Positions 1 through 64,000 of a DNA stretch of 64,000 nucleotides are shown here, piece by piece. Made by a program: the position numbers and the translations under genes. The notes beneath the pieces are model-generated. The model had not been told where the DNA came from. It worked only from the letters and a program-made list of their open reading frames with translations, and made no database searches. The DNA lies in contig JAFQQF010000020.1 in assembly GCA_017411385.1 (NCBI GenBank), positions 61,434 through 125,433 on the forward strand, written 5' to 3'. This stretch comes from Ruminococcus sp. Its GTDB lineage: Bacteria; Bacillota; Clostridia; Oscillospirales; Acutalibacteraceae. Numbering within the stretch: position 1 is the first letter of the stretch; each line of letters opens with the position of its first letter.

Positions 1-2471
1 ATAGTGCTGATATCATTAACTTCAAGGTTCATATAATAAACAGAGCCGATGGGAAGCTTATCAAGAGTAGCATCAGCAGGAACAAAGCTTACTGCGGGAG
101 CATCATCTGTTGCATCAACAACAAGTTGACGTGTAATCGCTCTGTAGTTACCAGCGTTATCAGCAATTTCAAAACGGAATGTATGAATGCCGTCTGAAAG
201 GCTAACGTCTGCACTGATATAACCATTATTAGCACAGGAAACGCCCTTTGTTATCAAAACACCGTCTACATAAAGCTTAGCAGAACTTGTATCAAGACCA
301 GTGTAATTATTGAGAGTTGTGTTCTCAATAGCTTCAGCCATAACGGTAACATTCCCATTTGTTACAGTCTGTCCATTCATGGACTCGTAAGTATCGGAAT
401 TCTTAACGATACTTACATTTTTAAAGATAGGAGCATCACGGTCTTCAACAACTGTAGAATAGTCAACAGTAATATCATCAATATATACTGTGAACTTAGT
501 CTTTATATTGGGAATGTTATTTGCTGTTGCACTATCATAACCATCAGTATGATAGAAATAAAGGTTATTGAAACTTTCGCCTACACCAGAAGATTTTTCT
601 GCATAAACGTAATACCAGCCTTCTTCCTCGTAACCAGGACCACCTGCTGTGCCATGGTCAAAAGGAATAGCATTGTTAAGGTCAAGTTCAAGACCTGTTG
701 CTTCAGGAGTAAGATAAATCCAGAATCCAACGCCAACTGCATCAGTCATATCAACACCCAGGCCTGTGAGTTTAAGCATATTATAACCCATCGCATAGAA
801 ATCTGAATAATCACAGATTACTGCAAGAGCCTTCTCGCCGTTCTTAACCTGACCGGTTGTTGAATCTACAACCTGTAAATGACCGAACTCAAAACGACCT
901 AACTCTTTATGAGCTGCATGCTTATTTCCATATCCAGTTCCAAAAGTCAAAGAATTAATGTTGCCGTCTTCAAAATCCCAGACAATCTCAGAACCTTTAC
1001 CGAGATTAATATTTGCTTTAGCAGTTTTTGTTGTATCAAAAACAAGAGTAGCAGTTACAGAACCTGACGATATACCTACGTCTTCGTTACAAGTCGTGTA
1101 CTCAAAACCATCGATTGTTCCAAGTTTATTATCAGAAAGTACAAATGTAAAGTCACTTTCTTTTACAACCACTGTGTTAAGACCATTGTTTACAGTAGCC
1201 TTCATGGCAAGAGTTGCTGTCTTACCAAAAGGTACTGTCATATTAGTCTGAACAAACTCAATTTCCTCAGGAATTACAACTTCGATGGAGTCTTCACCAA
1301 CTACTTCTCCATTGTAAATCATCTGCACAGTAGCTGTGCCTACCTTACCGTTAGATGTGAACACACCGTTCTCAACAGCACCCATTGTTTCGTCTACAAG
1401 CTGCCATGTTACATCAGCAGGAATCTCAGCAGGACCGCCAGCGGAGTCTGCACCAATTGCATTAAATGTTACTGTAGAACCGGGAGTTACGTACTTACTC
1501 TCGCTGTCAGCCTCAATAGCTGCATGGTCAAATTTACCGTCAGCTACAGCCTTGGAGATAACAAGAATACCACCGAGAGTAGCTCTCTGACCGCCGTCAG
1601 AGGGACTGGACTTCATTGTGAGTTCGCCTGTACCCTCACGCTCGGAAATAAATGTTGAAGAACCGCCACCGTCGCAGTTAACAGCATCAACACAACCCAT
1701 CGCAAGAAGCCACTCTGCAAGCTCACGCATTGTAGCACCTGCAGAATAAGGAGCCTGACGTCCATCGTTCATAAGAAGGATAAGTTCGCCTGTTTCCTTG
1801 ATAGCAAGTACAGAACGGGGAGCTCTGCCACCATCAGCATGGTCATCGGACTTGTACTGGCTTACGCCGTCCTTGATAATCCAACCAAAGTTAGCAGAAA
1901 TAGCCTGATATGTTCCCTCGGGAATAGGCTCAGAAGCACTGTGGAGAGATGCAACGCCATCTTCAGACACAGCAAGGAAGGTCTGAGCTGTACTGCTTCC
2001 ATCAGCCTTTCTCTCATCGGAATAAACCTTACCGTTCCATACAAGAACACCATAGGGGTGGTCGTTGTCATAACGAAGGCAAGTGTTCATACCGCCTACT
2101 ACATTGAGCCCAAGGTCGTTCTCAACATGAGCTGCCTGCTCAGTAAGTACCTGTGAACCCCACTGAGTACTATCCTCAAAGTTGCTGTTCTCATTAAGGC
2201 CCATATAAGTAGGCATTACAGAAATATTGGGGTTCTTGAGGTCAACCTCAATCAAGTGCAAAACGTTTCTGTTTGCACCTGTGTCGTCATTAAGAATAAC
2301 TTCACTTTCAACCGCACCAGATGCAAGGTTGTAGTCATTCTTCTCGATGACATTGTAGAAGTCACAGCCACTATCGGAAATGTCAAAATCCAAAGAAGCT
2401 GCAAAAACCGACATAGGTACCATTGAGATAAGCAACAATGCTACCAATACAGTTGCTACAAATTTTTTCAT
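1..2471 (-). CDS. Secreted phosphodiester glycosidase (NAGPA-like) family protein, 3' end cut by window edge
   Basis: The gene reads from an ATG at 2471 with GGAG eight bases upstream and stays open to position 1, giving at least 823 residues. It opens with a classic signal peptide (MKKF, a hydrophobic stretch, then VFAAS). About residues 60-270 form a phosphodiester-glycosidase (NAGPA / exopolysaccharide biosynthesis) domain, seen from GGMNT, NDGRQAPYS, VNCDGGGSST and the closing GGILVISK. Behind it are Ig-like beta domains and a region from about residue 490 resembling a carbohydrate-binding jelly roll (IVWDFEDG). Family members cleave sugar-1-phosphodiester bonds in the cell envelope. The gene is last in the visible polysaccharide operon, so trimming or remodelling the exported polymer is a reasonable inference. 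The true C-terminus, possibly with a dockerin or anchor, lies outside the window. Confidence 0.85.
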   Translation of the reverse strand, partial: MKKFVATVLVALLLISMVPMSVFAASLDFDISDSGCDFYNVIEKNDYNLASGAVESEVILNDDTGANRNVLHLIEVDLKNPNISVMPTYMGLNENSNFEDSTQWGSQVLTEQAAHVENDLGLNVVGGMNTCLRYDNDHPYGVLVWNGKVYSDERKADGSSTAQTFLAVSEDGVASLHSASEPIPEGTYQAISANFGWIIKDGVSQYKSDDHADGGRAPRSVLAIKETGELILLMNDGRQAPYSAGATMRELAEWLLAMGCVDAVNCDGGGSSTFISEREGTGELTMKSSPSDGGQRATLGGILVISKAVADGKFDHAAIEADSESKYVTPGSTVTFNAIGADSAGGPAEIPADVTWQLVDETMGAVENGVFTSNGKVGTATVQMIYNGEVVGEDSIEVVIPEEIEFVQTNMTVPFGKTATLAMKATVNNGLNTVVVKESDFTFVLSDNKLGTIDGFEYTTCNEDVGISSGSVTATLVFDTTKTAKANINLGKGSEIVWDFEDGNINSLTFGTGYGNKHAAHKELGRFEFGHLQVVDSTTGQVKNGEKALAVICDYSDFYAMGYNMLKLTGLGVDMTDAVGVGFWIYLTPEATGLELDLNNAIPFDHGTAGGPGYEEEGWYYVYAEKSSGVGESFNNLYFYHTDGYDSATANNIPNIKTKFTVYIDDITVDYSTVVEDRDAPIFKNVSIVKNSDTYESMNGQTVTNGNVTVMAEAIENTTLNNYTGLDTSSAKLYVDGVLITKGVSCANNGYISADVSLSDGIHTFRFEIADNAGNYRAITRQLVVDATDDAPAVSFVPADATLDKLPIGSVYYMNLEVNDIST

Positions 2472-2547
2472 AGCACATTTCTCCTTTTTTATTTTTATAT
2501 AAAGCACCGAATGCAATATACCATAGTTTTTAACTAAAACAACAGAG

Positions 2548-3750
2548 TCACTTAAAGTATTCATCAATAGTTTCGAGCGTTTGATCCATGGGGAGTTTTA
2601 CCTCAGCACATCCCTTGGCACAAGACAGGCGAAACTCTTCGTCGTCCATCATCAACTCTATTTTAGATGCAAGTTCATCCTTATCGAAAGCCGAAAGAAC
2701 ACCGTTTTTGCCTTCGATAACCTGTTGGTCAACACCGGAAAAAGATGTTGAAACAATAGGGATTTCTAGAATAATCGCTTCTGATAACGTAGTAACAAAC
2801 CCCTCGTACCGTGATGACTGAACATATAAATCAGCCATAGCCATATAAGGATACGGGTTACTATCCAAACCATGAAGAAAAACAAAATCCTGCAGATTGT
2901 ATTGGGTTATCAGATTTTCCAGATTATCTCTTTCGGGACCTTCCCCTACTATAATCCATAAGAACTCTCTGCCATGCTGTCTGAGGATATTTGCTGCCTC
3001 CAACGCCAAATCAAAGCCCTTTTGAGTAGACAAACGACCAACAGAAACCAGCACAAAACGTCCATCGGAATTGTACTCAACAGCAGGTTTACACAGAGCT
3101 TTATGCCTGATATCATCTTTCATAAGAAGATTGTATAAAAGTACAATCCTTTGAGGCTTTACATTATCAAAGCGCCGACGGAAATTGGTTACACACTTCT
3201 CAGAAACACCGAAAATTCCATGGAACTGAGGATAAGACTTCCTCATACATTCGAAGGCTTCATCAACATTCTCAATATGCAACCATGTAAACCTCTTTGC
3301 TTGTTCAAAACGTAGAGCCAAACAAGTCGTATAGTGGGCATATCCGTGATAGTCACAGACAATATCGTATTTTTCCTTGGGAAGTTTGGTTTTTTTACTA
3401 CAAGTATTATAGAGTGTTGCTTTTTTGAAGAACCGACGGGACAAACGATCTATAAAAGAAGATAAAAGAAACTGCAATGCTGTCAGATATTTCTTATTTT
3501 TCCAGATTGATATAAAGCCGTTCTTAACACCTAGTTCATCACTTACAAGAATTGTACGCCATCGCTGGGGTATATCAGCTTCTATAACTCGAACATCTTT
3601 TGGAACAAAGTCCAAAAACGCACCTGTTTTCTCTACAAGGAGAACATCAATAGAGTATTTTTCTCTGTCCAGACTTCCTATTAAATTAAGCAAGGTCCTC
3701 TCCACACCACCACAGGTCATGGATTTGGTGATAAACAATACCTTTTTCAT
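2548..3750 (-). CDS. Glycosyltransferase family 4 (GT-B fold), polysaccharide synthesis
   Basis: This 400-residue protein has a GT-B layout. The N-terminal acceptor half starts KKVLFITKSMTCGGVERTLL, with the glycine-rich loop typical of GT4 enzymes. The C-terminal nucleotide-sugar half starts near residue 235 with VSVGRLSTQKGFDLAL. The EX7E-type donor motif is visible as YEGFVTTLSEA near residue 315. Length is normal for the family. It should add one sugar to a lipid-linked repeat unit on the cytoplasmic face of the membrane. It follows the LicD gene by 25 bases in the same operon. Sugar donor and linkage cannot be read from sequence. Confidence 0.85.
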   Translation of the reverse strand: MKKVLFITKSMTCGGVERTLLNLIGSLDREKYSIDVLLVEKTGAFLDFVPKDVRVIEADIPQRWRTILVSDELGVKNGFISIWKNKKYLTALQFLLSSFIDRLSRRFFKKATLYNTCSKKTKLPKEKYDIVCDYHGYAHYTTCLALRFEQAKRFTWLHIENVDEAFECMRKSYPQFHGIFGVSEKCVTNFRRRFDNVKPQRIVLLYNLLMKDDIRHKALCKPAVEYNSDGRFVLVSVGRLSTQKGFDLALEAANILRQHGREFLWIIVGEGPERDNLENLITQYNLQDFVFLHGLDSNPYPYMAMADLYVQSSRYEGFVTTLSEAIILEIPIVSTSFSGVDQQVIEGKNGVLSAFDKDELASKIELMMDDEEFRLSCAKGCAEVKLPMDQTLETIDEYFK

Positions 3751-3775
3751 AATTCTCCTCTGCTTTGCAGAATCC

Positions 3776-4612
3776 TTATTTGATATATTCCGTGTACGGT
3801 CTAGTCACATCTATAACCTTATATGAATGGTGCGACACTTGTTTTTCTTTTGGAGGGTCTTTGGAATAATCACCATACTTTTGTCGAAGATATGCATCAT
3901 AATCAGCGGGGATACGAACAGAAAGCCCCTCAAAAGACGCCATTGTTCCGATTCCATACTGTTCTGCAGGTGCATATTCAAGCTTTCCCTGCCAATTACC
4001 GTGATTACATATAAGAGTGCTGTCCTGCAGAGAATAACTTGCCAGAAAAGAATCGTATTCCCCCATTAAACGTGAGGTTTCCTTGGCAAAGCCAAACAAA
4101 CGATAATACAGGCAAATAAGAGTAGTTCTTACATTGAGGCCCCACGTCATTCTTTTACCGTTGAGTCTGGCAAACTGTCTTCTGGTAAAGCATTTCTTTT
4201 TATTCTCGAATCGAATAGCCTCCTTCGAGTCATTCGGATATCCATCCAAAGAAAAAACATCAATGCTAATTCCATGATTCATCAAGACATCAGCAAAATC
4301 CGATTCAATCATTGTAGTTCTACTGTCACGCAACTTTGTCATAAGCAGCGGAAAATTCTTTTCTGTTCTGTAATTCTGCACAAATAGCCATTCAGGCAGT
4401 AATGCCGGAGCTTCTCTCAGGAATGTTTCGTAGTCAGGTCGCATAAGCGCAACATCAATATCATCATCCCAAGGAATGAACCCACCGTACTTTACCGCTC
4501 CCAATGCACTGCCACACACAAGAAAGTATGTAAGATTCAGCTTGTTGCAAACATCAATAAATAATTTTAAAATCTCAAACTCTTTTTTTTGCAGTTCATT
4601 CATATTGAGCAC
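3776..4612 (-). CDS. LicD family phosphotransferase
   Basis: The 278-residue protein carries the LicD nucleotidyltransferase-fold signature: GSALGAVKYGGFIPWDDDID at residues 34-53, including the DDDID metal-binding cluster. LicD enzymes move a phospho-substituent such as phosphocholine or a related phospho-polyol from a CDP carrier onto a glycan. The likely role is decorating the polysaccharide built by this operon. Its start overlaps the end of the upstream glycosyltransferase by 17 bases, which suggests translational coupling. Whether the group added is choline, ribitol or glycerol phosphate is unknown; no choline-uptake or CDP-choline gene is visible here. Confidence 0.85.
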   Translation of the reverse strand: MLNMNELQKKEFEILKLFIDVCNKLNLTYFLVCGSALGAVKYGGFIPWDDDIDVALMRPDYETFLREAPALLPEWLFVQNYRTEKNFPLLMTKLRDSRTTMIESDFADVLMNHGISIDVFSLDGYPNDSKEAIRFENKKKCFTRRQFARLNGKRMTWGLNVRTTLICLYYRLFGFAKETSRLMGEYDSFLASYSLQDSTLICNHGNWQGKLEYAPAEQYGIGTMASFEGLSVRIPADYDAYLRQKYGDYSKDPPKEKQVSHHSYKVIDVTRPYTEYIK

Positions 4613-5870
4613 CTGTTATTGCTTTTAAAGCCTCGCTGTTTTTGCTGTTATTGTGATGGATTAAAGAAACCGAATGGGCGTTTACTGATACATCTCTTAA
4701 CAAATCAATATCAAATAGAGCCATCTCCAATACATCCTGCAAGTCGGCTTTTGATGTAGCAGTTACCGCACAGTTATGCCTTATGAGATGTTTCATTGAG
4801 GAAATACAATCAGGACCATAAGCAAAAAGCGGAATACCCGAGGCAAGGCTGTCTGCAATCTTTGTTGAAACGGAATGCTTTACTTTATCAACATATTCCT
4901 CTTCGAAAGACTCCGTGTGCAGAAGCATATCAGATGAAGAAAAAGCTTTGTTGTATACATCACCTACAACAAATCCACACAAATTCACAGACTTTATGCC
5001 AAGAAATGCTTCGATAAGCTCTGATGAGCTTTGTGATGAATAAATGTTAAGCTTAATGCTTGTATGGTGCTTGGCATTAATTTCATCTAACGCACGGCCG
5101 ATATCTGCAAGTGAATTATTACGACCATCACCGATATTTCCAAAATAAGAAATATTTTTAATCGAGGAAATATCACGCGGATTTCTGATTTTTTCTACGC
5201 CTGCACCTGTCATAATAACACTTGCAGACACACCAAAACAATCAGAATATTTACTCTTTAGTTCTTCGCTGATAACAACAAGCTCTTTAGTTTTTGACAT
5301 TATTTTGCAAGTCGCTCTCTTGCGCATGGAAAACTGAATTCTGCCAATAATCCCGTGAGGTTTATTAATGAAATAATAATCGTCACAGATATAGGTGTAT
5401 AATGGCAGATTGAAATCCTTTGCTATTCTAAGGGCTATATTATAGATAAAAGAAGAATATCCGGGTGCTAAAAAAATACAAGTTGGATTTTCACGCTTTA
5501 TCCAGTATTTGAGATTTTTGGAATACCAACGGGAACACTTCCACACCAAATCACGAATAAGCAAAAGAGGGTATTTTATACCTACAGGTGAAGGAGGTAC
5601 GGGCATCTCCCCTTCTTCCCGTTTCTCAATCAACCGATTAATCTCACCTTTATTGACCTCGCCGCCCGGTGTGCCGAAAAAAACGGATTTCAGCGCCTGC
5701 TTATCAGTAATACGATAGTATGAGCTACACATATAAATGTCAGGTGTTGTAGGTCTGACATACAGCTGGCAAAGCTCATCAGGTGTGAAGCAGGAAAACA
5801 TATTGAGAAATGTTTTGCCCATATTGTTGAAAGTAGATATGGGGTTATGACTGATTAATAATACCTTCAT
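4596..5870 (-). CDS. Glycosyltransferase-like protein, GT-B type
   Basis: The 424-residue protein begins KVLLISHNPISTFNNMGKTF, which resembles the start of GT-B glycosyltransferases. A nucleotide-sugar-binding-like half contains ISYFGNIGDGRNNSLADI near residue 240 and STKIADSLASGIPLFAYGPD near residue 355, where GT4/GT1 enzymes contact the donor. Similarity is weaker than for the neighbouring GT4, so the family is tentative. It lies between the GT2 and LicD genes, with 17 bases of spacing upstream and a 17-base overlap downstream. A role in building the same repeat unit follows from that context. Confidence 0.7.
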   Translation of the reverse strand: MKVLLISHNPISTFNNMGKTFLNMFSCFTPDELCQLYVRPTTPDIYMCSSYYRITDKQALKSVFFGTPGGEVNKGEINRLIEKREEGEMPVPPSPVGIKYPLLLIRDLVWKCSRWYSKNLKYWIKRENPTCIFLAPGYSSFIYNIALRIAKDFNLPLYTYICDDYYFINKPHGIIGRIQFSMRKRATCKIMSKTKELVVISEELKSKYSDCFGVSASVIMTGAGVEKIRNPRDISSIKNISYFGNIGDGRNNSLADIGRALDEINAKHHTSIKLNIYSSQSSSELIEAFLGIKSVNLCGFVVGDVYNKAFSSSDMLLHTESFEEEYVDKVKHSVSTKIADSLASGIPLFAYGPDCISSMKHLIRHNCAVTATSKADLQDVLEMALFDIDLLRDVSVNAHSVSLIHHNNSKNSEALKAITGAQYE

Positions 5871-5887
5871 TGATTTGAATACTCACT

Positions 5888-6778
5888 CTACCTGTTGAGA
5901 AAAACCTTAATAAGTCCCAAAGGTGAAACAAAAAAACCTTTTATGCTTTCAAATAAGAATTTAAAATAACATTTAATACGCAGATATGCATATGCCAACA
6001 CCGCATGGTGACGTACTTTTACATATCTGATACTCTTTTTGTCTAACAAATCAAAATACTTTTTCTTTTGAGAATACAAATAATTCTCACCATCAATTTT
6101 TGTTTGCCCACTGGAGAGTCCACCCTCACCTGTGTGAACGTATGCTTTAACATCACACACAGGAACATGCAGGAATTTACCCTTAGCGTCTATGGCTTTC
6201 TGCATAAGATAGTATTCGTCACCAACATCAATAGCAGAAAAAGCGCCGATTTTTGAAAGGTAATCGCGCTTAAACATCATAGTATCCGTACCTGTTATAT
6301 GATACAGCAAATGATATTTTGTCAAAGCTTCAGGCTCTGCAGATTTTATGTATTCTCTGTTTCTTATTTCAATTAACCTGTCAGAATCTGAATACAAAGC
6401 GATATTGGTTACGCTGTAATCAGCATTCTCCTTTATCATCGGTAAAACCTGATTGGTAATACGTTCTGGTAAATATACGTCGTCATCATCAAGGAAACAT
6501 ATATATTCACTTGTTGATGCAGAAATTCCAGCATTACGTGTTTTTGCCGAACCTAAAGTTGGGTGGTTCTGAATGTATGTCAATGAAATATCGGGATGCT
6601 CAATTCTGTATTTATCAACAATAAGCTGGACCTTTTCGTTCCATTGAGAATCATCATTATCATCAACAAGAATAATATCAAAGTTATTATATGTCTGGGT
6701 TGTTAAAGAATCCAGGGCACGTTGCAAAAAAGCATCACGTCTGTATGTAGCAACAATTATACTAACAGATGGCTTCAT
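5888..6778 (-). CDS. Glycosyltransferase family 2 (GT-A fold)
   Basis: This 296-residue protein starts with the GT2 nucleotide-binding strand PSVSIIVATYRRDAFLQRAL. It has the metal-binding Asp run CFLDDDDVYLPE near residues 95-106 and a conserved GDEYYLMQKA segment near residue 195. The C-terminal 60 residues hold hydrophobic or amphipathic helices that may associate with the membrane. It would use a nucleotide-activated sugar to extend the lipid-linked unit started by the sugar transferase encoded 13 bases upstream. GT2 identity is clear; the sugar is not. Confidence 0.88.
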   Translation of the reverse strand: MKPSVSIIVATYRRDAFLQRALDSLTTQTYNNFDIILVDDNDDSQWNEKVQLIVDKYRIEHPDISLTYIQNHPTLGSAKTRNAGISASTSEYICFLDDDDVYLPERITNQVLPMIKENADYSVTNIALYSDSDRLIEIRNREYIKSAEPEALTKYHLLYHITGTDTMMFKRDYLSKIGAFSAIDVGDEYYLMQKAIDAKGKFLHVPVCDVKAYVHTGEGGLSSGQTKIDGENYLYSQKKKYFDLLDKKSIRYVKVRHHAVLAYAYLRIKCYFKFLFESIKGFFVSPLGLIKVFLNR

Positions 6779-6791
6779 TCCTTACTCCCCT

Positions 6792-7421
6792 TTAAACTGT
6801 ATGCATTTCTTTCTCTTCTTCCTTATTAGAATCAGCTGTACCGCCTTCAACAACTCCATCGTGGTTCACAACAGATTTGAATGTACCAAAAAAACATTTG
6901 CAATCAAATATAAAGCTCAGATTTTCTACATATTCTCCGTCATACCTTGCCTTAACGGGAATTGCAAGCTCGTCACGGCCGTTTATCTGTGCCCAGCCGG
7001 TTAATCCGGGCTTAACATCATTGGCACCATATTTATCACGCTCGGCAACCAAATCATCCTGATTATATAAAGCAGGTCTGGGACCGACCAAAGATATCTG
7101 ACCTAACCATATATTAAAGAACTGTGGTAGCTCGTCGATAGAGTACTTGCGGATTAGTTTTTGAAACTTAGTCAGCTCTATTGTGCCTATGTCAAGCAAA
7201 TGTGTTGCAACATTGCTGGGTGCCGAAACAGGCATAGAGCGAAATTTTAACATTACAAACTCTTTTTTATGTAAGCCAATTCTTCTTTGCTTGAACAGAA
7301 TCGGACCCGGAGAATCAATTTTAATAATAATCGCAACAATCAGCATAGGAAGAATAAGAAAAAGGATTGCAATTGTTGAAATTATAATATCAAGAATTCG
7401 TTTAATACAACGTTTGTACAT
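6792..7421 (-). CDS. Undecaprenyl-phosphate sugar-1-phosphate transferase (initiating transferase)
   Basis: This is a bacterial sugar transferase of the WbaP/CpsE C-terminal type, about 209 residues from the ATG at 7421 (MYKRCIKRILDI). That start has GGAG eight bases upstream and is preferred over an in-frame codon at 7457. A membrane helix at about residues 9-30 is followed by the family blocks SPGPILFKQRRIG, MLKFRSM, DELPQFFNIWLG, LVGPRPAL and KPGLTGWAQINGRDEL. Such enzymes load the first sugar-phosphate onto undecaprenyl phosphate and so start each repeat unit. It is the short form, without the extra N-terminal membrane domain of WbaP or CpsE. Confidence 0.92.
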   Translation of the reverse strand: MYKRCIKRILDIIISTIAILFLILPMLIVAIIIKIDSPGPILFKQRRIGLHKKEFVMLKFRSMPVSAPSNVATHLLDIGTIELTKFQKLIRKYSIDELPQFFNIWLGQISLVGPRPALYNQDDLVAERDKYGANDVKPGLTGWAQINGRDELAIPVKARYDGEYVENLSFIFDCKCFFGTFKSVVNHDGVVEGGTADSNKEEEKEMHTV

Positions 7422-7555
7422 AACATATCTCCAAATCCAAAAAACAACAGGCAGCAAAACAGCCGTTTGTTGTATGAAATACTTATATTAGCTCAGATAA
7501 AAGATTACATTAATCAAGAATTGATGTCTAATCACAAGACTCGAGGCTATTGTAA

Positions 7556-8563
7556 TTACCGAACAACCTCATAAAACATATTCATTATTATTTCTTCTGT
7601 AGAAGATTCATCAGGGTAAAACTCCATATAGCTTTCACCCTTAATATATTCGCCTTCCAGATAGCGAATATCAGTAAAATCAAAAGTTGAAACATTCTCA
7701 AAGAAACGCTCAAGCTCAGGCACAGAGCAATTTGACACCATATACTCAGACAACACCTCGACAGCATCAAAAAGGAACTCCTCGTCTGCTTCAACACACT
7801 GTGATGCTCTGTCTATAAAAGCATCCATATACTGGCGCTGACGTTCCATTCTGTTGTTATTGGAGCTATCCTCCATACCATATCGTGAGCGAACATAGGT
7901 AATTGACTGTTCACCCATAAGAGTTACTGTTTCGCCTTTGATTAAGGTATCGTCAACACCTGTGAAATCATCAAGAACAGTTACCTCTACACCGCCGACA
8001 AGGTCGTTGAGCGAAGGAACTGCATCCATTGTAACAGAAATATAGTCGTGAATTTCCACTCCGCCCAGAACCTTTGAAACTGCTTCTGCAGTATTACGGC
8101 AACTCTTCATACCTCCATCACCGTAAGTATGAGCAAGTGCCAACTGTTTATTGACGGAGCCAACCTTCTCACCTGCTAAACCAAGCACGGAAATTTCAGC
8201 CATTGTGTCACGATTAATATGAAGAGCTGAACAGGTTGAATTTTTATTATCAATCACAAAAAGCATCAGAAAGTCTGACTGTTGGTCATTATTATATGAG
8301 TTGTTATCAATTTCTCCCTCATACTTATCAAGACCTAAAAAGAGCATAGTTTCTACATTCTTTTTGATGTATTTTTCACCCTTATATGTAATCGTGTTAT
8401 CTACAGGAGTAGCAACAGGAGTATTGCCCTGCTGATTTTCCCATTTTTGGAGTATCAGCAAGGCTAAAGACACAACTATAACAACTACTAAAAGAAAACA
8501 AATCGTTCTCAGCAGTTTTTTTCTTTTTATTTTTTTGTCACTATGTGTTTTGTGACTACTCAT
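7556..8563 (-). CDS. LytR-CpsA-Psr (LCP) family glycopolymer transferase
   Basis: The 335-residue protein has a short basic cytoplasmic N-terminus, one membrane helix at about residues 18-40, and an extracellular LCP domain with TMLFLGLDKYEGE, SDFLMLFVID, HINRDTMAEI and TYVRSRYG. Conserved Asp and Arg residues of the pyrophosphate-binding site are present. LCP enzymes transfer finished undecaprenyl-linked polymers to peptidoglycan, so this is the likely step that attaches this operon's polysaccharide to the wall. Its ATG overlaps the stop of the upstream surface-protein gene in an ATGA arrangement, indicating coupled translation. Confidence 0.92.
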   Translation of the reverse strand: MSSHKTHSDKKIKRKKLLRTICFLLVVVIVVSLALLILQKWENQQGNTPVATPVDNTITYKGEKYIKKNVETMLFLGLDKYEGEIDNNSYNNDQQSDFLMLFVIDNKNSTCSALHINRDTMAEISVLGLAGEKVGSVNKQLALAHTYGDGGMKSCRNTAEAVSKVLGGVEIHDYISVTMDAVPSLNDLVGGVEVTVLDDFTGVDDTLIKGETVTLMGEQSITYVRSRYGMEDSSNNNRMERQRQYMDAFIDRASQCVEADEEFLFDAVEVLSEYMVSNCSVPELERFFENVSTFDFTDIRYLEGEYIKGESYMEFYPDESSTEEIIMNMFYEVVR

Positions 8564-9228
8564 GCCTTTTTCTTGTTAACGGCTACTGTTGCTGTAAGTA
8601 TGCAAAGTGCAAAACCTGCAACAATTGCAACGACTGCAAGTGTGGGATCACCTGTCTGAGGAGAGGTTGTTGCAGCCTTAGTGGAATCTACAACAATTGC
8701 AAAGGTCGAAAGCTCATCAGCTGTGAAGATAAGATACTGACCATCCTCAACCTTAGCATCTTCAATAAGCTTCCACTCGCCGTTGATGTACTGGATAAGA
8801 CCTGCAAAGCCCTTGAGTGTATCGGCAGAAAGCTTAATCTTGAAAGCACCATGCTCATCATGCTCAAGGCAATCCTTAATATCAATATGGAATAAGTCGC
8901 TTACCTTAAGGTCAGAAGGAAGAATATCAAGGTCATCAACTATAGCATTAAGACCTGAGAACATATCTGTAAGGTCTGTGGAGTTCTTAATCTGATTGTA
9001 AGCATCCTCCATTTCTTTTTTGTCAGCTTCGCTGAGCTCGTTTCTGTCACCATAAGAAGTAATGTCCAGATTAGCAGTACAGCCATCGTCCTCGTTTTCA
9101 AACTCCTCAATAACAGGAGCCTTGTTGCCTGAGGGACTGCTTACGAATGAATCTGAAGCAGCACATACTGTAATACTGAGAGAGAACACCATAACAAGTG
9201 CCAGACAAATTGCGAATACCTTTTTCAT
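8560..9228 (-). CDS. Sortase-anchored small surface protein with SPQTG sorting signal
   Basis: The 222-residue protein has a signal peptide (MKKVFAICLALVMVFSLSITVCAA) and ends with a cell-wall sorting signal. SPQTGD near residue 190 is followed by a hydrophobic helix and the basic tail NKKKA. SPxTG-type motifs are a common variant of LPxTG in Clostridia. The middle has an acidic alpha-helical part and a beta-rich segment (GQYLIFTADELSTFAIVVD) seen in many clostridial wall proteins. Function is unknown. Its place between cpsB and the LCP gene, with an ATGA overlap to the latter, suggests a role at the site where polysaccharide meets the wall. No sortase gene is in the window. Confidence 0.75.
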   Translation of the reverse strand: MKKVFAICLALVMVFSLSITVCAASDSFVSSPSGNKAPVIEEFENEDDGCTANLDITSYGDRNELSEADKKEMEDAYNQIKNSTDLTDMFSGLNAIVDDLDILPSDLKVSDLFHIDIKDCLEHDEHGAFKIKLSADTLKGFAGLIQYINGEWKLIEDAKVEDGQYLIFTADELSTFAIVVDSTKAATTSPQTGDPTLAVVAIVAGFALCILTATVAVNKKKA

Positions 9229-9283
9229 TATAAATTCATCCTTTCAAGATAAAAATAATTACTGATTTATTGATTAACCCATA

Positions 9284-9976
9284 TCAGATTCGCAGCAAAG
9301 CGCTCTGATATTCGGTAAAATCCTGTAAAAAACCATCACCGAGCTTTTTGGCAATGAAAGTGTATGCCTGCCCGATAAAAGGAGGTCTGCGACGAACGCT
9401 GTGACAATCGGAACCGACAAAATGGATTAATCCATCTTTTAGCATACGAAGAGCCTTGCGTTTGGTCTGAAATTCATTAAAGAAGCTTGCGTTTGTCTGC
9501 AAAAGCACTCCGCAATCAAGAAGAGTGTTAATCGCTTCTTTATTATTGTAAGGAAGGTAGCGCTCTATATGTGCGAGCACCAACGTTACCGTATTTGAAC
9601 AAGCAATGTTTGTAAGCTCCCTTACCGATGTTTCTGACCATTTTCGCAAAGGCATTTCAACCAGAAGAAGACGGCTATCCCCTATTACAAGCTTTTCAAG
9701 CCCGTAAAGGTGACTTATACCTTCATAGTATGCCACCTCTGCACCGAGAAAAATTTGCGGCAATTCCTCTGAGTAATTAACAGTGAGCTCTTCAAAAGCC
9801 TTGTTGCGTCTTAAGAGAAACTCATCCACTGACTCATGCTCAGGCAAAAAATGAGGGGTGGCGACAACGTACTTGATGCCCTGCTGAGAAAGCATCGAAA
9901 GAAGCACTTTACTTTCTTCTACATTCTTACTGCCGTCATCTACAGCAGGAAGAATGTGGCTGTGAAAGTCAATCAT
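9284..9976 (-). CDS. CpsB/CapC-type tyrosine-protein phosphatase (PHP fold)
   Basis: The 230-residue protein is of normal length for the CpsB/YwqE family. It starts with the PHP metal-binding motif MIDFHSHILPAVDDGS and shows the further metal ligands in TPHFLPEH, LAHIERY and GSDCHS. It dephosphorylates the tyrosine-rich tail of the partner kinase and so resets the polymer-length control cycle. Its ATG overlaps the stop of the kinase gene by four bases (ATGA). Order and content match the wzh/cpsB position of streptococcal capsule loci. Confidence 0.93.
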   Translation of the reverse strand: MIDFHSHILPAVDDGSKNVEESKVLLSMLSQQGIKYVVATPHFLPEHESVDEFLLRRNKAFEELTVNYSEELPQIFLGAEVAYYEGISHLYGLEKLVIGDSRLLLVEMPLRKWSETSVRELTNIACSNTVTLVLAHIERYLPYNNKEAINTLLDCGVLLQTNASFFNEFQTKRKALRMLKDGLIHFVGSDCHSVRRRPPFIGQAYTFIAKKLGDGFLQDFTEYQSALLRI

Positions 9977-10731
9977 TTTTGCTGTGAACCTGATGATGCA
10001 TAGTACTTACGGTAATACTTTGAATACTTTTTATATCTGCCGTGAGTACCACCTAAACTTTCAGCCTCATTCATTACACAACCAAGAACATTTACGTTCG
10101 AAAGCTTAAGCTGTCTGAAACAAGCCTCAAGCTCTTTTTTCTCTGTGTAATCCTCTCTGATAACAACAATCATTCCGGTGATGTACTTGGAAATAGCAAG
10201 GGCATCGGATACAACGTTGACAGGAGGAAGGTCTACAATTATATAATCAAACTTCTCAGCAGCAAGTTTGAGGATTGACTCCATTCTTCTGGAGCCCAAA
10301 AGCTCAGAAGGGTTAGGAGGTAAATCACCTGAAGGCATAACATACCAGTTTTCAAGCAGGTTGGTTTTAAATGCACCCATCTGATGAGATTCGTAGCCCA
10401 TAAGCAAATCTGTAAGACCGGGTGTACTGCTAATATCCATCTTTTTCGCTACGCTGGGAATACGAAGATCGCCGTCAATAAGAAGTACACTCTTACCGCT
10501 TTCAGCAAGAACGTATGAGAGGTTAATTGCGGTTGTACTCTTACCCTCACCTCGCATAGAGCTGGTTACACCGATAATTGGGCACTTAACTCCCTCAGGA
10601 AGAGTAAAGGAAAGATTTGCTCTAAGGAGCTTGTACTGTTCAACAGCAGTAAACTCAAGATTTTTGTGCAAAGTCTTTTTATTTGCAGTTGAGTCAAAAA
10701 AGAATCTGCTTGTCTTATTCTTTGTTGCCAT
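9973..10731 (-). CDS. CpsD/CapB-type tyrosine kinase (BY-kinase)
   Basis: This 252-residue BY-kinase has Walker A TSSMRGEGKSTTAINL near residue 56, Walker A' VLLIDGDLRIPS, Walker B YIIVDLPPVN, and a C-terminal tyrosine cluster (YKKYSKYYRKYYASSG) where autophosphorylation happens. It works with the membrane activator encoded immediately upstream (14-base gap) to control polymer length and export. The split CpsC plus CpsD arrangement is the usual Gram-positive form. All key motifs are intact. Confidence 0.94.
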   Translation of the reverse strand: MATKNKTSRFFFDSTANKKTLHKNLEFTAVEQYKLLRANLSFTLPEGVKCPIIGVTSSMRGEGKSTTAINLSYVLAESGKSVLLIDGDLRIPSVAKKMDISSTPGLTDLLMGYESHQMGAFKTNLLENWYVMPSGDLPPNPSELLGSRRMESILKLAAEKFDYIIVDLPPVNVVSDALAISKYITGMIVVIREDYTEKKELEACFRQLKLSNVNVLGCVMNEAESLGGTHGRYKKYSKYYRKYYASSGSQQK

Positions 10732-10745
10732 TTTCCTCTACCTCC

Positions 10746-11519
10746 TTACTTAACGTTTTTCTTTCTCTGATAATAATAAGCATAGTGCTTATCAGATGAA
10801 CCGAGGAGATTTGGAACCTTAGCAAGAATGGGATAATCGTAGGTTCTGAGTATATACTCGTCATCGTGGATTGTATCATCGAGAAGTGCTGCAATAACCA
10901 AAGCAATCAAAGCAACAACCGCACCAAAGAGTGTGCCGACTTCAGTAAATCTTGTGACATTTGGATAAACCTTTTGCTCTCTGACTGCGCCAACATCAAC
11001 TACCTCCATGGAACTACCCTCAATAATTTCAGAGATTCTGTCCGGCAGTACCTCAGCAATTGTATTTACAATATCAGCTGCAACCTTCGGGTCATCAGTA
11101 GTAACTTTAACTTCAAGAATTTCCGTATCATTCACTGATGAAGCATCAATCATATTATAAAGCTCTGTCCAGGTATATTCAACGTCAAGCTTGCCCTTGA
11201 GTTTCTCATTAACCTGATCAAGAGTTGTTTTATTTTTAAGAATAACCGTGTAGGTTTTTACAAGGCTTTGAGCAGCAGTAAGCTCTGAAGAGCTGATACT
11301 GAAGCTTGAGCTGCCCAAAGAAAAGGAGCTGTTGTTTACATACAACATAATAGAAGAAGAGTACTGGGGAGTTATCAGCAAAGATGAATACAGGAAGCCT
11401 ACTACACCACCTATAACAGCTACTAACACAACAAGCCAAATTCTTCTCCACACAGATTTTACAATATGTAAGAAATCTATAACATAATAATCCTGTGATT
11501 TTACCTTCTCATTCGTCAT
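10746..11519 (-). CDS. CpsC/CapA-type polysaccharide co-polymerase (Wzz family)
   Basis: The 257-residue membrane protein has a Wzz domain. Its N-terminal part YYVIDFLHIVKSVWRRIWL leads into a membrane helix at about residues 29-50. The extracellular portion holds the conserved PQYSSSIMLYVNN segment, and a second helix lies near residues 195-215 after a PNVTRFTEVGTL stretch. The cytoplasmic tail would activate the CpsD kinase. This is the first gene of the long minus-strand polysaccharide operon; the promoter should lie just upstream. Confidence 0.92.
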   Translation of the reverse strand: MTNEKVKSQDYYVIDFLHIVKSVWRRIWLVVLVAVIGGVVGFLYSSLLITPQYSSSIMLYVNNSSFSLGSSSFSISSSELTAAQSLVKTYTVILKNKTTLDQVNEKLKGKLDVEYTWTELYNMIDASSVNDTEILEVKVTTDDPKVAADIVNTIAEVLPDRISEIIEGSSMEVVDVGAVREQKVYPNVTRFTEVGTLFGAVVALIALVIAALLDDTIHDDEYILRTYDYPILAKVPNLLGSSDKHYAYYYQRKKNVK

Positions 11520-11553
11520 TGACTTAAACCCCTTAACAAAATGTTACTACATC

Positions 11554-11591
11554 CGATTGCAAATCTGCATATCGCAATCGACATTATTATA
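11554..11591 (-). promoter_or_regulatory. Likely promoter -10 box and 5' leader hairpin of the polysaccharide operon
   Basis: On the minus strand a perfect TATAAT lies at 11591-11586. Just downstream the leader can form a hairpin with a perfect 7-bp stem (CGATTGC / GCAATCG, 11580-11574 with 11560-11554), about 35 bases before the cpsC start. No convincing -35 box was found at the right distance, so the promoter call is moderate. The hairpin would sit at the very 5' end of the transcript, where it could stabilise the mRNA. Confidence 0.45.
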
Positions 11592-11723
11592 CATATAAAT
11601 AGTATCACAAGATAATGCTAATTACAAGTAAAATTTGATATATTTTAACAAAATTTCTCCTACCAAATAATGCAAAACGGTTTTTATTAGGAAACATCGC
11701 AAACGTTTATGTAATTAACACAA

Positions 11724-11752
11724 TAAAGGCAGGCAGAAAACCTGCCTGCCCG
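11724..11752 (-). terminator. Intrinsic terminator after the DUF1540 gene
   Basis: On the minus strand, GGCAGGCAG and CTGCCTGCC form a perfect 9-bp stem around a five-base loop, followed by TTTATTG. It begins about 10 bases after the DUF1540 stop codon. Confidence 0.8.
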
Positions 11753-11761
11753 CTACGCTCA

Positions 11762-11959
11762 TTAACCGTTACAGGATGAACCTGAGCAACCGTTTCTGAG
11801 CATAAAGCTTTCACAATCGGTACACTTTTTCTCTGTGGGATTAGCCTCATGAGTTCCGATTTTGATAGTCTCCAACTTGCAATAGCCCTGCTCTGCATTA
11901 TTATATGCACAGCTTCTGACTGAGCAATGGATGCACTTGTTTACGTTATTATCCATCAT
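11762..11959 (-). CDS. DUF1540 domain small cysteine-rich protein
   Basis: The 65-residue protein has the DUF1540 pattern: CIHCSVRSCAYNN, YCKLETIKIGTHEA and KCTDCESF, followed by a short Cys-containing tail. Paired CxxC-type cysteines suggest metal binding. These proteins are widespread in spore-forming Clostridia, with no firmly established role. A GAGGTG site lies eight bases before the ATG, and a strong terminator follows, so it is a single-gene unit. It stands between the polysaccharide operon and a divergently transcribed gene. Confidence 0.85.
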   Translation of the reverse strand: MMDNNVNKCIHCSVRSCAYNNAEQGYCKLETIKIGTHEANPTEKKCTDCESFMLRNGCSGSSCNG

Positions 11960-12056
11960 CTTTTTCTCACCTCGTTCTTATTATACCCTGCACCTCAGAA
12001 AGTATTCATTGCACACAAAGCAATCGTCATAGATATTATGTAAAGAGGTGATTTGT

Positions 12057-12401
12057 ATGTCAGATATTATACTGGGCATTTTAGTAACAATTCTTTCTCT
12101 TGCAGGAGCGGTTTCACTTTTAAGATTTTTCCTTTTTCGTCTTTACAAAAGCAAAAATGACAAAACAATAATGCTAATTGCACCCTTAGAAGGAAACTGT
12201 GAAGATATAGAATACATTTTACGCAGCTGTGCTACACGTTTAAAATGGATGGGCAAAGTGCGTCCTTACAGAGTTGTTTGCCTCGACAACGGAATGTCCC
12301 CTGCGGCTAAAGAAATTTGTGAAGCAATTTGCAGAGAATATGAATTTATGGACATTCTGAACAAAAGAGAGCTAGACATATTATTAAACACAACCAAATG
12401 A
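12057..12401 (+). CDS. Small single-pass membrane protein of unknown function
   Basis: The 114-residue product reads from the ATG at 12057 (MSDIILGILVTILSLAGAVS), which has GAGGTG six bases upstream; an in-frame GTG at 12048 lies inside that site and is rejected. A membrane helix covers about residues 3-25. The cytoplasmic rest contains MLIAPLEGNCEDIEYILRSC and RPYRVVCLDNGMSP, which look like a compact alpha/beta domain. I do not recognise the family. It precedes recD2 by 108 bases on the same strand and may be a separate unit. Confidence 0.7.
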   Translation: MSDIILGILVTILSLAGAVSLLRFFLFRLYKSKNDKTIMLIAPLEGNCEDIEYILRSCATRLKWMGKVRPYRVVCLDNGMSPAAKEICEAICREYEFMDILNKRELDILLNTTK

Positions 12402-12509
12402 CAGCTGAAACACATAACAATATCAGTATTACTTATTGTTTCCTGCGTAGAAATGTATTATAATAAATGTTATAATTTACAAATACTGGTTTTTGAGGGA
12501 CACATAATT

Positions 12510-14714
12510 ATGACACAGGATGAAATGTATGAGGTATGCGGAACCGTAGAACGGATAGTGTATCGAAACGAAGAAAATGAATATACGGTTCTGGAAATCG
12601 GACTTGGGGATGATACCATCACCGCAGTAGGCATCATGCCTATGGTTTATGAGGGAGAAGAGTTGAAACTCATAGGCACATTTACAAGCCACTCAACCTA
12701 TGGACAGCAGTTATCGGTATCCGCATTTGAGCGAAGTGTTCCAACCTCGGTTTTAGGAATTTTAAAGTATCTTTCGGGCGGAGCGATTAAAGGCATAGGG
12801 CCTTCTACCGCGGCACGACTTGTAAAAGAATTTGGCGAAAACACCCTTGAAATTCTTGAAAATGATCCCGAAAGAGTATCCCGACTTAAGGGAATATCCC
12901 TTGAAAAGGCTAAAAGCTTCAGCGAACAGCTTAAAGCAAACACCAGCATCCGAGAGCTTCTGGCATATCTGGGAGCTTTCGGAATTGACGCTCAAGACGC
13001 CATAGCTCTTTGGAAAAAATTCGGCTCAGACACTATACAGATTATCGAGGATAATCCTTATTTTTTGTGTACCGAGGGAAGTAATATAAGCTTTGAAACT
13101 GCAGACATAATAGCAAACAAGAAAAATTTCGCGCCTGATAGTAATGTAAGAATTCGCGCCGGTCTTGCCTATGTGTTAAGGCACAACCGCCGTTCAGGAC
13201 ACACCTGCCTGCCTCAGGATAAGCTCACAAGCAAAACCGCGGAGTTTCTGCAGGTTGAGCTTGTCTGTGTTCAATCTGCATTAGAGGGTATGATAAATGA
13301 CGGTACTTTAGTCAGAGATATATTCCGTGACTGGGAATTTATCTTCCTGCCTGACCTTTATCAAAGCGAAAGCTACGCCTGTGCCAGAATGAAAATGCTT
13401 CTGAGATTCCCTGTTGCACCTATGAGTAATGCAAAAGAGTTGATTGAAGACGTTGAAAAACGTATGGGAATAGCCTATGCCGAGCTCCAAAAGGAAGCTA
13501 TTATGCAAGCCTTGCAAAAAGGTCTTTTAGTACTCACAGGCGGACCCGGCACAGGTAAAACCACCACCCTCAATGCTATTATAAGCATCCTTAAATCCAA
13601 AGGTCAGACTGTACTTTTAGCCGCCCCCACAGGCAGAGCTGCTCAAAGGATGAGCGAGCTGACAGGCTGTGAAGCAAAAACCCTACACAGACTTCTTGAG
13701 GTTCAATACACAAAGGATGACCGCCCTGAATTCAAGAAAAACGAAATGAATATGCTCAATTGCGACGCTCTTATTGTAGACGAGCTTTCTATGGTTGATT
13801 CTCTGCTTTTCGAAAGTGTTCTTCGAGCCTTGCCCTTAGGCTGCAGAATTATTCTTGTGGGTGACAGTGACCAACTTCCATCAGTCGGTGCAGGAAATGT
13901 ACTGGCAGATTTGGTAGCATCGCAGGTTATCCCTGTTGTGGCACTTAAAGAAATCTTCCGCCAGTCGCAGGAAAGCCTTATTGTAACCAACGCACACAAG
14001 ATTGTAGGCGGTGTTATGCCTGAGCTTACAGTAAAGGATAATGACTTTTTCTTCCTACCCTGCTCAAATCCGACACAAGCAAGGGATTTGATAATAAGCC
14101 TATGCAGCGAACGCCTGCCAAGGAGCTACCAGCTCTCCCCCGTCAGCGACATTCAGGTGCTTTGTCCGGGAAGAAAAGGCATTCTGGGTACTCAGGAGCT
14201 TAACGTGCACCTGAGAGAAGCACTAAATCCACCTTCAAAGAAAAAAGACGAAATCACCTTTAACTTTCAAACCTACCGTACAGGCGACAAGGTTATGCAG
14301 GTAAAAAACAACTACAACATCACTTGGGTTAAGGAGTCAACAGGCGAATACGGAGAGGGCGTCTTCAACGGAGATATAGGAATTATTCAGGCTATCGACA
14401 AGGTTTCAAAGCGAATGCAAATTAAATTTGACGACAGAGTTGCTGTTTATGATTCAGACTGTGTTTCTGACCTTGAGCTGAGCTATGCTTGCACTGTACA
14501 TAAAAGTCAGGGCAACGAGTTTGAGGCAGTTGTAATGCCTCTTATCAAAAACTCTCCCTATCTATTTTACAGAAATCTACTTTACACAGGTGTTACCAGA
14601 GCCAAAAAGCTTCTGATTATGGTGGGAAACAGAGAAACTGTGGAGCACATGGTAAACAACAATGTGAGAACGCTGAGATACAGCGGACTTAGATGGATGC
14701 TGGAACGTGAATAA
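12510..14714 (+). CDS. recD2: RecD2-type ATP-dependent 5'-3' DNA helicase
   Basis: The protein is about 734 residues from the ATG at 12510 (MTQDEMYEVCGTVERIVYRN), the usual RecD2 start; an upstream in-frame ATG at 12453 is less likely. An N-terminal OB-like region is followed by helix-hairpin-helix repeats (GGAIKGIGPSTAARLVKEFG). The SF1B motor has Walker A LTGGPGTGKTTTLNAI near residue 344, motif II VDELSMVD, VGDSDQLPSVGAGNVL, and C-terminal YACTVHKSQGNEFEAVVMP with VTRAKKLLIMVG. RecD2 acts outside RecBCD in replication-fork and recombination repair. It ends one base before the likely comF start, so the two are coupled. Confidence 0.95.
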   Translation: MTQDEMYEVCGTVERIVYRNEENEYTVLEIGLGDDTITAVGIMPMVYEGEELKLIGTFTSHSTYGQQLSVSAFERSVPTSVLGILKYLSGGAIKGIGPSTAARLVKEFGENTLEILENDPERVSRLKGISLEKAKSFSEQLKANTSIRELLAYLGAFGIDAQDAIALWKKFGSDTIQIIEDNPYFLCTEGSNISFETADIIANKKNFAPDSNVRIRAGLAYVLRHNRRSGHTCLPQDKLTSKTAEFLQVELVCVQSALEGMINDGTLVRDIFRDWEFIFLPDLYQSESYACARMKMLLRFPVAPMSNAKELIEDVEKRMGIAYAELQKEAIMQALQKGLLVLTGGPGTGKTTTLNAIISILKSKGQTVLLAAPTGRAAQRMSELTGCEAKTLHRLLEVQYTKDDRPEFKKNEMNMLNCDALIVDELSMVDSLLFESVLRALPLGCRIILVGDSDQLPSVGAGNVLADLVASQVIPVVALKEIFRQSQESLIVTNAHKIVGGVMPELTVKDNDFFFLPCSNPTQARDLIISLCSERLPRSYQLSPVSDIQVLCPGRKGILGTQELNVHLREALNPPSKKKDEITFNFQTYRTGDKVMQVKNNYNITWVKESTGEYGEGVFNGDIGIIQAIDKVSKRMQIKFDDRVAVYDSDCVSDLELSYACTVHKSQGNEFEAVVMPLIKNSPYLFYRNLLYTGVTRAKKLLIMVGNRETVEHMVNNNVRTLRYSGLRWMLERE

Positions 14715-14715
14715 T

Positions 14716-15393
14716 ATGGTAATTATAGAACGAAAATTTGTATTAAAAGATAGGCTGAAAAATGCTGTTTATCCCGAAAGGTGCCCTTACTGCACCCGAG
14801 TTGTACATTTAGGGGAGCTTTTCTGTGATAAATGTGCCAAGGAGTTCACAGACATCACATACCACACCTATGCAAGAGGGGGACATCTGACTGTTAGCGC
14901 AGTTCCGTACACAGATATATTCGCACAGGGAATCAAGCGTTTTAAATTCGACCGCGGTCAGCAATATTCATATCAGCTTGCACGCATAATGGCAGAAGCT
15001 ATCGCAAAGGAATACAAAAACGAATGCTTCGATTATATCACCTATGTTCCCTTGCATCCTAAAAAATTCGAGGAACGCGGATATAATCAATCGGAGCTTC
15101 TGGCAAAGGATTTGTCCCGAATTTTGGGTATTCCTACTGAAAAGGCTTTGAAGAAAACAAGGAACAATCAGCCTCAGCACTCCATAAAGAAGGCATCGGA
15201 ACGCGAAAAGAATGTAAAAGGAGTTTACAAACTATCAGACAAAAGCATTGCAGAAAACAAGCGAATCCTGTTGATTGATGACATAATAACCACGGGCAAT
15301 ACCCTCGGAGAATGTGCAAAGGTACTATATGAGGGAAAAGCTCAATGTGTATTATGTGCAACTTTTGCTATTGCAGTTACAAAAACAACTTGA
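14716..15393 (+). CDS. comF: ComF family amidophosphoribosyltransferase-like protein
   Basis: The product is about 225 residues. It has an N-terminal zinc finger (CPYCTRVV, 14 residues, CDKC) and a C-terminal phosphoribosyltransferase fold with YVPLHPKKFEERGYNQSELL and the PRPP loop RILLIDDIITTGNT. ComF proteins take part in DNA uptake and single-strand DNA handling. Start choice is uncertain: the ATG at 14716 gives one base of spacing after recD2, and an in-frame GTG at 14707 would overlap it by eight bases. Pairing with recD2 fits a DNA-processing unit. Confidence 0.9.
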   Translation: MVIIERKFVLKDRLKNAVYPERCPYCTRVVHLGELFCDKCAKEFTDITYHTYARGGHLTVSAVPYTDIFAQGIKRFKFDRGQQYSYQLARIMAEAIAKEYKNECFDYITYVPLHPKKFEERGYNQSELLAKDLSRILGIPTEKALKKTRNNQPQHSIKKASEREKNVKGVYKLSDKSIAENKRILLIDDIITTGNTLGECAKVLYEGKAQCVLCATFAIAVTKTT

Positions 15394-15460
15394 AATCATC
15401 ACAATGCTATAATATAATTATTAATAGTATGCAGAAAATTAACCGAAAGGAAGTTTATAT

Positions 15461-16477
15461 ATGGACATTGCACTTGACCTTGGAACCTGTAACACCAGAA
15501 TATATGTAAACGAAAAAGGAAAGGTTCTTGACGAGCCTTCTGTTATAACCTACGATGCTATTCTCAACAAAATTATTGCCGCAGGCGGTGATGCCTATAA
15601 GATGCTTGGAAAAACTCCCACAAGAATTCACGCAGTGTATCCACTTGAAGGAGGAGTTATTGCAGAGCTTGACCTTGTAGAAGAAATGATTGGCATCTTT
15701 CTTTCAAAAGTCAGCACCAGCAAGGTAGTGATGCCAAGAGTTGTCGCTTGTATTCCCGGTGAGATTACCGAGGTTGAAAAGCGTGCCGTAGTCAATGCAA
15801 TCTCCAGCTTCGGTGTAAGAAGAGTTTACCTTATCGAGTCTGCAAAGGCTGCAGCTATGGGTGCAGGACTAGACATTACAAGCCCTCACGGCTGTATGAT
15901 TGTAGACATCGGCGGTGGTACCGCTGACATTGCAGTACTTTCTTTGGGTGGTGTATCTGTCAGCCGCACCATCAAGGAAGTAGGCAAGCAGATGGACGAA
16001 GAAATCATCAAATACGTTCGCCGCAAATACTCACTTATCATCGGAAGTACCACAGCAGAGCAATGCAAAAATGCCATCGGCTGTGTTATGCCGCCTACTG
16101 AAGAAAAAATCTTCCGTGTCAAAGGCAGAGATGCTATGAGAGGTCTTCCCAGATACGTTGATATGAAATCATCTGAGATTTACGAAGCAATCATCGAAAC
16201 TGCAATGGGCGTTGTAAAAGGCATAATGGAAGTTTTGGAAAAAACACCTCCCGAGCTGATTGGTGACGTGTATACAGACGGAATCACGCTTTCCGGCGGT
16301 CTTTCTCAGCTTGAAGGCTTCTGTGAGCTGATTTCTCACTTTACAAAGCTTAATGTGCACCTTGCCGAAAATCCTTCAGATTGTGTTGTGAAGGGCTGCG
16401 GAAGTGCAATAGAATATATTGCAGATGTAGAATCAAGCGGAGTATCAAATGTAAACCCTCTTATGGCGGCTTATTGA
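15461..16477 (+). CDS. Divergent MreB/Mbl-like actin homologue
   Basis: The 338-residue protein has the actin-like ATPase layout: phosphate 1 DLGTCNTRIYV (usually DLGTANT), IPGEITEVEKRAVV, phosphate 2 VDIGGGTADIAV, and adenosine-binding LSGGLSQLEG (usually LTGGGA). Length is normal for MreB. MreB family proteins polymerise under the membrane and guide wall synthesis. No mreC, mreD or rodA lies nearby, and the motif changes mark it as a paralogue, not the main rod-shape gene. It has its own terminator and lies just upstream of the fibre-like locus. A shared function is possible but rests on position only. Confidence 0.88.
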   Translation: MDIALDLGTCNTRIYVNEKGKVLDEPSVITYDAILNKIIAAGGDAYKMLGKTPTRIHAVYPLEGGVIAELDLVEEMIGIFLSKVSTSKVVMPRVVACIPGEITEVEKRAVVNAISSFGVRRVYLIESAKAAAMGAGLDITSPHGCMIVDIGGGTADIAVLSLGGVSVSRTIKEVGKQMDEEIIKYVRRKYSLIIGSTTAEQCKNAIGCVMPPTEEKIFRVKGRDAMRGLPRYVDMKSSEIYEAIIETAMGVVKGIMEVLEKTPPELIGDVYTDGITLSGGLSQLEGFCELISHFTKLNVHLAENPSDCVVKGCGSAIEYIADVESSGVSNVNPLMAAY

Positions 16478-16503
16478 TTTACAAAGTTGAATAATCGGTA
16501 TAT

Positions 16504-16541
16504 AAAACGGTAACAGCAAAAAATGTTACCGTTTTGTTTAT
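16504..16541 (+). terminator. Intrinsic terminator after the mreB-like gene
   Basis: AAACGGTAACA and TGTTACCGTTT form a perfect 11-bp stem around a short A-rich loop, followed by TGTTTATTTATT. It separates the mreB-like gene from the next locus. Confidence 0.85.
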
Positions 16542-16856
16542 TTATTAACAAAGGCTACAACACCTTGTTACTCATAAACGAACTCATATGAACATATATA
16601 TTAGCAGAACTTGTCCACAATCAACAATTTTAAATAGCAACAATTGTCAATTCTCACTAACAACACTCTTGTCAATTAACAAATATGCTGAAATCATCTG
16701 TTAATATTTGTGTATAATTTTTGTAACAAATATGTCAATTTTTGTTGCTTTATTCCACAGATTAATATATAATATTGTGTATAAGAAATATTGTGCATAT
16801 TTTTAGCAAGTATGTGTTTTACCTTTATAAATCATCTCAGAAAAGGAGGTTCGTTT
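16542..16856 (+). promoter_or_regulatory. AT-rich control region of the fibre-like locus, with repeated TGTCAATT boxes
   Basis: About 315 bases without a gene. TTGTCAATT occurs at 16644-16652 and 16669-16677, 25 bases apart, and ATGTCAATT at 16732-16740. The core TGTCAATT is identical in all three and may bind a regulator. A likely -10 (TATAAT) is inside taatatataatatt at about 16765-16780. The ribosome site AAAGGAGG is six bases before the ATG at 16857. No start site has been mapped; this is a reading of spacing and repeats. Confidence 0.45.
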
Positions 16857-17702
16857 ATGGACTATAATGCAGGGCTTCAGCACCAGAACGAACAGCTGAA
16901 AAGAGAAATAGAATTACTCAAAGCAGAACGCAAGCAGATAAAAAGCATCCGTGTGAAGCTGTCTGTGCTTCTGCTTGTTTTGTTGTTAATTTCTATGGTT
17001 ACCACCACCTTTGCATGGTTTACAATTTCCAGCATTGCTTCTGTACATAATATGGAAATCACCATTGGCACTGGTGTTCAGCTCCTTATTTCTGACGAGG
17101 ACCACGGAGCCACACTTACTGAGTATACTAATGAAATTACAGAGGTCGAGATTAACAAACAACTTTCTGCTTATAATACTTCTCTTGCAGAAATGGAAAT
17201 TGACCCTCTCACCTCATCCGATGGTGTAAGACTTTATACTCAAAAAGGAACACAGCGAACAGCGAATGATGACAGTTTCCTTGAGTTCAAGCTATTCTTT
17301 ATCGGCACCGAGGATATGTGGGTTCATCTTTCATCTGATGAAAGTGAAGCAGGCGCAGACAACGGAACCAAGGTTTCCACCTCCAGCACTGGTGCTCAAG
17401 CTGACATAATCAACTGTGCAAGAGTCAGCTTTACTGATGAGCAGGCAGGCACAACTGCTATCTATGAACCTAATCAAGGTTCAGCTGTTGCCGGTCAGAG
17501 CACATTCGACCTTCCCTACCCTATGGCTTACTCAAACAGCACAAGACTCTTCCACCTCGAAGCACTTACCCCAAAGATGATTACTGTAAGAGTCTGGATT
17601 GAGGGTGAAGACCCCCAGTGCGATGACGACGTACAGCTTGCAAACCTTCAGATACAGCTTAACTTTGAGGGCACCGACGACAATAACATCCCCGTAAACT
17701 GA
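16857..17702 (+). CDS. SipW-type exported protein A (TasA/camelysin-like), first gene of the fibre-like locus
   Basis: The product is about 281 residues from the ATG at 16857, chosen for its AAAGGAGG site. A short coiled N-terminus (QHQNEQLKREIELLKAER) leads into the membrane/signal segment ending TTTFAWFTISS near residue 60. The A-W-F end is the mark of SipW-dependent signal sequences. The exported part is beta-rich and low in Lys. Near the C-terminus it has ITVRVWIEGEDPQCDDD, a W-x-E-G-x-D-x-x-C signature shared by proteins A, B, C and E of this locus. Proteins of this class form or cap extracellular fibres in Bacillus; a similar role here is inferred. The long cytoplasmic N-terminus before the helix is unusual for the class. 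Confidence 0.7.
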   Translation: MDYNAGLQHQNEQLKREIELLKAERKQIKSIRVKLSVLLLVLLLISMVTTTFAWFTISSIASVHNMEITIGTGVQLLISDEDHGATLTEYTNEITEVEINKQLSAYNTSLAEMEIDPLTSSDGVRLYTQKGTQRTANDDSFLEFKLFFIGTEDMWVHLSSDESEAGADNGTKVSTSSTGAQADIINCARVSFTDEQAGTTAIYEPNQGSAVAGQSTFDLPYPMAYSNSTRLFHLEALTPKMITVRVWIEGEDPQCDDDVQLANLQIQLNFEGTDDNNIPVN

Positions 17703-17807
17703 TAGTTATTTTACTATACTATTTATAATATTAAATCCCTCAGTCTTTCGGCGCATACATTTGCAAAGCCTACACAGACTGTTAAAACGAAACGGAGGGA
17801 ACTAACT

Positions 17808-18617
17808 TTGTTTGGCAAAAAGAATAAAACCGAAGAGCCCTTTACCCCGCGCGACTTAGACGGTCTTAGAAAGGGCAACTGGTTTAACCACCGAGGTGTT
17901 CGGCGTGATGCCGAAAAGGTGACCAAGGAGGAAAAGAGAAAGAAGACGGCGCGTTGGCTAACATTGGTGCTGATTCTCATAATCATTATTCTCTGGCTTC
18001 TCTCCTGTATGGCTACCCAATGGGGTGATCTGGTTGTCAAGATGGACCGCGACTTGGAAACAAGAGGTGTTATCCTCTCTGAAACGGCAGATTTTGCCGA
18101 GCCTGCAATAATGCTCAGCGGTAAGAGTGCTGAAGAGGTTTACCACTTTACATACGATTGGTTTGAGGCTCGCGGAGTACTCAAAGATCTTGACAACATC
18201 GACGGCTCACACAACGGTGACGATTACTTTGCATATACTTTCTATCTGCAGAATAACGGAATCGAAACCTTTGACTACAACGCTTCACTGGAAGTTACAG
18301 GTGTAGCAAAGAGCTGTGACGAGGCTTGCAGAATTATGGTTTACAAAAACGGCGAGCCTACAATTTATGCCAAACCAATGCTTGGCACAGACACACCTGA
18401 AAAAATCGCAGGTGATGGTACTGACAATGCCGTAGCATTTTATGATAACGATACAGTATTTTCACACCTTTACGAGGACTTTACTCCAGGAGATGTGGAC
18501 AAGTACACAGTAGTTATCTGGTTTGAAGGCGAGGATTCAGAATGTATCAACGATATCATGGGCGGACACATGCGACTTACAATGATGTTCGAGGCTGCTG
18601 AACTTGAAACTCAGTAA
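17808..18617 (+). CDS. Membrane-anchored relative B of the fibre-like locus
   Basis: The 269-residue protein starts at a TTG with GGAGGGA upstream. A charged cytoplasmic segment of about 47 residues (MFGKKNKTEEPFTPRD and onward) precedes one membrane helix, WLTLVLILIIIILWLLSCM. The A-W-F motif is absent, so it is probably not cut by SipW and stays anchored. The outer domain ends with YTVVIWFEGEDSECINDIMG, the same signature as in A and C. This suggests a membrane-bound member of the same fold, for example a base or anchor for a fibre; that is inference. The 105-base gap after A and 101-base gap before C hold no gene. Confidence 0.6.
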   Translation: MFGKKNKTEEPFTPRDLDGLRKGNWFNHRGVRRDAEKVTKEEKRKKTARWLTLVLILIIIILWLLSCMATQWGDLVVKMDRDLETRGVILSETADFAEPAIMLSGKSAEEVYHFTYDWFEARGVLKDLDNIDGSHNGDDYFAYTFYLQNNGIETFDYNASLEVTGVAKSCDEACRIMVYKNGEPTIYAKPMLGTDTPEKIAGDGTDNAVAFYDNDTVFSHLYEDFTPGDVDKYTVVIWFEGEDSECINDIMGGHMRLTMMFEAAELETQ

Positions 18618-18667
18618 GTCCCCATTCCCCTTGGTATCATGATCCATTTGGATTATACATTAACCCC

Positions 18668-18690
18668 TTGGCTGAGGGGCAATCAGCCAA
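18668..18690 (+). promoter_or_regulatory. Stem-loop just ahead of gene C
   Basis: TTGGCTGA (18668-18675) and TCAGCCAA (18683-18690) form a perfect 8-bp stem with a 7-base loop GGGGCAA. The loop GGGG could instead pair with CCCC at 18664-18667, giving two exclusive folds. It lies about 20 bases before the ribosome site of gene C. An mRNA-stabilising or processing hairpin that lets C be made in excess would be usual for a major fibre subunit. Confidence 0.55.
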
Positions 18691-18718
18691 AAATATTTTA
18701 TTTTGGAGGATTTTCTCT

Positions 18719-19522
18719 ATGAAACGTTCAACTTTCAGAAAAAGCTCACTCATTTCTTCCGTAGCACTTCTTCTCGTTGCTATCGTAGCTCTGAGCGGCG
18801 CAACATTTGCATGGTTCTCAACATCTAACACAGCAACAGCATCTGGCGTAGATGTTACATCTGCAGCAGGTGGCGGTCTCCAGATTTCTGAAGACACTGC
18901 TACTTGGGGTTCCACAGTACAGTATAAAAACGGTGGAAACACAGGCCGTACTGCTACCCTCAATCCTGCTTCTTGTGCATTTGCAGACTCAGATCTTGCT
19001 GCTCCCAGCTTCTTCACTGGTCAAGCAACAGATACAGATAAATACGATGTAAACACAGATGGCTTCAGCTCTGCTACTACTGGTTTCTACAACAAGTATG
19101 ACCTTTATGCAAAGAGCAAGGATGCTGGTACAATTTCTGTTTCACACACACCTGAAGCTAGCTGCGGTTATGCAAGAATCGCTATTGTAGACGTTACTGA
19201 TTCAACTGCTGAGAAGCTCGTTTACTACTGGCGTCCCACAGATACCGATGATAAAGCTCCTGTTAAGGCTGCAGGTACAACTAATGTACTTGACGATACT
19301 TTTGAGGCAAGATTCGGCTCTGCTGATGGTGGCACAAACGTAATCGTAGAAAACGAATCTACAAAGAAAGATATCGCAGTAATCTCAGCCAATACACCCG
19401 CACACTTTGTTATCTATGTATGGTACGAGGGTCAGGATGTTGATTGTACATCTGTTCTGTCTGCAAAGGCATTTACAACTGCATTCAACTTCGAGTTGAC
19501 ACCTACACAGGCAGCTGGCTAA
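18719..19522 (+). CDS. SipW-type exported protein C, candidate major fibre subunit (TasA/camelysin-like)
   Basis: The protein is about 267 residues from the ATG at 18719, with TTGGAGGA upstream; an in-frame ATG at 18668 lies inside the stem-loop and is rejected. It has the clearest SipW signal of the set: basic MKRSTFRK, a hydrophobic core, then SGATFAWFSTSNTATASG. The mature part is rich in Ala, Thr, Ser and Asp, beta-rich, and lacks other domains. It ends with FVIYVWYEGQDVDCTSVLS, the locus signature. Small size, simple composition, its own stem-loop and a SipW peptidase gene 50 bases downstream make it the best candidate for the main polymer subunit. Direct TasA homology needs a profile search. 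Confidence 0.75.
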   Translation: MKRSTFRKSSLISSVALLLVAIVALSGATFAWFSTSNTATASGVDVTSAAGGGLQISEDTATWGSTVQYKNGGNTGRTATLNPASCAFADSDLAAPSFFTGQATDTDKYDVNTDGFSSATTGFYNKYDLYAKSKDAGTISVSHTPEASCGYARIAIVDVTDSTAEKLVYYWRPTDTDDKAPVKAAGTTNVLDDTFEARFGSADGGTNVIVENESTKKDIAVISANTPAHFVIYVWYEGQDVDCTSVLSAKAFTTAFNFELTPTQAAG

Positions 19523-19572
19523 TTCTAATTAATTTAACCACTACATCTAAGTAATTCAGGGAGGCATTTGCC

Positions 19573-20340
19573 GTGAACTCAAAAGTAAAAAATGTCTTAA
19601 ATGTCATTCTTGACATTGTCATAGTACTGTTCCTTGTTTTTGCAACTGCAGTGCTTGTAATAGCTCTGACGCAGAAAACGGGAAATGTCTCCCACCTTTT
19701 CGGTTTTACTGCAAGAAGTATTCAGTCTGACTCAATGGAAGTATACAACGAGGATGGTTCACGTTCAAAAGAAGGTATCTTTGTCGGCGATATTGCTATA
19801 TGTAAAATGTCTGATGAGGCTGCTTACAATGTTGGTGATATTGTACTCTTCTCAATGCCTGTTGTTAAAGAAGGCGACAGATACATTGAGTGTGATAACA
19901 CACAAATACCTGAAACCACAATCTTCGTAATGCATGAAATTGTTGAAATTGTTGATGATAATGGTTTTGACTATTACAGAACACAAGGTAAGAACACTCT
20001 TGCACCAGACCTGAATCTGAAGATTGCAGAGGATATCATTGCTGTATATACAGGAACTCGTATTCCTGGTGTCGGTAAAGCAATTGACTTTGTTCAAACT
20101 TCTTTGGGTTTCTTGCTTTGCATTGTTCTTCCCATTCTTGTGTTTGTAATCATTCAGGCAATCAGAGTTATCAAAAACTTCATTGCTTACAAAGCTCAGA
20201 AGCTTGCAACAGAGGGAGCTCCCTCCACAGGCGAGCTTTCTGAGGAAGAAAAGCGCAGAATAGCCGAAGAATACATGAGGCAATTAGCCTCACAGAATGC
20301 TCAGCCCTCGACGGGCGATGCGCCTGCTGAAGGCGAGTAA
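19573..20340 (+). CDS. sipW: SipW-type (ER-type) signal peptidase I, first copy
   Basis: The 255-residue membrane protein starts at a GTG with GGGAGG upstream. An N-terminal helix (VIVLFLVFATAVLVIAL) is followed by the catalytic Ser box SIQSDSMEVY and the catalytic-His block TIFVMHEIVEIV. Ser-His chemistry in place of Ser-Lys marks the ER/SipW class. A second helix near residue 180 is followed by a charged, Pro/Gly-rich cytoplasmic tail. It should process the A-W-F type signals of the adjacent proteins. Its gene directly follows C, as sipW neighbours tasA in Bacillus, although the order is reversed. Confidence 0.88.
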   Translation: MNSKVKNVLNVILDIVIVLFLVFATAVLVIALTQKTGNVSHLFGFTARSIQSDSMEVYNEDGSRSKEGIFVGDIAICKMSDEAAYNVGDIVLFSMPVVKEGDRYIECDNTQIPETTIFVMHEIVEIVDDNGFDYYRTQGKNTLAPDLNLKIAEDIIAVYTGTRIPGVGKAIDFVQTSLGFLLCIVLPILVFVIIQAIRVIKNFIAYKAQKLATEGAPSTGELSEEEKRRIAEEYMRQLASQNAQPSTGDAPAEGE

Positions 20341-20380
20341 ATAATAAAGAAGCGAGGAAGCTTATTTATTATGAATTTTA

Positions 20381-20545
20381 CTGACGTTCGATAGTTACAC
20401 AACACGTCAGCAGAGTGGTGTGTAACTATTGATGTCCGTGACAGTTTGAATAATATACAAAAGTCCCTCCCCTTGTGAGATTGTGACAAAGTCACCTGCT
20501 TTTGTGTATTCTTCAGATTGCCTGCGGGTAAATCTTTTTTAAGTT
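20381..20545 (+). ncRNA. Structured leader with inverted repeats and a terminator-like hairpin ahead of the AAA+ gene
   Basis: The 226-base gap holds no gene but three nested structures. ATAGTTACACA (20391-20401) pairs perfectly with TGTGTAACTAT and extends to a roughly 16-bp stem ending at 20429. ACAAAAG (20457-20463) pairs with CTTTTGT (20499-20505) around an inner GTGAC/GTCAC hairpin. AGATTGCC pairs with GGTAAATCT (20515-20535), followed at once by TTTTT. The last resembles an intrinsic terminator placed just before the ribosome site AAAGGAG. I infer an attenuator or signal-sensing leader that partly separates genes A-C and sipW from the downstream genes. No known riboswitch class was recognised. 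Confidence 0.5.
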
Positions 20546-20566
20546 CTTGTAAAGGAGATTAAAATT

Positions 20567-22108
20567 ATGGATGGCATATTAAACTTTTTCTTTGAGTTCT
20601 TCGGTCAGTTTTTGGGAGGACTCTGGACTGCTATTTCCAATATCTTCAGAGGAATCGGTGATATGTTCAATTTCCCAAGATACGTGGAGATTGTAAACGC
20701 TCACACATCAGAGCTTGGCGGTGTTGCATGGCTTTACGCTGTTATCGGCATGCTTCTTATCATCGCTGTTTTGGTTCTGCTTGTATACCTTGTTGTTATG
20801 GGCTTAAAGAAGTTTGTCCGCTTCAGAAAGAAAGTTAATGACACTAACGACCTTGTTGAAGAGGTTCAGGCTCTCAACCGTGAGGTTATGCGCCTTAACC
20901 TTGAGAAGGACAAGATTCTTTCCATGAAGGTTTCTCAGATTGGCCTCAATCCCAACGAGATTGCAGAGCTTACAGGTGACGAGATTGATACTCTCAACGG
21001 CAATAACGACAAGCCCCTTGAGGAAGGCGAAAGCAGATTCTTCAAGCTTTCACAGGTTGACGCACTTTGGGCAGACTATGTTCCCCCTGTATACGACAAC
21101 GAGATTACTCTCCCCGAAATCTGCGAAAGATTCAGAAACTTTGCTTGCTCCAGACTTGGTCTTTACTACGATATTAAGATTATCCGTCTGTTCCTTGCAT
21201 CCTTTGCTTCCACAAGACTTATCATCCTTCAGGGTATTTCCGGTACAGGTAAAACCTCTCTCCCCTATGCTTTCGGTAAGTTCCTGCAAAACGATGCTAT
21301 CATCACATCAATTCAGCCTTCCTGGCGTGACCGTTCTGAGCTGTTCGGTTACTTCAACGAATTTACAAAGCGTTACAACGAAACCGAGCTTCTTCGTGCT
21401 ATGTACGAGGCTACTTATAACGAGAACATCTACCTGACAATCCTCGACGAAATGAACATCGCCCGTGTTGAGTACTACTTCGCTGAGATGCTTTCTATCC
21501 TTGAAATGCCCTCCAGAGATGAGTGGATTGTTGACCTTGTTCCCAACGTTTGGGAAAATGATCCCAAGCACCTTGATTCCGGTAAACTCCACCTTCCCCA
21601 GAACATGTGGTACATCGGTACAGCTAATAACGACGACTCTACATTTGCTATTACTGATAAGGTTTACGACCGTGCAATGCCCATCGACATTAACACAAAG
21701 GGTGTTCCCTTCGATGCTCCCTACACAGAGCCCCTTAACCTTTCTTACAAGCACCTTGAAGAAATGCTCGACTATTGCAAAGAGCACAACAAGGTATCAG
21801 AAGAGAACCTGCACAAGATTGAATTGCTTGACGACTATGTTATCGAGCACTTCAGACTTGCATTCGGTAACCGTATTGTTAAGCAGCTTCGTGAGTACGT
21901 TCCTGCTTTCGTAGGCTGCGGCGGTACTGAGCTTGACGGTCTTGACTACGTTCTTGCCAGAAAGGTTCTCAGAAAGTTTGAGTCCTTGAACCTTTCCTTC
22001 ATCCGTGACGAAATCGACGGTCTTGTTGACTACCTCGACTTCCTCTTCGGTGAGCCTAACATGCTTGAGTGTAAAGAATACCTCAGAAGACTTCAGAAGC
22101 TCGTTTAA
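20567..22108 (+). CDS. Membrane-anchored McrB/dynein-like AAA+ ATPase
   Basis: The 513-residue protein begins with an amphipathic aromatic segment (GILNFFFEFFGQFLGGLW) and a membrane helix at about residues 54-80, then a short coiled stretch (VQALNREVMRLNLEKDKI). The AAA_5-type motor has Walker A LQGISGTGKTSLPYAFGK near residue 223, Walker B LTILDEMNIARVEYYF near residue 293, sensor 1 WYIGTANNDD near residue 348 and an Arg-containing DKVYDRAMPIDI. This is the family of McrB and related hexameric motors. No DNA-binding or nuclease domain is visible, and the membrane anchor is unusual for McrB. With the coiled-coil partner encoded 87 bases downstream it may form an inner-membrane machine for the fibre-like locus; that role is inference. 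Confidence 0.75.
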   Translation: MDGILNFFFEFFGQFLGGLWTAISNIFRGIGDMFNFPRYVEIVNAHTSELGGVAWLYAVIGMLLIIAVLVLLVYLVVMGLKKFVRFRKKVNDTNDLVEEVQALNREVMRLNLEKDKILSMKVSQIGLNPNEIAELTGDEIDTLNGNNDKPLEEGESRFFKLSQVDALWADYVPPVYDNEITLPEICERFRNFACSRLGLYYDIKIIRLFLASFASTRLIILQGISGTGKTSLPYAFGKFLQNDAIITSIQPSWRDRSELFGYFNEFTKRYNETELLRAMYEATYNENIYLTILDEMNIARVEYYFAEMLSILEMPSRDEWIVDLVPNVWENDPKHLDSGKLHLPQNMWYIGTANNDDSTFAITDKVYDRAMPIDINTKGVPFDAPYTEPLNLSYKHLEEMLDYCKEHNKVSEENLHKIELLDDYVIEHFRLAFGNRIVKQLREYVPAFVGCGGTELDGLDYVLARKVLRKFESLNLSFIRDEIDGLVDYLDFLFGEPNMLECKEYLRRLQKLV

Positions 22109-22195
22109 TCTATTGTCTTTATTCTGCATTTTGTATGCAGCACATTGAATAACCTATTATAAAAAGTTTTTTTGAAAGAGGTGAGGAAATCCTAA

Positions 22196-24532
22196 ATGGC
22201 AGATTTTAATAAATATTACCGTGCGTTTGTCCTCATGCAGGAAACGCTAAAAGGGGATTTCACTCATAGTTATATTGAGAGTAACTTAGCCGATGCCGAC
22301 ACAGGTAAGGATGAGCTTTCGGGTAAAAACTACAGCCGTGTTATTGACATGGACTGGGTTGAAGCCATTGAAGACGCTATCCCCTACATCGACAAGGCAA
22401 TCCGCGAACAGCGCCGATTCATTATTCAGAACGAGGACATTGTGCCCATTGAAAAGGCACGTAAGATTACCTCAGAGTCCGTGCGTCATCTTGCACAGCA
22501 CACAAACCTTATTGCTCGCGTTGAGGGTGACGACGTAACTCCCGAAAGAATTCTGGATATTCAGCGTGAGGAGAGCTTTGCTATTTACGAAAACCGCTTC
22601 CTCAGAACTCTGCTTGTGCATGCATCACGTTTTGTTGATGACAGATACAAGGAGATGAAGCATGCTCCCAATGACTCTTATCAGAAAATCCATATGACAC
22701 GTCACCTTGTCCTCAACCATCAGGTTTTGGACTTTGAGCTGACCTACGCTAACGAAAGCCACGAACAGAAAGAGTTTGATATCAATGCTGATGTTTCTAC
22801 ACTGACTGACTTCCAGCGTGTAAGACGTCTTCGCCGTGTGCTTGCAGACTTCTCTGCCTCTCCTCTGATTCGTGCACTTACCAGTACAGAAATGGTACGT
22901 CCTCCTATTCAGCGTACCAACCTTATGACCAAAAACCCCAATTTCAAAAAATGTCTTGACCTTTACCTCTTCATTACATCCTACAAAAAGACAGGCTTTG
23001 AAATTGTCGGTAAGGATTATACAGGTAAGATGGACGAAGAAGTTCAGCTTGCTATGTATAATGTAATGTCTTATGAACACTTTGTTATAAGCATTGCAAC
23101 CAACCCTGCTCTCAGACGTATGCTTCACGAGAAGTATCTGGAGGAAAATGCAAGACTTGAAACAGAATCCCTCCGCCCTGAGGAGCAGATTATCGCAGAA
23201 ACCGAGAAGCGTATTGCTCAGGTTCGTGCTGAGGAAGCTCAGATAAGACTTGATGAAATCCGCGACCGTGAGAAGCAGATTAATGACCTGAACTCTCAGC
23301 TCAATCACGCTAAGTTCACACTCCGCCAGTATGAAACAAAGATGACGGAGATGAAGGGACTTATCAATCTGCACGAAAATACAATCCAGCAGTTGAAGGA
23401 CCAGATTTTCGAGATTGAAAAAGAGAAAAAGGTTCTTTCTGATAAGGTTGAAGAGCTTACTGCTCAGGTTGAGGCTCAGACCGCTACAATCGAAGCTCAG
23501 GCTAAAGAGATTGCAACACTCAAGACTACAATTGACGCCAAGGATGCAGAGATTGCAAAGCATCTTGAAACCATTGCCGCCGCTCGTGAGGCAGTCGAGA
23601 AGCTCAAGGCTGAATGCGAACGCTTGACTTCAGAAAATGCAACTCTCACCGCTACTGTTGCGGCTCATGTTGCTACAATCGCAAATCTCAACAAAGAAGT
23701 TGAAGAATTGCGTGATACCGTATATAAGAACGCTGAAGAAATCGGACTTCTGCAGAAAACTGTTGCTGACAGAGATGCAACCATTACACAGAAAAACGAA
23801 GAAATCTCTTCCATTTCTTCACGTCTTGATACTGTATCCAATGAGTATGAAAAAGCAAAGGCTCAGTTTGCTCAGTCTACAGAACAGTTGAAGCAGTCAC
23901 ACCAAAACGAAAAATCTGAAATGACTGCAAAGTTTGAAGCTGAAACCACAGCTCTTACAACTGCTCACAAGGATGAGGTTGCTACTTTGAAAGCAGATTC
24001 TCAGGCAAAGCTTGATGAAGCTAAAGAACGTCACACTTGTGAAGTTGCAGAGATACGCTCTGATTATGACTCAAGACTCCACTCATTGGAGGCTGAGAAC
24101 AAAGCAAAGCTTGCTTCTGCCGCTGCTGCCTTTGAAGCACAGACAGCACTTTCAGAAGAAAGACACCAGAAAGCCTTAGAAAAACAAACTGAAGATGCTA
24201 AGAAAGCCCTTGAAAACGAGCGCACACGCCACGATAAAGCGATTGCTTCCGAGCGTGCACGCGTTGACAAGGAGCTTGATAAAAAACAGCGTGAGTACGA
24301 CAAGGCACTTGAAAAGGTTCGCCGTGAAGCTCAGGCTGAGGTTGAAAAAATCCGCCGTGAGGCAAAGGCTGAGATTGACAGAGCACGACGTCAGGCTACC
24401 CTTCAGGCTCAGGCTCAAATTAAGGATGCTGAGGCTAAAGCTATTGCTCGTGCTGAAGCTGACGAAACAAGAGAAGCTCAGTCCCGCCACATAGGTTCAA
24501 ACCGTTTTGGTTTCTATTTCAAGAAAAAGTGA
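22196..24532 (+). CDS. DUF2357-like protein with long coiled coil, partner of the AAA+ ATPase
   Basis: The 778-residue protein starts at an ATG with GAGGTGAGG upstream. The N-terminal 310 residues are globular and resemble the DUF2357 domain often encoded beside McrB-type ATPases, notably ESFAIYENRFLRTLL near residue 127. From about residue 325 to 760 it is nearly pure heptad-type coiled coil rich in Glu, Lys, Ala and Gln, long enough for a rod of several tens of nanometres. The tail HIGSNRFGFYFKKK is basic and aromatic and could touch a membrane. There is no signal peptide, so it is cytoplasmic. The family match is from memory of a short motif and should be treated as tentative; the coiled coil is plain. 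Confidence 0.6.
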   Translation: MADFNKYYRAFVLMQETLKGDFTHSYIESNLADADTGKDELSGKNYSRVIDMDWVEAIEDAIPYIDKAIREQRRFIIQNEDIVPIEKARKITSESVRHLAQHTNLIARVEGDDVTPERILDIQREESFAIYENRFLRTLLVHASRFVDDRYKEMKHAPNDSYQKIHMTRHLVLNHQVLDFELTYANESHEQKEFDINADVSTLTDFQRVRRLRRVLADFSASPLIRALTSTEMVRPPIQRTNLMTKNPNFKKCLDLYLFITSYKKTGFEIVGKDYTGKMDEEVQLAMYNVMSYEHFVISIATNPALRRMLHEKYLEENARLETESLRPEEQIIAETEKRIAQVRAEEAQIRLDEIRDREKQINDLNSQLNHAKFTLRQYETKMTEMKGLINLHENTIQQLKDQIFEIEKEKKVLSDKVEELTAQVEAQTATIEAQAKEIATLKTTIDAKDAEIAKHLETIAAAREAVEKLKAECERLTSENATLTATVAAHVATIANLNKEVEELRDTVYKNAEEIGLLQKTVADRDATITQKNEEISSISSRLDTVSNEYEKAKAQFAQSTEQLKQSHQNEKSEMTAKFEAETTALTTAHKDEVATLKADSQAKLDEAKERHTCEVAEIRSDYDSRLHSLEAENKAKLASAAAAFEAQTALSEERHQKALEKQTEDAKKALENERTRHDKAIASERARVDKELDKKQREYDKALEKVRREAQAEVEKIRREAKAEIDRARRQATLQAQAQIKDAEAKAIARAEADETREAQSRHIGSNRFGFYFKKK

Positions 24533-24540
24533 GATAACAA

Positions 24541-25533
24541 ATGAAAAATTTTAGTTTTATCGTTGAAAAGCTAAAATTGAATAAGAAGCGACCTTTGCTT
24601 CAAAGCCTCTCTCTCCTGCTTGCAACTCTTATGATTTTTTCTGTAGCAGTGTGGGCTTGGTTTTCTATGCGTAAGGATGCCGATGCAACTGGTATTCAAA
24701 TGACTGTAACTGCCGGTAAAAACCTTGATATGTCACTTGACAACGGTGCGACCTTCCACAATGGAATTGACCTGCTTGCAGCAGACCAGCAGCAATACAT
24801 TATGGCAACAAACCAAATCAAGGATAAGCTCTATATGTATGATATTACCTCTGACGGTGATACATTCTGGAGCCCTAAGTTTCAGGACAACGCTTCAGAA
24901 GGCATTCGTATTCCCGATACAACAAAGGAATGGACATACGCAGCAGCCAACTCTGCATATATCTCTGAAACCATTAAGTTCCGTACCACCTTCCCTGCTG
25001 ATATATATATGGGCAAAAATACCGCAATCAACACAAGTGTATCTACACTTACCGGTGCAAATGCAGGTAACAAGAGTGAAGGCGGTAACTTCTCCAGAGA
25101 TTGCATTGTAGGTGCATTGAGAATTTCTGCTATTGACAGTGCAAATAAGCTGTGCTTTGTTTGTATTCCCAGAAGTGACGTTGAGCTCCATCAGAATGAT
25201 GATGGTTCCTTTTCTATGATAACAGGCAACAGCGTAACTGAAGCCTCTAAGAAGCATACATATTTTCCTGATAACTACCAGAGTTCAGATGGTACTGTCA
25301 CAAGAAACAACACTTTGCTCGGCTTTACTGCTGTGCATGATGAAGCCCCGCCTACTGATACAACAACCAAAATCGCAACCACAACTGATGGTGGTGACGG
25401 CTATTACTACGGCACAGCTACAGTAAACATCTGGCTTGAGGGTTGTGACGCAGAAACAAGACGTGTGCTTTCCGGCGGTAAATACAACATCAATCTTGAC
25501 TTTGTTGCATACGATATCTCAGAAACAAACTAG
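24541..25533 (+). CDS. SipW-type exported protein D of the fibre-like locus
   Basis: The 330-residue protein starts 8 bases after the coiled-coil gene. The signal segment has a basic start (KLNKKRPLLQSL), a hydrophobic core and the end VAVWAWFSMRKDADATG. The exported domain is beta-rich with many Asp, Thr and Asn. Near the C-terminus it carries ATVNIWLEGCDAETRRVLSG, a version of the locus signature in which the Cys has moved next to the Gly. Close coupling to the ATPase and coiled-coil genes suggests that export of D and the machine are linked. Exact role is unknown. Confidence 0.65.
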   Translation: MKNFSFIVEKLKLNKKRPLLQSLSLLLATLMIFSVAVWAWFSMRKDADATGIQMTVTAGKNLDMSLDNGATFHNGIDLLAADQQQYIMATNQIKDKLYMYDITSDGDTFWSPKFQDNASEGIRIPDTTKEWTYAAANSAYISETIKFRTTFPADIYMGKNTAINTSVSTLTGANAGNKSEGGNFSRDCIVGALRISAIDSANKLCFVCIPRSDVELHQNDDGSFSMITGNSVTEASKKHTYFPDNYQSSDGTVTRNNTLLGFTAVHDEAPPTDTTTKIATTTDGGDGYYYGTATVNIWLEGCDAETRRVLSGGKYNINLDFVAYDISETN

Positions 25534-25583
25534 TCTGATAAATCATTTGATAAAACATTATATTCATCCAAGGAGGTGTGACC

Positions 25584-27482
25584 ATGAGAGCCCCTGAATT
25601 TACTGAAAAATCCAAAAGAGTTCTAAATAAATGCTCAGGATTTTTCAAAACAATAATAAAACCTTTTTCAAGCAACAACCCCGAAAAAGGAAAGCTTAAT
25701 AAATTAATACGTTCAACCGTAGCACTTGCTCTTATGGTTGTTTTGTTTGTAACTATGACCTTCTCATGGATGATGTCAAGTTTCACATCAAATATCACTA
25801 ATAATGATTACATTACAATTGATGCTGACGCAGGTCTGCAAATGAACTATGGTGAGGAACAAAACCCCGACGGTTCAATCAGCATCAACAAAGCACTGCG
25901 TGACGACTTTAAGCTTCACGAGTGCTCCAGCACAGACGGAAGAAACATCTTCTTCCCCATCTATGATTATTCACCAAACGGCGATAAAAGCTTCTCAAAC
26001 GGTGTCAGCACCTCTGACCTTTTGTTCCGTGAAGCTACTGCCAATGACAAGAATACAAAGTACATTTCTGTTGACTTTACGCTTTCTTCAAAGGAGGCAA
26101 CCGATGTCTGGCTTTCCTCTTCGAGTTATATTAATTGCGAAACTAGCAAGAACACAGCAAATGCAATCCGAATTGCTTTCGTTAATAAGTCCGTTGACGG
26201 CAACAGCACCGTATTTAGTAGTGCAGTGAGTAAAGAATACACTCAAAATGACACTACAGATACTGTAAAATCCATATCTACGCTCGGTGTATCTTCAACT
26301 GAATCTGTTACTCCCCATGCCATAAACGAATACATATTTGGTAATGCTAACGGTGAAAACGGAGAAGACCTTGTTCTCTTCCACATTGATGCAGGAGAAA
26401 CTCTGAGAGCTTCTATGATTATATGGCTCGAGGGCACAGACCCTGACTGTACAAACAAGGTTCTTAATATTTCCGACCTTAATATCTACATCAAGTTCAC
26501 AACTTCCTACGAGGAATTGAGAACTATCACCTTCATTGACAATACCCTCGAAAAATGGGTTGATGGTCATAACGATAACTTAGATACCAACGTATATCTT
26601 ATCGATACCAAAACAAATAAACTTCATAAAATGGACACCGAAAAGGATTCATATGTTTGGACAGTTGATATACCTACGAGCATCACGAATGTCAAGTTTG
26701 TGCGTTACGATCCGATTCAGCAGGGTGATAGTCCCACAGAATGGAACTACTGGGATGCAGGTGACCTCGGTGCTTGCTCAACCTACTACGCTATAGGTCA
26801 CAGTGCTGGACTCTGGGCAACCAACTTCACACCTCAGACTATCACAATCTTTGACGGTACTAATGACGGTTGGCTCCGTGGTTCAAACGAATCTGAGTTC
26901 AAGGTTAAATATACCGTTACTGACGGAAACGGTAACTCTGTGGCTATGGACTATAAGATGTCCTACCAGCATGAACTCAACAGATACAGTATTATTATTC
27001 CCAAGCAAGTTACTCAAGTAAGCTTCCACCGTGTAAATCAGGATATGACTGAAACAGGACATAACTGGACATATCTGAACAGAGGAAGCAACTACTTCTT
27101 CAACATTACCGGTGTAAACAAGGGTTATTGGAGTACACGCTACATCTACATCAATGATGCTGCCAATGTAAAATCTGGTGTAGGATTCGCTGCTTACTTC
27201 TACAGCAACTCATCAGGCTCCAACCAATGGACAGGTATGCACTCCAAATCACCGTCAGGTTACTATGTGGCTGTTGTTCCTATGGATAAGCAATCTGGTG
27301 TTGTATTCACTAAATACAAGACTTCGAGCGATCCAAGTTGGGATAATATTTACAATCAGTCACTCAACACGTTAGAAAACTTCGGTAGCAATAACCGCTT
27401 TACTACAAAGGGTTATACCGGTGAAAAAGACGGAGTTAAGAATTATTATATTGATGGTTACTGGGACAAAGTATCTGAATAA
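25584..27482 (+). CDS. SipW-type exported protein E with C-terminal beta repeats
   Basis: The product is about 632 residues from the ATG at 25584 with AAGGAGGTG upstream; an in-frame GTG at 25578 lies inside that site. A long basic cytoplasmic segment precedes the helix ending MTFSWMMSSFTSN, a degenerate A-W-F. The first domain closes with ASMIIWLEGTDPDCTNKV near residue 280. Three related beta modules follow at about residues 315 (ITFIDNTLEKWVDG), 420 (ITIFDGTNDGWLRG) and 519 (RYIYINDAANVKSG). They repeat a strand-Trp-strand-VKFxR pattern also seen in F. The modules look like carbohydrate-binding or adhesive domains; ligand unknown. Confidence 0.65.
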   Translation: MRAPEFTEKSKRVLNKCSGFFKTIIKPFSSNNPEKGKLNKLIRSTVALALMVVLFVTMTFSWMMSSFTSNITNNDYITIDADAGLQMNYGEEQNPDGSISINKALRDDFKLHECSSTDGRNIFFPIYDYSPNGDKSFSNGVSTSDLLFREATANDKNTKYISVDFTLSSKEATDVWLSSSSYINCETSKNTANAIRIAFVNKSVDGNSTVFSSAVSKEYTQNDTTDTVKSISTLGVSSTESVTPHAINEYIFGNANGENGEDLVLFHIDAGETLRASMIIWLEGTDPDCTNKVLNISDLNIYIKFTTSYEELRTITFIDNTLEKWVDGHNDNLDTNVYLIDTKTNKLHKMDTEKDSYVWTVDIPTSITNVKFVRYDPIQQGDSPTEWNYWDAGDLGACSTYYAIGHSAGLWATNFTPQTITIFDGTNDGWLRGSNESEFKVKYTVTDGNGNSVAMDYKMSYQHELNRYSIIIPKQVTQVSFHRVNQDMTETGHNWTYLNRGSNYFFNITGVNKGYWSTRYIYINDAANVKSGVGFAAYFYSNSSGSNQWTGMHSKSPSGYYVAVVPMDKQSGVVFTKYKTSSDPSWDNIYNQSLNTLENFGSNNRFTTKGYTGEKDGVKNYYIDGYWDKVSE

Positions 27483-27513
27483 TTATCTAATCTAAAAGAA
27501 AGGAGAGTATGAT

Positions 27514-30500
27514 ATGAAAGGTCTGAAATTCAAATCTAACAATTCAATAAAGACTAAGAGTATTATACTCTCTGTTGTTACAATAATTGAGTTAATCGCT
27601 CTGTTGTTAACTATGACCTTTGCTTGGTTTGAAGGACTCACCTCGCTTGAAATCAAGGGCGAAAACCTCTCAACTGCAGGCGGACTTAAATCCAAATTCA
27701 TAGTTGGTGAAGGAACTGATTATCAGACTACTGCTGAGCTTAACGAGTTTTTCCACAAGCAAAGCTTTGATAAGCTCTCCCCTGTTTCAAGTATGGACGG
27801 CGATAACTTCTATGCTATCACTACAGGCGAAACACCTGAATCTCAGGCAGATTACATCACAGCAGTACAAAATAACGATATTACTTTCAGAAAACTCTCT
27901 GACGAGGAGAAGTTATCAAGTATTGTATACTTCCAGTTTGAGATTTCCTCTGATTCAAGTGATACTGACTTCTGGTTTAAGAAATTGCCCGCTGTAAAAA
28001 TCAATGGAACAGAGCTTAATTCGGAGAACAATCCTTTCAGATTCAGCATTGATGACGGTACAGGCGCTAACCCCAGTATGGCAAACAACTACATTTTCAC
28101 TACTTGCACTCAGTGGCCCGGCAACAACCGTGCAAATATGAGAGCTGTTAAGAGTATTGATGCTAATGGTTATGCTACCCTCAACGATACATCTTCTGAG
28201 CATATCACAAACCTTGCTGAATCTTGTGTGTTTGGCACAGAATCAAACAATGATGGTCAGTATAAACTCTTTACTGTTCCCAAGGGACAGAGCAAGATTA
28301 TCACAATAGCAATCTGGATTGAGGCATTTGACCCTGCATACAATGAAGATATCATCAAACCCGGCGCAACTGTAGATATTGACATCCAGTTCTGCTCATC
28401 TTGGGATGTTGTGGATGAAATGGTCTTCCGTGACTATACTTCTGACCAGTGGGTTGATACTGTAGACGAAGACCAAAACAACAAGGCTATGAAGTTTGGT
28501 GCTGCAAACCTTGACTCTCCTGTTAATTACTACTATCCCTTTGAATATGACTCAGCTAACAAACAATGGACAGCTGATGTTCCCCGTGCCGTTCAGAACA
28601 TAAAGTTCATTTGGCAGGGAAGCAACGACACTTCCTATGAAGATAATACTTGGACACCGGTTACAAGAGGTAGCAAAAAAATATTTACTGCTTTCGGTTC
28701 AAGTGCCGGAATCTGGTATGACGGCGATGTTGACCGTATTACATTTAGTGACTATACAGGCACAAAATGGGTTGACGATAACCTCGATGGCAGCACACCA
28801 AAAATGAGAGTTCAGGTTACATACGAAGGTTCTATTATGGACTACAGTATGACTGATGCACCGACAACCGACGGTGCAGGCAGAAGCGTCTGGAGTATGT
28901 TTATGCCTACTGCTGTTAACGATGTTGTGTTCAATCGTTGTAGCCGTGCAGATGATAGTACTGCAGAGAATACCTGGGAAGCTCCTGACAGAAACGGAGA
29001 AACCAGATACTTTGCACTTGACGGCGGCGAGGTTGAGGTAATTGAGGGAACAGCTATTTACCTCAACGTCTTAAAGGATTTCAACGACATCTTCTATTAT
29101 AACAGTTTCACTCCTGCTGTTTCAGTTATGAGTGACACTAACCGAGATTTAATTCTTGCACGCAGAACGGCAGGTACACTTGCAAGTCTTCCCAAGAACA
29201 GTTATGTTCTGAGTACTTCTTCACATGGCGACGACTGGCCCGGAGAAGAAGGCAAAATGACAAAGGCATATGAGGATGAGGATAGAATTGTATGGGTATT
29301 CTACTTTGATTACGACCTACCCGACAACACCTACCTCACCTTCTGGAACAGAACCCAGTACAATGCTAACTCTGACTATAATAATATTGACCGCAATGTT
29401 TCCTTCGCACCTGCTGTTTTGTACAAGAAATCAACAGGAAACCAGTGGTCAATTTATGGTGACCCCGGTGATTATGTCACTCTGACTGATTCACAGTTTA
29501 ACAACTGTAGACTGTTTGACAAAGGTGTATGGGGCACCTATAACGGCGAAGGTGGCAACACAACCATTCCCGGTGAGAAGCAGGTTGGTCAGTGGGGTCC
29601 CCCAACCACACTGCCCACTGGTACTTACCAGACATACTTTATGCACACATCGCCTGTAGGAATTACAAGTGTGACTGCTAAGTTTGAGTATTACGGTACT
29701 GAACATCCCGTTACTATGACGCAAAGTTCTGAACCGCACAAGTGGTACACAACACTCACTGAAATTCCTGACGATGTGACAAGCATCACCTTTACTGATA
29801 GTGCAGGAAACACTTGGACATCTGCTACATCAGGTACAAGAACAAAGTCTACTCCCTACTACTATGCTACAAGTGGTAGCGCTGGTAAGTGGTCAGGCAA
29901 AATCGATGCTCCCAGCGGTAGCTATAAGACATACTTTGTACCGCCTTCAGGAAATACTGCCTCAACCGTTAAAGCAACCTTTGTTTATAATGGCGTATAC
30001 TTCACAGTAAACCTTACAAAGGGTACCGACGGCAACTGGTCAACTCAGGCAATTCCTGACGGTGCATCAAACATTGTATTTAGAGATAACCTGAATCATA
30101 CATGGACCACAGGCTCAGGCAGAACATCCACAAACTGCTATTACATGACAACCAGCAACACAGCCGGTGCATGGGGCAGGCCTGCAACTGCTACAAGAAC
30201 AATCTATCTTGTACCTAATAATGATTGGAAGTTAGATAGTGCAATATTCAGAGCGTGGGTATGGGGCTCATCAACAGAGTCTGATCAATGGATTACATTT
30301 ACCGACTCTAACGGTGACGGAAAATACGAAGGTACCCTCGCAAATAATTTCACAGATATCATCTTCCTCAGAGCAGCCGCTGGTTCCACAGGATGGGACA
30401 ACGAGTACAACAGAGTTCAGACCACACTTTCTGAATCCAAGGATACCTTCACAATAACCGGTTGGACAACAGGTACTTGGGATACTGTTGAAGAACCTGA

Positions 30501-30846
30501 ACCAGATCCAGAACCCACAACAAATATGATTTATCTCAAGCCTAACTCCAACTGGACTTCAGATAACGCTTGGTTTGCTATCTATGTTTGGGATGGAACC
30601 GGTAATGAAAAGTGGGTTAAGATGGAGGCATCATCCACATCCGGTGTTTACCAGTGTGAGGTTCCTGACGGATACTCAACAAATATTATCTTCTGCCGAA
30701 TGAATCCTGCATCCACCAGTCTTGGCTGGAGTAATGTATGGAACCAGACAAACGACCTTACCATCCAGACAAACGGTAACAATATGTATACTGTGGCCAG
30801 TGGTACTTGGTCTAAGGGCGGCGGCACATGGGGTAAATTCTCTTAA
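27514..30846 (+). CDS. SipW-type exported giant adhesin-like protein F with seven beta repeats
   Basis: The 1110-residue protein starts 31 bases after E with AAAGGAGAG upstream. The signal helix ends LTMTFAWFEGLTS near residue 36. The first domain closes with ITIAIWIEAFDPAYNED near residue 267, a weakened form of the signature (EG to EA, no Cys). Tandem beta modules begin near residues 303, 409, 514, 703, 803, 894 and 1003. The last two (TIYLVPNNDW..., MIYLKPNSNW...) follow a pattern of strand, Trp, aromatic strand with YVW, W-x-x-M, and IIF, much like the CBM26-type module closing the pullulanase at 32801-36820. It is the best candidate for a tip adhesin, possibly binding starch; binding is inferred from pattern only. 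Confidence 0.65.
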   Translation: MKGLKFKSNNSIKTKSIILSVVTIIELIALLLTMTFAWFEGLTSLEIKGENLSTAGGLKSKFIVGEGTDYQTTAELNEFFHKQSFDKLSPVSSMDGDNFYAITTGETPESQADYITAVQNNDITFRKLSDEEKLSSIVYFQFEISSDSSDTDFWFKKLPAVKINGTELNSENNPFRFSIDDGTGANPSMANNYIFTTCTQWPGNNRANMRAVKSIDANGYATLNDTSSEHITNLAESCVFGTESNNDGQYKLFTVPKGQSKIITIAIWIEAFDPAYNEDIIKPGATVDIDIQFCSSWDVVDEMVFRDYTSDQWVDTVDEDQNNKAMKFGAANLDSPVNYYYPFEYDSANKQWTADVPRAVQNIKFIWQGSNDTSYEDNTWTPVTRGSKKIFTAFGSSAGIWYDGDVDRITFSDYTGTKWVDDNLDGSTPKMRVQVTYEGSIMDYSMTDAPTTDGAGRSVWSMFMPTAVNDVVFNRCSRADDSTAENTWEAPDRNGETRYFALDGGEVEVIEGTAIYLNVLKDFNDIFYYNSFTPAVSVMSDTNRDLILARRTAGTLASLPKNSYVLSTSSHGDDWPGEEGKMTKAYEDEDRIVWVFYFDYDLPDNTYLTFWNRTQYNANSDYNNIDRNVSFAPAVLYKKSTGNQWSIYGDPGDYVTLTDSQFNNCRLFDKGVWGTYNGEGGNTTIPGEKQVGQWGPPTTLPTGTYQTYFMHTSPVGITSVTAKFEYYGTEHPVTMTQSSEPHKWYTTLTEIPDDVTSITFTDSAGNTWTSATSGTRTKSTPYYYATSGSAGKWSGKIDAPSGSYKTYFVPPSGNTASTVKATFVYNGVYFTVNLTKGTDGNWSTQAIPDGASNIVFRDNLNHTWTTGSGRTSTNCYYMTTSNTAGAWGRPATATRTIYLVPNNDWKLDSAIFRAWVWGSSTESDQWITFTDSNGDGKYEGTLANNFTDIIFLRAAAGSTGWDNEYNRVQTTLSESKDTFTITGWTTGTWDTVEEPEPDPEPTTNMIYLKPNSNWTSDNAWFAIYVWDGTGNEKWVKMEASSTSGVYQCEVPDGYSTNIIFCRMNPASTSLGWSNVWNQTNDLTIQTNGNNMYTVASGTWSKGGGTWGKFS
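28419..30843 (+). repeat. Tandem beta-module repeats in protein F
   Basis: Seven modules of roughly 90-190 residues. Modules 1 and 2 share the D-Y-T-x-x-x-W-V-D start. Modules 4 and 5 share TYxTYF...KxxFxYxGxxxxV and end with (F)(R/T)D(N/S)xxxxWT. Modules 6 and 7 share xxxIYLxPNxxW and end with a W-(D/S)-N-x-(Y/W)-N segment. The pairs suggest stepwise duplication within the gene. Confidence 0.6.
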
Positions 30847-30877
30847 CATTTTATAATAACTAAAGGACGGTGAGACC

Positions 30878-31444
30878 GTGAAAAAGAGATTCTTTATAAC
30901 TCAGATTATAGTATTCATACTGCTGACTGCGTGTCTTGTAGGGGTTACCTACTCATGGTCCACCCGTTCTGCTGTTCAAGGCGGTTTCTTGAAGACTCCT
31001 ATGAAGCTCACCTACTCCTCGGTGGTAAACGGTAACGACTGCACAGCTAAGACTTATGTGGGTACTCTCAATCCTGCATCAGGCAAGATTGATTATCCGG
31101 AGAGTGTAAGCGATAATATTACATCGCTTCCTAAAGAGAGTCGAACCGCAGGTGATGTTCTTTACTTTAAAACCATTATCTCTAACCCTTCTGAAGTTGC
31201 TGCCAATGTATCTTTTCTCATTGATGTTAACACAAACACAGGTAATAAGAGTTTTACTCTCGGGACTACCTCCCCTGTTATCAAGGAGATTGTGTATGAC
31301 AGCTCAGCTGAGGGCAAATGGATTCCTGTTGTTTCTCAGTATGAAATACCGAAAGCTCACGAATCTGTAAGCATTGAATGGTATATTGAGATTAATACAA
31401 GCGGAGCTTTCGGAATTGATGGATTTGCTCTTGCAAATAATTAA
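30878..31444 (+). CDS. SipW-type exported small protein G
   Basis: The 188-residue protein begins at a GTG with AAAGGACGG upstream. A short basic start (KKRFF) and a hydrophobic helix end VGVTYSWSTRSAVQGG, a relaxed A-W-F motif. The exported domain has the two-sheet TasA/camelysin-like look, with GDVLYFKTIISNPSEVAANVSF and SVSIEWYIEINTSGAFGIDG near the end. It lacks the W-x-E-G-x-D signature. It is the smallest member and the last structural gene before the second peptidase, so a minor or accessory subunit is plausible. Confidence 0.6.
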   Translation: MKKRFFITQIIVFILLTACLVGVTYSWSTRSAVQGGFLKTPMKLTYSSVVNGNDCTAKTYVGTLNPASGKIDYPESVSDNITSLPKESRTAGDVLYFKTIISNPSEVAANVSFLIDVNTNTGNKSFTLGTTSPVIKEIVYDSSAEGKWIPVVSQYEIPKAHESVSIEWYIEINTSGAFGIDGFALANN

Positions 31445-31469
31445 AAAATCTGATATTCTATTAGTATAC

Positions 31470-31506
31470 GATACCCTGTTATTTAACAGGGTATCAGTTC
31501 TTTTTG
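31470..31506 (+). terminator. Intrinsic terminator between gene G and the second sipW
   Basis: GATACCCTGTT (31470-31480) and AACAGGGTATC (31485-31495) form a perfect 11-bp stem with an ATTT loop, followed by AGTTCTTTTT. It ends 14 bases before the next ATG, so readthrough must supply the second sipW unless it has its own promoter. Partial termination would lower the peptidase level relative to its substrates. Confidence 0.8.
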
Positions 31507-31519
31507 GAAGTGATGACCA

Positions 31520-32170
31520 ATGTTTGAAAAAATCAAAAAAATTATCGGATTTATACTGATTGGCATACTTGTTTTAGTGCTAATCTACACTTTAGTATCG
31601 CGCATATCAGGTGACACACCCTCCATATTTGGTTATTCTATGCTCAGGGTTTCTTCGGAGAGCATGGAGCCTGAGCTCAATGTTGGGGATATTATTCTGG
31701 TAAAAGAGGTTGCCCCAGAAACACTCAAAAAAGGCGATGTGATTACATATCAGGGTGAAGAAGGTTCCGTTGCTGGCAAACTTATCACTCATCAGATTGT
31801 TTCTGAGCCTTATGAGAAAGACGGCTTGCACTACTTCACAACCAGAGGTATCAAAGAGGGTGCACTGGATGACCCTGAAATCGATGAAACACAGATACTC
31901 GGTAAAGTACAAATCAAGGTTCCTATTGTTGGTACAATTTATGACTTCTTTACTCAATGGTACGGACTCGCTGCTTTCGCTGCAATTTTGCTTATTGCTT
32001 TCAGCTCTGAGATAATTAATCTTGTAAGTATACTGAGAAACAAAGAGGATGAACAAGACCCCGAGGTGCCAAAAACTGCCGCTGCTCCTGTGTATAACGA
32101 AGCCTTCACATCCACAATTGAGCAAGAAACAAACGAGGTTATTACAAACCTTGACGATGAGGTATTATAA
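31520..32170 (+). CDS. SipW-type (ER-type) signal peptidase I, second copy
   Basis: The 216-residue protein has an N-terminal helix (IIGFILIGILVLVLIYTLV), the catalytic Ser box RVSSESMEPELNVGDIILV, the His block AGKLITHQIVSEPYEKDG, the FTTRG substrate-groove motif, and a C-terminal helix near residue 150 with an acidic cytoplasmic tail. Ser-His catalysis puts it in the ER/SipW group. It is closer to typical clostridial SipW than the first copy, which has long inserts around its active site. Two peptidases in one locus suggest two substrate groups, perhaps the A-W-F signals versus the relaxed ones in E and G. Confidence 0.88.
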   Translation: MFEKIKKIIGFILIGILVLVLIYTLVSRISGDTPSIFGYSMLRVSSESMEPELNVGDIILVKEVAPETLKKGDVITYQGEEGSVAGKLITHQIVSEPYEKDGLHYFTTRGIKEGALDDPEIDETQILGKVQIKVPIVGTIYDFFTQWYGLAAFAAILLIAFSSEIINLVSILRNKEDEQDPEVPKTAAAPVYNEAFTSTIEQETNEVITNLDDEVL

Positions 32171-32180
32171 ATGTCAAACT

Positions 32181-32213
32181 AACCGCCTTTTATTTTAAAA
32201 AGGCGGTTTATTT
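32181..32213 (+). terminator. Intrinsic terminator closing the fibre-like locus
   Basis: AACCGCCTTTT and AAAAGGCGGTT form a perfect 11-bp stem, followed by TATTTGTGTTT. It starts 11 bases after the stop of the second sipW. Confidence 0.85.
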
Positions 32214-32339
32214 GTGTTTAGATTGTTGTTTCAATTTCTCTTGAAAAGCACTAATATGTGTAGTATACTAATATAAAAATTATAATTCATATGCAGCAGG
32301 AGCAAGCCCCCTGCCCCACTAATAAATGGAGTTGAAAAT

Positions 32340-32519
32340 ATGGCTAAGGATAACTGTGAAATGTGTGCCCACTATGTATTTGACCACTACTGCCAATGCT
32401 ACGTGTGTGAGATTAATCTTGACGAAGATGAAATGGAGAAATTCCTCAGCGGTAATAACACAGATTGTCATTACTACGAACCCTATGATGAATACAAGAT
32501 TGTTCGCAAACAGAACTAA
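32340..32519 (+). CDS. DUF6472-like small cysteine-rich protein (59 residues)
   Basis: An ATG at 32340 with GGAG nine bases upstream opens a 59-codon gene ending in TAA at 32519. The product starts MAKDNCEMCAHYVFDHYCQC and continues with CEINLDEDEMEKFLSG and DCHYYEPYDEY. The CxxC pair, the L-D-E-D-E-M block and the CxYY end match DUF6472, a clostridial family of unknown role. Cysteine spacing suggests a metal site. A clean terminator follows 20 bases later, so it is a monocistronic gene. The 169 bases before it hold only the previous terminator and presumably the promoter. Confidence 0.8.
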   Translation: MAKDNCEMCAHYVFDHYCQCYVCEINLDEDEMEKFLSGNNTDCHYYEPYDEYKIVRKQN

Positions 32520-32539
32520 ATTATAATATTGAGTAAATA

Positions 32540-32573
32540 AACAGCTACGGTTTGTGCCGTAGCTGTTTTCATT
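32540..32573 (+). terminator. Intrinsic terminator after the DUF6472 gene
   Basis: AACAGCTACGG and CCGTAGCTGTT form a perfect 11-bp stem with a TTTGTG loop, followed by TTCATTT. The next 170 bases, up to the opposing terminator, hold no feature I can support. Confidence 0.85.
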
Positions 32574-32744
32574 TAATACGACGCAACAACAAATGGAATC
32601 TACAGACGTATCTGCATCCTTCGTCATTACGTAAGATTTTCATTTGCAACACAGAAATGGAGTGTTTTTTTAGTATTCACTGGCAACAGCTCAAATTTCA
32701 CCTGTGTTGTATTAATTCTTGTAATCACATTAGATTTATAACAA

Positions 32745-32780
32745 TATATAAAAAAGGCACACAGCCGAAGCTGTGTGCCC
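32745..32780 (-). terminator. Intrinsic terminator of the pullulanase gene
   Basis: On the minus strand GGCACACAGC and GCTGTGTGCC form a perfect 10-bp stem around a TTCG tetraloop, followed by TTTTTTATATATTG. It begins about 20 bases after the pullulanase stop. Confidence 0.9.
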
Positions 32781-32800
32781 TGAATTAAGCTATAGAAATA

Positions 32801-35800
32801 TCAGCGTGTATACTGACCAACAGTCCACTTACCAGAAGCGTTACTATCAAGATAGAAACCGTTCTGATTATAAACATCAAGGCTAAGGTCCTCAGTCTGA
32901 GCTGAACCATTGTTGAAGATAATCATATTCATTCCTGCAGGAACCTCATATGAGTAAATCTTCTCGCCCATATCGTTGGTTTCAACATAAGTCATGGGAA
33001 CGCCGGGCCAACTACCGTTGTTCTCGTTGCTTGAGCTGTTCCAGCAATATGCGTTAACACTTGACCAACCCTTGTTGCTGGAGAAGTAAACTGTGCCGCC
33101 GCCGCCATTTGTCAAAACGGGCTCGGTGTGAAGCTCAGTTACATAATAATTAAACCACTCGTTAGCCTTTGTAAGCTCGTCGATAGCGTTCTGAATTTCC
33201 TCGTCAGTACCACCCTGAACTACGAAGAAGCCTGCAGAATTGATAACTGCCTCAAACTTCTTGTACTCGTTCTTTGAGGTGTCTTCCTTAGAAATATCAT
33301 AGCCATATTCAGCCTTAGCTGCGAGCTCTTCGCTGTCAGCCTTAAGAGCAACCTCAACAACCCAATCAGCCTTCTCCTTGAGGAGTGCACTTGCTGTGTT
33401 GTAAATCTCGATAAGCTGAGCAGAAAGGTCTTCACCGGGTGTGTCGCCGCCACCGTTACCTGTGCCGGGGATAACCTCACCAATGGGAGTATCAACCTCA
33501 ATAGAAGCAAGGAACTTCTGGATAGCTGTAGCATCCTTGATGTTAACGTTGCCAGACTTATCAGCATCTGCTGCAAGAGTTGCTTTCTCATCAAGAACTG
33601 CAAGGCTAGCAATAGACTTCTGAATGAGTGTTGCATCCTTGATATTAACTCTGTTATCAAGGTCTGTATCACCAAGAATAATACCGTCATCATCGCCTAC
33701 AGGAGGTGTGGGGCCGGGCTCGCCATACATATAAACTACGCATGTGGAACCTGCAACGAGGTTACCGGAAGCATTAGAAGGAGTAATAACTGAACCAAGC
33801 TTGCTGTTGGGAGCTGTTACATAGATGTCGTTGCTTGTAACGCCGTCATAGTTTGTTACAACGTCGTCTGCAAGCTTCTTACCTGTTTCAGCGTCAATGT
33901 GAGATGTGATAACCTTTGCATCGAAGGTAACAATCTTGTTCTTAACATAGATTGTACCGGATGCATCGTAACCAGCCTCACCATTGAGAGGCTCCTGCTT
34001 GCCCTGGTTGGACAGGAGGAACATTACCTTACAGCTTGCAGGGAAGTAATCCAGCTGGTTGTTGGAAGAATCGATAGTCTTCTTGTACCAGTTGCCTACC
34101 TCTTCACCCTCAGGAAGCTCTGCTACGTTTGTAACCTTCTCCATGTTCTGGAGAGCGTTGTCCCAAGCGCCGAGAGGCTTCTCCTCTGTTTCTGTATAAG
34201 CATACATTCTCAGAGTGCCTGCACCGAGTGCATTGTAGTAGTAAACAGTAATCTTATCAGATGCGAGAGGCTCATAAACAAATGTGATTGTTGTGGGGTT
34301 CTCTGCATCGAATGTACCCTTGAAGTTATTGGGGTACTTGTCGGATACGAGCTCAAAGCCGGCCTTGTTCTCAAAGGGAACGTTGAACTCTGTACCGTTG
34401 AGCATTCTGTAGTTAACGTCAGGAGCAACTGTGCCGCCTTCCTGGTCAACATACTTGATTGTGAGGTAGCCGCTGGTGTTGAACTGCTCATAGTAGTAGC
34501 TAACAACAACGTTCTGACCCTTTGTAACTGTACCGTAAACGGTGTTACCGTCCTGTGTACCAGCTGTCTTTTCAACCTTTGTGATGTTGTGGTCGAAGAT
34601 TGTGTATGCATCGGGATTTGCTCTCCAAGTTGCTCCTACTTCGTAAAGAGTTTCAGAGGACTTGATGAGCTTGTCGCCTACATAGTGGTTAACTGTGATT
34701 GTTTCATACTCAGCAGACTTAGCTGTTGTTGTGCCCTGAACGAGAACAGCAGAGCTGTAAGCGCCGATGTTGTATGTGCCTGTAGCTGTGCCGAGGGATG
34801 TAAGACCAGCCTTCTCGCCGTTAGCTACGATTGTCCATGTACCTGCGGGCAGAGTTACTGTGCCTGCAGCACCGTTATTAACAGCAACAACTACCTTGGA
34901 CCACTCGCCTGCCTTAGTATTGCTAAGAGTGTAAGCGAGGATACCCTTCTCATTAGAAGTTGTGAGCCACTGGGGAGTGTTTCTTGTTTCAGATGCTGTG
35001 AAGGGGCTAAATGCAGCTCTGATTTCTCTCATACCCTTTGCATAAGCAACCTCAGTTGCATATGTTTCAATTCTTGTCCAGTCAAAAGCATTTGTCTTAC
35101 CTGCGTTGTAAGAGTTGAGGTTACCGTACTTGGAACGAGCAAACTCTGTACCTGCAAGTGTGAAGGGAATACCCTGAGCTGTGAAGAGGTATGTAAATGT
35201 TGTTCTGAGCTGGCTTGTGTACTTAGCATCTGTGCTGTCATACAAAGCAGCTGCAGCATTAGTGCCGCCGTTCTGCTGCATAATGATGTTATCCCACCAT
35301 GCTGCACCGTCGTGACAGTCAACATAGTTGATAGACTGGTTGGGATATCTTGCGTTGTTGAATGTAGCGTTTACACCGCTCTTGGTGTTCTTAGAATAGA
35401 TGTTAGCTCCTGCGCCACAAATCCAACCCTTTGTAACGCCCTTCTCACCGCCCTGAAGAGCATCTCTTGTAAAGGCGTTGAAAGCAGCGACATTAGAGCT
35501 GAGCTTGTTCATGTTTGCAGTAGTAGCTTCGTTACCGCCGTCAAGACCTGTGGAACCTGCGCCCCAAGGCTCACCGTACATGATAATCTTCTTGCCTTCG
35601 CCGTCATACATCTTGTTGAACATATCTCTGATTTCGTTCATTGTGATGTAGTCATGTGCTGCCATCAGGTCGAAACGGAAGCCGTCGATATGATACTCCT
35701 CAACCCAGTATCTGAGAGAGTTGAGCATGTAGCTGTTGAACATTGCCTTATCAGAAGCCAATGTGTTACCGCAACCTGTACCGTTGATGTAGAAGGTTGA

Positions 35801-36820
35801 GCTGGACATTCTGTAATAGTAACCGGGAACTGTGTAAGTGAAAGCAGACTGCTCTGTTACGTATGTGTGGTTGAATACAACACCCATAATAACTGTGATG
35901 CCTCTGTCGTGGAGGGCCTGAATAAGCTGCTTGAACTCATTGATTCTTACGTTACCGTCATAGGGGTTTGTAGAATACATACCTTCGGGAAGGTTGTAGT
36001 TCTTGGGGTCATAACCCCAGTTGTAGGACTCGGGGTTGGTTTCGTCACCGGAAGCAAAGTCGAAGGGACACTGAATGTGAACAGCGTTGATGCCCTGCTC
36101 TACGAGGTAGTCGATACCAACTCTCTTTGCGCCGTCCTTACCGTTGATGGTAAGACCGCCTTCTGCAAAACCGAGGTACTTGCCCTGGTAGTTCTTGTCA
36201 ACACCAGATGTGTCAGAAGAAGTAAGGTCAGCAATGTGAACTTCCCAAATGCCAGCCTCTGTCTGCTGGTCAAGGAATACATGCTCGTCCTTGTCCCAAC
36301 CATCGGGGTCTGTGGAATCAAGGTCAACTACCATGGAGCGGTCACCGTTAACACCTGCAGCCTTAGCGTAGATGTCGTAGGTTTCCTTTGTGCCTGCGGA
36401 TGAGGTGATGATGTATGTGTAGTACACATTCTTCTGGTCACCTGTGATGGCATAAGACCAAACGCCTGTAGCCTTATCGAAGGTCATATCGTACTTGCCG
36501 ATAGTCCTTGCACCGGACTCCATGTCGGAACCTGTTGAATAAAGCTTGAGCTGAACTCTGGAAGCACTAGGGGACCAAACCTTCCAAGTTGTCTTTTCAG
36601 GTGTGTAGTTAGCGCCCAAGTCAGTTTTGGACTTGTCTGCCTGTGTCTTCAGATAAGCCTGTGCTTCTGCTTCAAGGTAATCAACATTGTAGTAGTTACC
36701 CAGCTTTGCACCGCTCTCTGCGATTTCGGTTTCTGCAGCATTAACGCTCAGGCTGATTGTGGAAATACCAGCAATCATAAGAACGGTCAAAACCAGAGAA
36801 ACCAGTCTTCTGAATTTCAA
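32801..36820 (-). CDS. Secreted type I pullulanase (GH13) with dockerin and CBM26-like module
   Basis: The 1339-residue protein starts at a TTG with AAGGAGAGGA upstream and has a signal peptide ending VNAAE. A CBM48-like beta domain precedes the GH13 barrel. The pullulanase mark YNWGYDP is near residue 268, the nucleophile in GFRFDLMAAHD near 385, the acid/base in YGEPWGAG near 416 and the third acid in VDCHDGAAWW near 503. Two MucBP-like beta repeats follow at about 705-860. A two-repeat dockerin lies at about 1043-1107 (DTDLDNRVNIKDATLIQK, DADKSGNVNIKDATAIQK), and a CBM26-like module ends the protein from about 1242 (TVYFSSNKGW, SWPGVPM). It should cut alpha-1,6 links in starch and pullulan outside the cell and dock onto a cohesin scaffold, as in the Ruminococcus bromii amylosome. 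Confidence 0.95.
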   Translation of the reverse strand: MKFRRLVSLVLTVLMIAGISTISLSVNAAETEIAESGAKLGNYYNVDYLEAEAQAYLKTQADKSKTDLGANYTPEKTTWKVWSPSASRVQLKLYSTGSDMESGARTIGKYDMTFDKATGVWSYAITGDQKNVYYTYIITSSAGTKETYDIYAKAAGVNGDRSMVVDLDSTDPDGWDKDEHVFLDQQTEAGIWEVHIADLTSSDTSGVDKNYQGKYLGFAEGGLTINGKDGAKRVGIDYLVEQGINAVHIQCPFDFASGDETNPESYNWGYDPKNYNLPEGMYSTNPYDGNVRINEFKQLIQALHDRGITVIMGVVFNHTYVTEQSAFTYTVPGYYYRMSSSTFYINGTGCGNTLASDKAMFNSYMLNSLRYWVEEYHIDGFRFDLMAAHDYITMNEIRDMFNKMYDGEGKKIIMYGEPWGAGSTGLDGGNEATTANMNKLSSNVAAFNAFTRDALQGGEKGVTKGWICGAGANIYSKNTKSGVNATFNNARYPNQSINYVDCHDGAAWWDNIIMQQNGGTNAAAALYDSTDAKYTSQLRTTFTYLFTAQGIPFTLAGTEFARSKYGNLNSYNAGKTNAFDWTRIETYATEVAYAKGMREIRAAFSPFTASETRNTPQWLTTSNEKGILAYTLSNTKAGEWSKVVVAVNNGAAGTVTLPAGTWTIVANGEKAGLTSLGTATGTYNIGAYSSAVLVQGTTTAKSAEYETITVNHYVGDKLIKSSETLYEVGATWRANPDAYTIFDHNITKVEKTAGTQDGNTVYGTVTKGQNVVVSYYYEQFNTSGYLTIKYVDQEGGTVAPDVNYRMLNGTEFNVPFENKAGFELVSDKYPNNFKGTFDAENPTTITFVYEPLASDKITVYYYNALGAGTLRMYAYTETEEKPLGAWDNALQNMEKVTNVAELPEGEEVGNWYKKTIDSSNNQLDYFPASCKVMFLLSNQGKQEPLNGEAGYDASGTIYVKNKIVTFDAKVITSHIDAETGKKLADDVVTNYDGVTSNDIYVTAPNSKLGSVITPSNASGNLVAGSTCVVYMYGEPGPTPPVGDDDGIILGDTDLDNRVNIKDATLIQKSIASLAVLDEKATLAADADKSGNVNIKDATAIQKFLASIEVDTPIGEVIPGTGNGGGDTPGEDLSAQLIEIYNTASALLKEKADWVVEVALKADSEELAAKAEYGYDISKEDTSKNEYKKFEAVINSAGFFVVQGGTDEEIQNAIDELTKANEWFNYYVTELHTEPVLTNGGGGTVYFSSNKGWSSVNAYCWNSSSNENNGSWPGVPMTYVETNDMGEKIYSYEVPAGMNMIIFNNGSAQTEDLSLDVYNQNGFYLDSNASGKWTVGQYTR

Positions 36821-36838
36821 AAAAATCCTCTCCTTCTT

Positions 36839-36876
36839 AGTGCATTATCATGCACTTTAATTCATCGTTAATTATA
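36839..36876 (-). promoter_or_regulatory. Promoter -10 and leader hairpin of the pullulanase gene
   Basis: On the minus strand TATAAT lies at 36876-36871 with a G-rich extended -10 (TATGGTATAAT). Downstream, AGTGCAT and ATGCACT form a perfect 7-bp hairpin with a GATA loop (36856-36839), immediately before the ribosome site. The hairpin could stabilise the transcript or act as an operator. No strong -35 is present. Confidence 0.5.
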
Positions 36877-37021
36877 CCATAGACCACTCCAAAAATAAAC
36901 ACTTTTGTTGTTAATTTTTGCTCACGATTTGCACAATCTTTCTGCAATATATTTGGTGATTTTGATGTTTGACAAGTGAATTTATGGTAATCTTCTAAGC
37001 AATAGGTACAAAATTTACATA

Positions 37022-37052
37022 AAAAAGCAGTCCGACAGAAGCCGAACTGCTT
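37022..37052 (-). terminator. Intrinsic terminator after the zinc-ribbon membrane protein gene
   Basis: On the minus strand AGCAGTTCGGC and GTCGGACTGCT form an 11-bp stem with two G-U pairs and a TTCT loop, followed by TTTTTTATG. Confidence 0.75.
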
Positions 37053-37078
37053 AGGGGGGTATAAAACAGAGTTACATA

Positions 37079-37879
37079 TCAAATACGATTATTGTAAATA
37101 TCCTGATTATGCTTTATATCCTTAAGAGTTTTTTCGTTTGTCTTAACGTTGACAAAGTTGATAATGATGAAAATCATTGCAACTGTGTTAAAAAGTGCAC
37201 CGAACACTATCATACCTATAGAGCTGCAACGGGTGACGGTATGACTACAATCTGTATATAAAGAATTTATATAATAATCCACCTTACCTATCATCTTGAA
37301 GCAGATAATTGCCATAGGTAGCCACATCATAACGATGTAAAGAAACAAAACAGGCTCAACAAAACCGAGAATTGTAAACAAAGCAGAATAGCCAATCCAC
37401 ACAAAACCGAAAATCTTCCAGCAAAGACGCTCGTTTTTGAGTCTTGCATAGATATTATCAAGGCAAGCCTGCTGTTCTTCCTTTGTACTTGAAGGGGTGT
37501 ATGTATCAGATTGTGTTGCATCATAAATAGCACCGGGTGCTTCTGCAGGAGTCTGAACAACCTCTTCTTCATAAGCGTTTTCTTCACAAGCAGATTCTGC
37601 CACTGCGTCCTCTGCATTAGTCTGAGTGTACTCAACTGCATACACATTTTCTTCCGCTACATCCTCCGAAGCAGGTTCTGCTAAAACAGTTGCTTCTTCA
37701 ATAACAGCGATTTCTTCAGCAACGGGAGCATCTTCAATAACAGAAGCTTCTTCAACAGCGAAAACCTCTTCTACTACCGGAGTTGCTTCGGTCTGTGCAA
37801 CCGCCTTTCCGCAAGAAGGACAGAAACGAGCACCCTCGGGCAAAGAAATTCCGCATTCAATACAAAAAGCCATATTCAT
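37079..37879 (-). CDS. Zinc-ribbon membrane protein with acidic linker
   Basis: The protein has about 266 residues. The N-terminus is a zinc ribbon, FCIECGISLPEGARFCPSCG. A roughly 100-residue linker of Val, Glu and Ala repeats (VVEEVFAVEEASVIEDAPVA style) follows. The C-terminal half has about three to four membrane helices (IGYSALFTILGFVEPVLFLY and others). A start two codons later (MAFCIEC) would give better spacing to GAGG. Proteins of this layout are common in Clostridia with no known task. The linker is low-complexity and could be a spacer. A similar but shorter zinc-ribbon membrane protein is encoded at 62770-63261. Confidence 0.75.
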   Translation of the reverse strand: MNMAFCIECGISLPEGARFCPSCGKAVAQTEATPVVEEVFAVEEASVIEDAPVAEEIAVIEEATVLAEPASEDVAEENVYAVEYTQTNAEDAVAESACEENAYEEEVVQTPAEAPGAIYDATQSDTYTPSSTKEEQQACLDNIYARLKNERLCWKIFGFVWIGYSALFTILGFVEPVLFLYIVMMWLPMAIICFKMIGKVDYYINSLYTDCSHTVTRCSSIGMIVFGALFNTVAMIFIIINFVNVKTNEKTLKDIKHNQDIYNNRI

Positions 37880-37927
37880 AACCTCTTTCCTTTTATTTAT
37901 TTAATTATACCATTATTAATGCAATAA

Positions 37928-39040
37928 TCAAGAGTTACAGGGACAAGACGATAAATTAATATCAGTAAATCCCACTCCGAACGCCGTACCCATAGACAGG
38001 CAGATTGTATCTTCCCTATCAGTAAAATTAAGGGCGATTGCCGTTCCGTCGTGAACAAGACGAACCTTAATTTCCCGGTGAAGCACCGACGACACATCAT
38101 GGGCAAGCAAGCTTCCGTATTCATCGGTCAGATTAAAAAGCTTTGCATATCCGCCTCTGTCTTTAAAGAGTCTGTTGCCTACGGTGTAGTTGGCGATACT
38201 GATTACCACATTACTGCAGAGCTCACCCGAGCCCATAGCCTCCCTACAGGTATCGGCCACAACCTTAACAAGGTACTTGTGAAGCTCCAAGGCACGGGCG
38301 TGGTTCTCTTCGCTGTTCGAGGTATCAAGCTCCATATAAAGCGAAGGTCTTGTGCGAAGCTGAATGAATTCGGATATATCTCCCTTGCGTTTTCTTATTA
38401 CGGAACGCTTGAGATTTGTTTGCCCGAAATCGAGCACAGCTGCACCAAAGCAATCCTCGGGCAAAAGCGTTGCACAACCCATCACGCCTAAGTGAGAGCC
38501 GTTGTCATATAGATTGATATTGTAGGGCTTCTCCCCTGCCATATCAAAAACATAGAGAATTTGTTCCTTAAAGCGTCTGCCCAAAAGTCCGCTTGCAAGT
38601 CCTCCTGTGAGTATCACAGTTTTGATGTTTGCCCAGTAGTCCCAGTGAACAGAGTCCCAGTCTGCACGAGCTTCTCTGTTGAGCTTGTGCCCCTGCTTGA
38701 GAGTTAGCAATATCACTCCCAGACGGTTGCCGAACTTTCTGACTACTGTGTCTGCAAGGTTTTTCTGGATAATATCATTGCTATAGGTAGCATCATCCAG
38801 AAATTTCGGCAAATCCTTATCCGTATAAGCAGAAATGTCAACGCCCCTTCTTTTTGCAAGGGCTTTAATCTCCTGTGCGATTATACCAGCAGAAAACACG
38901 TCATTGACACTTTTACCTATTATGTCATCTGCCAAGCCTTTCACGGGAATATAGGCGATTACCCCTCGGTTTACAGAGCAGAGAGCTGTTACGTATTCAG
39001 TTTTTTCTTCTTCAGAATAAAAAAGAAAAGGATTTTTCAT
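37928..39040 (-). CDS. Hexokinase/actin-like (ASKHA) superfamily protein, substrate unknown
   Basis: The product is about 370 residues from the ATG at 39040, which has TTGGAG eight bases upstream; an earlier in-frame ATG at 39076 overlaps the permease gene by 20 bases and has a poor site. ASKHA-like features are TVILTGGLASGLLG, AAVLDFGQTNLKRSVIRKRK (phosphate loop), RLVHDGTAIALN and TICLSMGTAFGVGF. These are reminiscent of ROK or hexokinase folds, but no sugar-kinase consensus is complete. It is the last gene of the ABC exporter operon. It may phosphorylate or sense the exported substrate; that is inferred from position. Confidence 0.55.
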   Translation of the reverse strand: MKNPFLFYSEEEKTEYVTALCSVNRGVIAYIPVKGLADDIIGKSVNDVFSAGIIAQEIKALAKRRGVDISAYTDKDLPKFLDDATYSNDIIQKNLADTVVRKFGNRLGVILLTLKQGHKLNREARADWDSVHWDYWANIKTVILTGGLASGLLGRRFKEQILYVFDMAGEKPYNINLYDNGSHLGVMGCATLLPEDCFGAAVLDFGQTNLKRSVIRKRKGDISEFIQLRTRPSLYMELDTSNSEENHARALELHKYLVKVVADTCREAMGSGELCSNVVISIANYTVGNRLFKDRGGYAKLFNLTDEYGSLLAHDVSSVLHREIKVRLVHDGTAIALNFTDREDTICLSMGTAFGVGFTDINLSSCPCNS

Positions 39041-39056
39041 AAAGAAACTCCAAAAC

Positions 39057-39884
39057 TCAGCTTCCTGCAGATTCATAAGAGCTTACACCCTTATGCCAGA
39101 TAAACTGAGAAATAATAAACAACAAAACAGACACCAAAACAGTCACAGGCAAACTCCAAGGAGCTTCACCACGAAGGATGAATATTGCAGGATAGTAAGC
39201 TGTGAGTGCAAAGGGAATGATGTATGTAATTACGGACTTGATAAATGCATTATATATCTTTGCAGGATATTTTGCAAAGTCGTTTGTCATATAACACATA
39301 TGGGTTATATGTCCGCTACGCTTTGTCCAGAAGGATATGGCCGCTGTAGCGGTTTTTACAGAAGTAAAAATCATAATCGCAAAGGGCATAACCGCAATTA
39401 CAGGCAACACACGCCACCAAAGGATACCGCTTGCGATGTTTTCGGGCATGGAAAGCGTGCTGTATATTACAAGTGCTACACCTATAATAAACTCGCCTAA
39501 GGCATCCACGCAGAATTTTTCGCACAGCACATAGAACCAAGAATTGATGGGACGGGTCAGGTATTTGTCAAAGTCACCCTTATCCACAATCCAATATCCC
39601 AAGCTCCAGAGGTTATCGAAGAAAAGATGGTCAATCCCCTTAGGAATCAGAGAAAAGCCGTAAATAAACAGTACCTCATGAAAGCTCCATGAATCCACCA
39701 CAACTCCATTCTCAGTATAACACAACGCAGGAATTGCAGAAAAGATTATGCCCAAGCAGAGAAGCTGCACCGCCTGTTCAAGGAGAAAACCGACAGCTCC
39801 CAAAAGGAAATCCACCTTATATTCCATAAGCTTTTTTAAGTCCTGTTTTATAAAAACCTTATGCATTCTAAAATATCTCATCAT
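39057..39884 (-). CDS. ABC-2 type permease (DUF990-like), second subunit
   Basis: The 275-residue protein has a cytoplasmic N-terminus (MMRYFRMHKVFIKQDLKKLM EYKVDF, written in two parts), about six membrane helices, and the conserved cytoplasmic stretch YWIVDKGDFDKYLTRPINSW typical of the ABC-2 DUF990 group. It is separated by 4 bases from the first permease. Such pairs form a heterodimeric exporter with the ATPase encoded upstream. Substrate unknown; drug, lipid or peptide export are all possible. Confidence 0.85.
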   Translation of the reverse strand: MMRYFRMHKVFIKQDLKKLMEYKVDFLLGAVGFLLEQAVQLLCLGIIFSAIPALCYTENGVVVDSWSFHEVLFIYGFSLIPKGIDHLFFDNLWSLGYWIVDKGDFDKYLTRPINSWFYVLCEKFCVDALGEFIIGVALVIYSTLSMPENIASGILWWRVLPVIAVMPFAIMIFTSVKTATAAISFWTKRSGHITHMCYMTNDFAKYPAKIYNAFIKSVITYIIPFALTAYYPAIFILRGEAPWSLPVTVLVSVLLFIISQFIWHKGVSSYESAGS

Positions 39885-39888
39885 AGCC

Positions 39889-40704
39889 TTAACCTCCGTG
39901 CACTACAAGGCGCTTCATTGCACTGCGAAGGATAAGCTTTGATGCAACCGCAAAAATTACCAGCCACAAAAGCTGAAGGCTCATATAAAAGACAATCTGC
40001 GGCACATCGTACATTCCCATATAAATCATTACGGGAGTGTAGGAAAGAGATGCAAAAGGCAGATAACCCAACACCTGACCAAAAGCACCCATAAACGCTA
40101 AAGGTACAGTTGCACCTGAAAGGAAGTTTACGATAACCTCCTTGATGATACCTGTTCCCCAGAGGTTTTTCAGATAAAAAGCAAGGAAGCCGTATATTAC
40201 ATTAAAGAAAAAGTTTATTCCGTATGCAAGCAGAAGGCTGAGAACAAACAGCAAAAGCATAGGTACATTAAGCATAAATGCACCGTTTGATATCCATCTG
40301 AAGGCTTCAACACCAACTGTAATAGGCAGAAATACTATGAGCAGCTGCAGGATTTTTCCGCCAAGCTCCTGAAACAAAAAGCACATATCAAAATCCACAG
40401 GCTTTATCATTCGCATTGCAATAGAGCCGTCAAGAATTTCCTTGCCCACAGCATAGGAGCCATCGGAATAGGTTATGTATCCGCTGAGGAACGTGATGAA
40501 AATATAGACCACCATATTGTCGTAGGTGAAGCCAAAGATTGAGCTTTCTGCAGAGCTGTCAAAAACAGCCTTCCACACAAAGAACATTACAAAGCACCTC
40601 ATAATCTCGCCCAAAAGGAAGAACATAAAGTTGACTCTGTAGGCTACCATTTCAAGGAGGCCAGCACGGGTAAAAGGCTTATAGATGCGAAAGAGTCGTT
40701 TCAA
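39889..40704 (-). CDS. ABC-2 type permease (DUF990-like), first subunit
   Basis: This 271-residue membrane protein has about six helices and the family stretch GKEILDGSIAMRMIKPVDFD, matching the one in the partner permease. It begins KRLFRIYKPFTRAGLLEMVA. Its start overlaps the end of the ATPase gene by 26 bases, showing tight coupling. Together with the other permease it should form the membrane channel of the exporter. Confidence 0.87.
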   Translation of the reverse strand: MKRLFRIYKPFTRAGLLEMVAYRVNFMFFLLGEIMRCFVMFFVWKAVFDSSAESSIFGFTYDNMVVYIFITFLSGYITYSDGSYAVGKEILDGSIAMRMIKPVDFDMCFLFQELGGKILQLLIVFLPITVGVEAFRWISNGAFMLNVPMLLLFVLSLLLAYGINFFFNVIYGFLAFYLKNLWGTGIIKEVIVNFLSGATVPLAFMGAFGQVLGYLPFASLSYTPVMIYMGMYDVPQIVFYMSLQLLWLVIFAVASKLILRSAMKRLVVHGG

Positions 40705-41728
40705 CTTCCTCGCCTCCTCCTAAGTAAAGCCTGCGGATGATTTCCTCAATATCAGCATCCTTCACGTTAATATCCTTAACGTGGACCTTTGAGAGTGTGT
40801 AGGAAAGCATATTTTCGACAGATACAATGTCTGAATTAAAACGCACCTTGACATTGCTGCCCTGATACTCTACACTCAGGTCATTCTCTGAGAAGGAAAA
40901 CTCATCCTTATAAAGAAGCTTTGAGATATCCTCGGAATTTTTGAGTTCAAAGCCAAGCTCTCTCATCTGACCGTAACGGCGTCGAAGCTCTGAAAGCTCT
41001 CCGTCAAAGACCTTTTTGCCCTTATCAATCATAACAATACGCTTGCAAAGAAGCTCAATATCCTCTAAATCGTGGGTTGTGAGAATAACTGTTGTACCGC
41101 TTTCCTCGCTGATTTTCTGAATAGCTTTTCTTATGTTATCTTTAACAACCACATCAAGGCCGATGGTGGGCTCGTCAAGAAAAAGCACCTTGGGATTATG
41201 CAGAAGTGATGCGGCAATATCAGCACGCATACGCTGGCCTAAGGACAAGGTACGCACAGGGCTTGTGATAAAAACCTCCAGCTGCAGCACCTCGTTTAAA
41301 AACGCCATTCTCTTTTTGTAATCCTCCTCGGGAATTTCGTAAATCTCCTTGAGAACCATATAGGTTTCTCGCAGTGCCAAATCCCACCACAGCTGTGTTC
41401 GCTGTCCGAAAACAACACCGATTTCCTTTACATAGTCCTTGCGGTTCTGAGTAGGGATTTTGCCGTCTATACGGCACTCGCCCGATGTAGGAGTAAGAAT
41501 GCCCGTGAGCATTTTAATTACTGTGGATTTACCTGCACCGTTAGGACCGATAAACCCGATTATCTCGCCTTTTTTCACATCAAAGCTTATGTCATCCACA
41601 GCCTTGACCGTTTCATACTCAGGCTTAAAAAGAGCTTTGAAGCTTCCTTTGAGCCCCGGCTCCTTTATTGCCTTTCTGAATTCTTTTTTCAGGTTTTTCA
41701 CCTGAATCATTACATCTGAATTATTCAC
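40679..41728 (-). CDS. ABC transporter ATP-binding protein
   Basis: The 349-residue ATPase starts at a GTG with GGAGGG six bases upstream. It has Walker A GFIGPNGAGKSTVIKML near residue 60, the signature LSLGQRMRADIAASLLHNP (LSLGQ in place of LSGGQ, as in many ABC-2 exporters), Walker B KVLFLDEPTIGLD and the H-loop TVILTTHDLED. An N-terminal insert (IKEPGLKGSFKALFKPEYET) is typical of the ATPases that go with DUF990 permeases. It drives the exporter formed by the next two genes. The leader in front of it can form a terminator, pointing to RNA-level control. Confidence 0.93.
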   Translation of the reverse strand: MNNSDVMIQVKNLKKEFRKAIKEPGLKGSFKALFKPEYETVKAVDDISFDVKKGEIIGFIGPNGAGKSTVIKMLTGILTPTSGECRIDGKIPTQNRKDYVKEIGVVFGQRTQLWWDLALRETYMVLKEIYEIPEEDYKKRMAFLNEVLQLEVFITSPVRTLSLGQRMRADIAASLLHNPKVLFLDEPTIGLDVVVKDNIRKAIQKISEESGTTVILTTHDLEDIELLCKRIVMIDKGKKVFDGELSELRRRYGQMRELGFELKNSEDISKLLYKDEFSFSENDLSVEYQGSNVKVRFNSDIVSVENMLSYTLSKVHVKDINVKDADIEEIIRRLYLGGGEEVETTLSHL

Positions 41729-41760
41729 TTATTACCCTCCTTATACACATAGTATAAGTT

Positions 41761-41965
41761 ACAAAAAGGATGTACCGCATAACATCCTTGCCGATAAAAA
41801 TCAGCTAAGCTTATTTATCAGCAACACAGAACCTTAAAACATATATCAAGTAGTTACGCAAATTAATATATGCCTGCTGACGGTACTATGTCCTCGTGAA
41901 ATTTACAGCACACAGGCGGGACTGGTTGCCTTGTGACTATAACTGATACCTTCCTCGTGAATCAG
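41761..41965 (-). ncRNA. Unassigned structured leader RNA with terminator, upstream of the ABC exporter
   Basis: Read on the minus strand. Near 41965 a TATGCTGA segment can pair with TCAGC..GCATA near 41880, closing a domain of about 90 bases. Inside are two copies of TCACGAGGA, a GGTA/TACC pairing and a hairpin CACAaGGC-AACCAGTCCC-GCCTGTG. Further down GCTGATAAA can pair with TTTATCGGC. Then AAGGATGT and ACATCCTT (41789-41766) form a perfect 8-bp hairpin followed by TTTTTGT, a terminator 33 bases before the GTG start. An aptamer-like domain followed by a terminator is riboswitch architecture. I could not assign it to a known class. The plus-strand bases 41966-42112 hold nothing else I can support. 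Confidence 0.55.
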
Positions 41966-42112
41966 CATAACTAAATTATAGAACGAACGTTTTTGAGTGT
42001 CAACAAAAATATGTCTTTCTTAAGGTATTAACATTGTATTTAGCCATTCTGTGTTATTTTCTTACCTCTTTTCATTGAATCTCTTTTATGATATACTGAC
42101 ATTGGTGATTTT

Positions 42113-42988
42113 ATGAACTGCAGACTATGCCCCAACAAATGCAATACTTTCAGAGATTTGAACACAAAAGGCGGTATGTGCAATGTTTCCTCCTCCCCCT
42201 CCGTTGCAAGGATAGCACCTCATTTCTGGGAAGAACCGCCCATAAGCGGAGATAAAGGCTCAGGTGCAATATTCTTCAGCGGTTGCACAATGAAATGCAT
42301 ATACTGTCAAAACTATGAAATTTCTGCGGATAACTTTGGTGTTCAGATAGATGCCCGTATCCTCGCTGACGAATACAGAAGGCTTGAAGCCTTGGGCGTG
42401 CACAACATAGACCTTATAAGCGCAACTCAATATCTGCCGGAAATTATCAGAAGCTTTGAAATTTACAAGCCGAAGGTTCCTGTTGTTTACAACTGCGGAG
42501 GATACGAAAGAGTTGAAACGCTCAGAGCTTTGGAAGGAATTGTGGATATTTATCTGCCCGACTTCAAGTATTCGGACAACGCACTCGGGCTTGAATATTC
42601 AAAGGTTAATAACTACCCTGAGATTGCACAAAAAGCAATAGAAGAAATGTTCCGACAAACCGGAAAGCTAACGCTTAACGATAAAGGAATCGCAACAAAA
42701 GGAGTGCTCATACGGCACTTAGTGCTTCCGAACCACACAAAAAACAGCATAGGCGTTTTAAATATTCTAAAGGAGAATTTTGGAAAAGATGCCACAGTCA
42801 GCCTTATGGGACAATACATCCCCCACGGCAAAGCCCTTGAACACCCTAAGCTTTCACGCAAAATCACCAATCGGGAATATCAGAAGGTGCTTAACCATCT
42901 GCTAGATTTGGAGCTTGACGGCTTTGCACAGGAGCTTAAATCTGCTGATGAAAGTTTTATTCCTTTGTGGAATTATGAAGTGAAGTAA
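42113..42988 (+). CDS. Radical SAM protein, PflA-like (COG1313/PflX type)
   Basis: The 291-residue protein has an N-terminal Cys cluster (CRLCPNKC, then MCNVSS) and the radical-SAM 4Fe-4S motif CTMKCIYC in GAIFFSGCTMKCIYCQNYEI. Further family blocks are VVYNCGGYERVETLRAL, DIYLPDFKYSDN and LVLPNHTKNS. This matches uncharacterised pyruvate-formate-lyase-activase-like proteins. It uses a 5'-deoxyadenosyl radical, with unknown substrate. No glycyl-radical enzyme is encoded nearby. It is monocistronic, with a two-way terminator behind it. Confidence 0.88.
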   Translation: MNCRLCPNKCNTFRDLNTKGGMCNVSSSPSVARIAPHFWEEPPISGDKGSGAIFFSGCTMKCIYCQNYEISADNFGVQIDARILADEYRRLEALGVHNIDLISATQYLPEIIRSFEIYKPKVPVVYNCGGYERVETLRALEGIVDIYLPDFKYSDNALGLEYSKVNNYPEIAQKAIEEMFRQTGKLTLNDKGIATKGVLIRHLVLPNHTKNSIGVLNILKENFGKDATVSLMGQYIPHGKALEHPKLSRKITNREYQKVLNHLLDLELDGFAQELKSADESFIPLWNYEVK

Positions 42989-43000
42989 ACACAAACAACA

Positions 43001-43028
43001 AACCCCACGGGATATAGTCCGTGGGGTT
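43001..43028. terminator. Two-way intrinsic terminator between the radical SAM gene and rny
   Basis: AACCCCACGG and CCGTGGGGTT form a perfect 10-bp stem. AAGTTTTG follows on the plus strand and TGTTTGTTGTTTG on the minus strand, so it can serve both converging genes. Confidence 0.85.
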
Positions 43029-43049
43029 AAGTTTTGCATTATCAAATTA

Positions 43050-44603
43050 TTACTTTGCGAAGTCGATTGCTCTGGATTCGCGGATAATGTGAACCTTGAT
43101 GTGACCGGGATATTCAAGCTCTGCTTCAATCTTCTGGCAGATGTCGCGAGCAAGAACTGCCATTTTGTCGTCATTTACTACCTCAGGCTTAACCATAATG
43201 CGGATTTCGCGGCCCGCCTGAATTGCAAATGTGGTGTCAACGCCATCGAAGGAAGAAGCAACACTCTCCAGTTTTTCAAGACGTTTGATGTAGTTTTCAA
43301 GGTTTTCTCTGCGTGCACCGGGACGTGCCGCGGAGATAGCATCAGCTGCCTGAACAAGGCAAGCAACGATTGTTTTTGCTTCGATGTCGCCGTGGTGAGC
43401 ATGGATAGCGTGAATAACAGCATCGCTTTCCTTATACTTTCTTGCCACCTCAACACCAAGCTCGATGTGGCTTCCATCCATTTCGTGGTCAAGTGCCTTA
43501 CCGATGTCGTGGAGAAGACCTGCACGCTTTGCAACAGCAGGGTCCATTCCAAGCTCGGTAGCCATCATTCCTGCAATGTAGGAAACCTCAAGAGAATGAT
43601 TGAGAACATTCTGACCATAGCTTGTACGGTAACGAAGTCTGCCCAGAAGCTTAATAAGCTCGGGGTGGAGATTACCGATACCTGCATCAATAACTGCATG
43701 CTCACCCGCACTCTTGATTGTAGACTCAACCTCACGGCGAGCCTTGTCAACCATTTCTTCAATCTTTGTGGGATGGATTCTGCCGTCAGAAATAAGCTTT
43801 TCGAGAGCAACTCTGGCAATTTCGCGTCTTACAGGCTCAAAACAGCTGAGAGTAATTGCCTCGGGTGTGTCATCAATAATAAGGTCAACACCTGTGAGGG
43901 TTTCAATCGCACGGATGTTACGACCCTCACGACCGATAATTCTGCCCTTCATTTCATCGTTGGGCAGAGCAACAACGGAAACTGTTGCCTCGGTTACGTG
44001 GTCAGCAGCAAGACGCTGAATGGCAAGAGAGATAATGTTCCTTGCTTTTTTGTCAGCCTCGTCTTTGAGCTGCTGCTCGTAGTCCATAATTTTGAGTGAC
44101 TTTTCGTGCACAAGCTCGCCGTCAAGCTGCTCCAGCAGATATGCCTTAGCCTGCTCAACAGAGTAGCCGGAAATTCTCTCCAGCATTTCAAACTGGCTCT
44201 TTTTGATGGTTTCAACCTCTTCCAGCTTTTTCTCTGCTTCCTTAAGCTTTCTTGCCACGTTCTCTTCTTTCTTTTCGAGATTATCCAGCTTTTTGTCCAG
44301 AGTTTCCTCTTTCTGCTGGAGTCTTCTCTCCTGTCGCTGTACTTCTTTGCGACGTTCTGTGATTTCTTTTTCAGATTCATTTCTCAGGCGATGGATTTCA
44401 TCCTTGCCTTCGATTATGGCTTCCTTTTTCTTTGCTTCGGCAGTTTTCATTGCTTCGGAGATAATGCGTTTAGCCTCCTGCTCGGCACTGCCGATTTCGT
44501 TCTCTGCGACCTTTTTTCTGTGAAGTCCGCCGAATACAAAACCAACAGCAATACCGACCACAACAGCAACAGCCACAAGAACAAGTGCAAGCCATAAATC
44601 CAT
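43050..44603 (-). CDS. rny: Ribonuclease Y
   Basis: The 517-residue endoribonuclease has the standard layout. An N-terminal membrane helix ([20 protein letters not shown]) is followed by a coiled coil at about residues 30-170, a KH domain with [20 protein letters not shown] near residue 220, and an HD domain with [17 protein letters not shown] near residue 365 (metal-binding HD pair). It starts mRNA decay at the membrane in Firmicutes. Length and all motifs are normal. The leader can form a nested RNA structure (see 44704-44790). Confidence 0.97.
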
Positions 44604-44703
44604 AGTGTGACACCTCCTTGATTTGAATTTTTTTCAGATTCAACTCACGGTGCCGTTAAAAAGTAGATATGCTATTATAAGTTACCGTTTAAAAACAAAA
44701 AAC

Positions 44704-44790
44704 GGTCGGATATAAAAACGACTGAGAAAAAACACATAGCTTTAGTAGAAAAACTACCCCAGTCGCGGTAAAGAAGTAAGATATCCGCCC
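44704..44790 (-). ncRNA. Folded RNA element in the rny leader
   Basis: Three nested stems can form: CGGATAT (44707-44713) with ATATCCG (44781-44787), CGACTG (44719-44724) with CAGTCG (44760-44765), and GTAG (44745-44748) with CTAC (44754-44757). The outer pairing extends with GG/CC. The element ends about 100 bases before the rny start on the minus strand. Placing it in the rny transcript is inferred from position; it could belong to the plus strand. The remaining bases 44791-45187 are AT-rich, and I see no gene in them. Confidence 0.45.
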
Positions 44791-45187
44791 GAAAAATTAT
44801 ATAATTCAATTATAAGGTGTATATAAAATCATTGTAATTTCACGGTAAATGGTAAAGAAATAATAAGGATATCTATAAGTAACGGCTCATCTAAGAGTCC
44901 AATTAAAAAATAAGGGTATCTGCAACCAGTGCCATGGCACAGACACAGACAAAATACTGAAATTAATATTTCGTCTTTTAATATATTAAATGATATATAG
45001 GAATTTGTCAAGAATATTTTGTATATTTTAATACATAATAATAATGAATACTGCAATTAATGTAGTCATTTTTATGGAAATTTTAAGTTTTAAACTAAGT
45101 CGAAGTGTATTTTTGCATAAAAAAACACCACATACACCTTTGAATAGCCAAAGATTATACAAAATCAGTTAAATTTATCACAAACTA

Positions 45188-45216
45188 TTGAATTTGCAGA
45201 AAAAACAAGATATAAT
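45188..45216 (+). promoter_or_regulatory. Promoter of gapA
   Basis: TTGAAT (45188-45193), 17 bases, then TATAAT (45211-45216) match a vegetative promoter. The ribosome site AGGAGG lies further down, about ten bases before the gapA ATG. Confidence 0.7.
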
Positions 45217-45251
45217 CTAGTTACCAATAAAATACAGGAGGATGTATCAAT

Positions 45252-46283
45252 ATGTCAGTAAAAGTTGGTATTAACGGTTTCGGTCGTATCGGCCGTCTTG
45301 CATTCAGACAGATGTTCGGCGCAGAGGGTTACGAGGTAGTTGCAATCAATGACCTCACAAGCCCCAAGATGCTCGCTCACCTGCTCAAGTATGATTCTGC
45401 TCAGGGTAAGTACGCTCTTGCAGACACAGTAACAAGCACAGACAACTCTATCACAGTTGATGGTAAGGAAATCACAATCTACGCAGAGAAAGACGCTAAC
45501 AACATTCCTTGGGGCGAGCTCGGCGTTGAGGTTGTTCTCGAGTGCACAGGCTTCTACTGCTCCAAGGAGAAGTCCATGGCTCACATCAACGCAGGTGCAA
45601 AGAAGGTTGTTATTTCTGCTCCCGCAGGCAACGACCTGAAGACAATCGTATTCTCAGTTAACGAGGACACTCTCACAGCTGATGACCAGATCATCTCTGC
45701 TGCATCTTGCACAACAAACTGCCTTGCTCCTATGGCTAAGGCTCTTAACGACCTTGCTCCCATCCAGAGCGGTATTATGGCAACTATCCACGCTTACACA
45801 GGCGACCAGATGATTCTTGACGGTCCTCACAGAAAGGGCGACCTCAGAAGAGCACGTGCAGGCGCTGTTAACATCGTTCCCAACTCCACAGGTGCTGCTA
45901 AGGCTATCGGTCTTGTTATTCCCGAGCTCAACGGCAAGCTCATCGGTGCTGCACAGAGAGTTCCTGTTCCCACAGGCTCCACAACTCTTCTCTTCGCAGT
46001 TGTTAAGGGCAACGTAACAAAGGATATGATCAACGCTGCTATGAAGGCTGCTGCAAGCGAGAGCTTCGGCTACAACGAGGATGAAATCGTTTCATCCGAT
46101 ATCGTTGGTATGAGATACGGCTCACTCTTCGATGCTACTCAGACAATGGCAACTTATATGCCTGAAACAGATACAACTCAGGTTCAGGTTGTTTCCTGGT
46201 ACGACAACGAGAACTCTTACACATCTCAGATGGTAAGAACTATCAAGTACTTCGCAGAGCTTGACGAAACACTCAAGGGCTAA
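45252..46283 (+). CDS. gapA: Glyceraldehyde-3-phosphate dehydrogenase
   Basis: The 343-residue glycolytic enzyme has the NAD-binding start [17 protein letters not shown], the active-site Cys in [17 protein letters not shown] and the C-terminal [14 protein letters not shown] block. It oxidises glyceraldehyde-3-phosphate to 1,3-bisphosphoglycerate with NAD. It is a single gene with strong promoter and terminator, and its codon use looks that of a highly expressed gene. Asp-Leu-Thr after the second strand (INDLTSP) favours NAD over NADP. Confidence 0.98.
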
Positions 46284-46314
46284 TTCATTACACGTTGAAT
46301 TAACGAACAAAATT

Positions 46315-46347
46315 ACGGGCAGTCGTTGCGACTGCCCGTTTTTTTAA
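46315..46347 (+). terminator. Intrinsic terminator of gapA
   Basis: ACGGGCAGTCG and CGACTGCCCGT form a perfect 11-bp stem with a TTG loop, followed by TTTTTTTAA. Confidence 0.92.
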
Positions 46348-46400
46348 TCTTTAAACAACTTTGCCTGTAAACCTGTTTATAACAGAGTTTGCAATTCTTC

Positions 46401-48596
46401 TTACTCTGCCCTCATTAAGCTCGGTTCCTCGGTTCCCCTTGTCTTTTCAAGGAGCACACCTGCCGTCTGAATAAATCCGTCAAGAAGCTCAGACCTCTGT
46501 GTACTGTCTGCAGTTTCTTCCTCAGGCTCCAACAATCCCCACAAGTCAACATCTTCGTCTGCGTAAGAAAAGCTTTTCTTTACTTGAGAATCTCTGTCAA
46601 ATGTGCTATCACTTCCGACTTGTCCGCCGTCGGATTGTCCACTATCCAATTCATCATTTTTTTCTGAGCCGGTTCCGTTTTGAGTGCCATTACCGCTCCT
46701 GTTACTTCTTCCTTGTTGAGTCCCATATACTTGAGACCACCTACTAAATCTTTCTGAAGTTGTGTCAGCATTATCATATTCCTCCATTAAATATTGAGAA
46801 ATTATCTCTCTGTTTCCATCCAGAGGTATTTTAACATCAATCACACCACTCAGATAACCATTTGCTGTAACTACATAAAAATTATCTGCTGTGTATATAA
46901 TTATATGCTTAATCTCTCCATCTTGCAATGCTGAAGTTTTATTTGCCATAGAACGCTTAAAAGCACTTCTTTCTCGGGCTGATTTTGGATAATATATATC
47001 GTCTTCAATATCTCTGAAGCTGTCATCATTATATGAATACCTTATATCATTCTTATTATCAGCAAATCTCTCTGACAGCGGTATCACATCTCCGTTGTCG
47101 TCATAGGTTATAGCATCCGCAAGCTTCATCTGATTCTGCTCAAAGGCTACATACTCAAAATCCTCAACAATTACTCCGTCATATCCCTTTTCCATAAGCA
47201 CATTTGTAAACCTCTGATTACCAAAAGCACTTACAAACTCATAGGCTTTCATTCCTCTGTAATCAAAGTCTACACCTATGCCCATAGATTTAAGCTGCAT
47301 TGCAATTATTGATGCAGGAGCATCAACCTTATCAACAACAAAAGGTTTTGTTATGTTCAGGTAAAATCCGCGCACGTTCTCACCAAAATCAGAAGCAAAA
47401 TCAACATCCGAAGAAAAATAATACCCTCTGCCCCACAAGCTTGCATCCGTCTGCCCTCTGCGTTCCCTGTCAAATACGTTGAAGTTCTCCGACTCTGTTC
47501 CGTGATACACTTTAAGGAGCCTTCCACTCTCATCTCTCACCACGCTGTCGGGCATTGCTCTGCTTGCGACTTTATTTACAAGCTCACGCACGTTGTTCAG
47601 GTTCTCTCTGCTCTTGTTGCGCAAATATTCTTCTACTGCATTGTCATAATCAGCAGATAAATCTATTGTATCTGCGTAGAAGTTTTTCTTGACAGTTTCT
47701 TTAGAATTGGGTAATATAATATTAGAGATACCGTTTTGTAGAGCGTAACCCTCATTTGGTTTGGGGCGCTCCAAACCGTTTATTCGGTTGGCGGTATCTT
47801 TTATTTTTTTAGTAATATCATAAATATGATACCTTCCATCGTTTTTTGCTCTACCTACATTGATATACAAGTCATATATTGCACCATTATACCTAACTGA
47901 TACTTTATAATAGCAAAAATAATTAAACTTTTTATGTTCCACCTCTGTAGCTTCAGCATACAATTTTGCTGATTCTACTAAGTATTTTATCTTTGAAATT
48001 TCCGCAGTTTTTCTGTTGGCTGATTTATTTGCAATATGCAAAGCATCTCGGTTATCTACAACCGCTTGTTTACCATCGCTTAATGTTATCGGCTGTTCAC
48101 TAAGTGCTTCAAGAATATATTCCTGAATTATCTTATATTTATTTGCACCATACACGCCTTTTACTCTCTCTGACAAAACATTATCATCAGACAAATCGAC
48201 GATTATAGAGTCGGCATCATACACAATATTGCCTATTCCTTCATTGTCTGGGGCATTATTCTTTCTCTCCCCCTGCCCCTGAGTATTCCCCTCAACCGCC
48301 TTCAACTGCTTATTCAGCTCGTTTGCAAGGTGGCGGAGGGCTTCGGATTCTGTAACAAGTCTTCTGTATTCATTACCTGTAAGGCTTCTTCCCCATTCTA
48401 TTATCTTGTTTGCTATATTTCGCAATACAGAGATAAGTGTTTTCCGCTCTGACTCGTCAAGCTCAAGGAACACCGCCATAGCATCTTCATCCGTTGCAAT
48501 GTCTGACATAGTGTTACACACAAGCTCCTCCAAAGCATCCTCATAGGAAAGCTTCTCGTTGTGCTTTGCTCTGCTTTTCTGCAGAGCCTTCACCAT
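46401..48596 (-). CDS. Mobile-element-type polyvalent protein with ADP-ribosyltransferase (ART-PolyVal) domain
   Basis: The 731-residue protein has no signal peptide. A helical N-terminus of about 110 residues leads to a middle domain of unknown type near residues 130-280 (VYGANKYKIIQEYILEALSE). An ART domain from about residue 358 has KVYHGTESENFNVFDRERRG, LWGRGYYFSSDVDFASDFG, KGYDGVIVEDFEYVAFEQNQ and KLADAITYDDNGDVIPLSER. The last block is typical of ART domains in large polyvalent proteins of conjugative elements and phages. A low-complexity tail follows. No integrase, relaxase or phage gene lies near, and the gene begins only about 30 bases after another gene's terminator with a weak ribosome site, so it may be a truncated remnant. 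Confidence 0.65.
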   Translation of the reverse strand: MVKALQKSRAKHNEKLSYEDALEELVCNTMSDIATDEDAMAVFLELDESERKTLISVLRNIANKIIEWGRSLTGNEYRRLVTESEALRHLANELNKQLKAVEGNTQGQGERKNNAPDNEGIGNIVYDADSIIVDLSDDNVLSERVKGVYGANKYKIIQEYILEALSEQPITLSDGKQAVVDNRDALHIANKSANRKTAEISKIKYLVESAKLYAEATEVEHKKFNYFCYYKVSVRYNGAIYDLYINVGRAKNDGRYHIYDITKKIKDTANRINGLERPKPNEGYALQNGISNIILPNSKETVKKNFYADTIDLSADYDNAVEEYLRNKSRENLNNVRELVNKVASRAMPDSVVRDESGRLLKVYHGTESENFNVFDRERRGQTDASLWGRGYYFSSDVDFASDFGENVRGFYLNITKPFVVDKVDAPASIIAMQLKSMGIGVDFDYRGMKAYEFVSAFGNQRFTNVLMEKGYDGVIVEDFEYVAFEQNQMKLADAITYDDNGDVIPLSERFADNKNDIRYSYNDDSFRDIEDDIYYPKSARERSAFKRSMANKTSALQDGEIKHIIIYTADNFYVVTANGYLSGVIDVKIPLDGNREIISQYLMEEYDNADTTSERFSRWSQVYGTQQGRSNRSGNGTQNGTGSEKNDELDSGQSDGGQVGSDSTFDRDSQVKKSFSYADEDVDLWGLLEPEEETADSTQRSELLDGFIQTAGVLLEKTRGTEEPSLMRAE
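46580..46771 (-). CDS. Small helical protein encoded inside the polyvalent gene in another frame
   Basis: An ATG at 46771 with GGAGGA eight bases upstream opens a 63-codon frame, different from the host gene's. The product starts MLTQLQKDLVGGLKYMGL and contains LKTEPAQKKMMNWIVDNPT and SEVIAHLTEILK. Its helical, balanced composition looks like a real small protein, while the host frame over the same bases is low-complexity (SNRSGNGTQNGTGSEKNDEL). Small clostridial proteins of this look occur elsewhere, by my recollection. The strong ribosome site is the main support. Confidence 0.5.
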   Translation of the reverse strand: MLTQLQKDLVGGLKYMGLNKEEVTGAVMALKTEPAQKKMMNWIVDNPTADKSEVIAHLTEILK

Positions 48597-48630
48597 ATTG
48601 TCAACGTTCCTGCCTTTTTACAGAAAGAAC

Positions 48631-48668
48631 AAAGCCGACAGCTCAGATTTATGAGTTGTCGGCTTTTC
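48631..48668. terminator. Terminator of the MATE gene, usable both ways
   Basis: AAAGCCGACAGCTCA and TGAGTTGTCGGCTTT form a 15-bp stem with one G-U pair and a GATTTA loop. On the minus strand it is followed by TGTTCTTTCTG; on the plus strand by TCATG. Confidence 0.75.
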
Positions 48669-48685
48669 ATGTTTATTAAGCTTTT

Positions 48686-50038
48686 TTACTTATTCTCTTT
48701 TATAATACTACTGTTTGACCAGTTGATTTTTTTGTAATAGACAAACAGAGCGATTGTGCTCAGTGTCCATGTGAGAGGATACACCCAGTTGACTGCATCT
48801 ATGGTCTGAGTTATGGGTACCATAACAGAAATAAAGCTGACACGGATTACACACCAGCAAACAAGCATTGTGAGCATCGGAAACAGGCTTTTACCTGCAC
48901 CGCGGAGCACCGCCGCAAATGAGTGGGTTGCCGCAAGCAGGCAGTAAAACAAAGCACAGGTCTGTGCCTTCTGTACACCATAAGCTATTGCATCAGGCTC
49001 ACGGGTAAACGCACTGATAAGAAGCGTGGCTGATAAATAGAACAAAACTCCTATAACCTCTGCGATTACAAGAGAACACCAAATTCCAAACCGTGCTCCC
49101 TTTTTAACTCTTTCTGTATTTCCTGCACCTAAGTTCTGACCTACAAAAGTAGTGAGTGCCGCTGTAAAGCTTGTAATCGGCAGAAACGCAAAGCCCTCGA
49201 TTTTGGAATAGGCTCCGCAGCCTGCCATTGCCATTTCGCCAAAGTAGTTGATGTTTGACTGCACCACTACATTTGCAAAAGCGATGATTGAATTCTGAAC
49301 TCCTGAAGGAAGTCCTATGCGGAGAATCATTTTTATCATTCTCTTGTCAAAACAGAGCTCTTTAAATCTGACTGAATAAACCTCGTCAGACCTCATAAGT
49401 TTAAAAAGACACATAAACACGCTGACAAACTGTGAAACTATAGTTGCAAGAGCTGCCGCCCACACACCAAAACCAAAGCCCACAATGAGTATAAGGTCAA
49501 GAACGATATTGATAAACGATGACACAATCAGATAATACAGAGGATGCTTGCTGTCACCTACTGCCTGCATAACACCCATACAAGCGTTATACATTACAAG
49601 TCCCAAGCTTCCGAGGAAATATACTCTTATGTATTCCACCGCATCTGGCATAACATCTGTAGGAGTCCCCATCCAAACAAGAATTTGAGGCGCAAGCAGA
49701 GTTGCAATAACAGTTAAGATCAACCCGATTACAATTGAAACGGTCAGATATGTATGTATTGAAAGACGTAGATTTTTGTTATCCCTTGCTCCGTAAAACT
49801 GAGAAACCACCACACCTGCTCCCAAGCCTATTCCTTGAAAGAAGCCTACAAGAAGAAAAATAAGCATTCCTGTGGAGCTTACCGCCGCCAAAGCGGTGTT
49901 TCCCAATTTATTACCTACAATCAGCGAATCTGCCGTATTGTAAAGTTGCTGAAACAAATTACCAAAAAAGAGAGGTATCGCAAACTTAACAATACTTTTA
50001 GATATTGAGCCTGAAAGCATATATTCATTATTCTGCAT
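48686..50038 (-). CDS. MATE family multidrug/cation efflux protein
   Basis: The 450-residue protein has about 12 membrane helices and MATE blocks: IVKFAIPLFFGNLFQQLYNT near the start, AAVSSTGMLIFLLVGFFQGI and GAGVVVSQFYGARDNKNL in the N-lobe, FVGQNLGAGNTERVKKGA in the C-lobe. Length is normal. It exports organic cations or drugs using a sodium or proton gradient. It is a single gene. Substrate cannot be predicted. Confidence 0.93.
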   Translation of the reverse strand: MQNNEYMLSGSISKSIVKFAIPLFFGNLFQQLYNTADSLIVGNKLGNTALAAVSSTGMLIFLLVGFFQGIGLGAGVVVSQFYGARDNKNLRLSIHTYLTVSIVIGLILTVIATLLAPQILVWMGTPTDVMPDAVEYIRVYFLGSLGLVMYNACMGVMQAVGDSKHPLYYLIVSSFINIVLDLILIVGFGFGVWAAALATIVSQFVSVFMCLFKLMRSDEVYSVRFKELCFDKRMIKMILRIGLPSGVQNSIIAFANVVVQSNINYFGEMAMAGCGAYSKIEGFAFLPITSFTAALTTFVGQNLGAGNTERVKKGARFGIWCSLVIAEVIGVLFYLSATLLISAFTREPDAIAYGVQKAQTCALFYCLLAATHSFAAVLRGAGKSLFPMLTMLVCWCVIRVSFISVMVPITQTIDAVNWVYPLTWTLSTIALFVYYKKINWSNSSIIKENK

Positions 50039-50243
50039 TTCCTCTCTCCTTTCATTTTTTTACATATAAATTTGTGTGGTAAAATATAACACTCGCAACA
50101 AAATAATTATAATCCCTTGGCAAAGTTTGTCAACCAAAGCGATAACAGCACAAACGATAAATTATAACCACAAATTATACGTTTTTTCGTCATTTTAACC
50201 AAAGCAAAAAGACAAAGTTTGTGTATCATTATTTTCATTTTTA

Positions 50244-50272
50244 TTGAAATAATAAATTGTATTTGATATAAT
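50244..50272 (+). promoter_or_regulatory. Promoter of glgB
   Basis: TTGAAA (50244-50249), 17 bases, then TATAAT (50267-50272). The glgB ATG follows 58 bases later, after AGGAGGAAA. The rest of the 50039-50330 gap is AT-rich with nothing else I can support. Confidence 0.65.
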
Positions 50273-50330
50273 ATAGAAGTACAGATAGGTGTACAAGTAT
50301 GTATATCATATTCCAACAGGAGGAAAATAT

Positions 50331-52628
50331 ATGAACTATTCATTCAATGACGAAAGATCACACATCCAGCTGTACTATGACGGTGATGCTATCCGTGCCT
50401 ATGATTTCTTCGGTTCTCACGTAGAAAACTGGGACGGAAAGCAGGGTGTTGTGTTCAGAGTATGGGCTCCTAACGCAAAATCAGTTTCTGTTGTAGGCGA
50501 CTTCAACGACTGGGAGCAGGATGCCAACCACATGTATAAAATTGACGACGGCGGCATCTGGGAGGTTTTCATTGAGGGCGTTGGCGAATACGCAATCTAC
50601 AAGTACTGCGTTGAAACTCCTTGGGGTGAAAAGCTCCTCAAGACAGACCCCTACGCATTCCATTGCCAGACAAGACCCGAGAATGCTTCCAGAGTGTTCT
50701 CTCTTGGTAATCATCAGTGGCAGGATTCTGCTTGGTATGAGCACAAAAACAGTATCAATCACTTTGAAGAGCCCCTGAACATCTACGAGATGCACGCAGG
50801 CTCTTGGCGTAAATATTCTGACGGCAATAGCTTCTCTTATGAAAAGCTTGCTGACGAGCTTATTCCCTACATCAAGGAAATGGGTTATACTCACCTTGAA
50901 TTTATGCCCATCACTGAGTATCCCTTTGACGGCTCATGGGGTTATCAGGTAACAGGCTACTTCGCTCCTACCTCACGCTATGGCAACCCCGACGAGCTGA
51001 TGGCATTCATTGACCGTTGCCATCAGGAGGGAATCGGCGTTATTATTGACTGGGTACCTGCTCATTTCCCCAAGGATGCACATGGTCTTGGCAGATTTGA
51101 CGGTATTCACTGCTACGAGTACGAGGATTCCAGAAAGGGCGAGCACAAGGAATGGGGTACATATGTTTTCGACTATGCTCGTAACGAAGTTGTTTCCTTC
51201 CTTATTTCCTCCGCTATGTTCTGGATTGACAAATACCACGTTGACGGTATCCGTGTTGATGCTGTTGCTTCAATGCTTTACCTTGACTACAACCGCAAGG
51301 ACGGTGAGTGGGTTGCTAACTCTTCAGGCGGAAGAGAGCATTGGGAAGCTGTTGAGTTCCTGAAAAGACTTAACACCGCAGTTCACCTCTATCATCCCAC
51401 AGTTATGATGATTGCTGAGGAAAGCACATCATGGCCTATGGTAACACGTCCTGTTTATGACGGCGGTCTTGGCTTTGACTACAAGTGGAATATGGGTTGG
51501 ATGAACGATATGCTCCACTATATGAAGCTTGATCCGCTGTGGAGACCCTTCCACCACGATAACCTTACATTCAGCTTCCTGTATGCTTTCTCTGAGAAGT
51601 TCCTGCTTCCTATCTCCCACGATGAGGTAGTTTACGGCAAGGGTTCTCTCATCAACAAGATGCCCGGTGACTACGACACCAAGTTTGCAGGCGTTCGTGT
51701 ATTCTACTCTTACATGATGGCTCACCCCGGCAAGAAGCTCACATTCATGGGCACAGAGCTGGGTCAGTTTGACGAGTGGAACTGCAACGAGGAGCTTCAG
51801 TGGGGTCTTCTCCAGTATGAGAAGCATCAGAAGCTCAACCACTTCTTCGCTGATATCAACAAGTTCTACAAGGACAACCCCTGTATGCATCAGGTTGACT
51901 TTAACTGGGAAGGTTTTGACTGGATTCATCACGATGACTACACTCAGAGCATCATTGCTTTCCGCCGTAAGGATAAAAACGGCAACGATATCGTTGTAGT
52001 ATGTAACTTCCAGCCTATGTTCAGACACGATTACCGCATCGGTGTTCCCCAGTACGGTATCTACAACACAATATTCAATACTGATGACGACCAGTACGGC
52101 GGTTACCATTGTGCAAACAATCCTGCTGACATTATGACAACAACAGACCCCTGCCACAATCTGGATCAGTCTATTGTTATCAATATTCCTCCTATGAGTG
52201 CAATGTTCTTTAAGTGCACACAGCCTATGGAGAAACCCGAACCTGTAGTAGAAGAGAAGCCCAAGAAGAAGACAACAAAGAAGACTACTACAAAGAAGAC
52301 TACCGCAAAGAAGACAGCAGAGAAGAAGGAAGCTGCTCCCGCAAAGAAGGCTCCTGCTAAAAAGACAACTGCTAAGAAAGCAGATGCTGTAGCTGAAAAG
52401 CCTGCCAAGGAGAAAGCAGAAGCTAAGAAGGCACCCGCTAAGAAAACAACAGCTAAAAAGGCAGAAGCCGTAGCTGAGAAGCCTGCTGAGAAAAAAGCAC
52501 CTGCTAAGAAGGCACCTGCTAAAAAGACAGCAACAAAGAAAACAGAAGCTGTAGAAAAGGCTGAAGAGCCCAAGAAGGCAGAGCCTAAGAAAACCACAAA
52601 GAAGTCAACCGCTTCCGACAAAAAATAA
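50331..52628 (+). CDS. glgB: 1,4-alpha-glucan branching enzyme with histone-H1-like C-terminal tail
   Basis: The protein is about 765 residues from the ATG at 50331 (MNYSFNDERSHIQ), chosen for its AGGAGG site. It has a CBM48 domain (FRVWAPNAKSVSVVGDFNDW) and the GH13 barrel with DWVPAHFPKDAHGLGRFDG, GIRVDAVASMLYLDYNRK (nucleophile), IAEESTSWP (acid/base) and LPISHDEVVYGKGS. It makes the alpha-1,6 branches of glycogen. Beyond the normal end, near residue 632, is a tail of about 130 residues of Lys, Ala, Pro and Thr repeats (APAKKTTAKKA type) closely resembling histone H1-like tails. I know of no such tail in standard GlgB. It might bind nucleic acid, anionic surfaces or other proteins. Confidence 0.95.
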   Translation: MNYSFNDERSHIQLYYDGDAIRAYDFFGSHVENWDGKQGVVFRVWAPNAKSVSVVGDFNDWEQDANHMYKIDDGGIWEVFIEGVGEYAIYKYCVETPWGEKLLKTDPYAFHCQTRPENASRVFSLGNHQWQDSAWYEHKNSINHFEEPLNIYEMHAGSWRKYSDGNSFSYEKLADELIPYIKEMGYTHLEFMPITEYPFDGSWGYQVTGYFAPTSRYGNPDELMAFIDRCHQEGIGVIIDWVPAHFPKDAHGLGRFDGIHCYEYEDSRKGEHKEWGTYVFDYARNEVVSFLISSAMFWIDKYHVDGIRVDAVASMLYLDYNRKDGEWVANSSGGREHWEAVEFLKRLNTAVHLYHPTVMMIAEESTSWPMVTRPVYDGGLGFDYKWNMGWMNDMLHYMKLDPLWRPFHHDNLTFSFLYAFSEKFLLPISHDEVVYGKGSLINKMPGDYDTKFAGVRVFYSYMMAHPGKKLTFMGTELGQFDEWNCNEELQWGLLQYEKHQKLNHFFADINKFYKDNPCMHQVDFNWEGFDWIHHDDYTQSIIAFRRKDKNGNDIVVVCNFQPMFRHDYRIGVPQYGIYNTIFNTDDDQYGGYHCANNPADIMTTTDPCHNLDQSIVINIPPMSAMFFKCTQPMEKPEPVVEEKPKKKTTKKTTTKKTTAKKTAEKKEAAPAKKAPAKKTTAKKADAVAEKPAKEKAEAKKAPAKKTTAKKAEAVAEKPAEKKAPAKKAPAKKTATKKTEAVEKAEEPKKAEPKKTTKKSTASDKK
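52240..52625 (+). repeat. Lys/Ala repeat region in the glgB tail
   Basis: Repeats of the A-K-K-A-P-A-K-K-T-T-A-K-K type occur three times, separated by acidic A-E-K-P spacers. The DNA is rich in AAGAAG and GCTAAGAAG units, so length may vary among strains by slippage. Confidence 0.7.
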
Positions 52629-52649
52629 AACAAATTAAATGTACAATAC

Positions 52650-52677
52650 GGGCGGAGTGTATTTATATACTTCGCCC
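52650..52677 (+). terminator. Weak hairpin after glgB
   Basis: A 12-bp stem with two G-U pairs (GGGCGGAGTGTA with TATACTTCGCCC, loop TTTA), followed only by TATTGCGC. Without a T-run it may be a processing or partial terminator site, leaving glgB loosely joined to glgC. Confidence 0.4.
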
Positions 52678-52835
52678 TATTGCGCATAATTTATTCAGTA
52701 TTATTCCCTTTTGATTTTTCTGTAGAACGCAGTATTATAGACATTCTCAAATAAACTTGTAAATAACGGCAGATTAAGCCTGTCTTATAATAAATCAACA
52801 CTTCAGTTATCATTAAAATAAACGGAGGTTTTGCT

Positions 52836-54032
52836 ATGTATCCTAAAAAGGAAGTCGTAGCTATGCTGCTTGCAGGCGGTCAAGGCTCACGTCTTGGCGT
52901 GCTTACAAAGAAAATTGCAAAGCCCGCTGTTCCATTCGGCGGTAAATACAGAATCATTGACTTTCCCCTGTCAAACTGTATCAATTCAGGCATTGAGGCT
53001 GTTGGTGTGCTGACTCAGTACCAGCCCCTTGTGCTCAACGAGTACATCGGCAACGGTCAGCCTTGGGATTTAGACGGAACAAACTCAGGTGTTACCTGTC
53101 TGAGCCCCTATCAGGCAGTTGAAGGTGCTGACTGGTATTCGGGCACCGCAAATGCAATTTATCAGAACATCAGCTATATTGACAGATATAATCCCGAGTA
53201 CGTTGTTATTCTTTCAGGCGACCATATCTACAAAATGGATTACTCCAAAATGATTGCCGCTCACAAAAAGAACAAGGCTGACTGCACAATTGCTGTTATT
53301 GACGTATCTCTGGAAGAGGCTTCCCGTTTTGGTATCCTCAATACATACGAAAACGGAGAAATCTACGAATTTGATGAAAAGCCAAAGGTTCCCAAGAGCA
53401 CCAAGGCTTCTATGGGTATTTACGTTTTCAGCTGGAATAAGCTGAGAAAATATCTTATTGACGACGAAAATAATCCCGAGTCAGACCATGACTTCGGCAA
53501 GAACGTTCTGCCTTTGATGCTTGAGAGCGGCGAGAGAATGTTTGCTTATGAATTTGAGGGCTACTGGAAGGATGTTGGTACAATTGACAGCCTCTGGGAT
53601 GCAAATATGGATATTCTCAACCCCAACGTTCAGCTTGATTTGAAGGATATCTGCTCAAGAAACCGTATGCTCCCTCCACATCATTTGGGTGAGAATGCAG
53701 AAATTCAGAACTCCCTCATTGCTGACGGCTGTGAGGTTGACGGTAACCTTGAGTTTTCAATTCTCTTCTCAGGCGTTAAGATTGGCAAAGATGCCGAAAT
53801 CAACTCCTCAATCATTATGCCCGGTGCAGTTATTGAGGAGGGTGCAAAGGTTCTCTACTCAATTGTTGCTGAAAATGCTCACATCGGCAAGGGTGCTGTT
53901 GTAGGCGGAAGACCTGAGGATTATCCCGACCGCGACCAGTGGGGCGTTGCCGTTATCGGTGCAGGGCTGAATATTGCTGACGGTGCAGTTGTGGCACCCA
54001 AGGCTATGATAGAAGCAGACGTGGAGGTGTGA
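52836..54032 (+). CDS. glgC: Glucose-1-phosphate adenylyltransferase, catalytic subunit
   Basis: The 398-residue enzyme has the nucleotide-binding [21 protein letters not shown] start, [20 protein letters not shown], the substrate block [12 protein letters not shown] and [16 protein letters not shown]. The C-terminal half is a left-handed beta-helix with hexapeptide repeats. It makes ADP-glucose from glucose-1-phosphate and ATP, the committed step of glycogen synthesis. A TATAAT at 52786-52791 could start a glgC-D-A transcript. glgD follows after 4 bases. Confidence 0.97.
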
Positions 54033-54036
54033 TGTA

Positions 54037-55143
54037 ATGGGTATCAATTTAGCAGGACTTATATTTGCAAATGTGGGAGAAGCTAACCTTCCTGAGCTTA
54101 CATCAAAGCGTACTATGGCAAGTGTTCCTTTTGGCGGTAAATACCGTTTGGTAGACTTTCCTCTTTCAAACATGTCTAACTCTGGAATAAACAACGTTGC
54201 AATTATTGCAAGAAACAACTTCCACTCACTGATGGACCACGTAGGCTCAGGCAACGCTTGGGATCTTTCCAAGCGCCGTTCAGGACTTACTATTCTTTCC
54301 CCTTACCGCGGTCATTCATTCAGGCACCGTATTGAAGCTATCTATCATCTTCACGGATATTTTACACATCTTAAAGAGGAATGCATACTCCTAACTAACA
54401 GCAACTATGCTGCAAATATCGACTACAGCAAGATGTTTGAACAACACTTGAGTACAGGTGCTGACCTGACACTGATGTATAAGGAAATGGAAATTCCCAA
54501 GAATGCAGTTAATCCTCTCATTCTGAACACTGATGATAACGGAAGGATTACTGAAATTCTTATAAATCCTAAAACAGATGGTAAGTGCAAAAACTCCACC
54601 TATTCTATGATTATCAAAAAAGATTTACTTCTTGAATTAGTTCAAGAATGTATGAGTGTAAACGCCTTGAATTTCAGAAAAAACTTACTCCAAGATAACG
54701 TAGGCAAGCTCAATATGTATGCTTATGAATACAAGGGACATATGGCACTTGTTCACTCTGCAGAGGATTACTTTGAAGAGAATATGAAGCTGATGAACAA
54801 GGATGTACGCGATGAGTTATTTAACTTAAGCCGTCCTATATACACCAAGGTTCGCGATGATGCACCCTCACGTTACGGACTTACAAGCAAGGTGAAGAAT
54901 TCACTTGTTGCACAGGGCTGTATTATTGAGGGCGAGGTAGAAAACTGCATCATCTCCAAGGGTGTTCACATCGGCAAGGGTGCAGTTGTTAAAAACTGCA
55001 TTGTTATGCAGGATACAACAATCAGCAAGGGTGCAACCCTTGACTATGTTATTGTAGACAAAGATGTAGTTATAACTGAAGGTCAGAGCCTGTCAGGTGC
55101 CAAGACCTACCCCATCTACATCGCTAAACAATCAACTGTTTAA
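54037..55143 (+). CDS. glgD: Glucose-1-phosphate adenylyltransferase regulatory subunit
   Basis: The 368-residue protein is a GlgC relative that lacks the AGGxGxRL nucleotide loop; its start reads INLAGLIFANVGEANLPELT, which is the GlgD form. It keeps [20 protein letters not shown] and the C-terminal beta-helix repeats (GCIIEGEVENCIISKGVHIG). In Firmicutes GlgD joins GlgC in a heterotetramer and raises its activity. GlgC plus GlgD is typical of Bacilli and Clostridia. It ends 20 bases before glgA. Confidence 0.96.
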   Translation: MGINLAGLIFANVGEANLPELTSKRTMASVPFGGKYRLVDFPLSNMSNSGINNVAIIARNNFHSLMDHVGSGNAWDLSKRRSGLTILSPYRGHSFRHRIEAIYHLHGYFTHLKEECILLTNSNYAANIDYSKMFEQHLSTGADLTLMYKEMEIPKNAVNPLILNTDDNGRITEILINPKTDGKCKNSTYSMIIKKDLLLELVQECMSVNALNFRKNLLQDNVGKLNMYAYEYKGHMALVHSAEDYFEENMKLMNKDVRDELFNLSRPIYTKVRDDAPSRYGLTSKVKNSLVAQGCIIEGEVENCIISKGVHIGKGAVVKNCIVMQDTTISKGATLDYVIVDKDVVITEGQSLSGAKTYPIYIAKQSTV

Positions 55144-55163
55144 TACAGAAAGGAAGGATATAT

Positions 55164-56591
55164 ATGAGAATACTTTATTGTTCCTCAGAGGCTAACCCCT
55201 TTGCAGGTTCCGGCGGACTTGCTGACGTAGCAGGAAGTCTGCCCCACACTTTATGCCGTAAGGGTCAGGATTGCCGTATTGTAATGCCACTTTACGGCAC
55301 TATCCCCTACGAGCTTAAATGCCAGATGAACTTCATCACCAACTTCACCGTACCTGTTGCATGGAGAAATATGTACTGCGGTCTGTTCTGGGCAAGATGG
55401 AACGATTGCACCTACTACTTCATTGACAACGAGTACTACTTCAAGCGTGATAAGCTTTATGGCTTCTACGATGATGCTGAGAGATTTGCATTCTTCTCAA
55501 GAGCTATACTTGAGATGCTTCCCCACATCGACTTCCACCCCGATATTATTCACACCAACGACTGGCAGACAGCCTTGGTGCCCACCTACTACTACCTCTT
55601 CTACTCCAAAAATCCTTGGTACTACAACATCAAGAATATCTTTACTATTCACAACATTCAGTATCAGGGCAAATACGGCTGGGAGGTTAACACAGAGTGC
55701 GTAGGAATTCCCGAGTCTGAGCAGAAGATTCTTGAGATGGACGGAAAGCTGAATATGGTTAAGGGTGCAATTCAGACAGCTGTGAGAGTTACTACCGTAT
55801 CTCCCAGCTATGCGTTGGAAATTAAAGACCCTTGGTTCAGCCATGGACTGCATCATCCCCTCATTAACAATCACTACAAGCTCTGCGGTATCTTAAACGG
55901 CATTGAGCCTCTTGACTGGGACCCTGCCACCGATTATCACCTCTACCGTAATTACACTATGGATGATATGTCAGGCAAGGGCGAGTGTAAGCGTGCTCTG
56001 CAGGAAAGACTGGGACTTGAGCAGAGATGGGATGTTCCCATGGTTGCAATGGTAACAAGACTTGTTTCTCACAAGGGACTTGACCTTGTAAAGGATTCAC
56101 TTGAAAACCTGCTGAACACAGAGAATATGCAGTTTGTAGTTCTCGGCACAGGCGACGAGGAATACGAGAACTTCTTCCGTGACATTCAGTGGAAATATCC
56201 CGGCAGAGTTTGCTTTGTAAACGGATTTATTCCCGAGCTTGCAAGAAAGATTTATTCGGGTGCCGATATTTTCCTGATGCCCTCCAAGTCTGAGCCCTGC
56301 GGTCTGGCACAGATGATTGCTCTGCGCTACGGTACAATCCCTGTTGTACGTGAGGTTGGCGGTCTGAAAGACTCTGTATTTGACTCTGCAGACAACTACG
56401 GCAACGGCTTCACCTTCAAGAATTACACCGCAGACGATATGGCTCACGCTGTAAGACGTGCTCTGTGGGGTATTCAGGATGACCACGGCTGGCATTCACT
56501 TATGTGGAGAGCTATGATGAGTAACAACTCTTGGGACAGAAGTGCTAACGACTACATCGTAGTTTACGAGGACACTCTCCGCTGGGCATAA
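55164..56591 (+). CDS. glgA: Glycogen synthase (ADP-glucose), with altered KTGGL motif
   Basis: The 475-residue GT5 enzyme has the start RILYCSSEANPFAGSGGLAD, IDFHPDIIHTNDWQTALVPT, FTIHNIQYQGKYGW, and the C-lobe blocks TRLVSHKGLDLV and MPSKSEPCGLAQMIALRYGT (with the E-x7-E pair). It extends alpha-1,4 glucan chains from ADP-glucose. The usual K-T-G-G-L near the N-terminus reads G-S-G-G-L here, so the Lys that contacts the ADP-glucose phosphates in E. coli GlgA is missing. Everything else looks functional, so the motif has probably shifted in this lineage. Confidence 0.96.
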   Translation: MRILYCSSEANPFAGSGGLADVAGSLPHTLCRKGQDCRIVMPLYGTIPYELKCQMNFITNFTVPVAWRNMYCGLFWARWNDCTYYFIDNEYYFKRDKLYGFYDDAERFAFFSRAILEMLPHIDFHPDIIHTNDWQTALVPTYYYLFYSKNPWYYNIKNIFTIHNIQYQGKYGWEVNTECVGIPESEQKILEMDGKLNMVKGAIQTAVRVTTVSPSYALEIKDPWFSHGLHHPLINNHYKLCGILNGIEPLDWDPATDYHLYRNYTMDDMSGKGECKRALQERLGLEQRWDVPMVAMVTRLVSHKGLDLVKDSLENLLNTENMQFVVLGTGDEEYENFFRDIQWKYPGRVCFVNGFIPELARKIYSGADIFLMPSKSEPCGLAQMIALRYGTIPVVREVGGLKDSVFDSADNYGNGFTFKNYTADDMAHAVRRALWGIQDDHGWHSLMWRAMMSNNSWDRSANDYIVVYEDTLRWA

Positions 56592-56616
56592 TCTAAAAAC
56601 TTAAAACACTAAACAC

Positions 56617-56658
56617 GCTGTGCTTCAGGATTTCTTGGAGCACAGCTTTTATTTTTTT
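56617..56658 (+). terminator. Intrinsic terminator of the glg operon
   Basis: GCTGTGCT and AGCACAGC form a perfect 8-bp stem around a 14-base loop, followed by TTTTATTTTTTTG. Confidence 0.8.
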
Positions 56659-56668
56659 GAAAAAAAGC

Positions 56669-56722
56669 TTGACAATTGAGCAGTTGTTCAACTATAATAG
56701 CTACAGTTGAATATTTATTCAA
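56669..56722 (+). promoter_or_regulatory. Promoter and paired operator of the metal-efflux operon
   Basis: TTGACA (56669-56674), 18 bases, TATAAT (56693-56698) form a near-consensus promoter. Two 16-base palindrome-like boxes lie over it: TTGAGCAGTTGTTCAA (56676-56691) in the spacer and TTGAATATTTATTCAA (56707-56722) around the start site, with the latter a perfect inverted repeat. The TTGAA/TTCAA arms resemble the 12-2-12 operators of SmtB/ArsR metal sensors, so ArsR binding would block polymerase directly. Confidence 0.75.
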
Positions 56723-56742
56723 TCATCAAAGGAGGTTATTCT

Positions 56743-57105
56743 ATGTCAAATAACAGTTTTGTTTGTGATTGCAACGCTGTGCACAAGCATATAGTTGAAA
56801 ATGTAATGAAAGCTATGCCCGAAGAAGATGTGTTTATAAAGCTTGCGGATTTTTTCAAAATCATCGGCAACGACACAAGGTGCAAGCTGATTTACGCTTT
56901 ATCTGTAAATGAGATGTGTGTGTGCGACCTTGCAAGTCTGCTCTCTATGACCAAGTCATCAATCTCTCACCAGCTTGCAAAAATGAAGGATGCAGGAGTT
57001 GTAAAATCAAGACGTGAAGGTAAAGAAATTTATTACAGCCTTGACGATGAGCACATTGCAAGTGTGTTTGCTATAAGCCTTGCACACATCAACCACCATA
57101 ACTAA
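56743..57105 (+). CDS. ArsR/SmtB family metal-sensing repressor (CadC/CzrA-like)
   Basis: The product is about 120 residues from the ATG at 56743 (MSNNSFVCDCNAVHKH), chosen for its AAAGGAGG site. The winged-helix part has the recognition segment VNEMCVCDLASLLSMTKSSI, which includes the Cys-x-Cys metal motif of CadC/ArsR types. The last helix has DDEHIASVFAISLAHINHH, with the Asp/His pattern of the alpha-5 Zn site of SmtB and CzrA. An extra C-x-C near the N-terminus resembles the CadC N-terminal site. It should release DNA when bound to Zn, Cd or Pb, turning on the CDF exporter encoded 19 bases downstream. Confidence 0.92.
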   Translation: MSNNSFVCDCNAVHKHIVENVMKAMPEEDVFIKLADFFKIIGNDTRCKLIYALSVNEMCVCDLASLLSMTKSSISHQLAKMKDAGVVKSRREGKEIYYSLDDEHIASVFAISLAHINHHN

Positions 57106-57124
57106 CCTACACAACGGAGGATAT

Positions 57125-58021
57125 ATGAAAAGTCAACGAAACATTCTTATCGCTTTTATACTAAACCTGTGCTTTTCAGTTTTCGAATTCATAGGCGGAT
57201 TGTTCACAGGAAGCTTCGCTATTCTTTCCGATTCGCTTCACGATATGGGAGATGCTATGAGCATCGGAGTTGCCTTTATACTTGAAAAGAAAAGCCACAA
57301 GAAACCCGATGATAAGTACACATACGGGTACTCGAGATACTCGGTAATCGGAAGTGTTATCACAACACTTATTCTACTTTTAGGCTCTGTTTCCATTATT
57401 TACAATGCAATATTCAGAATCATCTCTCCCACCGACATCAACTACAAGGGAATGATTGTGCTTGCTGTAATCGGTGTTGTGATTAACCTTGTCGCTGCTT
57501 TCTTTACAAAAAACGGCGACTCCCTCAACCAAAAGGCTGTAAATCTGCATATGCTGGAGGATGTGATGGGTTGGCTTGTGGTGCTTATCGGCGCTGTTGT
57601 AATGAAATTTACCGATATAAAAATCATCGACCCTATACTTTCCATTGGGGTTGCGCTGTTTGTACTGATTAATGCTGTACGCAATCTGAAGGAAGCCTTG
57701 GAGCTTTTCCTTGAAAAAACTCCCAAAGGAATGGATGTTAGTAAGCTCAGAGAGCATCTGTGTAAAATTAACGGTGTTTCGGATGTGCACCACATACACC
57801 TTTGGAGTATTGACGGAACAAACAACTTTGCAACGATGCACCTTGTGACAGAGGGTGATGCAATTCGTGTGAAAAAGCTTGTAAGAGAAGAGCTAAAGGA
57901 GCACGGAATCAGCCACGTTACTCTGGAGATTGAAAGCCCATTTGAAGATTGCTGTGAAAAACAGTGCCGCGTATGCAAACAAGAAAATCACAGAGGACAT
58001 CACCACCATCATCACCACTAA
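57125..58021 (+). CDS. Cation diffusion facilitator (CDF) metal efflux protein
   Basis: The protein is about 298 residues. It has six membrane helices, beginning NILIAFILNLCFSVFEFIGG, and carries the Zn site on helix 2 as SDSLHDMGD (HxxxD). The conserved second half pair is HMLEDVMGW on helix 5. A cytoplasmic C-terminal domain (VHHIHLWSIDGTNNFATMHL) binds regulatory metal. It ends in a His-rich tail (HRGHHHHHHH). It exports Zn, Cd or Co in exchange for protons. It is co-transcribed with the metal sensor upstream. Confidence 0.93.
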   Translation: MKSQRNILIAFILNLCFSVFEFIGGLFTGSFAILSDSLHDMGDAMSIGVAFILEKKSHKKPDDKYTYGYSRYSVIGSVITTLILLLGSVSIIYNAIFRIISPTDINYKGMIVLAVIGVVINLVAAFFTKNGDSLNQKAVNLHMLEDVMGWLVVLIGAVVMKFTDIKIIDPILSIGVALFVLINAVRNLKEALELFLEKTPKGMDVSKLREHLCKINGVSDVHHIHLWSIDGTNNFATMHLVTEGDAIRVKKLVREELKEHGISHVTLEIESPFEDCCEKQCRVCKQENHRGHHHHHHH

Positions 58022-58025
58022 AACA

Positions 58026-58066
58026 AAAGTCACGGCAGCAGAACGCTACCGTGACTTTTAGTTTTA
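58026..58066. terminator. Two-way intrinsic terminator between the CDF and DMT genes
   Basis: AAAGTCACGG and CCGTGACTTT form a perfect 10-bp stem with a 13-base loop. TAGTTTTATT follows on the plus strand, and TGTTTTAG on the minus strand. Confidence 0.8.
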
Positions 58067-59035
58067 TTATTTGCTTTTCTTTTTCTCTGGCAACTGAGAG
58101 AGCATTATTGCTGTGAACATCAGGATTATTCCTATCCATTCGTAGCCAGAAGGAAGCTCAGCCACCCCTGTTGTAAGGAAGCTGAACACTATTGCCGAGA
58201 GCACTGCAAACGCGGACTCAAGGCTCATAAGCATTGATGCAATGGTGGGAGGAGTATATTTTTGACCGAATATCTGCAAAGTGTATGCAACACCGCTTGA
58301 AAGTATTCCTGCATACAAAATTGATACCCACGATGAAAGTATATCGCTCATAGTTGGTTTTTCCAATATAAACATAGCAATCAGAGCAAGTACCGCTGTA
58401 ACCGAAAACTGCAAAAATGAAAGCTTCAGACAATCCACCTTGGGAGAGTACTTATCAATAGCCATAATCTGCAAGGAATAACCTACTGCACATACTATAA
58501 CATAAATATCACAGCTCTGAACAGAAAGCTCTTTGAGTGTTTCTGTGCTCAGAAGTGCTGTGAGTGAGAACTCCTGCAAGCTTCCTGTCATACACAAAAG
58601 GAAAAGCCCCACCGTTGCAAGAAATAAGCACACCCACAAAAGCGGTCTGACCTTTTTGCCTAAAAAAAGTCCTAACACGGGAACACCCAGAATATACAAG
58701 GCGGTGATAAAGCCTGCCTTACCTGCAGATGTGCCCTTATCAATTCCGATTTGCTGTAGTGCTGAAGCAACAAAAAGTGCCGAACCGCACACCAAGCCTC
58801 CTGTAAGGAGAAGCTTTACTCTGCTTTTCTGTGCAGGTACTCTGCCTGTTTGCTTTCTATTTCGCAAATCGTTGAATACAATAATCGGAAACAGGAAAAC
58901 AACCGCCACTACAGAACGCATTGCAAGATATGTAAAGGGACCTACGCCTGTTTCTGCCTGAGCAACAAAGGTACTGCCCCACAAAAAGGCGGCAACAAGC
59001 AGAAAAATAATTCCTAAAAATCTGTTTGATTTCAT
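58067..59035 (-). CDS. DMT family (EamA) transporter
   Basis: The 322-residue protein has ten predicted membrane helices in two EamA halves. The first starts GIIFLLVAAFLWGSTFVAQA, with YLAMRSVVAVVFLFPII next. The second half includes LYAGILSSGVAYTLQIFGQK and MLMSLESAFAVLSAIVFSF. Members export metabolites or amino acids, and the substrate is unknown. It is a single gene that reads away from the SRP RNA. Confidence 0.9.
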   Translation of the reverse strand: MKSNRFLGIIFLLVAAFLWGSTFVAQAETGVGPFTYLAMRSVVAVVFLFPIIVFNDLRNRKQTGRVPAQKSRVKLLLTGGLVCGSALFVASALQQIGIDKGTSAGKAGFITALYILGVPVLGLFLGKKVRPLLWVCLFLATVGLFLLCMTGSLQEFSLTALLSTETLKELSVQSCDIYVIVCAVGYSLQIMAIDKYSPKVDCLKLSFLQFSVTAVLALIAMFILEKPTMSDILSSWVSILYAGILSSGVAYTLQIFGQKYTPPTIASMLMSLESAFAVLSAIVFSFLTTGVAELPSGYEWIGIILMFTAIMLSQLPEKKKSK

Positions 59036-59148
59036 AATTACCTCTCTTTGTAAAACTAAAAAAGATTATAACACAAATCACATATAAAGAAAATAGGCAT
59101 AACTGACATAATATGATAACTTTCAAGGTATATTCTCTGTTTTTTCTA

Positions 59149-59177
59149 TTGCAATTAATGAATTTTTGTGGTATAAT
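59149..59177 (+). promoter_or_regulatory. Promoter of the SRP RNA gene
   Basis: TTGCAA (59149-59154), 17 bases, TATAAT (59172-59177). The expected start is about 59184, which matches the 5' strand of the RNA's end-to-end pairing. Confidence 0.75.
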
Positions 59178-59183
59178 AACTTG

Positions 59184-59357
59184 CGTGAATGCAAGCTATA
59201 CTGCTTTCGTTTATATAATCGAGCGGCAGGCCCTGTACGATTGAGGCCTGTGAACCATGTCAGGCGGGGAACCGAGCAGCATTAAGCAGTTTTCTTGATG
59301 CGATATAGTCAGTCTGTCGTTCGCTTATGTAAATGACTGTATGCTTGCATTTTTTAT
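59184..59357 (+). ncRNA. ffs: Signal recognition particle RNA (scRNA/4.5S type)
   Basis: The conserved S-domain is plain: GAACCATGTCAGGCGGGGAA followed by CCGAGCAGCATTAAGCAG at 59252-59289, with the GGAA tetraloop of helix 8 and the symmetric loop. The 5' end AATGCAAGC pairs with GCTTGCATT at the 3' end, just before TTTTT at 59350-59355, which both closes the RNA and ends transcription. About 170 bases is longer than the E. coli 4.5S RNA and shorter than the Bacillus scRNA. It lies directly before dnaX, the same neighbour as in Bacillus. Exact ends are inferred. Confidence 0.9.
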
Positions 59358-59380
59358 ATCTGTAAATCGAGGTGAGTTTT

Positions 59381-61159
59381 TTGTCCGCATATCAGGTACT
59401 TTATCGTAAATATCGTCCCCGCACCTTTTCCGATGTTGTGGGGCAGCCACAGGTAACAATCACTCTGAAAAACGAATTAAAAGCAGGCAGAATCAACCAC
59501 GCTTATTTGTTTACAGGCACCCGTGGTACAGGCAAAACCTCCTGTGCAAAGATTCTTTCAAAGGCTGTAAACTGCCTTAACCCACATGACGGCGAGCCTT
59601 GTTGCGAGTGCGAAATCTGCAGAGGCATCGACTCGGGTGAAATCTTCGATGTTATCGAGATGGATGCAGCCTCAAACAGACGAATCGACGACATAAGAGA
59701 AATCTCAGAAAAGGTTACCTACACACCTGAACGCGGTAAGTACCGCGTGTTCATCATTGACGAGGTGCATATGCTCACCACAGAGGCATTCAATGCCCTG
59801 CTGAAAACTCTGGAGGAGCCTCCGGCACATGTGCTCTTTATCCTTGCAACGACTGAGGTGCACAAGCTTCCTGCCACCATTCTCTCCCGTTGCCAGCGGT
59901 TTGATTTTCACCGCATAAACGCTCAGGATATGGCAAACCGTGTCAAGTACGTTACAGAGTGCGAGGGTGCAACCATTTCTGACGAAGCGGCTCTGCTTGT
60001 AGCGGTTATAGCAGACGGAGCTGTGCGTGATGCCCTGTCACTTCTTGACAGATGCTTAGCTTTACAGAATAACGTTGATGCTGAAACAGTACGCCGTGCA
60101 GCAGGTCTTGCACAGAAGGACTATCTTCTTGATTTAGCCTCCTCCTGCGTGAACAAAAACAGCGAGCGTGCAGTTTCTATACTCAACAGACTTTACAATG
60201 ACTCAAAGGATATGGCACGTCTTTGCGACGAGCTTATTAATCATTTTCGCTCTCTTATGCTTATAAAAACGGTGAGAAATCCCAGAGAGCTTGTGGTGCT
60301 TTCTGACGAAGAATTTGACACAGCCTACTCTCAGGCACAGATGCTCTCGCTGGCAGACATTGTTTACGCAATGGATGTATTACAGACAGCTTTTGAGCGA
60401 ATGGGCAAAGGCTCTGATAACCGAATTGAGCTTGAAATCGCATTGGTTAAGCTCTCCTCCCCCGAGCTCGAAGCATCCATCGACTCATTGCTTGCTCGCA
60501 TATCCGCACTCGAAAAGGCTGTAAAATGCGGTGCAGTTACAGTACAGACAACTACAACAGTTGCTCCTGTGCCTGCCCCTGCTTCTTCCCCTGCTCCTGC
60601 AGAGTTACCCGTAAAAGAAACTGAAACTCAAAGAGAGGAAATAAAAGAGCCCGAAAGAGTTAAAAAAGCAAAGGCAGAACCTACAGCTAAAGCTGATACA
60701 GTTTATGCTCAGGATACAGCTCCTGTGACAGAAAAAGAAATCTCAGCACCCGTTGCAGAGGAAAAGCCTGTGGTTACAGCACCGCCTGCAGCTCAAAAGA
60801 AAAAAGCTCCTGCAGATATGCAAAGCATTATGAAGGAAGCAACTCCTCTGCGCTCATGGCCCGAGGTTGTAGCAAATCTTAAACAATATTCAAGAGTTAT
60901 TGCTTCTTCCTTTGAGGGTACTACTGCTTATGAAAGCGGAGATTACCTGCTTATTGATGCAAGCACAGATATTCCCTTCAAGCTCTTGCAAAGCTCCTCT
61001 CAGCGTGAAAACCTGAGAAAGGCTGTGCAGGAAATCACAGGCAAGCGATACATTCTAGGTCCTTACAAAAAGCCCGAAGAAGAAAAGATTAAGGCAGACC
61101 CACTAATGACTCTTGCCGATGAGCTAAAGGCAGACGGAATTGAAGTTATTGAATCTTAA
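59381..61159 (+). CDS. dnaX: DNA polymerase III subunit gamma/tau
   Basis: The product is about 592 residues from the TTG at 59381 (MSAYQVLYRKYRPRTFSDVV), which has GAGGTGA at good spacing; an in-frame GTG at 59372 lies inside that site. It has Walker A LFTGTRGTGKTSCAKIL, a four-Cys zinc module (CLNPHDGEPCCECEICRG), Walker B FIIDEVHMLT and ILSRCQRFDF. A Pro/Ala/Glu/Lys-rich linker at about residues 385-480 precedes the tau C-terminal domain. It is the clamp-loader core that opens the sliding clamp and links polymerases. It follows the SRP RNA and leads the ybaB-recR-smpB run. Confidence 0.97.
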   Translation: MSAYQVLYRKYRPRTFSDVVGQPQVTITLKNELKAGRINHAYLFTGTRGTGKTSCAKILSKAVNCLNPHDGEPCCECEICRGIDSGEIFDVIEMDAASNRRIDDIREISEKVTYTPERGKYRVFIIDEVHMLTTEAFNALLKTLEEPPAHVLFILATTEVHKLPATILSRCQRFDFHRINAQDMANRVKYVTECEGATISDEAALLVAVIADGAVRDALSLLDRCLALQNNVDAETVRRAAGLAQKDYLLDLASSCVNKNSERAVSILNRLYNDSKDMARLCDELINHFRSLMLIKTVRNPRELVVLSDEEFDTAYSQAQMLSLADIVYAMDVLQTAFERMGKGSDNRIELEIALVKLSSPELEASIDSLLARISALEKAVKCGAVTVQTTTTVAPVPAPASSPAPAELPVKETETQREEIKEPERVKKAKAEPTAKADTVYAQDTAPVTEKEISAPVAEEKPVVTAPPAAQKKKAPADMQSIMKEATPLRSWPEVVANLKQYSRVIASSFEGTTAYESGDYLLIDASTDIPFKLLQSSSQRENLRKAVQEITGKRYILGPYKKPEEEKIKADPLMTLADELKADGIEVIES

Positions 61160-61236
61160 TTCTAAATTAGAAATTAGTTGCAAAATACTCTCTTAGCAGA
61201 GATAAGTAAATAAATTATACAAGGAGATTGATTAAT

Positions 61237-61596
61237 ATGAAAGCAAGATTACCTCAGGGTTACGGCTCAGGCGGAGCTTCTAACCTTCAGCAGTTAGCAC
61301 GTCAGGCTCAGAAAATGCAGGCTCAAATGGAAACTGCAACAGAAGAGCTTGAAGCAAAAGAATACTCTGCCACATCCGGCGGCGGTGCAGTTAAGGTAAC
61401 TGTTTCCGGCAAAATGGAGCTGACAAACATTGAAATCGCACAGGATGTTGTAGACCCCGATGACGTAGAAATGCTCTCTGACCTTGTTATGGCGGCTGTC
61501 AACGAAGCACTGCGTGCAGCACAGGATGACAAAGAAAAAACTATGGAAGCTATATCCGGCGGTATGAGCGGTATGGGCATTCCCGGTCTGTTCTGA
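61237..61596 (+). CDS. ybaB: YbaB/EbfC family nucleoid-associated protein
   Basis: The protein is about 119 residues from the ATG at 61237 with AAGGAG upstream. The family body is plain: [40 protein letters not shown] and [20 protein letters not shown]. It binds DNA as a small dimer. Its position between dnaX and recR is conserved across many bacteria. It ends one base before recR. Confidence 0.96.
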
Positions 61597-61597
61597 T

Positions 61598-62200
61598 ATG
61601 GCAAGCTATAACATCCCACCTCTGGCAAAGCTTATTGATAAGTTCGAGAGTCTGCCTGGTATCGGAAGCAAAACAGCACAGCGTCTTGCTTACCACGTAC
61701 TGCATATGACACCTGAGCAGGCAAAGGACTTTGCTACAGCAATTACTGATGCTCACGAAAAGATAAGATATTGTGCCAAGTGCTGTAACTTCTCTGATGA
61801 GGAACTCTGCCCCATTTGCCGAAATCAGTCGAGGGATAAAACGGTAATCTGCGTTGTTGAATCCCCAAGAGATGCTATGGCAATGGAGTCTACCCGTGAG
61901 TTTCAGGGTACCTACCACGTGCTTCACGGTGCAATATCACCCTTGAACAACGTCGGTCCTGACCAGCTTTACATCAAAGAACTTCTTGCAAGACTTTCTG
62001 ACGGTACGGTGACAGAGGTTATAATGGCAACAAACCCCACAGTAGAGGGCGATGCAACAGCGATGTATATCTCCCGTCTGCTCAAGCCCTTGGGCATCAA
62101 AACAACCCGACTTGCCTACGGAATCCCTGTAGGCGGTGACCTTGAATATGCGGACGAGGTAACCCTTGCCCGTGCATTGGAAGGCAGGAGTGAACTGTGA
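61598..62200 (+). CDS. recR: Recombination mediator RecR
   Basis: The 200-residue protein has the N-terminal helix-hairpin-helix [20 protein letters not shown], the zinc site [16 protein letters not shown] and a Toprim domain with [16 protein letters not shown] and [14 protein letters not shown]. It works with RecO and RecF to load RecA on gapped DNA. Length and motifs are normal. Its stop overlaps the smpB GTG. Confidence 0.97.
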
Positions 62201-62661
62201 AAACAGAAAAAAGAGTGGTAGCTCAGAACAAAAAAGCCTACCACGACTACTTTATTGATGAAACCTACGAAGCAGGCATTGAGCTATTCGGCACAGAGGT
62301 TAAGTCTATCCGTCAGGGCAAGCTGAACTTAAAGGACAGCTGGTGCTCTGTTGTTGAAGGCGAAATGTTTGTAAACGGTATGCACGTAAGTCCTTATGAA
62401 CAGGGTAACATTTTTAACCGCGACCCTATGCGCGTGAGAAGGCTTCTGATGCACAAGCGTGAGATTATTAAGCTTTTCTCTCTTGTAAAGCAAGACGGAT
62501 ACTCCCTCATTCCCCTTTCGGTGTATTTTCTTGGTAGCAAGGTAAAGCTTGAGGTCGGACTTTGCAAGGGTAAAAAGCTTCACGACAAGAGAGCAACAGA
62601 CGCAGAACGCTCAGCAAAGCGTGATATTGAACGAGCTATGAAGGACAGACAGCACGACTAA
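62197..62661 (+). CDS. smpB: SsrA-binding protein SmpB
   Basis: The 154-residue protein starts with a GTG overlapping the recR stop. It has the family blocks [58 protein letters not shown] and a basic tail. It carries tmRNA into stalled ribosomes. The tmRNA gene lies about 640 bases downstream, the common arrangement. Confidence 0.97.
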
Positions 62662-62769
62662 TAACATCGGTTCCGATTATACCTGATGACTGCAATAATT
62701 ATCACTTGAACTTTTTGCGGTATAGCGTATAATAAAATAAATTCCACATACAATATGGAGGTAGAACTT

Positions 62770-63261
62770 ATGAAATGTACAAATTGCGGTACAGAAATTG
62801 CAAACGACAGCACATTTTGCCCCGAGTGCGGCACAGGCGTAACCGTGGCTCAGACAGCTACAGCTACTGCTCAGGCGGCTGAAGCACAGGCACCTGTTTA
62901 CGAAGCACCTGTTGCTCCTGCTGCACCTGTATATCAGGAAAGCTACACACATACAGCTCCTGTTTACAAAGAGCTTACAGAGGAACAGCTCCCTGACAAA
63001 TTCAAGCCTATGGGTGCATGGGGTTACTTCGGTCACTCTCTGCTGTTCTCAATCCCTCTTGTAGGACTCATCCTTCTGATTGTTTTTGCAACAGGAGGAA
63101 CTAAGAACATCAACAAGAGAAACTACGCACGTTCATACTTCTGCGGTCTTCTGATTGCAGCTGTAATCGCAATTGTTGCTGTTGTTCTCTTCCTTATCTT
63201 CGGAGCTGCCGCAGGCGCTTCAATGAATGTTGACAGCATCGCCAATGCTATGTATTATTAA
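62770..63261 (+). CDS. Zinc-ribbon membrane protein
   Basis: The protein is about 163 residues from the ATG at 62770, which has GGAGGT eight bases upstream. A zinc ribbon (KCTNCGTEIANDSTFCPECG) is followed by an Ala/Gln/Pro-rich linker (PVYEAPVAPAAPVY) and two membrane helices (LLFSIPLVGLILLIVFATGG and LLIAAVIAIVAVVLFLIFGA). The stretch between the helices, NINKRNYARSYFCG, is a DUF-type block common in clostridial proteins. The role is unknown. It lies between smpB and tmRNA but probably has its own promoter. Confidence 0.8.
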   Translation: MKCTNCGTEIANDSTFCPECGTGVTVAQTATATAQAAEAQAPVYEAPVAPAAPVYQESYTHTAPVYKELTEEQLPDKFKPMGAWGYFGHSLLFSIPLVGLILLIVFATGGTKNINKRNYARSYFCGLLIAAVIAIVAVVLFLIFGAAAGASMNVDSIANAMYY

Positions 63262-63301
63262 TTAACAAACAAATAAAGCCTGAGGCGACTCAGGCTCTTA
63301 C

Positions 63302-63646
63302 GGGGGCGCAATGGTTTCGACGGGGATTGCGAACTTTAGTAAGCGGGTAGTGGGGCGTAACCACTATAAAATACGCAAACTTAAAATAAACGACAACAAT
63401 AAAGTCGCTTTAGCAGCTTAATGCTGCTCGTCTGACCGAGGAGTACCGCGACCTCGGCTCGGGCGTCGATTAGCGGTAAAGGTGAACAAAGGAGCTCTCC
63501 GACCTTTGTCATCAATCAGGAGATGCTCTTTGCACAATCCCGTTGTCGGGAGTGTGTATAAGCTAAGATTAATACGACAACTACACCCGTAGAAAGCTTT
63601 GGCAAGTGATTTTCGGACAGGAGTTCGATTCTCCTCGCCTCCACCA
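63302..63646 (+). ncRNA. ssrA: Transfer-messenger RNA
   Basis: The 5' end GGGGGCGCAATGGTTTCGAC and the 3' end GGAGTTCGATTCTCCTCGCC plus TCCACCA form the tRNA-like part, with the T-arm and encoded CCA. The tag frame ends GTC GCT TTA GCA GCT TAA (V-A-L-A-A, stop at 63419-63421), as in Bacillus. Pseudoknot-like G/C segments follow. The resume codon is unclear: GCA at 63375 runs into TAA at 63387, while CGC at 63374 is in frame with the VALAA stop. See findings. Confidence 0.95.
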
Positions 63647-63651
63647 ATATC

Positions 63652-63683
63652 CTCGCAACTGTATATGCAGTTGCGAGTTTTTC
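63652..63683 (+). terminator. Intrinsic terminator of tmRNA
   Basis: CTCGCAACTG and CAGTTGCGAG form a 10-bp stem with a short TATATG loop, followed by TTTTTCTTTG. Confidence 0.9.
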
Positions 63684-63735
63684 TTTGTGCGCGCAACAAG
63701 GAAAACTCGCACCTAACAATCACATATGCAAACAA

Positions 63736-63774
63736 AAAAGGACATTGATTCTGTTACAGAGTCAATGTCCTTTT
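63736..63774. terminator. Terminator of the minus-strand dockerin gene, usable both ways
   Basis: AAAAGGACATTGA and TCAATGTCCTTTT form a perfect 13-bp stem that continues with TCTG/CAGA inside. Read on the minus strand it ends TTTTTTGTTTGC. It lies about 45 bases after the dockerin gene's stop. Confidence 0.85.
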
Positions 63775-63816
63775 CTTAGTTATTCATTTGTCGCAATAAA
63801 TAAGAATCAAATCAAC

Positions 63817-64000
63817 TTATTGCTTCTTTACAGGTTCACCGATAAGGAAGCCTGTTTCAATACCTGCAACCCACTTCTGAATTGCAGTGGCATCTTTAAC
63901 ATTTACATTACCGCTTGCATCTACATCAGATAAGATAAGGGCGGTATCGGAAAGGGTAATCAATGAGGCCACGTGCTTCTGGATTGCCGTTGCATCCTTA
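63817..64000 (-). CDS. C-terminal dockerin of a protein whose main part lies beyond the window
   Basis: The minus strand is open from the window end to a TAA at 63819-63817, giving about 61 residues. They read as the end of a type I-like dockerin: KDATAIQKHVASLITLSD, then the full second Ca loop DVDASGNVNVKDATAIQKWV, and a short tail ending EPVKKQ. It is close to the dockerin of the pullulanase at 32801-36820 (DADKSGNVNIKDATAIQK), so both should use the same cohesins. The attached catalytic or binding domain cannot be known from here. Confidence 0.88.
   Translation of the reverse strand, partial: KDATAIQKHVASLITLSDTALILSDVDASGNVNVKDATAIQKWVAGIETGFLIGEPVKKQ

Follow-up and report, generated by a model that had tools for sequence, protein, structure and literature searches.

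A SipW-type surface-protein locus of Ruminococcus sp. enclosing a predicted McrBC-type NTPase pair

TasA and camelysin have a jelly-roll fold. The SipW-TasA-TapA/camelysin systems and the SipW-BsaA system of Clostridium perfringens (PMC7395162) combine a SipW-type peptidase with clustered precursors of secreted surface proteins whose signals end in an aromatic SipW-type motif, as does the locus described here. The sipW-bsaABCRSD operon, as set out in the passages of that paper devoted to it, is without an NTPase or coiled-coil partner, and recombinant BsaA polymerises without helpers. Compared with camelysin-type fibres, the locus here encodes seven precursors, and the mature parts of A and C–F are unrecognisable as camelysin.

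For the cytoplasmic components, the closest match is CoCoPALM. Bell et al. 2024 (PMC11090510) give it this name in a single paragraph, which notes signal-peptidase neighbours, infers pilus assembly from them and defers further treatment. Among the type IV restriction systems of the McrBC family, the paper sets CoCoPALM beside CoCoNuT. As in our locus, CoCoPALM pairs an NxD McrB-type NTPase with a DUF2357 partner with a coiled coil and adjoins signal peptidase genes; its NTPase carries a transmembrane segment and a coiled-coil N-terminus, for which the N-terminal part of the AAA+ protein here is a candidate. The SipW-type precursors, protein B, SipW tail, EAL-type gene and starch or adhesin cargo described below do not figure in that short account, and the word SipW is absent from the main text of the paper. 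The earlier note on this DNA had presented the system with its ATP-driven part as not seen described. The pair already has a name; the new finding is that a conserved surface locus surrounds it. McrBC and CoCoNuT have a homologous NTPase and DUF2357 pair, whereas here we found a membrane anchor, a surface-protein context and no nuclease or nucleic-acid-binding domain in the pair; searches of plasmids, phages and viral contigs yielded no close relatives. CoCoNuT McrC homologues, as characterised in the sections of PMC11090510 on that group, often have no nuclease either, so that this absence does not rule out kinship with type IV restriction. Lastly, PcdA of Staphylococcus aureus is a McrB-family protein acting in cell-division placement (PMC10602043), a non-defence envelope job like the one proposed here, although in the relevant passages of that paper it lacks an McrC partner and its catalytic motifs are degraded, whereas our locus retains both the partner and the motifs.

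Gene order and surface proteins

Within the window (the whole 64,000-nucleotide stretch analysed), all eleven ORFs are open at the positions and on the strand given in Table 1 and follow one another in the order listed. The frame of C first opens at a TTG (18668) overlapped by a hairpin (18668–18690), and the ATG at 18719 was used. A scan of the region found 18 terminator-like sites against 11.6 expected. The coordinates bear out that the AAA+ and CC genes lie between surface genes, inside the run, with eight bases separating CC from D.

Table 1. Features of the locus and the evidence used to assign them
Feature	Positions	Strand	Basis
A: SipW-type surface protein	16857-17702	+	ORF calls, 24-row alignment, hhalign
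B: related to A, membrane-anchored, lacking AWF	17808-18617	+	locus counts, alignment
C: SipW-type surface protein, AWF motif	18719-19522	+	ATG start; hairpin over earlier TTG
Sip1: SipW-type signal peptidase, C-terminal tail	19573-20340	+	NF046067, Ser/His, tail motif
AAA+: predicted membrane-anchored McrB-like NTPase, NxD branch	20567-22108	+	profile matches, alignment
CC: DUF2357 (McrC N-terminal type) domain, then long coiled coil	22196-24532	+	homologue and profile matches
D: SipW-type surface protein, AWF motif	24541-25533	+	ORF, profile comparison
E: large surface protein, A-type domain and C-terminal modules	25578-27482	+	hhalign
F: large surface protein, A/E-type domain and C-terminal modules	27514-30846	+	hhalign
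G: small protein, SipW-type N-terminus, mature part unlike A-F	30878-31444	+	profile comparison
Sip2: second SipW-type signal peptidase	31520-32170	+	89.6 bits, Ser/His
Terminator-like hairpin after upstream gene	16502-16537	+	hairpin scan
Terminator-like hairpin directly 3' of Sip2	32181-32208	+	hairpin scan

Two Ser-His signal peptidases had been claimed for the cluster, and both hold up: the catalytic serine and histidine are invariant in 22 aligned rows. Sip1 (E 1e-19, 70.9 bits) and Sip2 (89.6 bits) match NF046067 below its 190-bit cut-off. No other protein of the draft genome gives a strong SipW-type match, and three give weak ones (E 2.8e-4 to 0.006).

As the earlier note had read from the sequence, each of A–G has a single N-terminal membrane segment, mostly ending in an AWF-type motif. 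The segments of A, C, D and F end in AWF, that of E in SWM and that of G in SWS; B has no such motif, and its N-terminal tail is probably cytosolic. Protein A consists of a cytosolic N-terminal segment, the transmembrane segment, AWF and a C-terminal W-x-E-G-x-D-P-x-C motif (24-row alignment). Mature A scored 98.7% against C and 98.8% against D in hhalign, and E scored 97.7% against F. One domain is common to A–F, so the claimed family of seven related proteins shrinks to six, with G unrelated by sequence. By eye, the C-terminal part of E divides into about three modules, each some 100 aa long, and that of F into about seven.

Searches of A–G against TasA/camelysin and cognate-SipW models, which had been suggested as a check, gave no match: PF12389 was absent from A–G and from the organism's own draft genome, as was the SipW-dependent signal model TIGR04088 from that genome, the latter matching 8 of 46 homologues of C weakly (best E 0.0048). 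In hhalign comparisons of mature domains with camelysin, B matched moderately at 77–83%, against 2–3% for A, 4–5% for C, 0.2–0.3% for D, 0.1–0.2% for E, 1–2% for F and 0.3–0.7% for G; reversed controls gave at most 1.4%, and none of 48 runs with shuffled match columns exceeded 2.0%. Match-column shuffling replaced a first shuffle control that gave 99.4% in 6 of 30 runs, which we took for a gap-column artefact. Against PDB sequences, the C and B profiles had no match and the A profile four at chance level.

The NTPase, its partner and their neighbours

By its motifs, AAA+ is assigned to the NxD branch of McrB-type NTPases. Walker A (223–231), Walker B (DEMN, 294–297) and the sensor NxD residues (N354-N355-D356, followed by D) are invariant in 28 of 28 aligned rows, an arginine is present at R369, and the profile matched McrB among PDB sequences (E 7e-8). 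One transmembrane segment and a charged helical stretch precede the core. CoCoPALM NTPases are fused to an FtsB-like transmembrane segment plus coiled coil; here, the only models to match were FtsL_2 (4/28, best E 0.026) and FtsL (3/28, best E 0.037), both weakly. To our knowledge, no member of the NxD branch has been characterised so far. We therefore keep the idea of a dedicated part and replace "ATP-driven", as first proposed, by "NTP-driven", because the McrB family is described as GTPases in the pertinent passages of Bell et al. 2024 (PMC11090510).

CC had been described as a long coiled-coil protein, which it is (its profile match is SMC-like), and it is also the predicted DUF2357 partner, DUF2357 being the McrC domain that activates McrB: PF09823 was found at the start of 28 of 28 homologues. 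In Pfam and NCBIfam searches (E up to 0.1), neither AAA+ nor CC of the window matched a nuclease or any other effector or nucleic-acid domain, and among the 28 DUF2357 parts too no nuclease or effector turned up; the DUF2357 profile had one chance-level match among PDB sequences. With this partner and its adjoining signal peptidases, the predicted pair fits CoCoPALM.

One scan confirmed at least 574 relatives of AAA+, and we read the loci of the best 80 of these, most of which have a gut or rumen source in their record titles. The labels of these records include Ruminococcus, Oscillospiraceae, Christensenella, Lachnospiraceae and Bacilli. Among 54 well-flanked loci, in which the contig extends at least 3.5 kb before and 3 kb beyond AAA+, CC and SipW, a signal-peptidase-family neighbour, were present in 54/54, an AWF-type protein in 53/54 and B in 51/54; B was missing within 5 kb in three loci, and in L132 and L134 it lies further out. 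For the best 80 of at least 574, CC and SipW were each found in 78/80, the four misses falling at contig ends beside AAA+. These counts exclude the outcome, named beforehand as fatal to the idea, that the ATPase and coiled-coil genes occur mostly away from AWF proteins. Since the arrangement recurs in 28 clade loci and in the best 80 of at least 574 loci (overlapping samples), it is not due to chance. Judged by gene content, then, the NxD NTPase, DUF2357 coiled-coil partner, SipW-type peptidases and SipW-type precursors constitute one conserved locus. What stands of the enlarged fibre or adhesion system first proposed is a SipW-type surface locus with a dedicated NTPase; the filaments are a prediction.

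In the AAA+ tree, 51 rows from SipW loci fall on one side of a branch and 11 others on the other (support 95/55; 97% of 200 bootstrap trees), with an SH-aLRT value of just 55 and long branches outside the clade. The distant matches L194, L195 and L198 have none of the other locus genes. Across 250 genomes of the same family, AAA+ was strong in 30 and CC in 29, and all 30 AAA+ carriers were among the 124 with a SipW-type match. The remaining 94 have SipW-type matches without AAA+, and, with the self-polymerisation reported for BsaA in PMC7395162, this means that an NTPase is unnecessary for such fibres in general.

Two features nevertheless track the pair. A motif in the peptidase tail, defined after inspection of the tails, occurs in 52 of 74 upstream SipWs of AAA+ loci, against none of 24 peptidases in 20 same-family SipW loci without AAA+ (Fisher p 1.7e-10, related loci being counted as independent). 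The fit is imperfect: 22/74 upstream SipWs are without the motif, and 10 of 38 downstream SipWs have it. B is absent from all 20 SipW loci without AAA+. Both associations may reflect common descent instead of docking.

Proposed function and competing readings

We think it reasonably likely that this is a dedicated surface-adhesin locus, probably for a fibre, in which a domesticated McrBC-type complex, of the type called CoCoPALM, serves as the cytoplasmic engine; the data suggest a defence machine re-used to build or place surface adhesins. The NTPase would form a ring under the membrane, capped and activated by the DUF2357 domain as McrB is by McrC, with the coiled coil of CC serving as a stalk or ruler. 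Sip1, B and perhaps A have cytosolic tails that could provide contact with the export side, and NTP hydrolysis may time or power the handling of Sec-exported precursors, thereby coupling SipW processing to an ordered assembly for which B, left uncleaved, would be the anchor. Only tentatively do we extend this to an NTP-driven filament or adhesin assembly machine of monoderms, with parts distinct from type IV and sortase pili, in which the McrBC motor acts through the SipW tail and anchor B, the structures hold gut Clostridia to starch or fibre, and some lineages are under a degenerate c-di-GMP-type sensor.

It is rather unlikely, in our judgement, that the AAA+/CC complex is a scaffold or switch that fixes the place and time of export and does no work on precursors. 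PcdA, turned to cell-division placement in the account of PMC10602043, is a precedent; complete copies of CC range in length from 372 to 994 aa, with the DUF2357 part retained; and 27 of the best 80 of at least 574 relatives have a degenerate EAL-type protein encoded upstream, as for a signal-gated switch. Unlike PcdA, however, the NTPase keeps its McrC-type partner and its invariant Walker A, Walker B and NxD residues, so hydrolysis seems to be retained.

Envelope-linked defence, in which a McrBC relative guards a surface structure that is a likely phage receptor and triggers immunity on phage attachment, appears unlikely. Apart from the adjacency of CoCoPALM to CoCoNuT in the family outline of PMC11090510, it draws on PADLOC, which scored AAA+ as defence candidate PDC-M26A (E 4.5e-40). 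That label, however, also fits L040 (E 7.1e-47), a McrBC-like pair without surface genes, and because it fits both it does not tell the two apart; PDC-M26 was not mentioned among the papers listed. Against defence also stand the lack of any nuclease or effector found in the pair, the conservation of one locus in which surface genes and a varied cargo accompany the pair, and the searches of mobile elements: 227 of 72,556 plasmid records match AAA+, all below 60% identity and none covering 80%, 50,697 phages gave one distant match, and 49 pattern matches in viral contigs included no relative.

That a SipW surface operon and a McrBC-type pair are unrelated neighbours by chance is close to refuted: SipW-type matches without the pair are indeed common, but the pair sits inside the gene run next to D, is accompanied by SipW and AWF-type genes across several lineages, and is tracked by B and the tail motif.

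If the domesticated-engine reading is true, a DNA-restriction engine became part of a secretion or adhesion machine in many Clostridia (at least 574 AAA+ relatives). The candidate contacts named here (Sip1 tail, B tail, DUF2357) would bear on how starch-degrading gut bacteria may hold food. Caution is also due with PADLOC, by which the AAA+ gene of such a locus is scored as a phage-defence candidate.

Signalling, cargo and the starch link

A c-di-GMP link was rejected for the window itself: its draft genome gave no GGDEF match, and neither the window nor seven relatives showed a c-di-GMP riboswitch.

Starch binding, suggested earlier from CBM-like modules in E and F and a following pullulanase, survives in the cargo families of relatives, whose downstream proteins matched CBM26 (15/74), BspA-type LRR (8/74) and Flg_new_2 repeats (10/74). 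Such domain types would suit attachment to starch granules, plant matter or host surfaces. The link does not survive for the window's own E and F, which have no CBM26 match and are missed by all 37 CBM26 matches genome-wide, whereas the homologues L045, L046 and L052 do match CBM26; the last module of F scored 47% only against CBM26 (hhalign). A pullulanase-based link as a feature of the locus was rejected, the catalytic part having no relative (E 1e-10) in the best 80 of at least 574 loci. As a separate observation, flanking ORFs of L045 and L039 matched pullulanase among the first 29 loci, the query being the whole protein, including its CBM and dockerin.

Gene content and conservation of the locus

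Inspection of the open reading frames (ORFs) confirmed the eleven genes in the order A, B, C, Sip1, AAA+, CC, D, E, F, G and Sip2, where A–G encode surface proteins, Sip1 and Sip2 SipW-type signal peptidases, AAA+ a membrane-anchored NTPase and CC a coiled-coil protein. Terminator-like hairpins lie on both sides, and A to Sip2 is therefore likely one operon; the region holds 18 terminator-like sites where 11.6 are expected, one of them between G and Sip2. The source is a draft genome of 2.1 Mb (62 contigs, 93% complete), and the closest named relatives by AAA+ among the matches listed are goat-caecum MAGs assigned to Clostridia (88% identical) and Ruminococcus (92%).

Features of the window at and around the surface locus
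Feature	Position	Strand	Remark
Gene, MreB-like by eye	15461-16477		just 5′ of the operon, hairpin in between
Terminator-like hairpin	16502-16537		3′ of the upstream gene
Locus, A to Sip2	16857-32170		
AAA+ gene	20567-22108		PADLOC label PDC-M26A, E 4.5e-40
Terminator-like hairpin	32181-32208		directly 3′ of Sip2
Pullulanase-type protein	32801-36820	-	CBM48, CBM26, MucBP and dockerin; convergent with the operon
Small SRP RNA gene	59224-59322		ordinary housekeeping RNA
tmRNA gene	63302-63646		ordinary housekeeping RNA

The gene set recurs with AAA+ in relatives. Among 250 genomes of the same family, the DUF2357 part of CC was found in 29 and a strong AAA+ match (E 3e-186 or better) in 30, the extra genome (G063) having a contig that stops inside AAA+; four further genomes pass E 1e-20 with distant AAA+ relatives only. 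The first sample of 29 neighbourhoods comprised 28 of the clade and L040, and a SipW-type gene was present in 27 of the 28, the exception (L056) beginning inside AAA+. In a second sample, which is not independent because several contigs are identical (for example, L063 and L041) and the B, SipW and A/C profiles derive from the first, the best 80 of at least 574 AAA+ relatives from a scan of named-species genomes had CC in 78, SipW in 78, B in 66 and proteins with the SipW-type signal-end motif (AWF) in 72. In the 54 loci with enough flank (at least 3.5 kb on the upstream and 3 kb on the downstream side of AAA+), the neighbourhood survey proposed in the earlier note places CC (54/54), SipW (54/54), AWF (53/54) and B (51/54) within a span reaching up to 5 kb before and 6 kb after AAA+. 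Mean column identity, computed over differing row sets, is 68% for AAA+ and 48% for the DUF2357 part; the surface proteins A, B and C have 52%, 24% and 20%.

Across 398 genomes of the wider phylum, the DUF2357 profile retrieved the window's own genome and ten weak matches, with E between 1e-9 and 9e-6. Neither B nor A/C relatives were found around these ten (three on stretches <6 kb) or L040, and the only peptidase there was weak and distant (L185, 3e-5); a further distant pair, L196, had one weak peptidase match (2e-4). L040 (G110:C303) is a McrBC-like pair in which an 820-aa NTPase with the NxD motif (NRDE) is accompanied by a DUF2357 partner; it has no surface genes, and the surface locus is present elsewhere in the same genome. 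In the AAA+ tree, one branch separates 51 SipW-locus rows from 11 others (95/55; 97% of 200 bootstraps), with long branches outside the 51-row side.

The NTPase, its partner and possible roles

A single membrane segment, followed by a basic stretch, precedes the AAA+ core. Basic flanks of membrane segments mark the cytosolic side (the positive-inside rule), which would put the AAA+ domain in the cytosol. FtsB-like character of the N-terminus was not confirmed by model search. The description of this ATPase as McrB-like held in NCBIfam (E 3e-6) and against PDB McrB chains (E 7e-8 to 2e-7, 28-row profile). The 28 rows are invariant at Walker A, at the DEMN of Walker B, at the sensor N-x-D with its following D, and at the arginine R369, and N-x-D marks the McrB branch containing CoCoNuT and CoCoPALM, according to Bell et al. 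2024 (PMC11090510). CC residues 1-315 match DUF2357, the McrC domain activating McrB, in the window protein (E 3.4e-8) and in 28/28 homologues (best 8.7e-14), a match missed by the first whole-protein scan at E 0.1; the remainder matches SMC-type coiled coils, and Pfam and NCBIfam scans of CC returned no nuclease model. Given an NxD McrB-type NTPase and a DUF2357 coiled-coil partner, the pair appears to fit CoCoPALM.

The proposal of an enlarged surface system with a dedicated ATP-driven part was largely right; the engine is already named, though unexplored. In the portion of Bell et al. available, CoCoPALM occupies a single paragraph and is deferred to a later paper (PMC11090510); in the literature searched, only that article and its preprint treat it by name, no evident follow-up is among the later McrB matches listed, and the word ‘pilus’ is absent from a 2025 preprint claiming the CoCoNuT study as its own.

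SipW-type peptidases are commoner than this AAA+ (124/250 genomes, 94 without it); one same-family genome, G167, has nine matches and lacks the clade. In 20 SipW loci hand-picked among the higher-scoring listed places of AAA+-free genomes, a peptidase was called in 19, AWF-type proteins in 14 (by a slightly laxer test than in the 80 loci), A/C relatives in 5 (weak, with E near 1e-4 to 1e-6) and B in none. A peptidase tail motif (roughly EEQKxxAIEEYL), defined after inspecting tails of AAA+ loci, occurs there in 52 of 74 upstream and 10 of 38 downstream SipWs, and in 0/24 peptidases of AAA+-free loci. As both accompany AAA+, and B in the alignment lacks an AWF motif and carries an N-terminal tail ahead of the membrane segment, B and the SipW tail are by association the leading candidates to contact the machinery in the cytosol; common descent could also explain this association. 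Neither this tie nor starch or adhesin cargo of such loci was found in the literature searched, subscription papers and supplementary files aside.

Working steps beyond the conserved locus are what we infer, and a rival role would be that of a spatial scaffold, by analogy with PcdA, an McrB-family division protein of Staphylococcus aureus. An envelope-linked defence system is a weakened rival, since no effector was detected and no close relative was found on mobile elements: plasmid matches (227/72,556 records) were all <60% identical and none covered over 80% of length, one of 50,697 phage records matched, distantly, and 49 pattern matches in viral contigs included no relative. Taken at face value, the PADLOC score may cause automatic annotation to list this surface locus as phage defence.

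Surface proteins and cargo

Comparison of mature domains by hhalign, with the signal removed, qualified the claim of seven related surface proteins: A–E have one domain in common (A-C 98.7, A-D 98.8, B-C 98.9, C-E 95.2, B-E 94.3), F is linked via E (97.7) and weakly to others, and G is unlinked. Several end in W-x-E-G-x-D. The proposed camelysin test was likewise divided, as mature B reached 77–83% over about 100 columns against 31 camelysin-family proteins of other genomes, and A and C–G stayed <5% (match-column shuffles, up to 2.0%). With its signal retained, C scored 95.8%, the 40 columns covered being those of the signal. Together with the moderate score of B, this indicates SipW-type precursors that are perhaps distant TasA relatives.

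An EAL-type protein occurs in 27 of the best 80 loci (including L088, L098, L099, L103, L104, L108, L110-L115 and L117-L120) and belongs to the locus in its carrier lineages. It is encoded mostly just 5′ of B, and in certain lineages an HD-like part (by eye) is attached. None of 17 short forms keeps the EAL or K-x-D motif, so it would be at most a degenerate sensor or adaptor; 12 of 17 keep DDFG/DDLG. The gene is absent from the window's own locus, and GGDEF had no match in its draft genome.

The CBM-like modules claimed for E and F stand as repeats of about 100 aa; none matches Pfam CBM26, and one reaches 47% against it by hhalign. With 37 CBM26 matches genome-wide, 36 above cut-off, the window's owner looks like a starch specialist. 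From the best 80 loci, 82 downstream ORFs of at least 480 aa were collected and 74 scanned. The 61 shortest gave CBM26 (13), Flg_new_2 (9), Flg_new (8) and BspA-type LRR (3), a few being plainly other genes (for example, topoisomerase and RecD2); 13 of the remaining 21 gave LRR (5), CBM26 (2) and Flg_new_2 with Flg_new (1). Some lineages have, after CC, one giant protein of at least 2000 aa where the D–G set would stand. ORFs longer than 2400 aa, each cut off by the end of its stretch, follow CC in L032-L035, L054, L057-L060, L099 and L118-L120; the M26 N-terminal region is matched by that of L060 (2.8e-9) and only weakly by that of L033.
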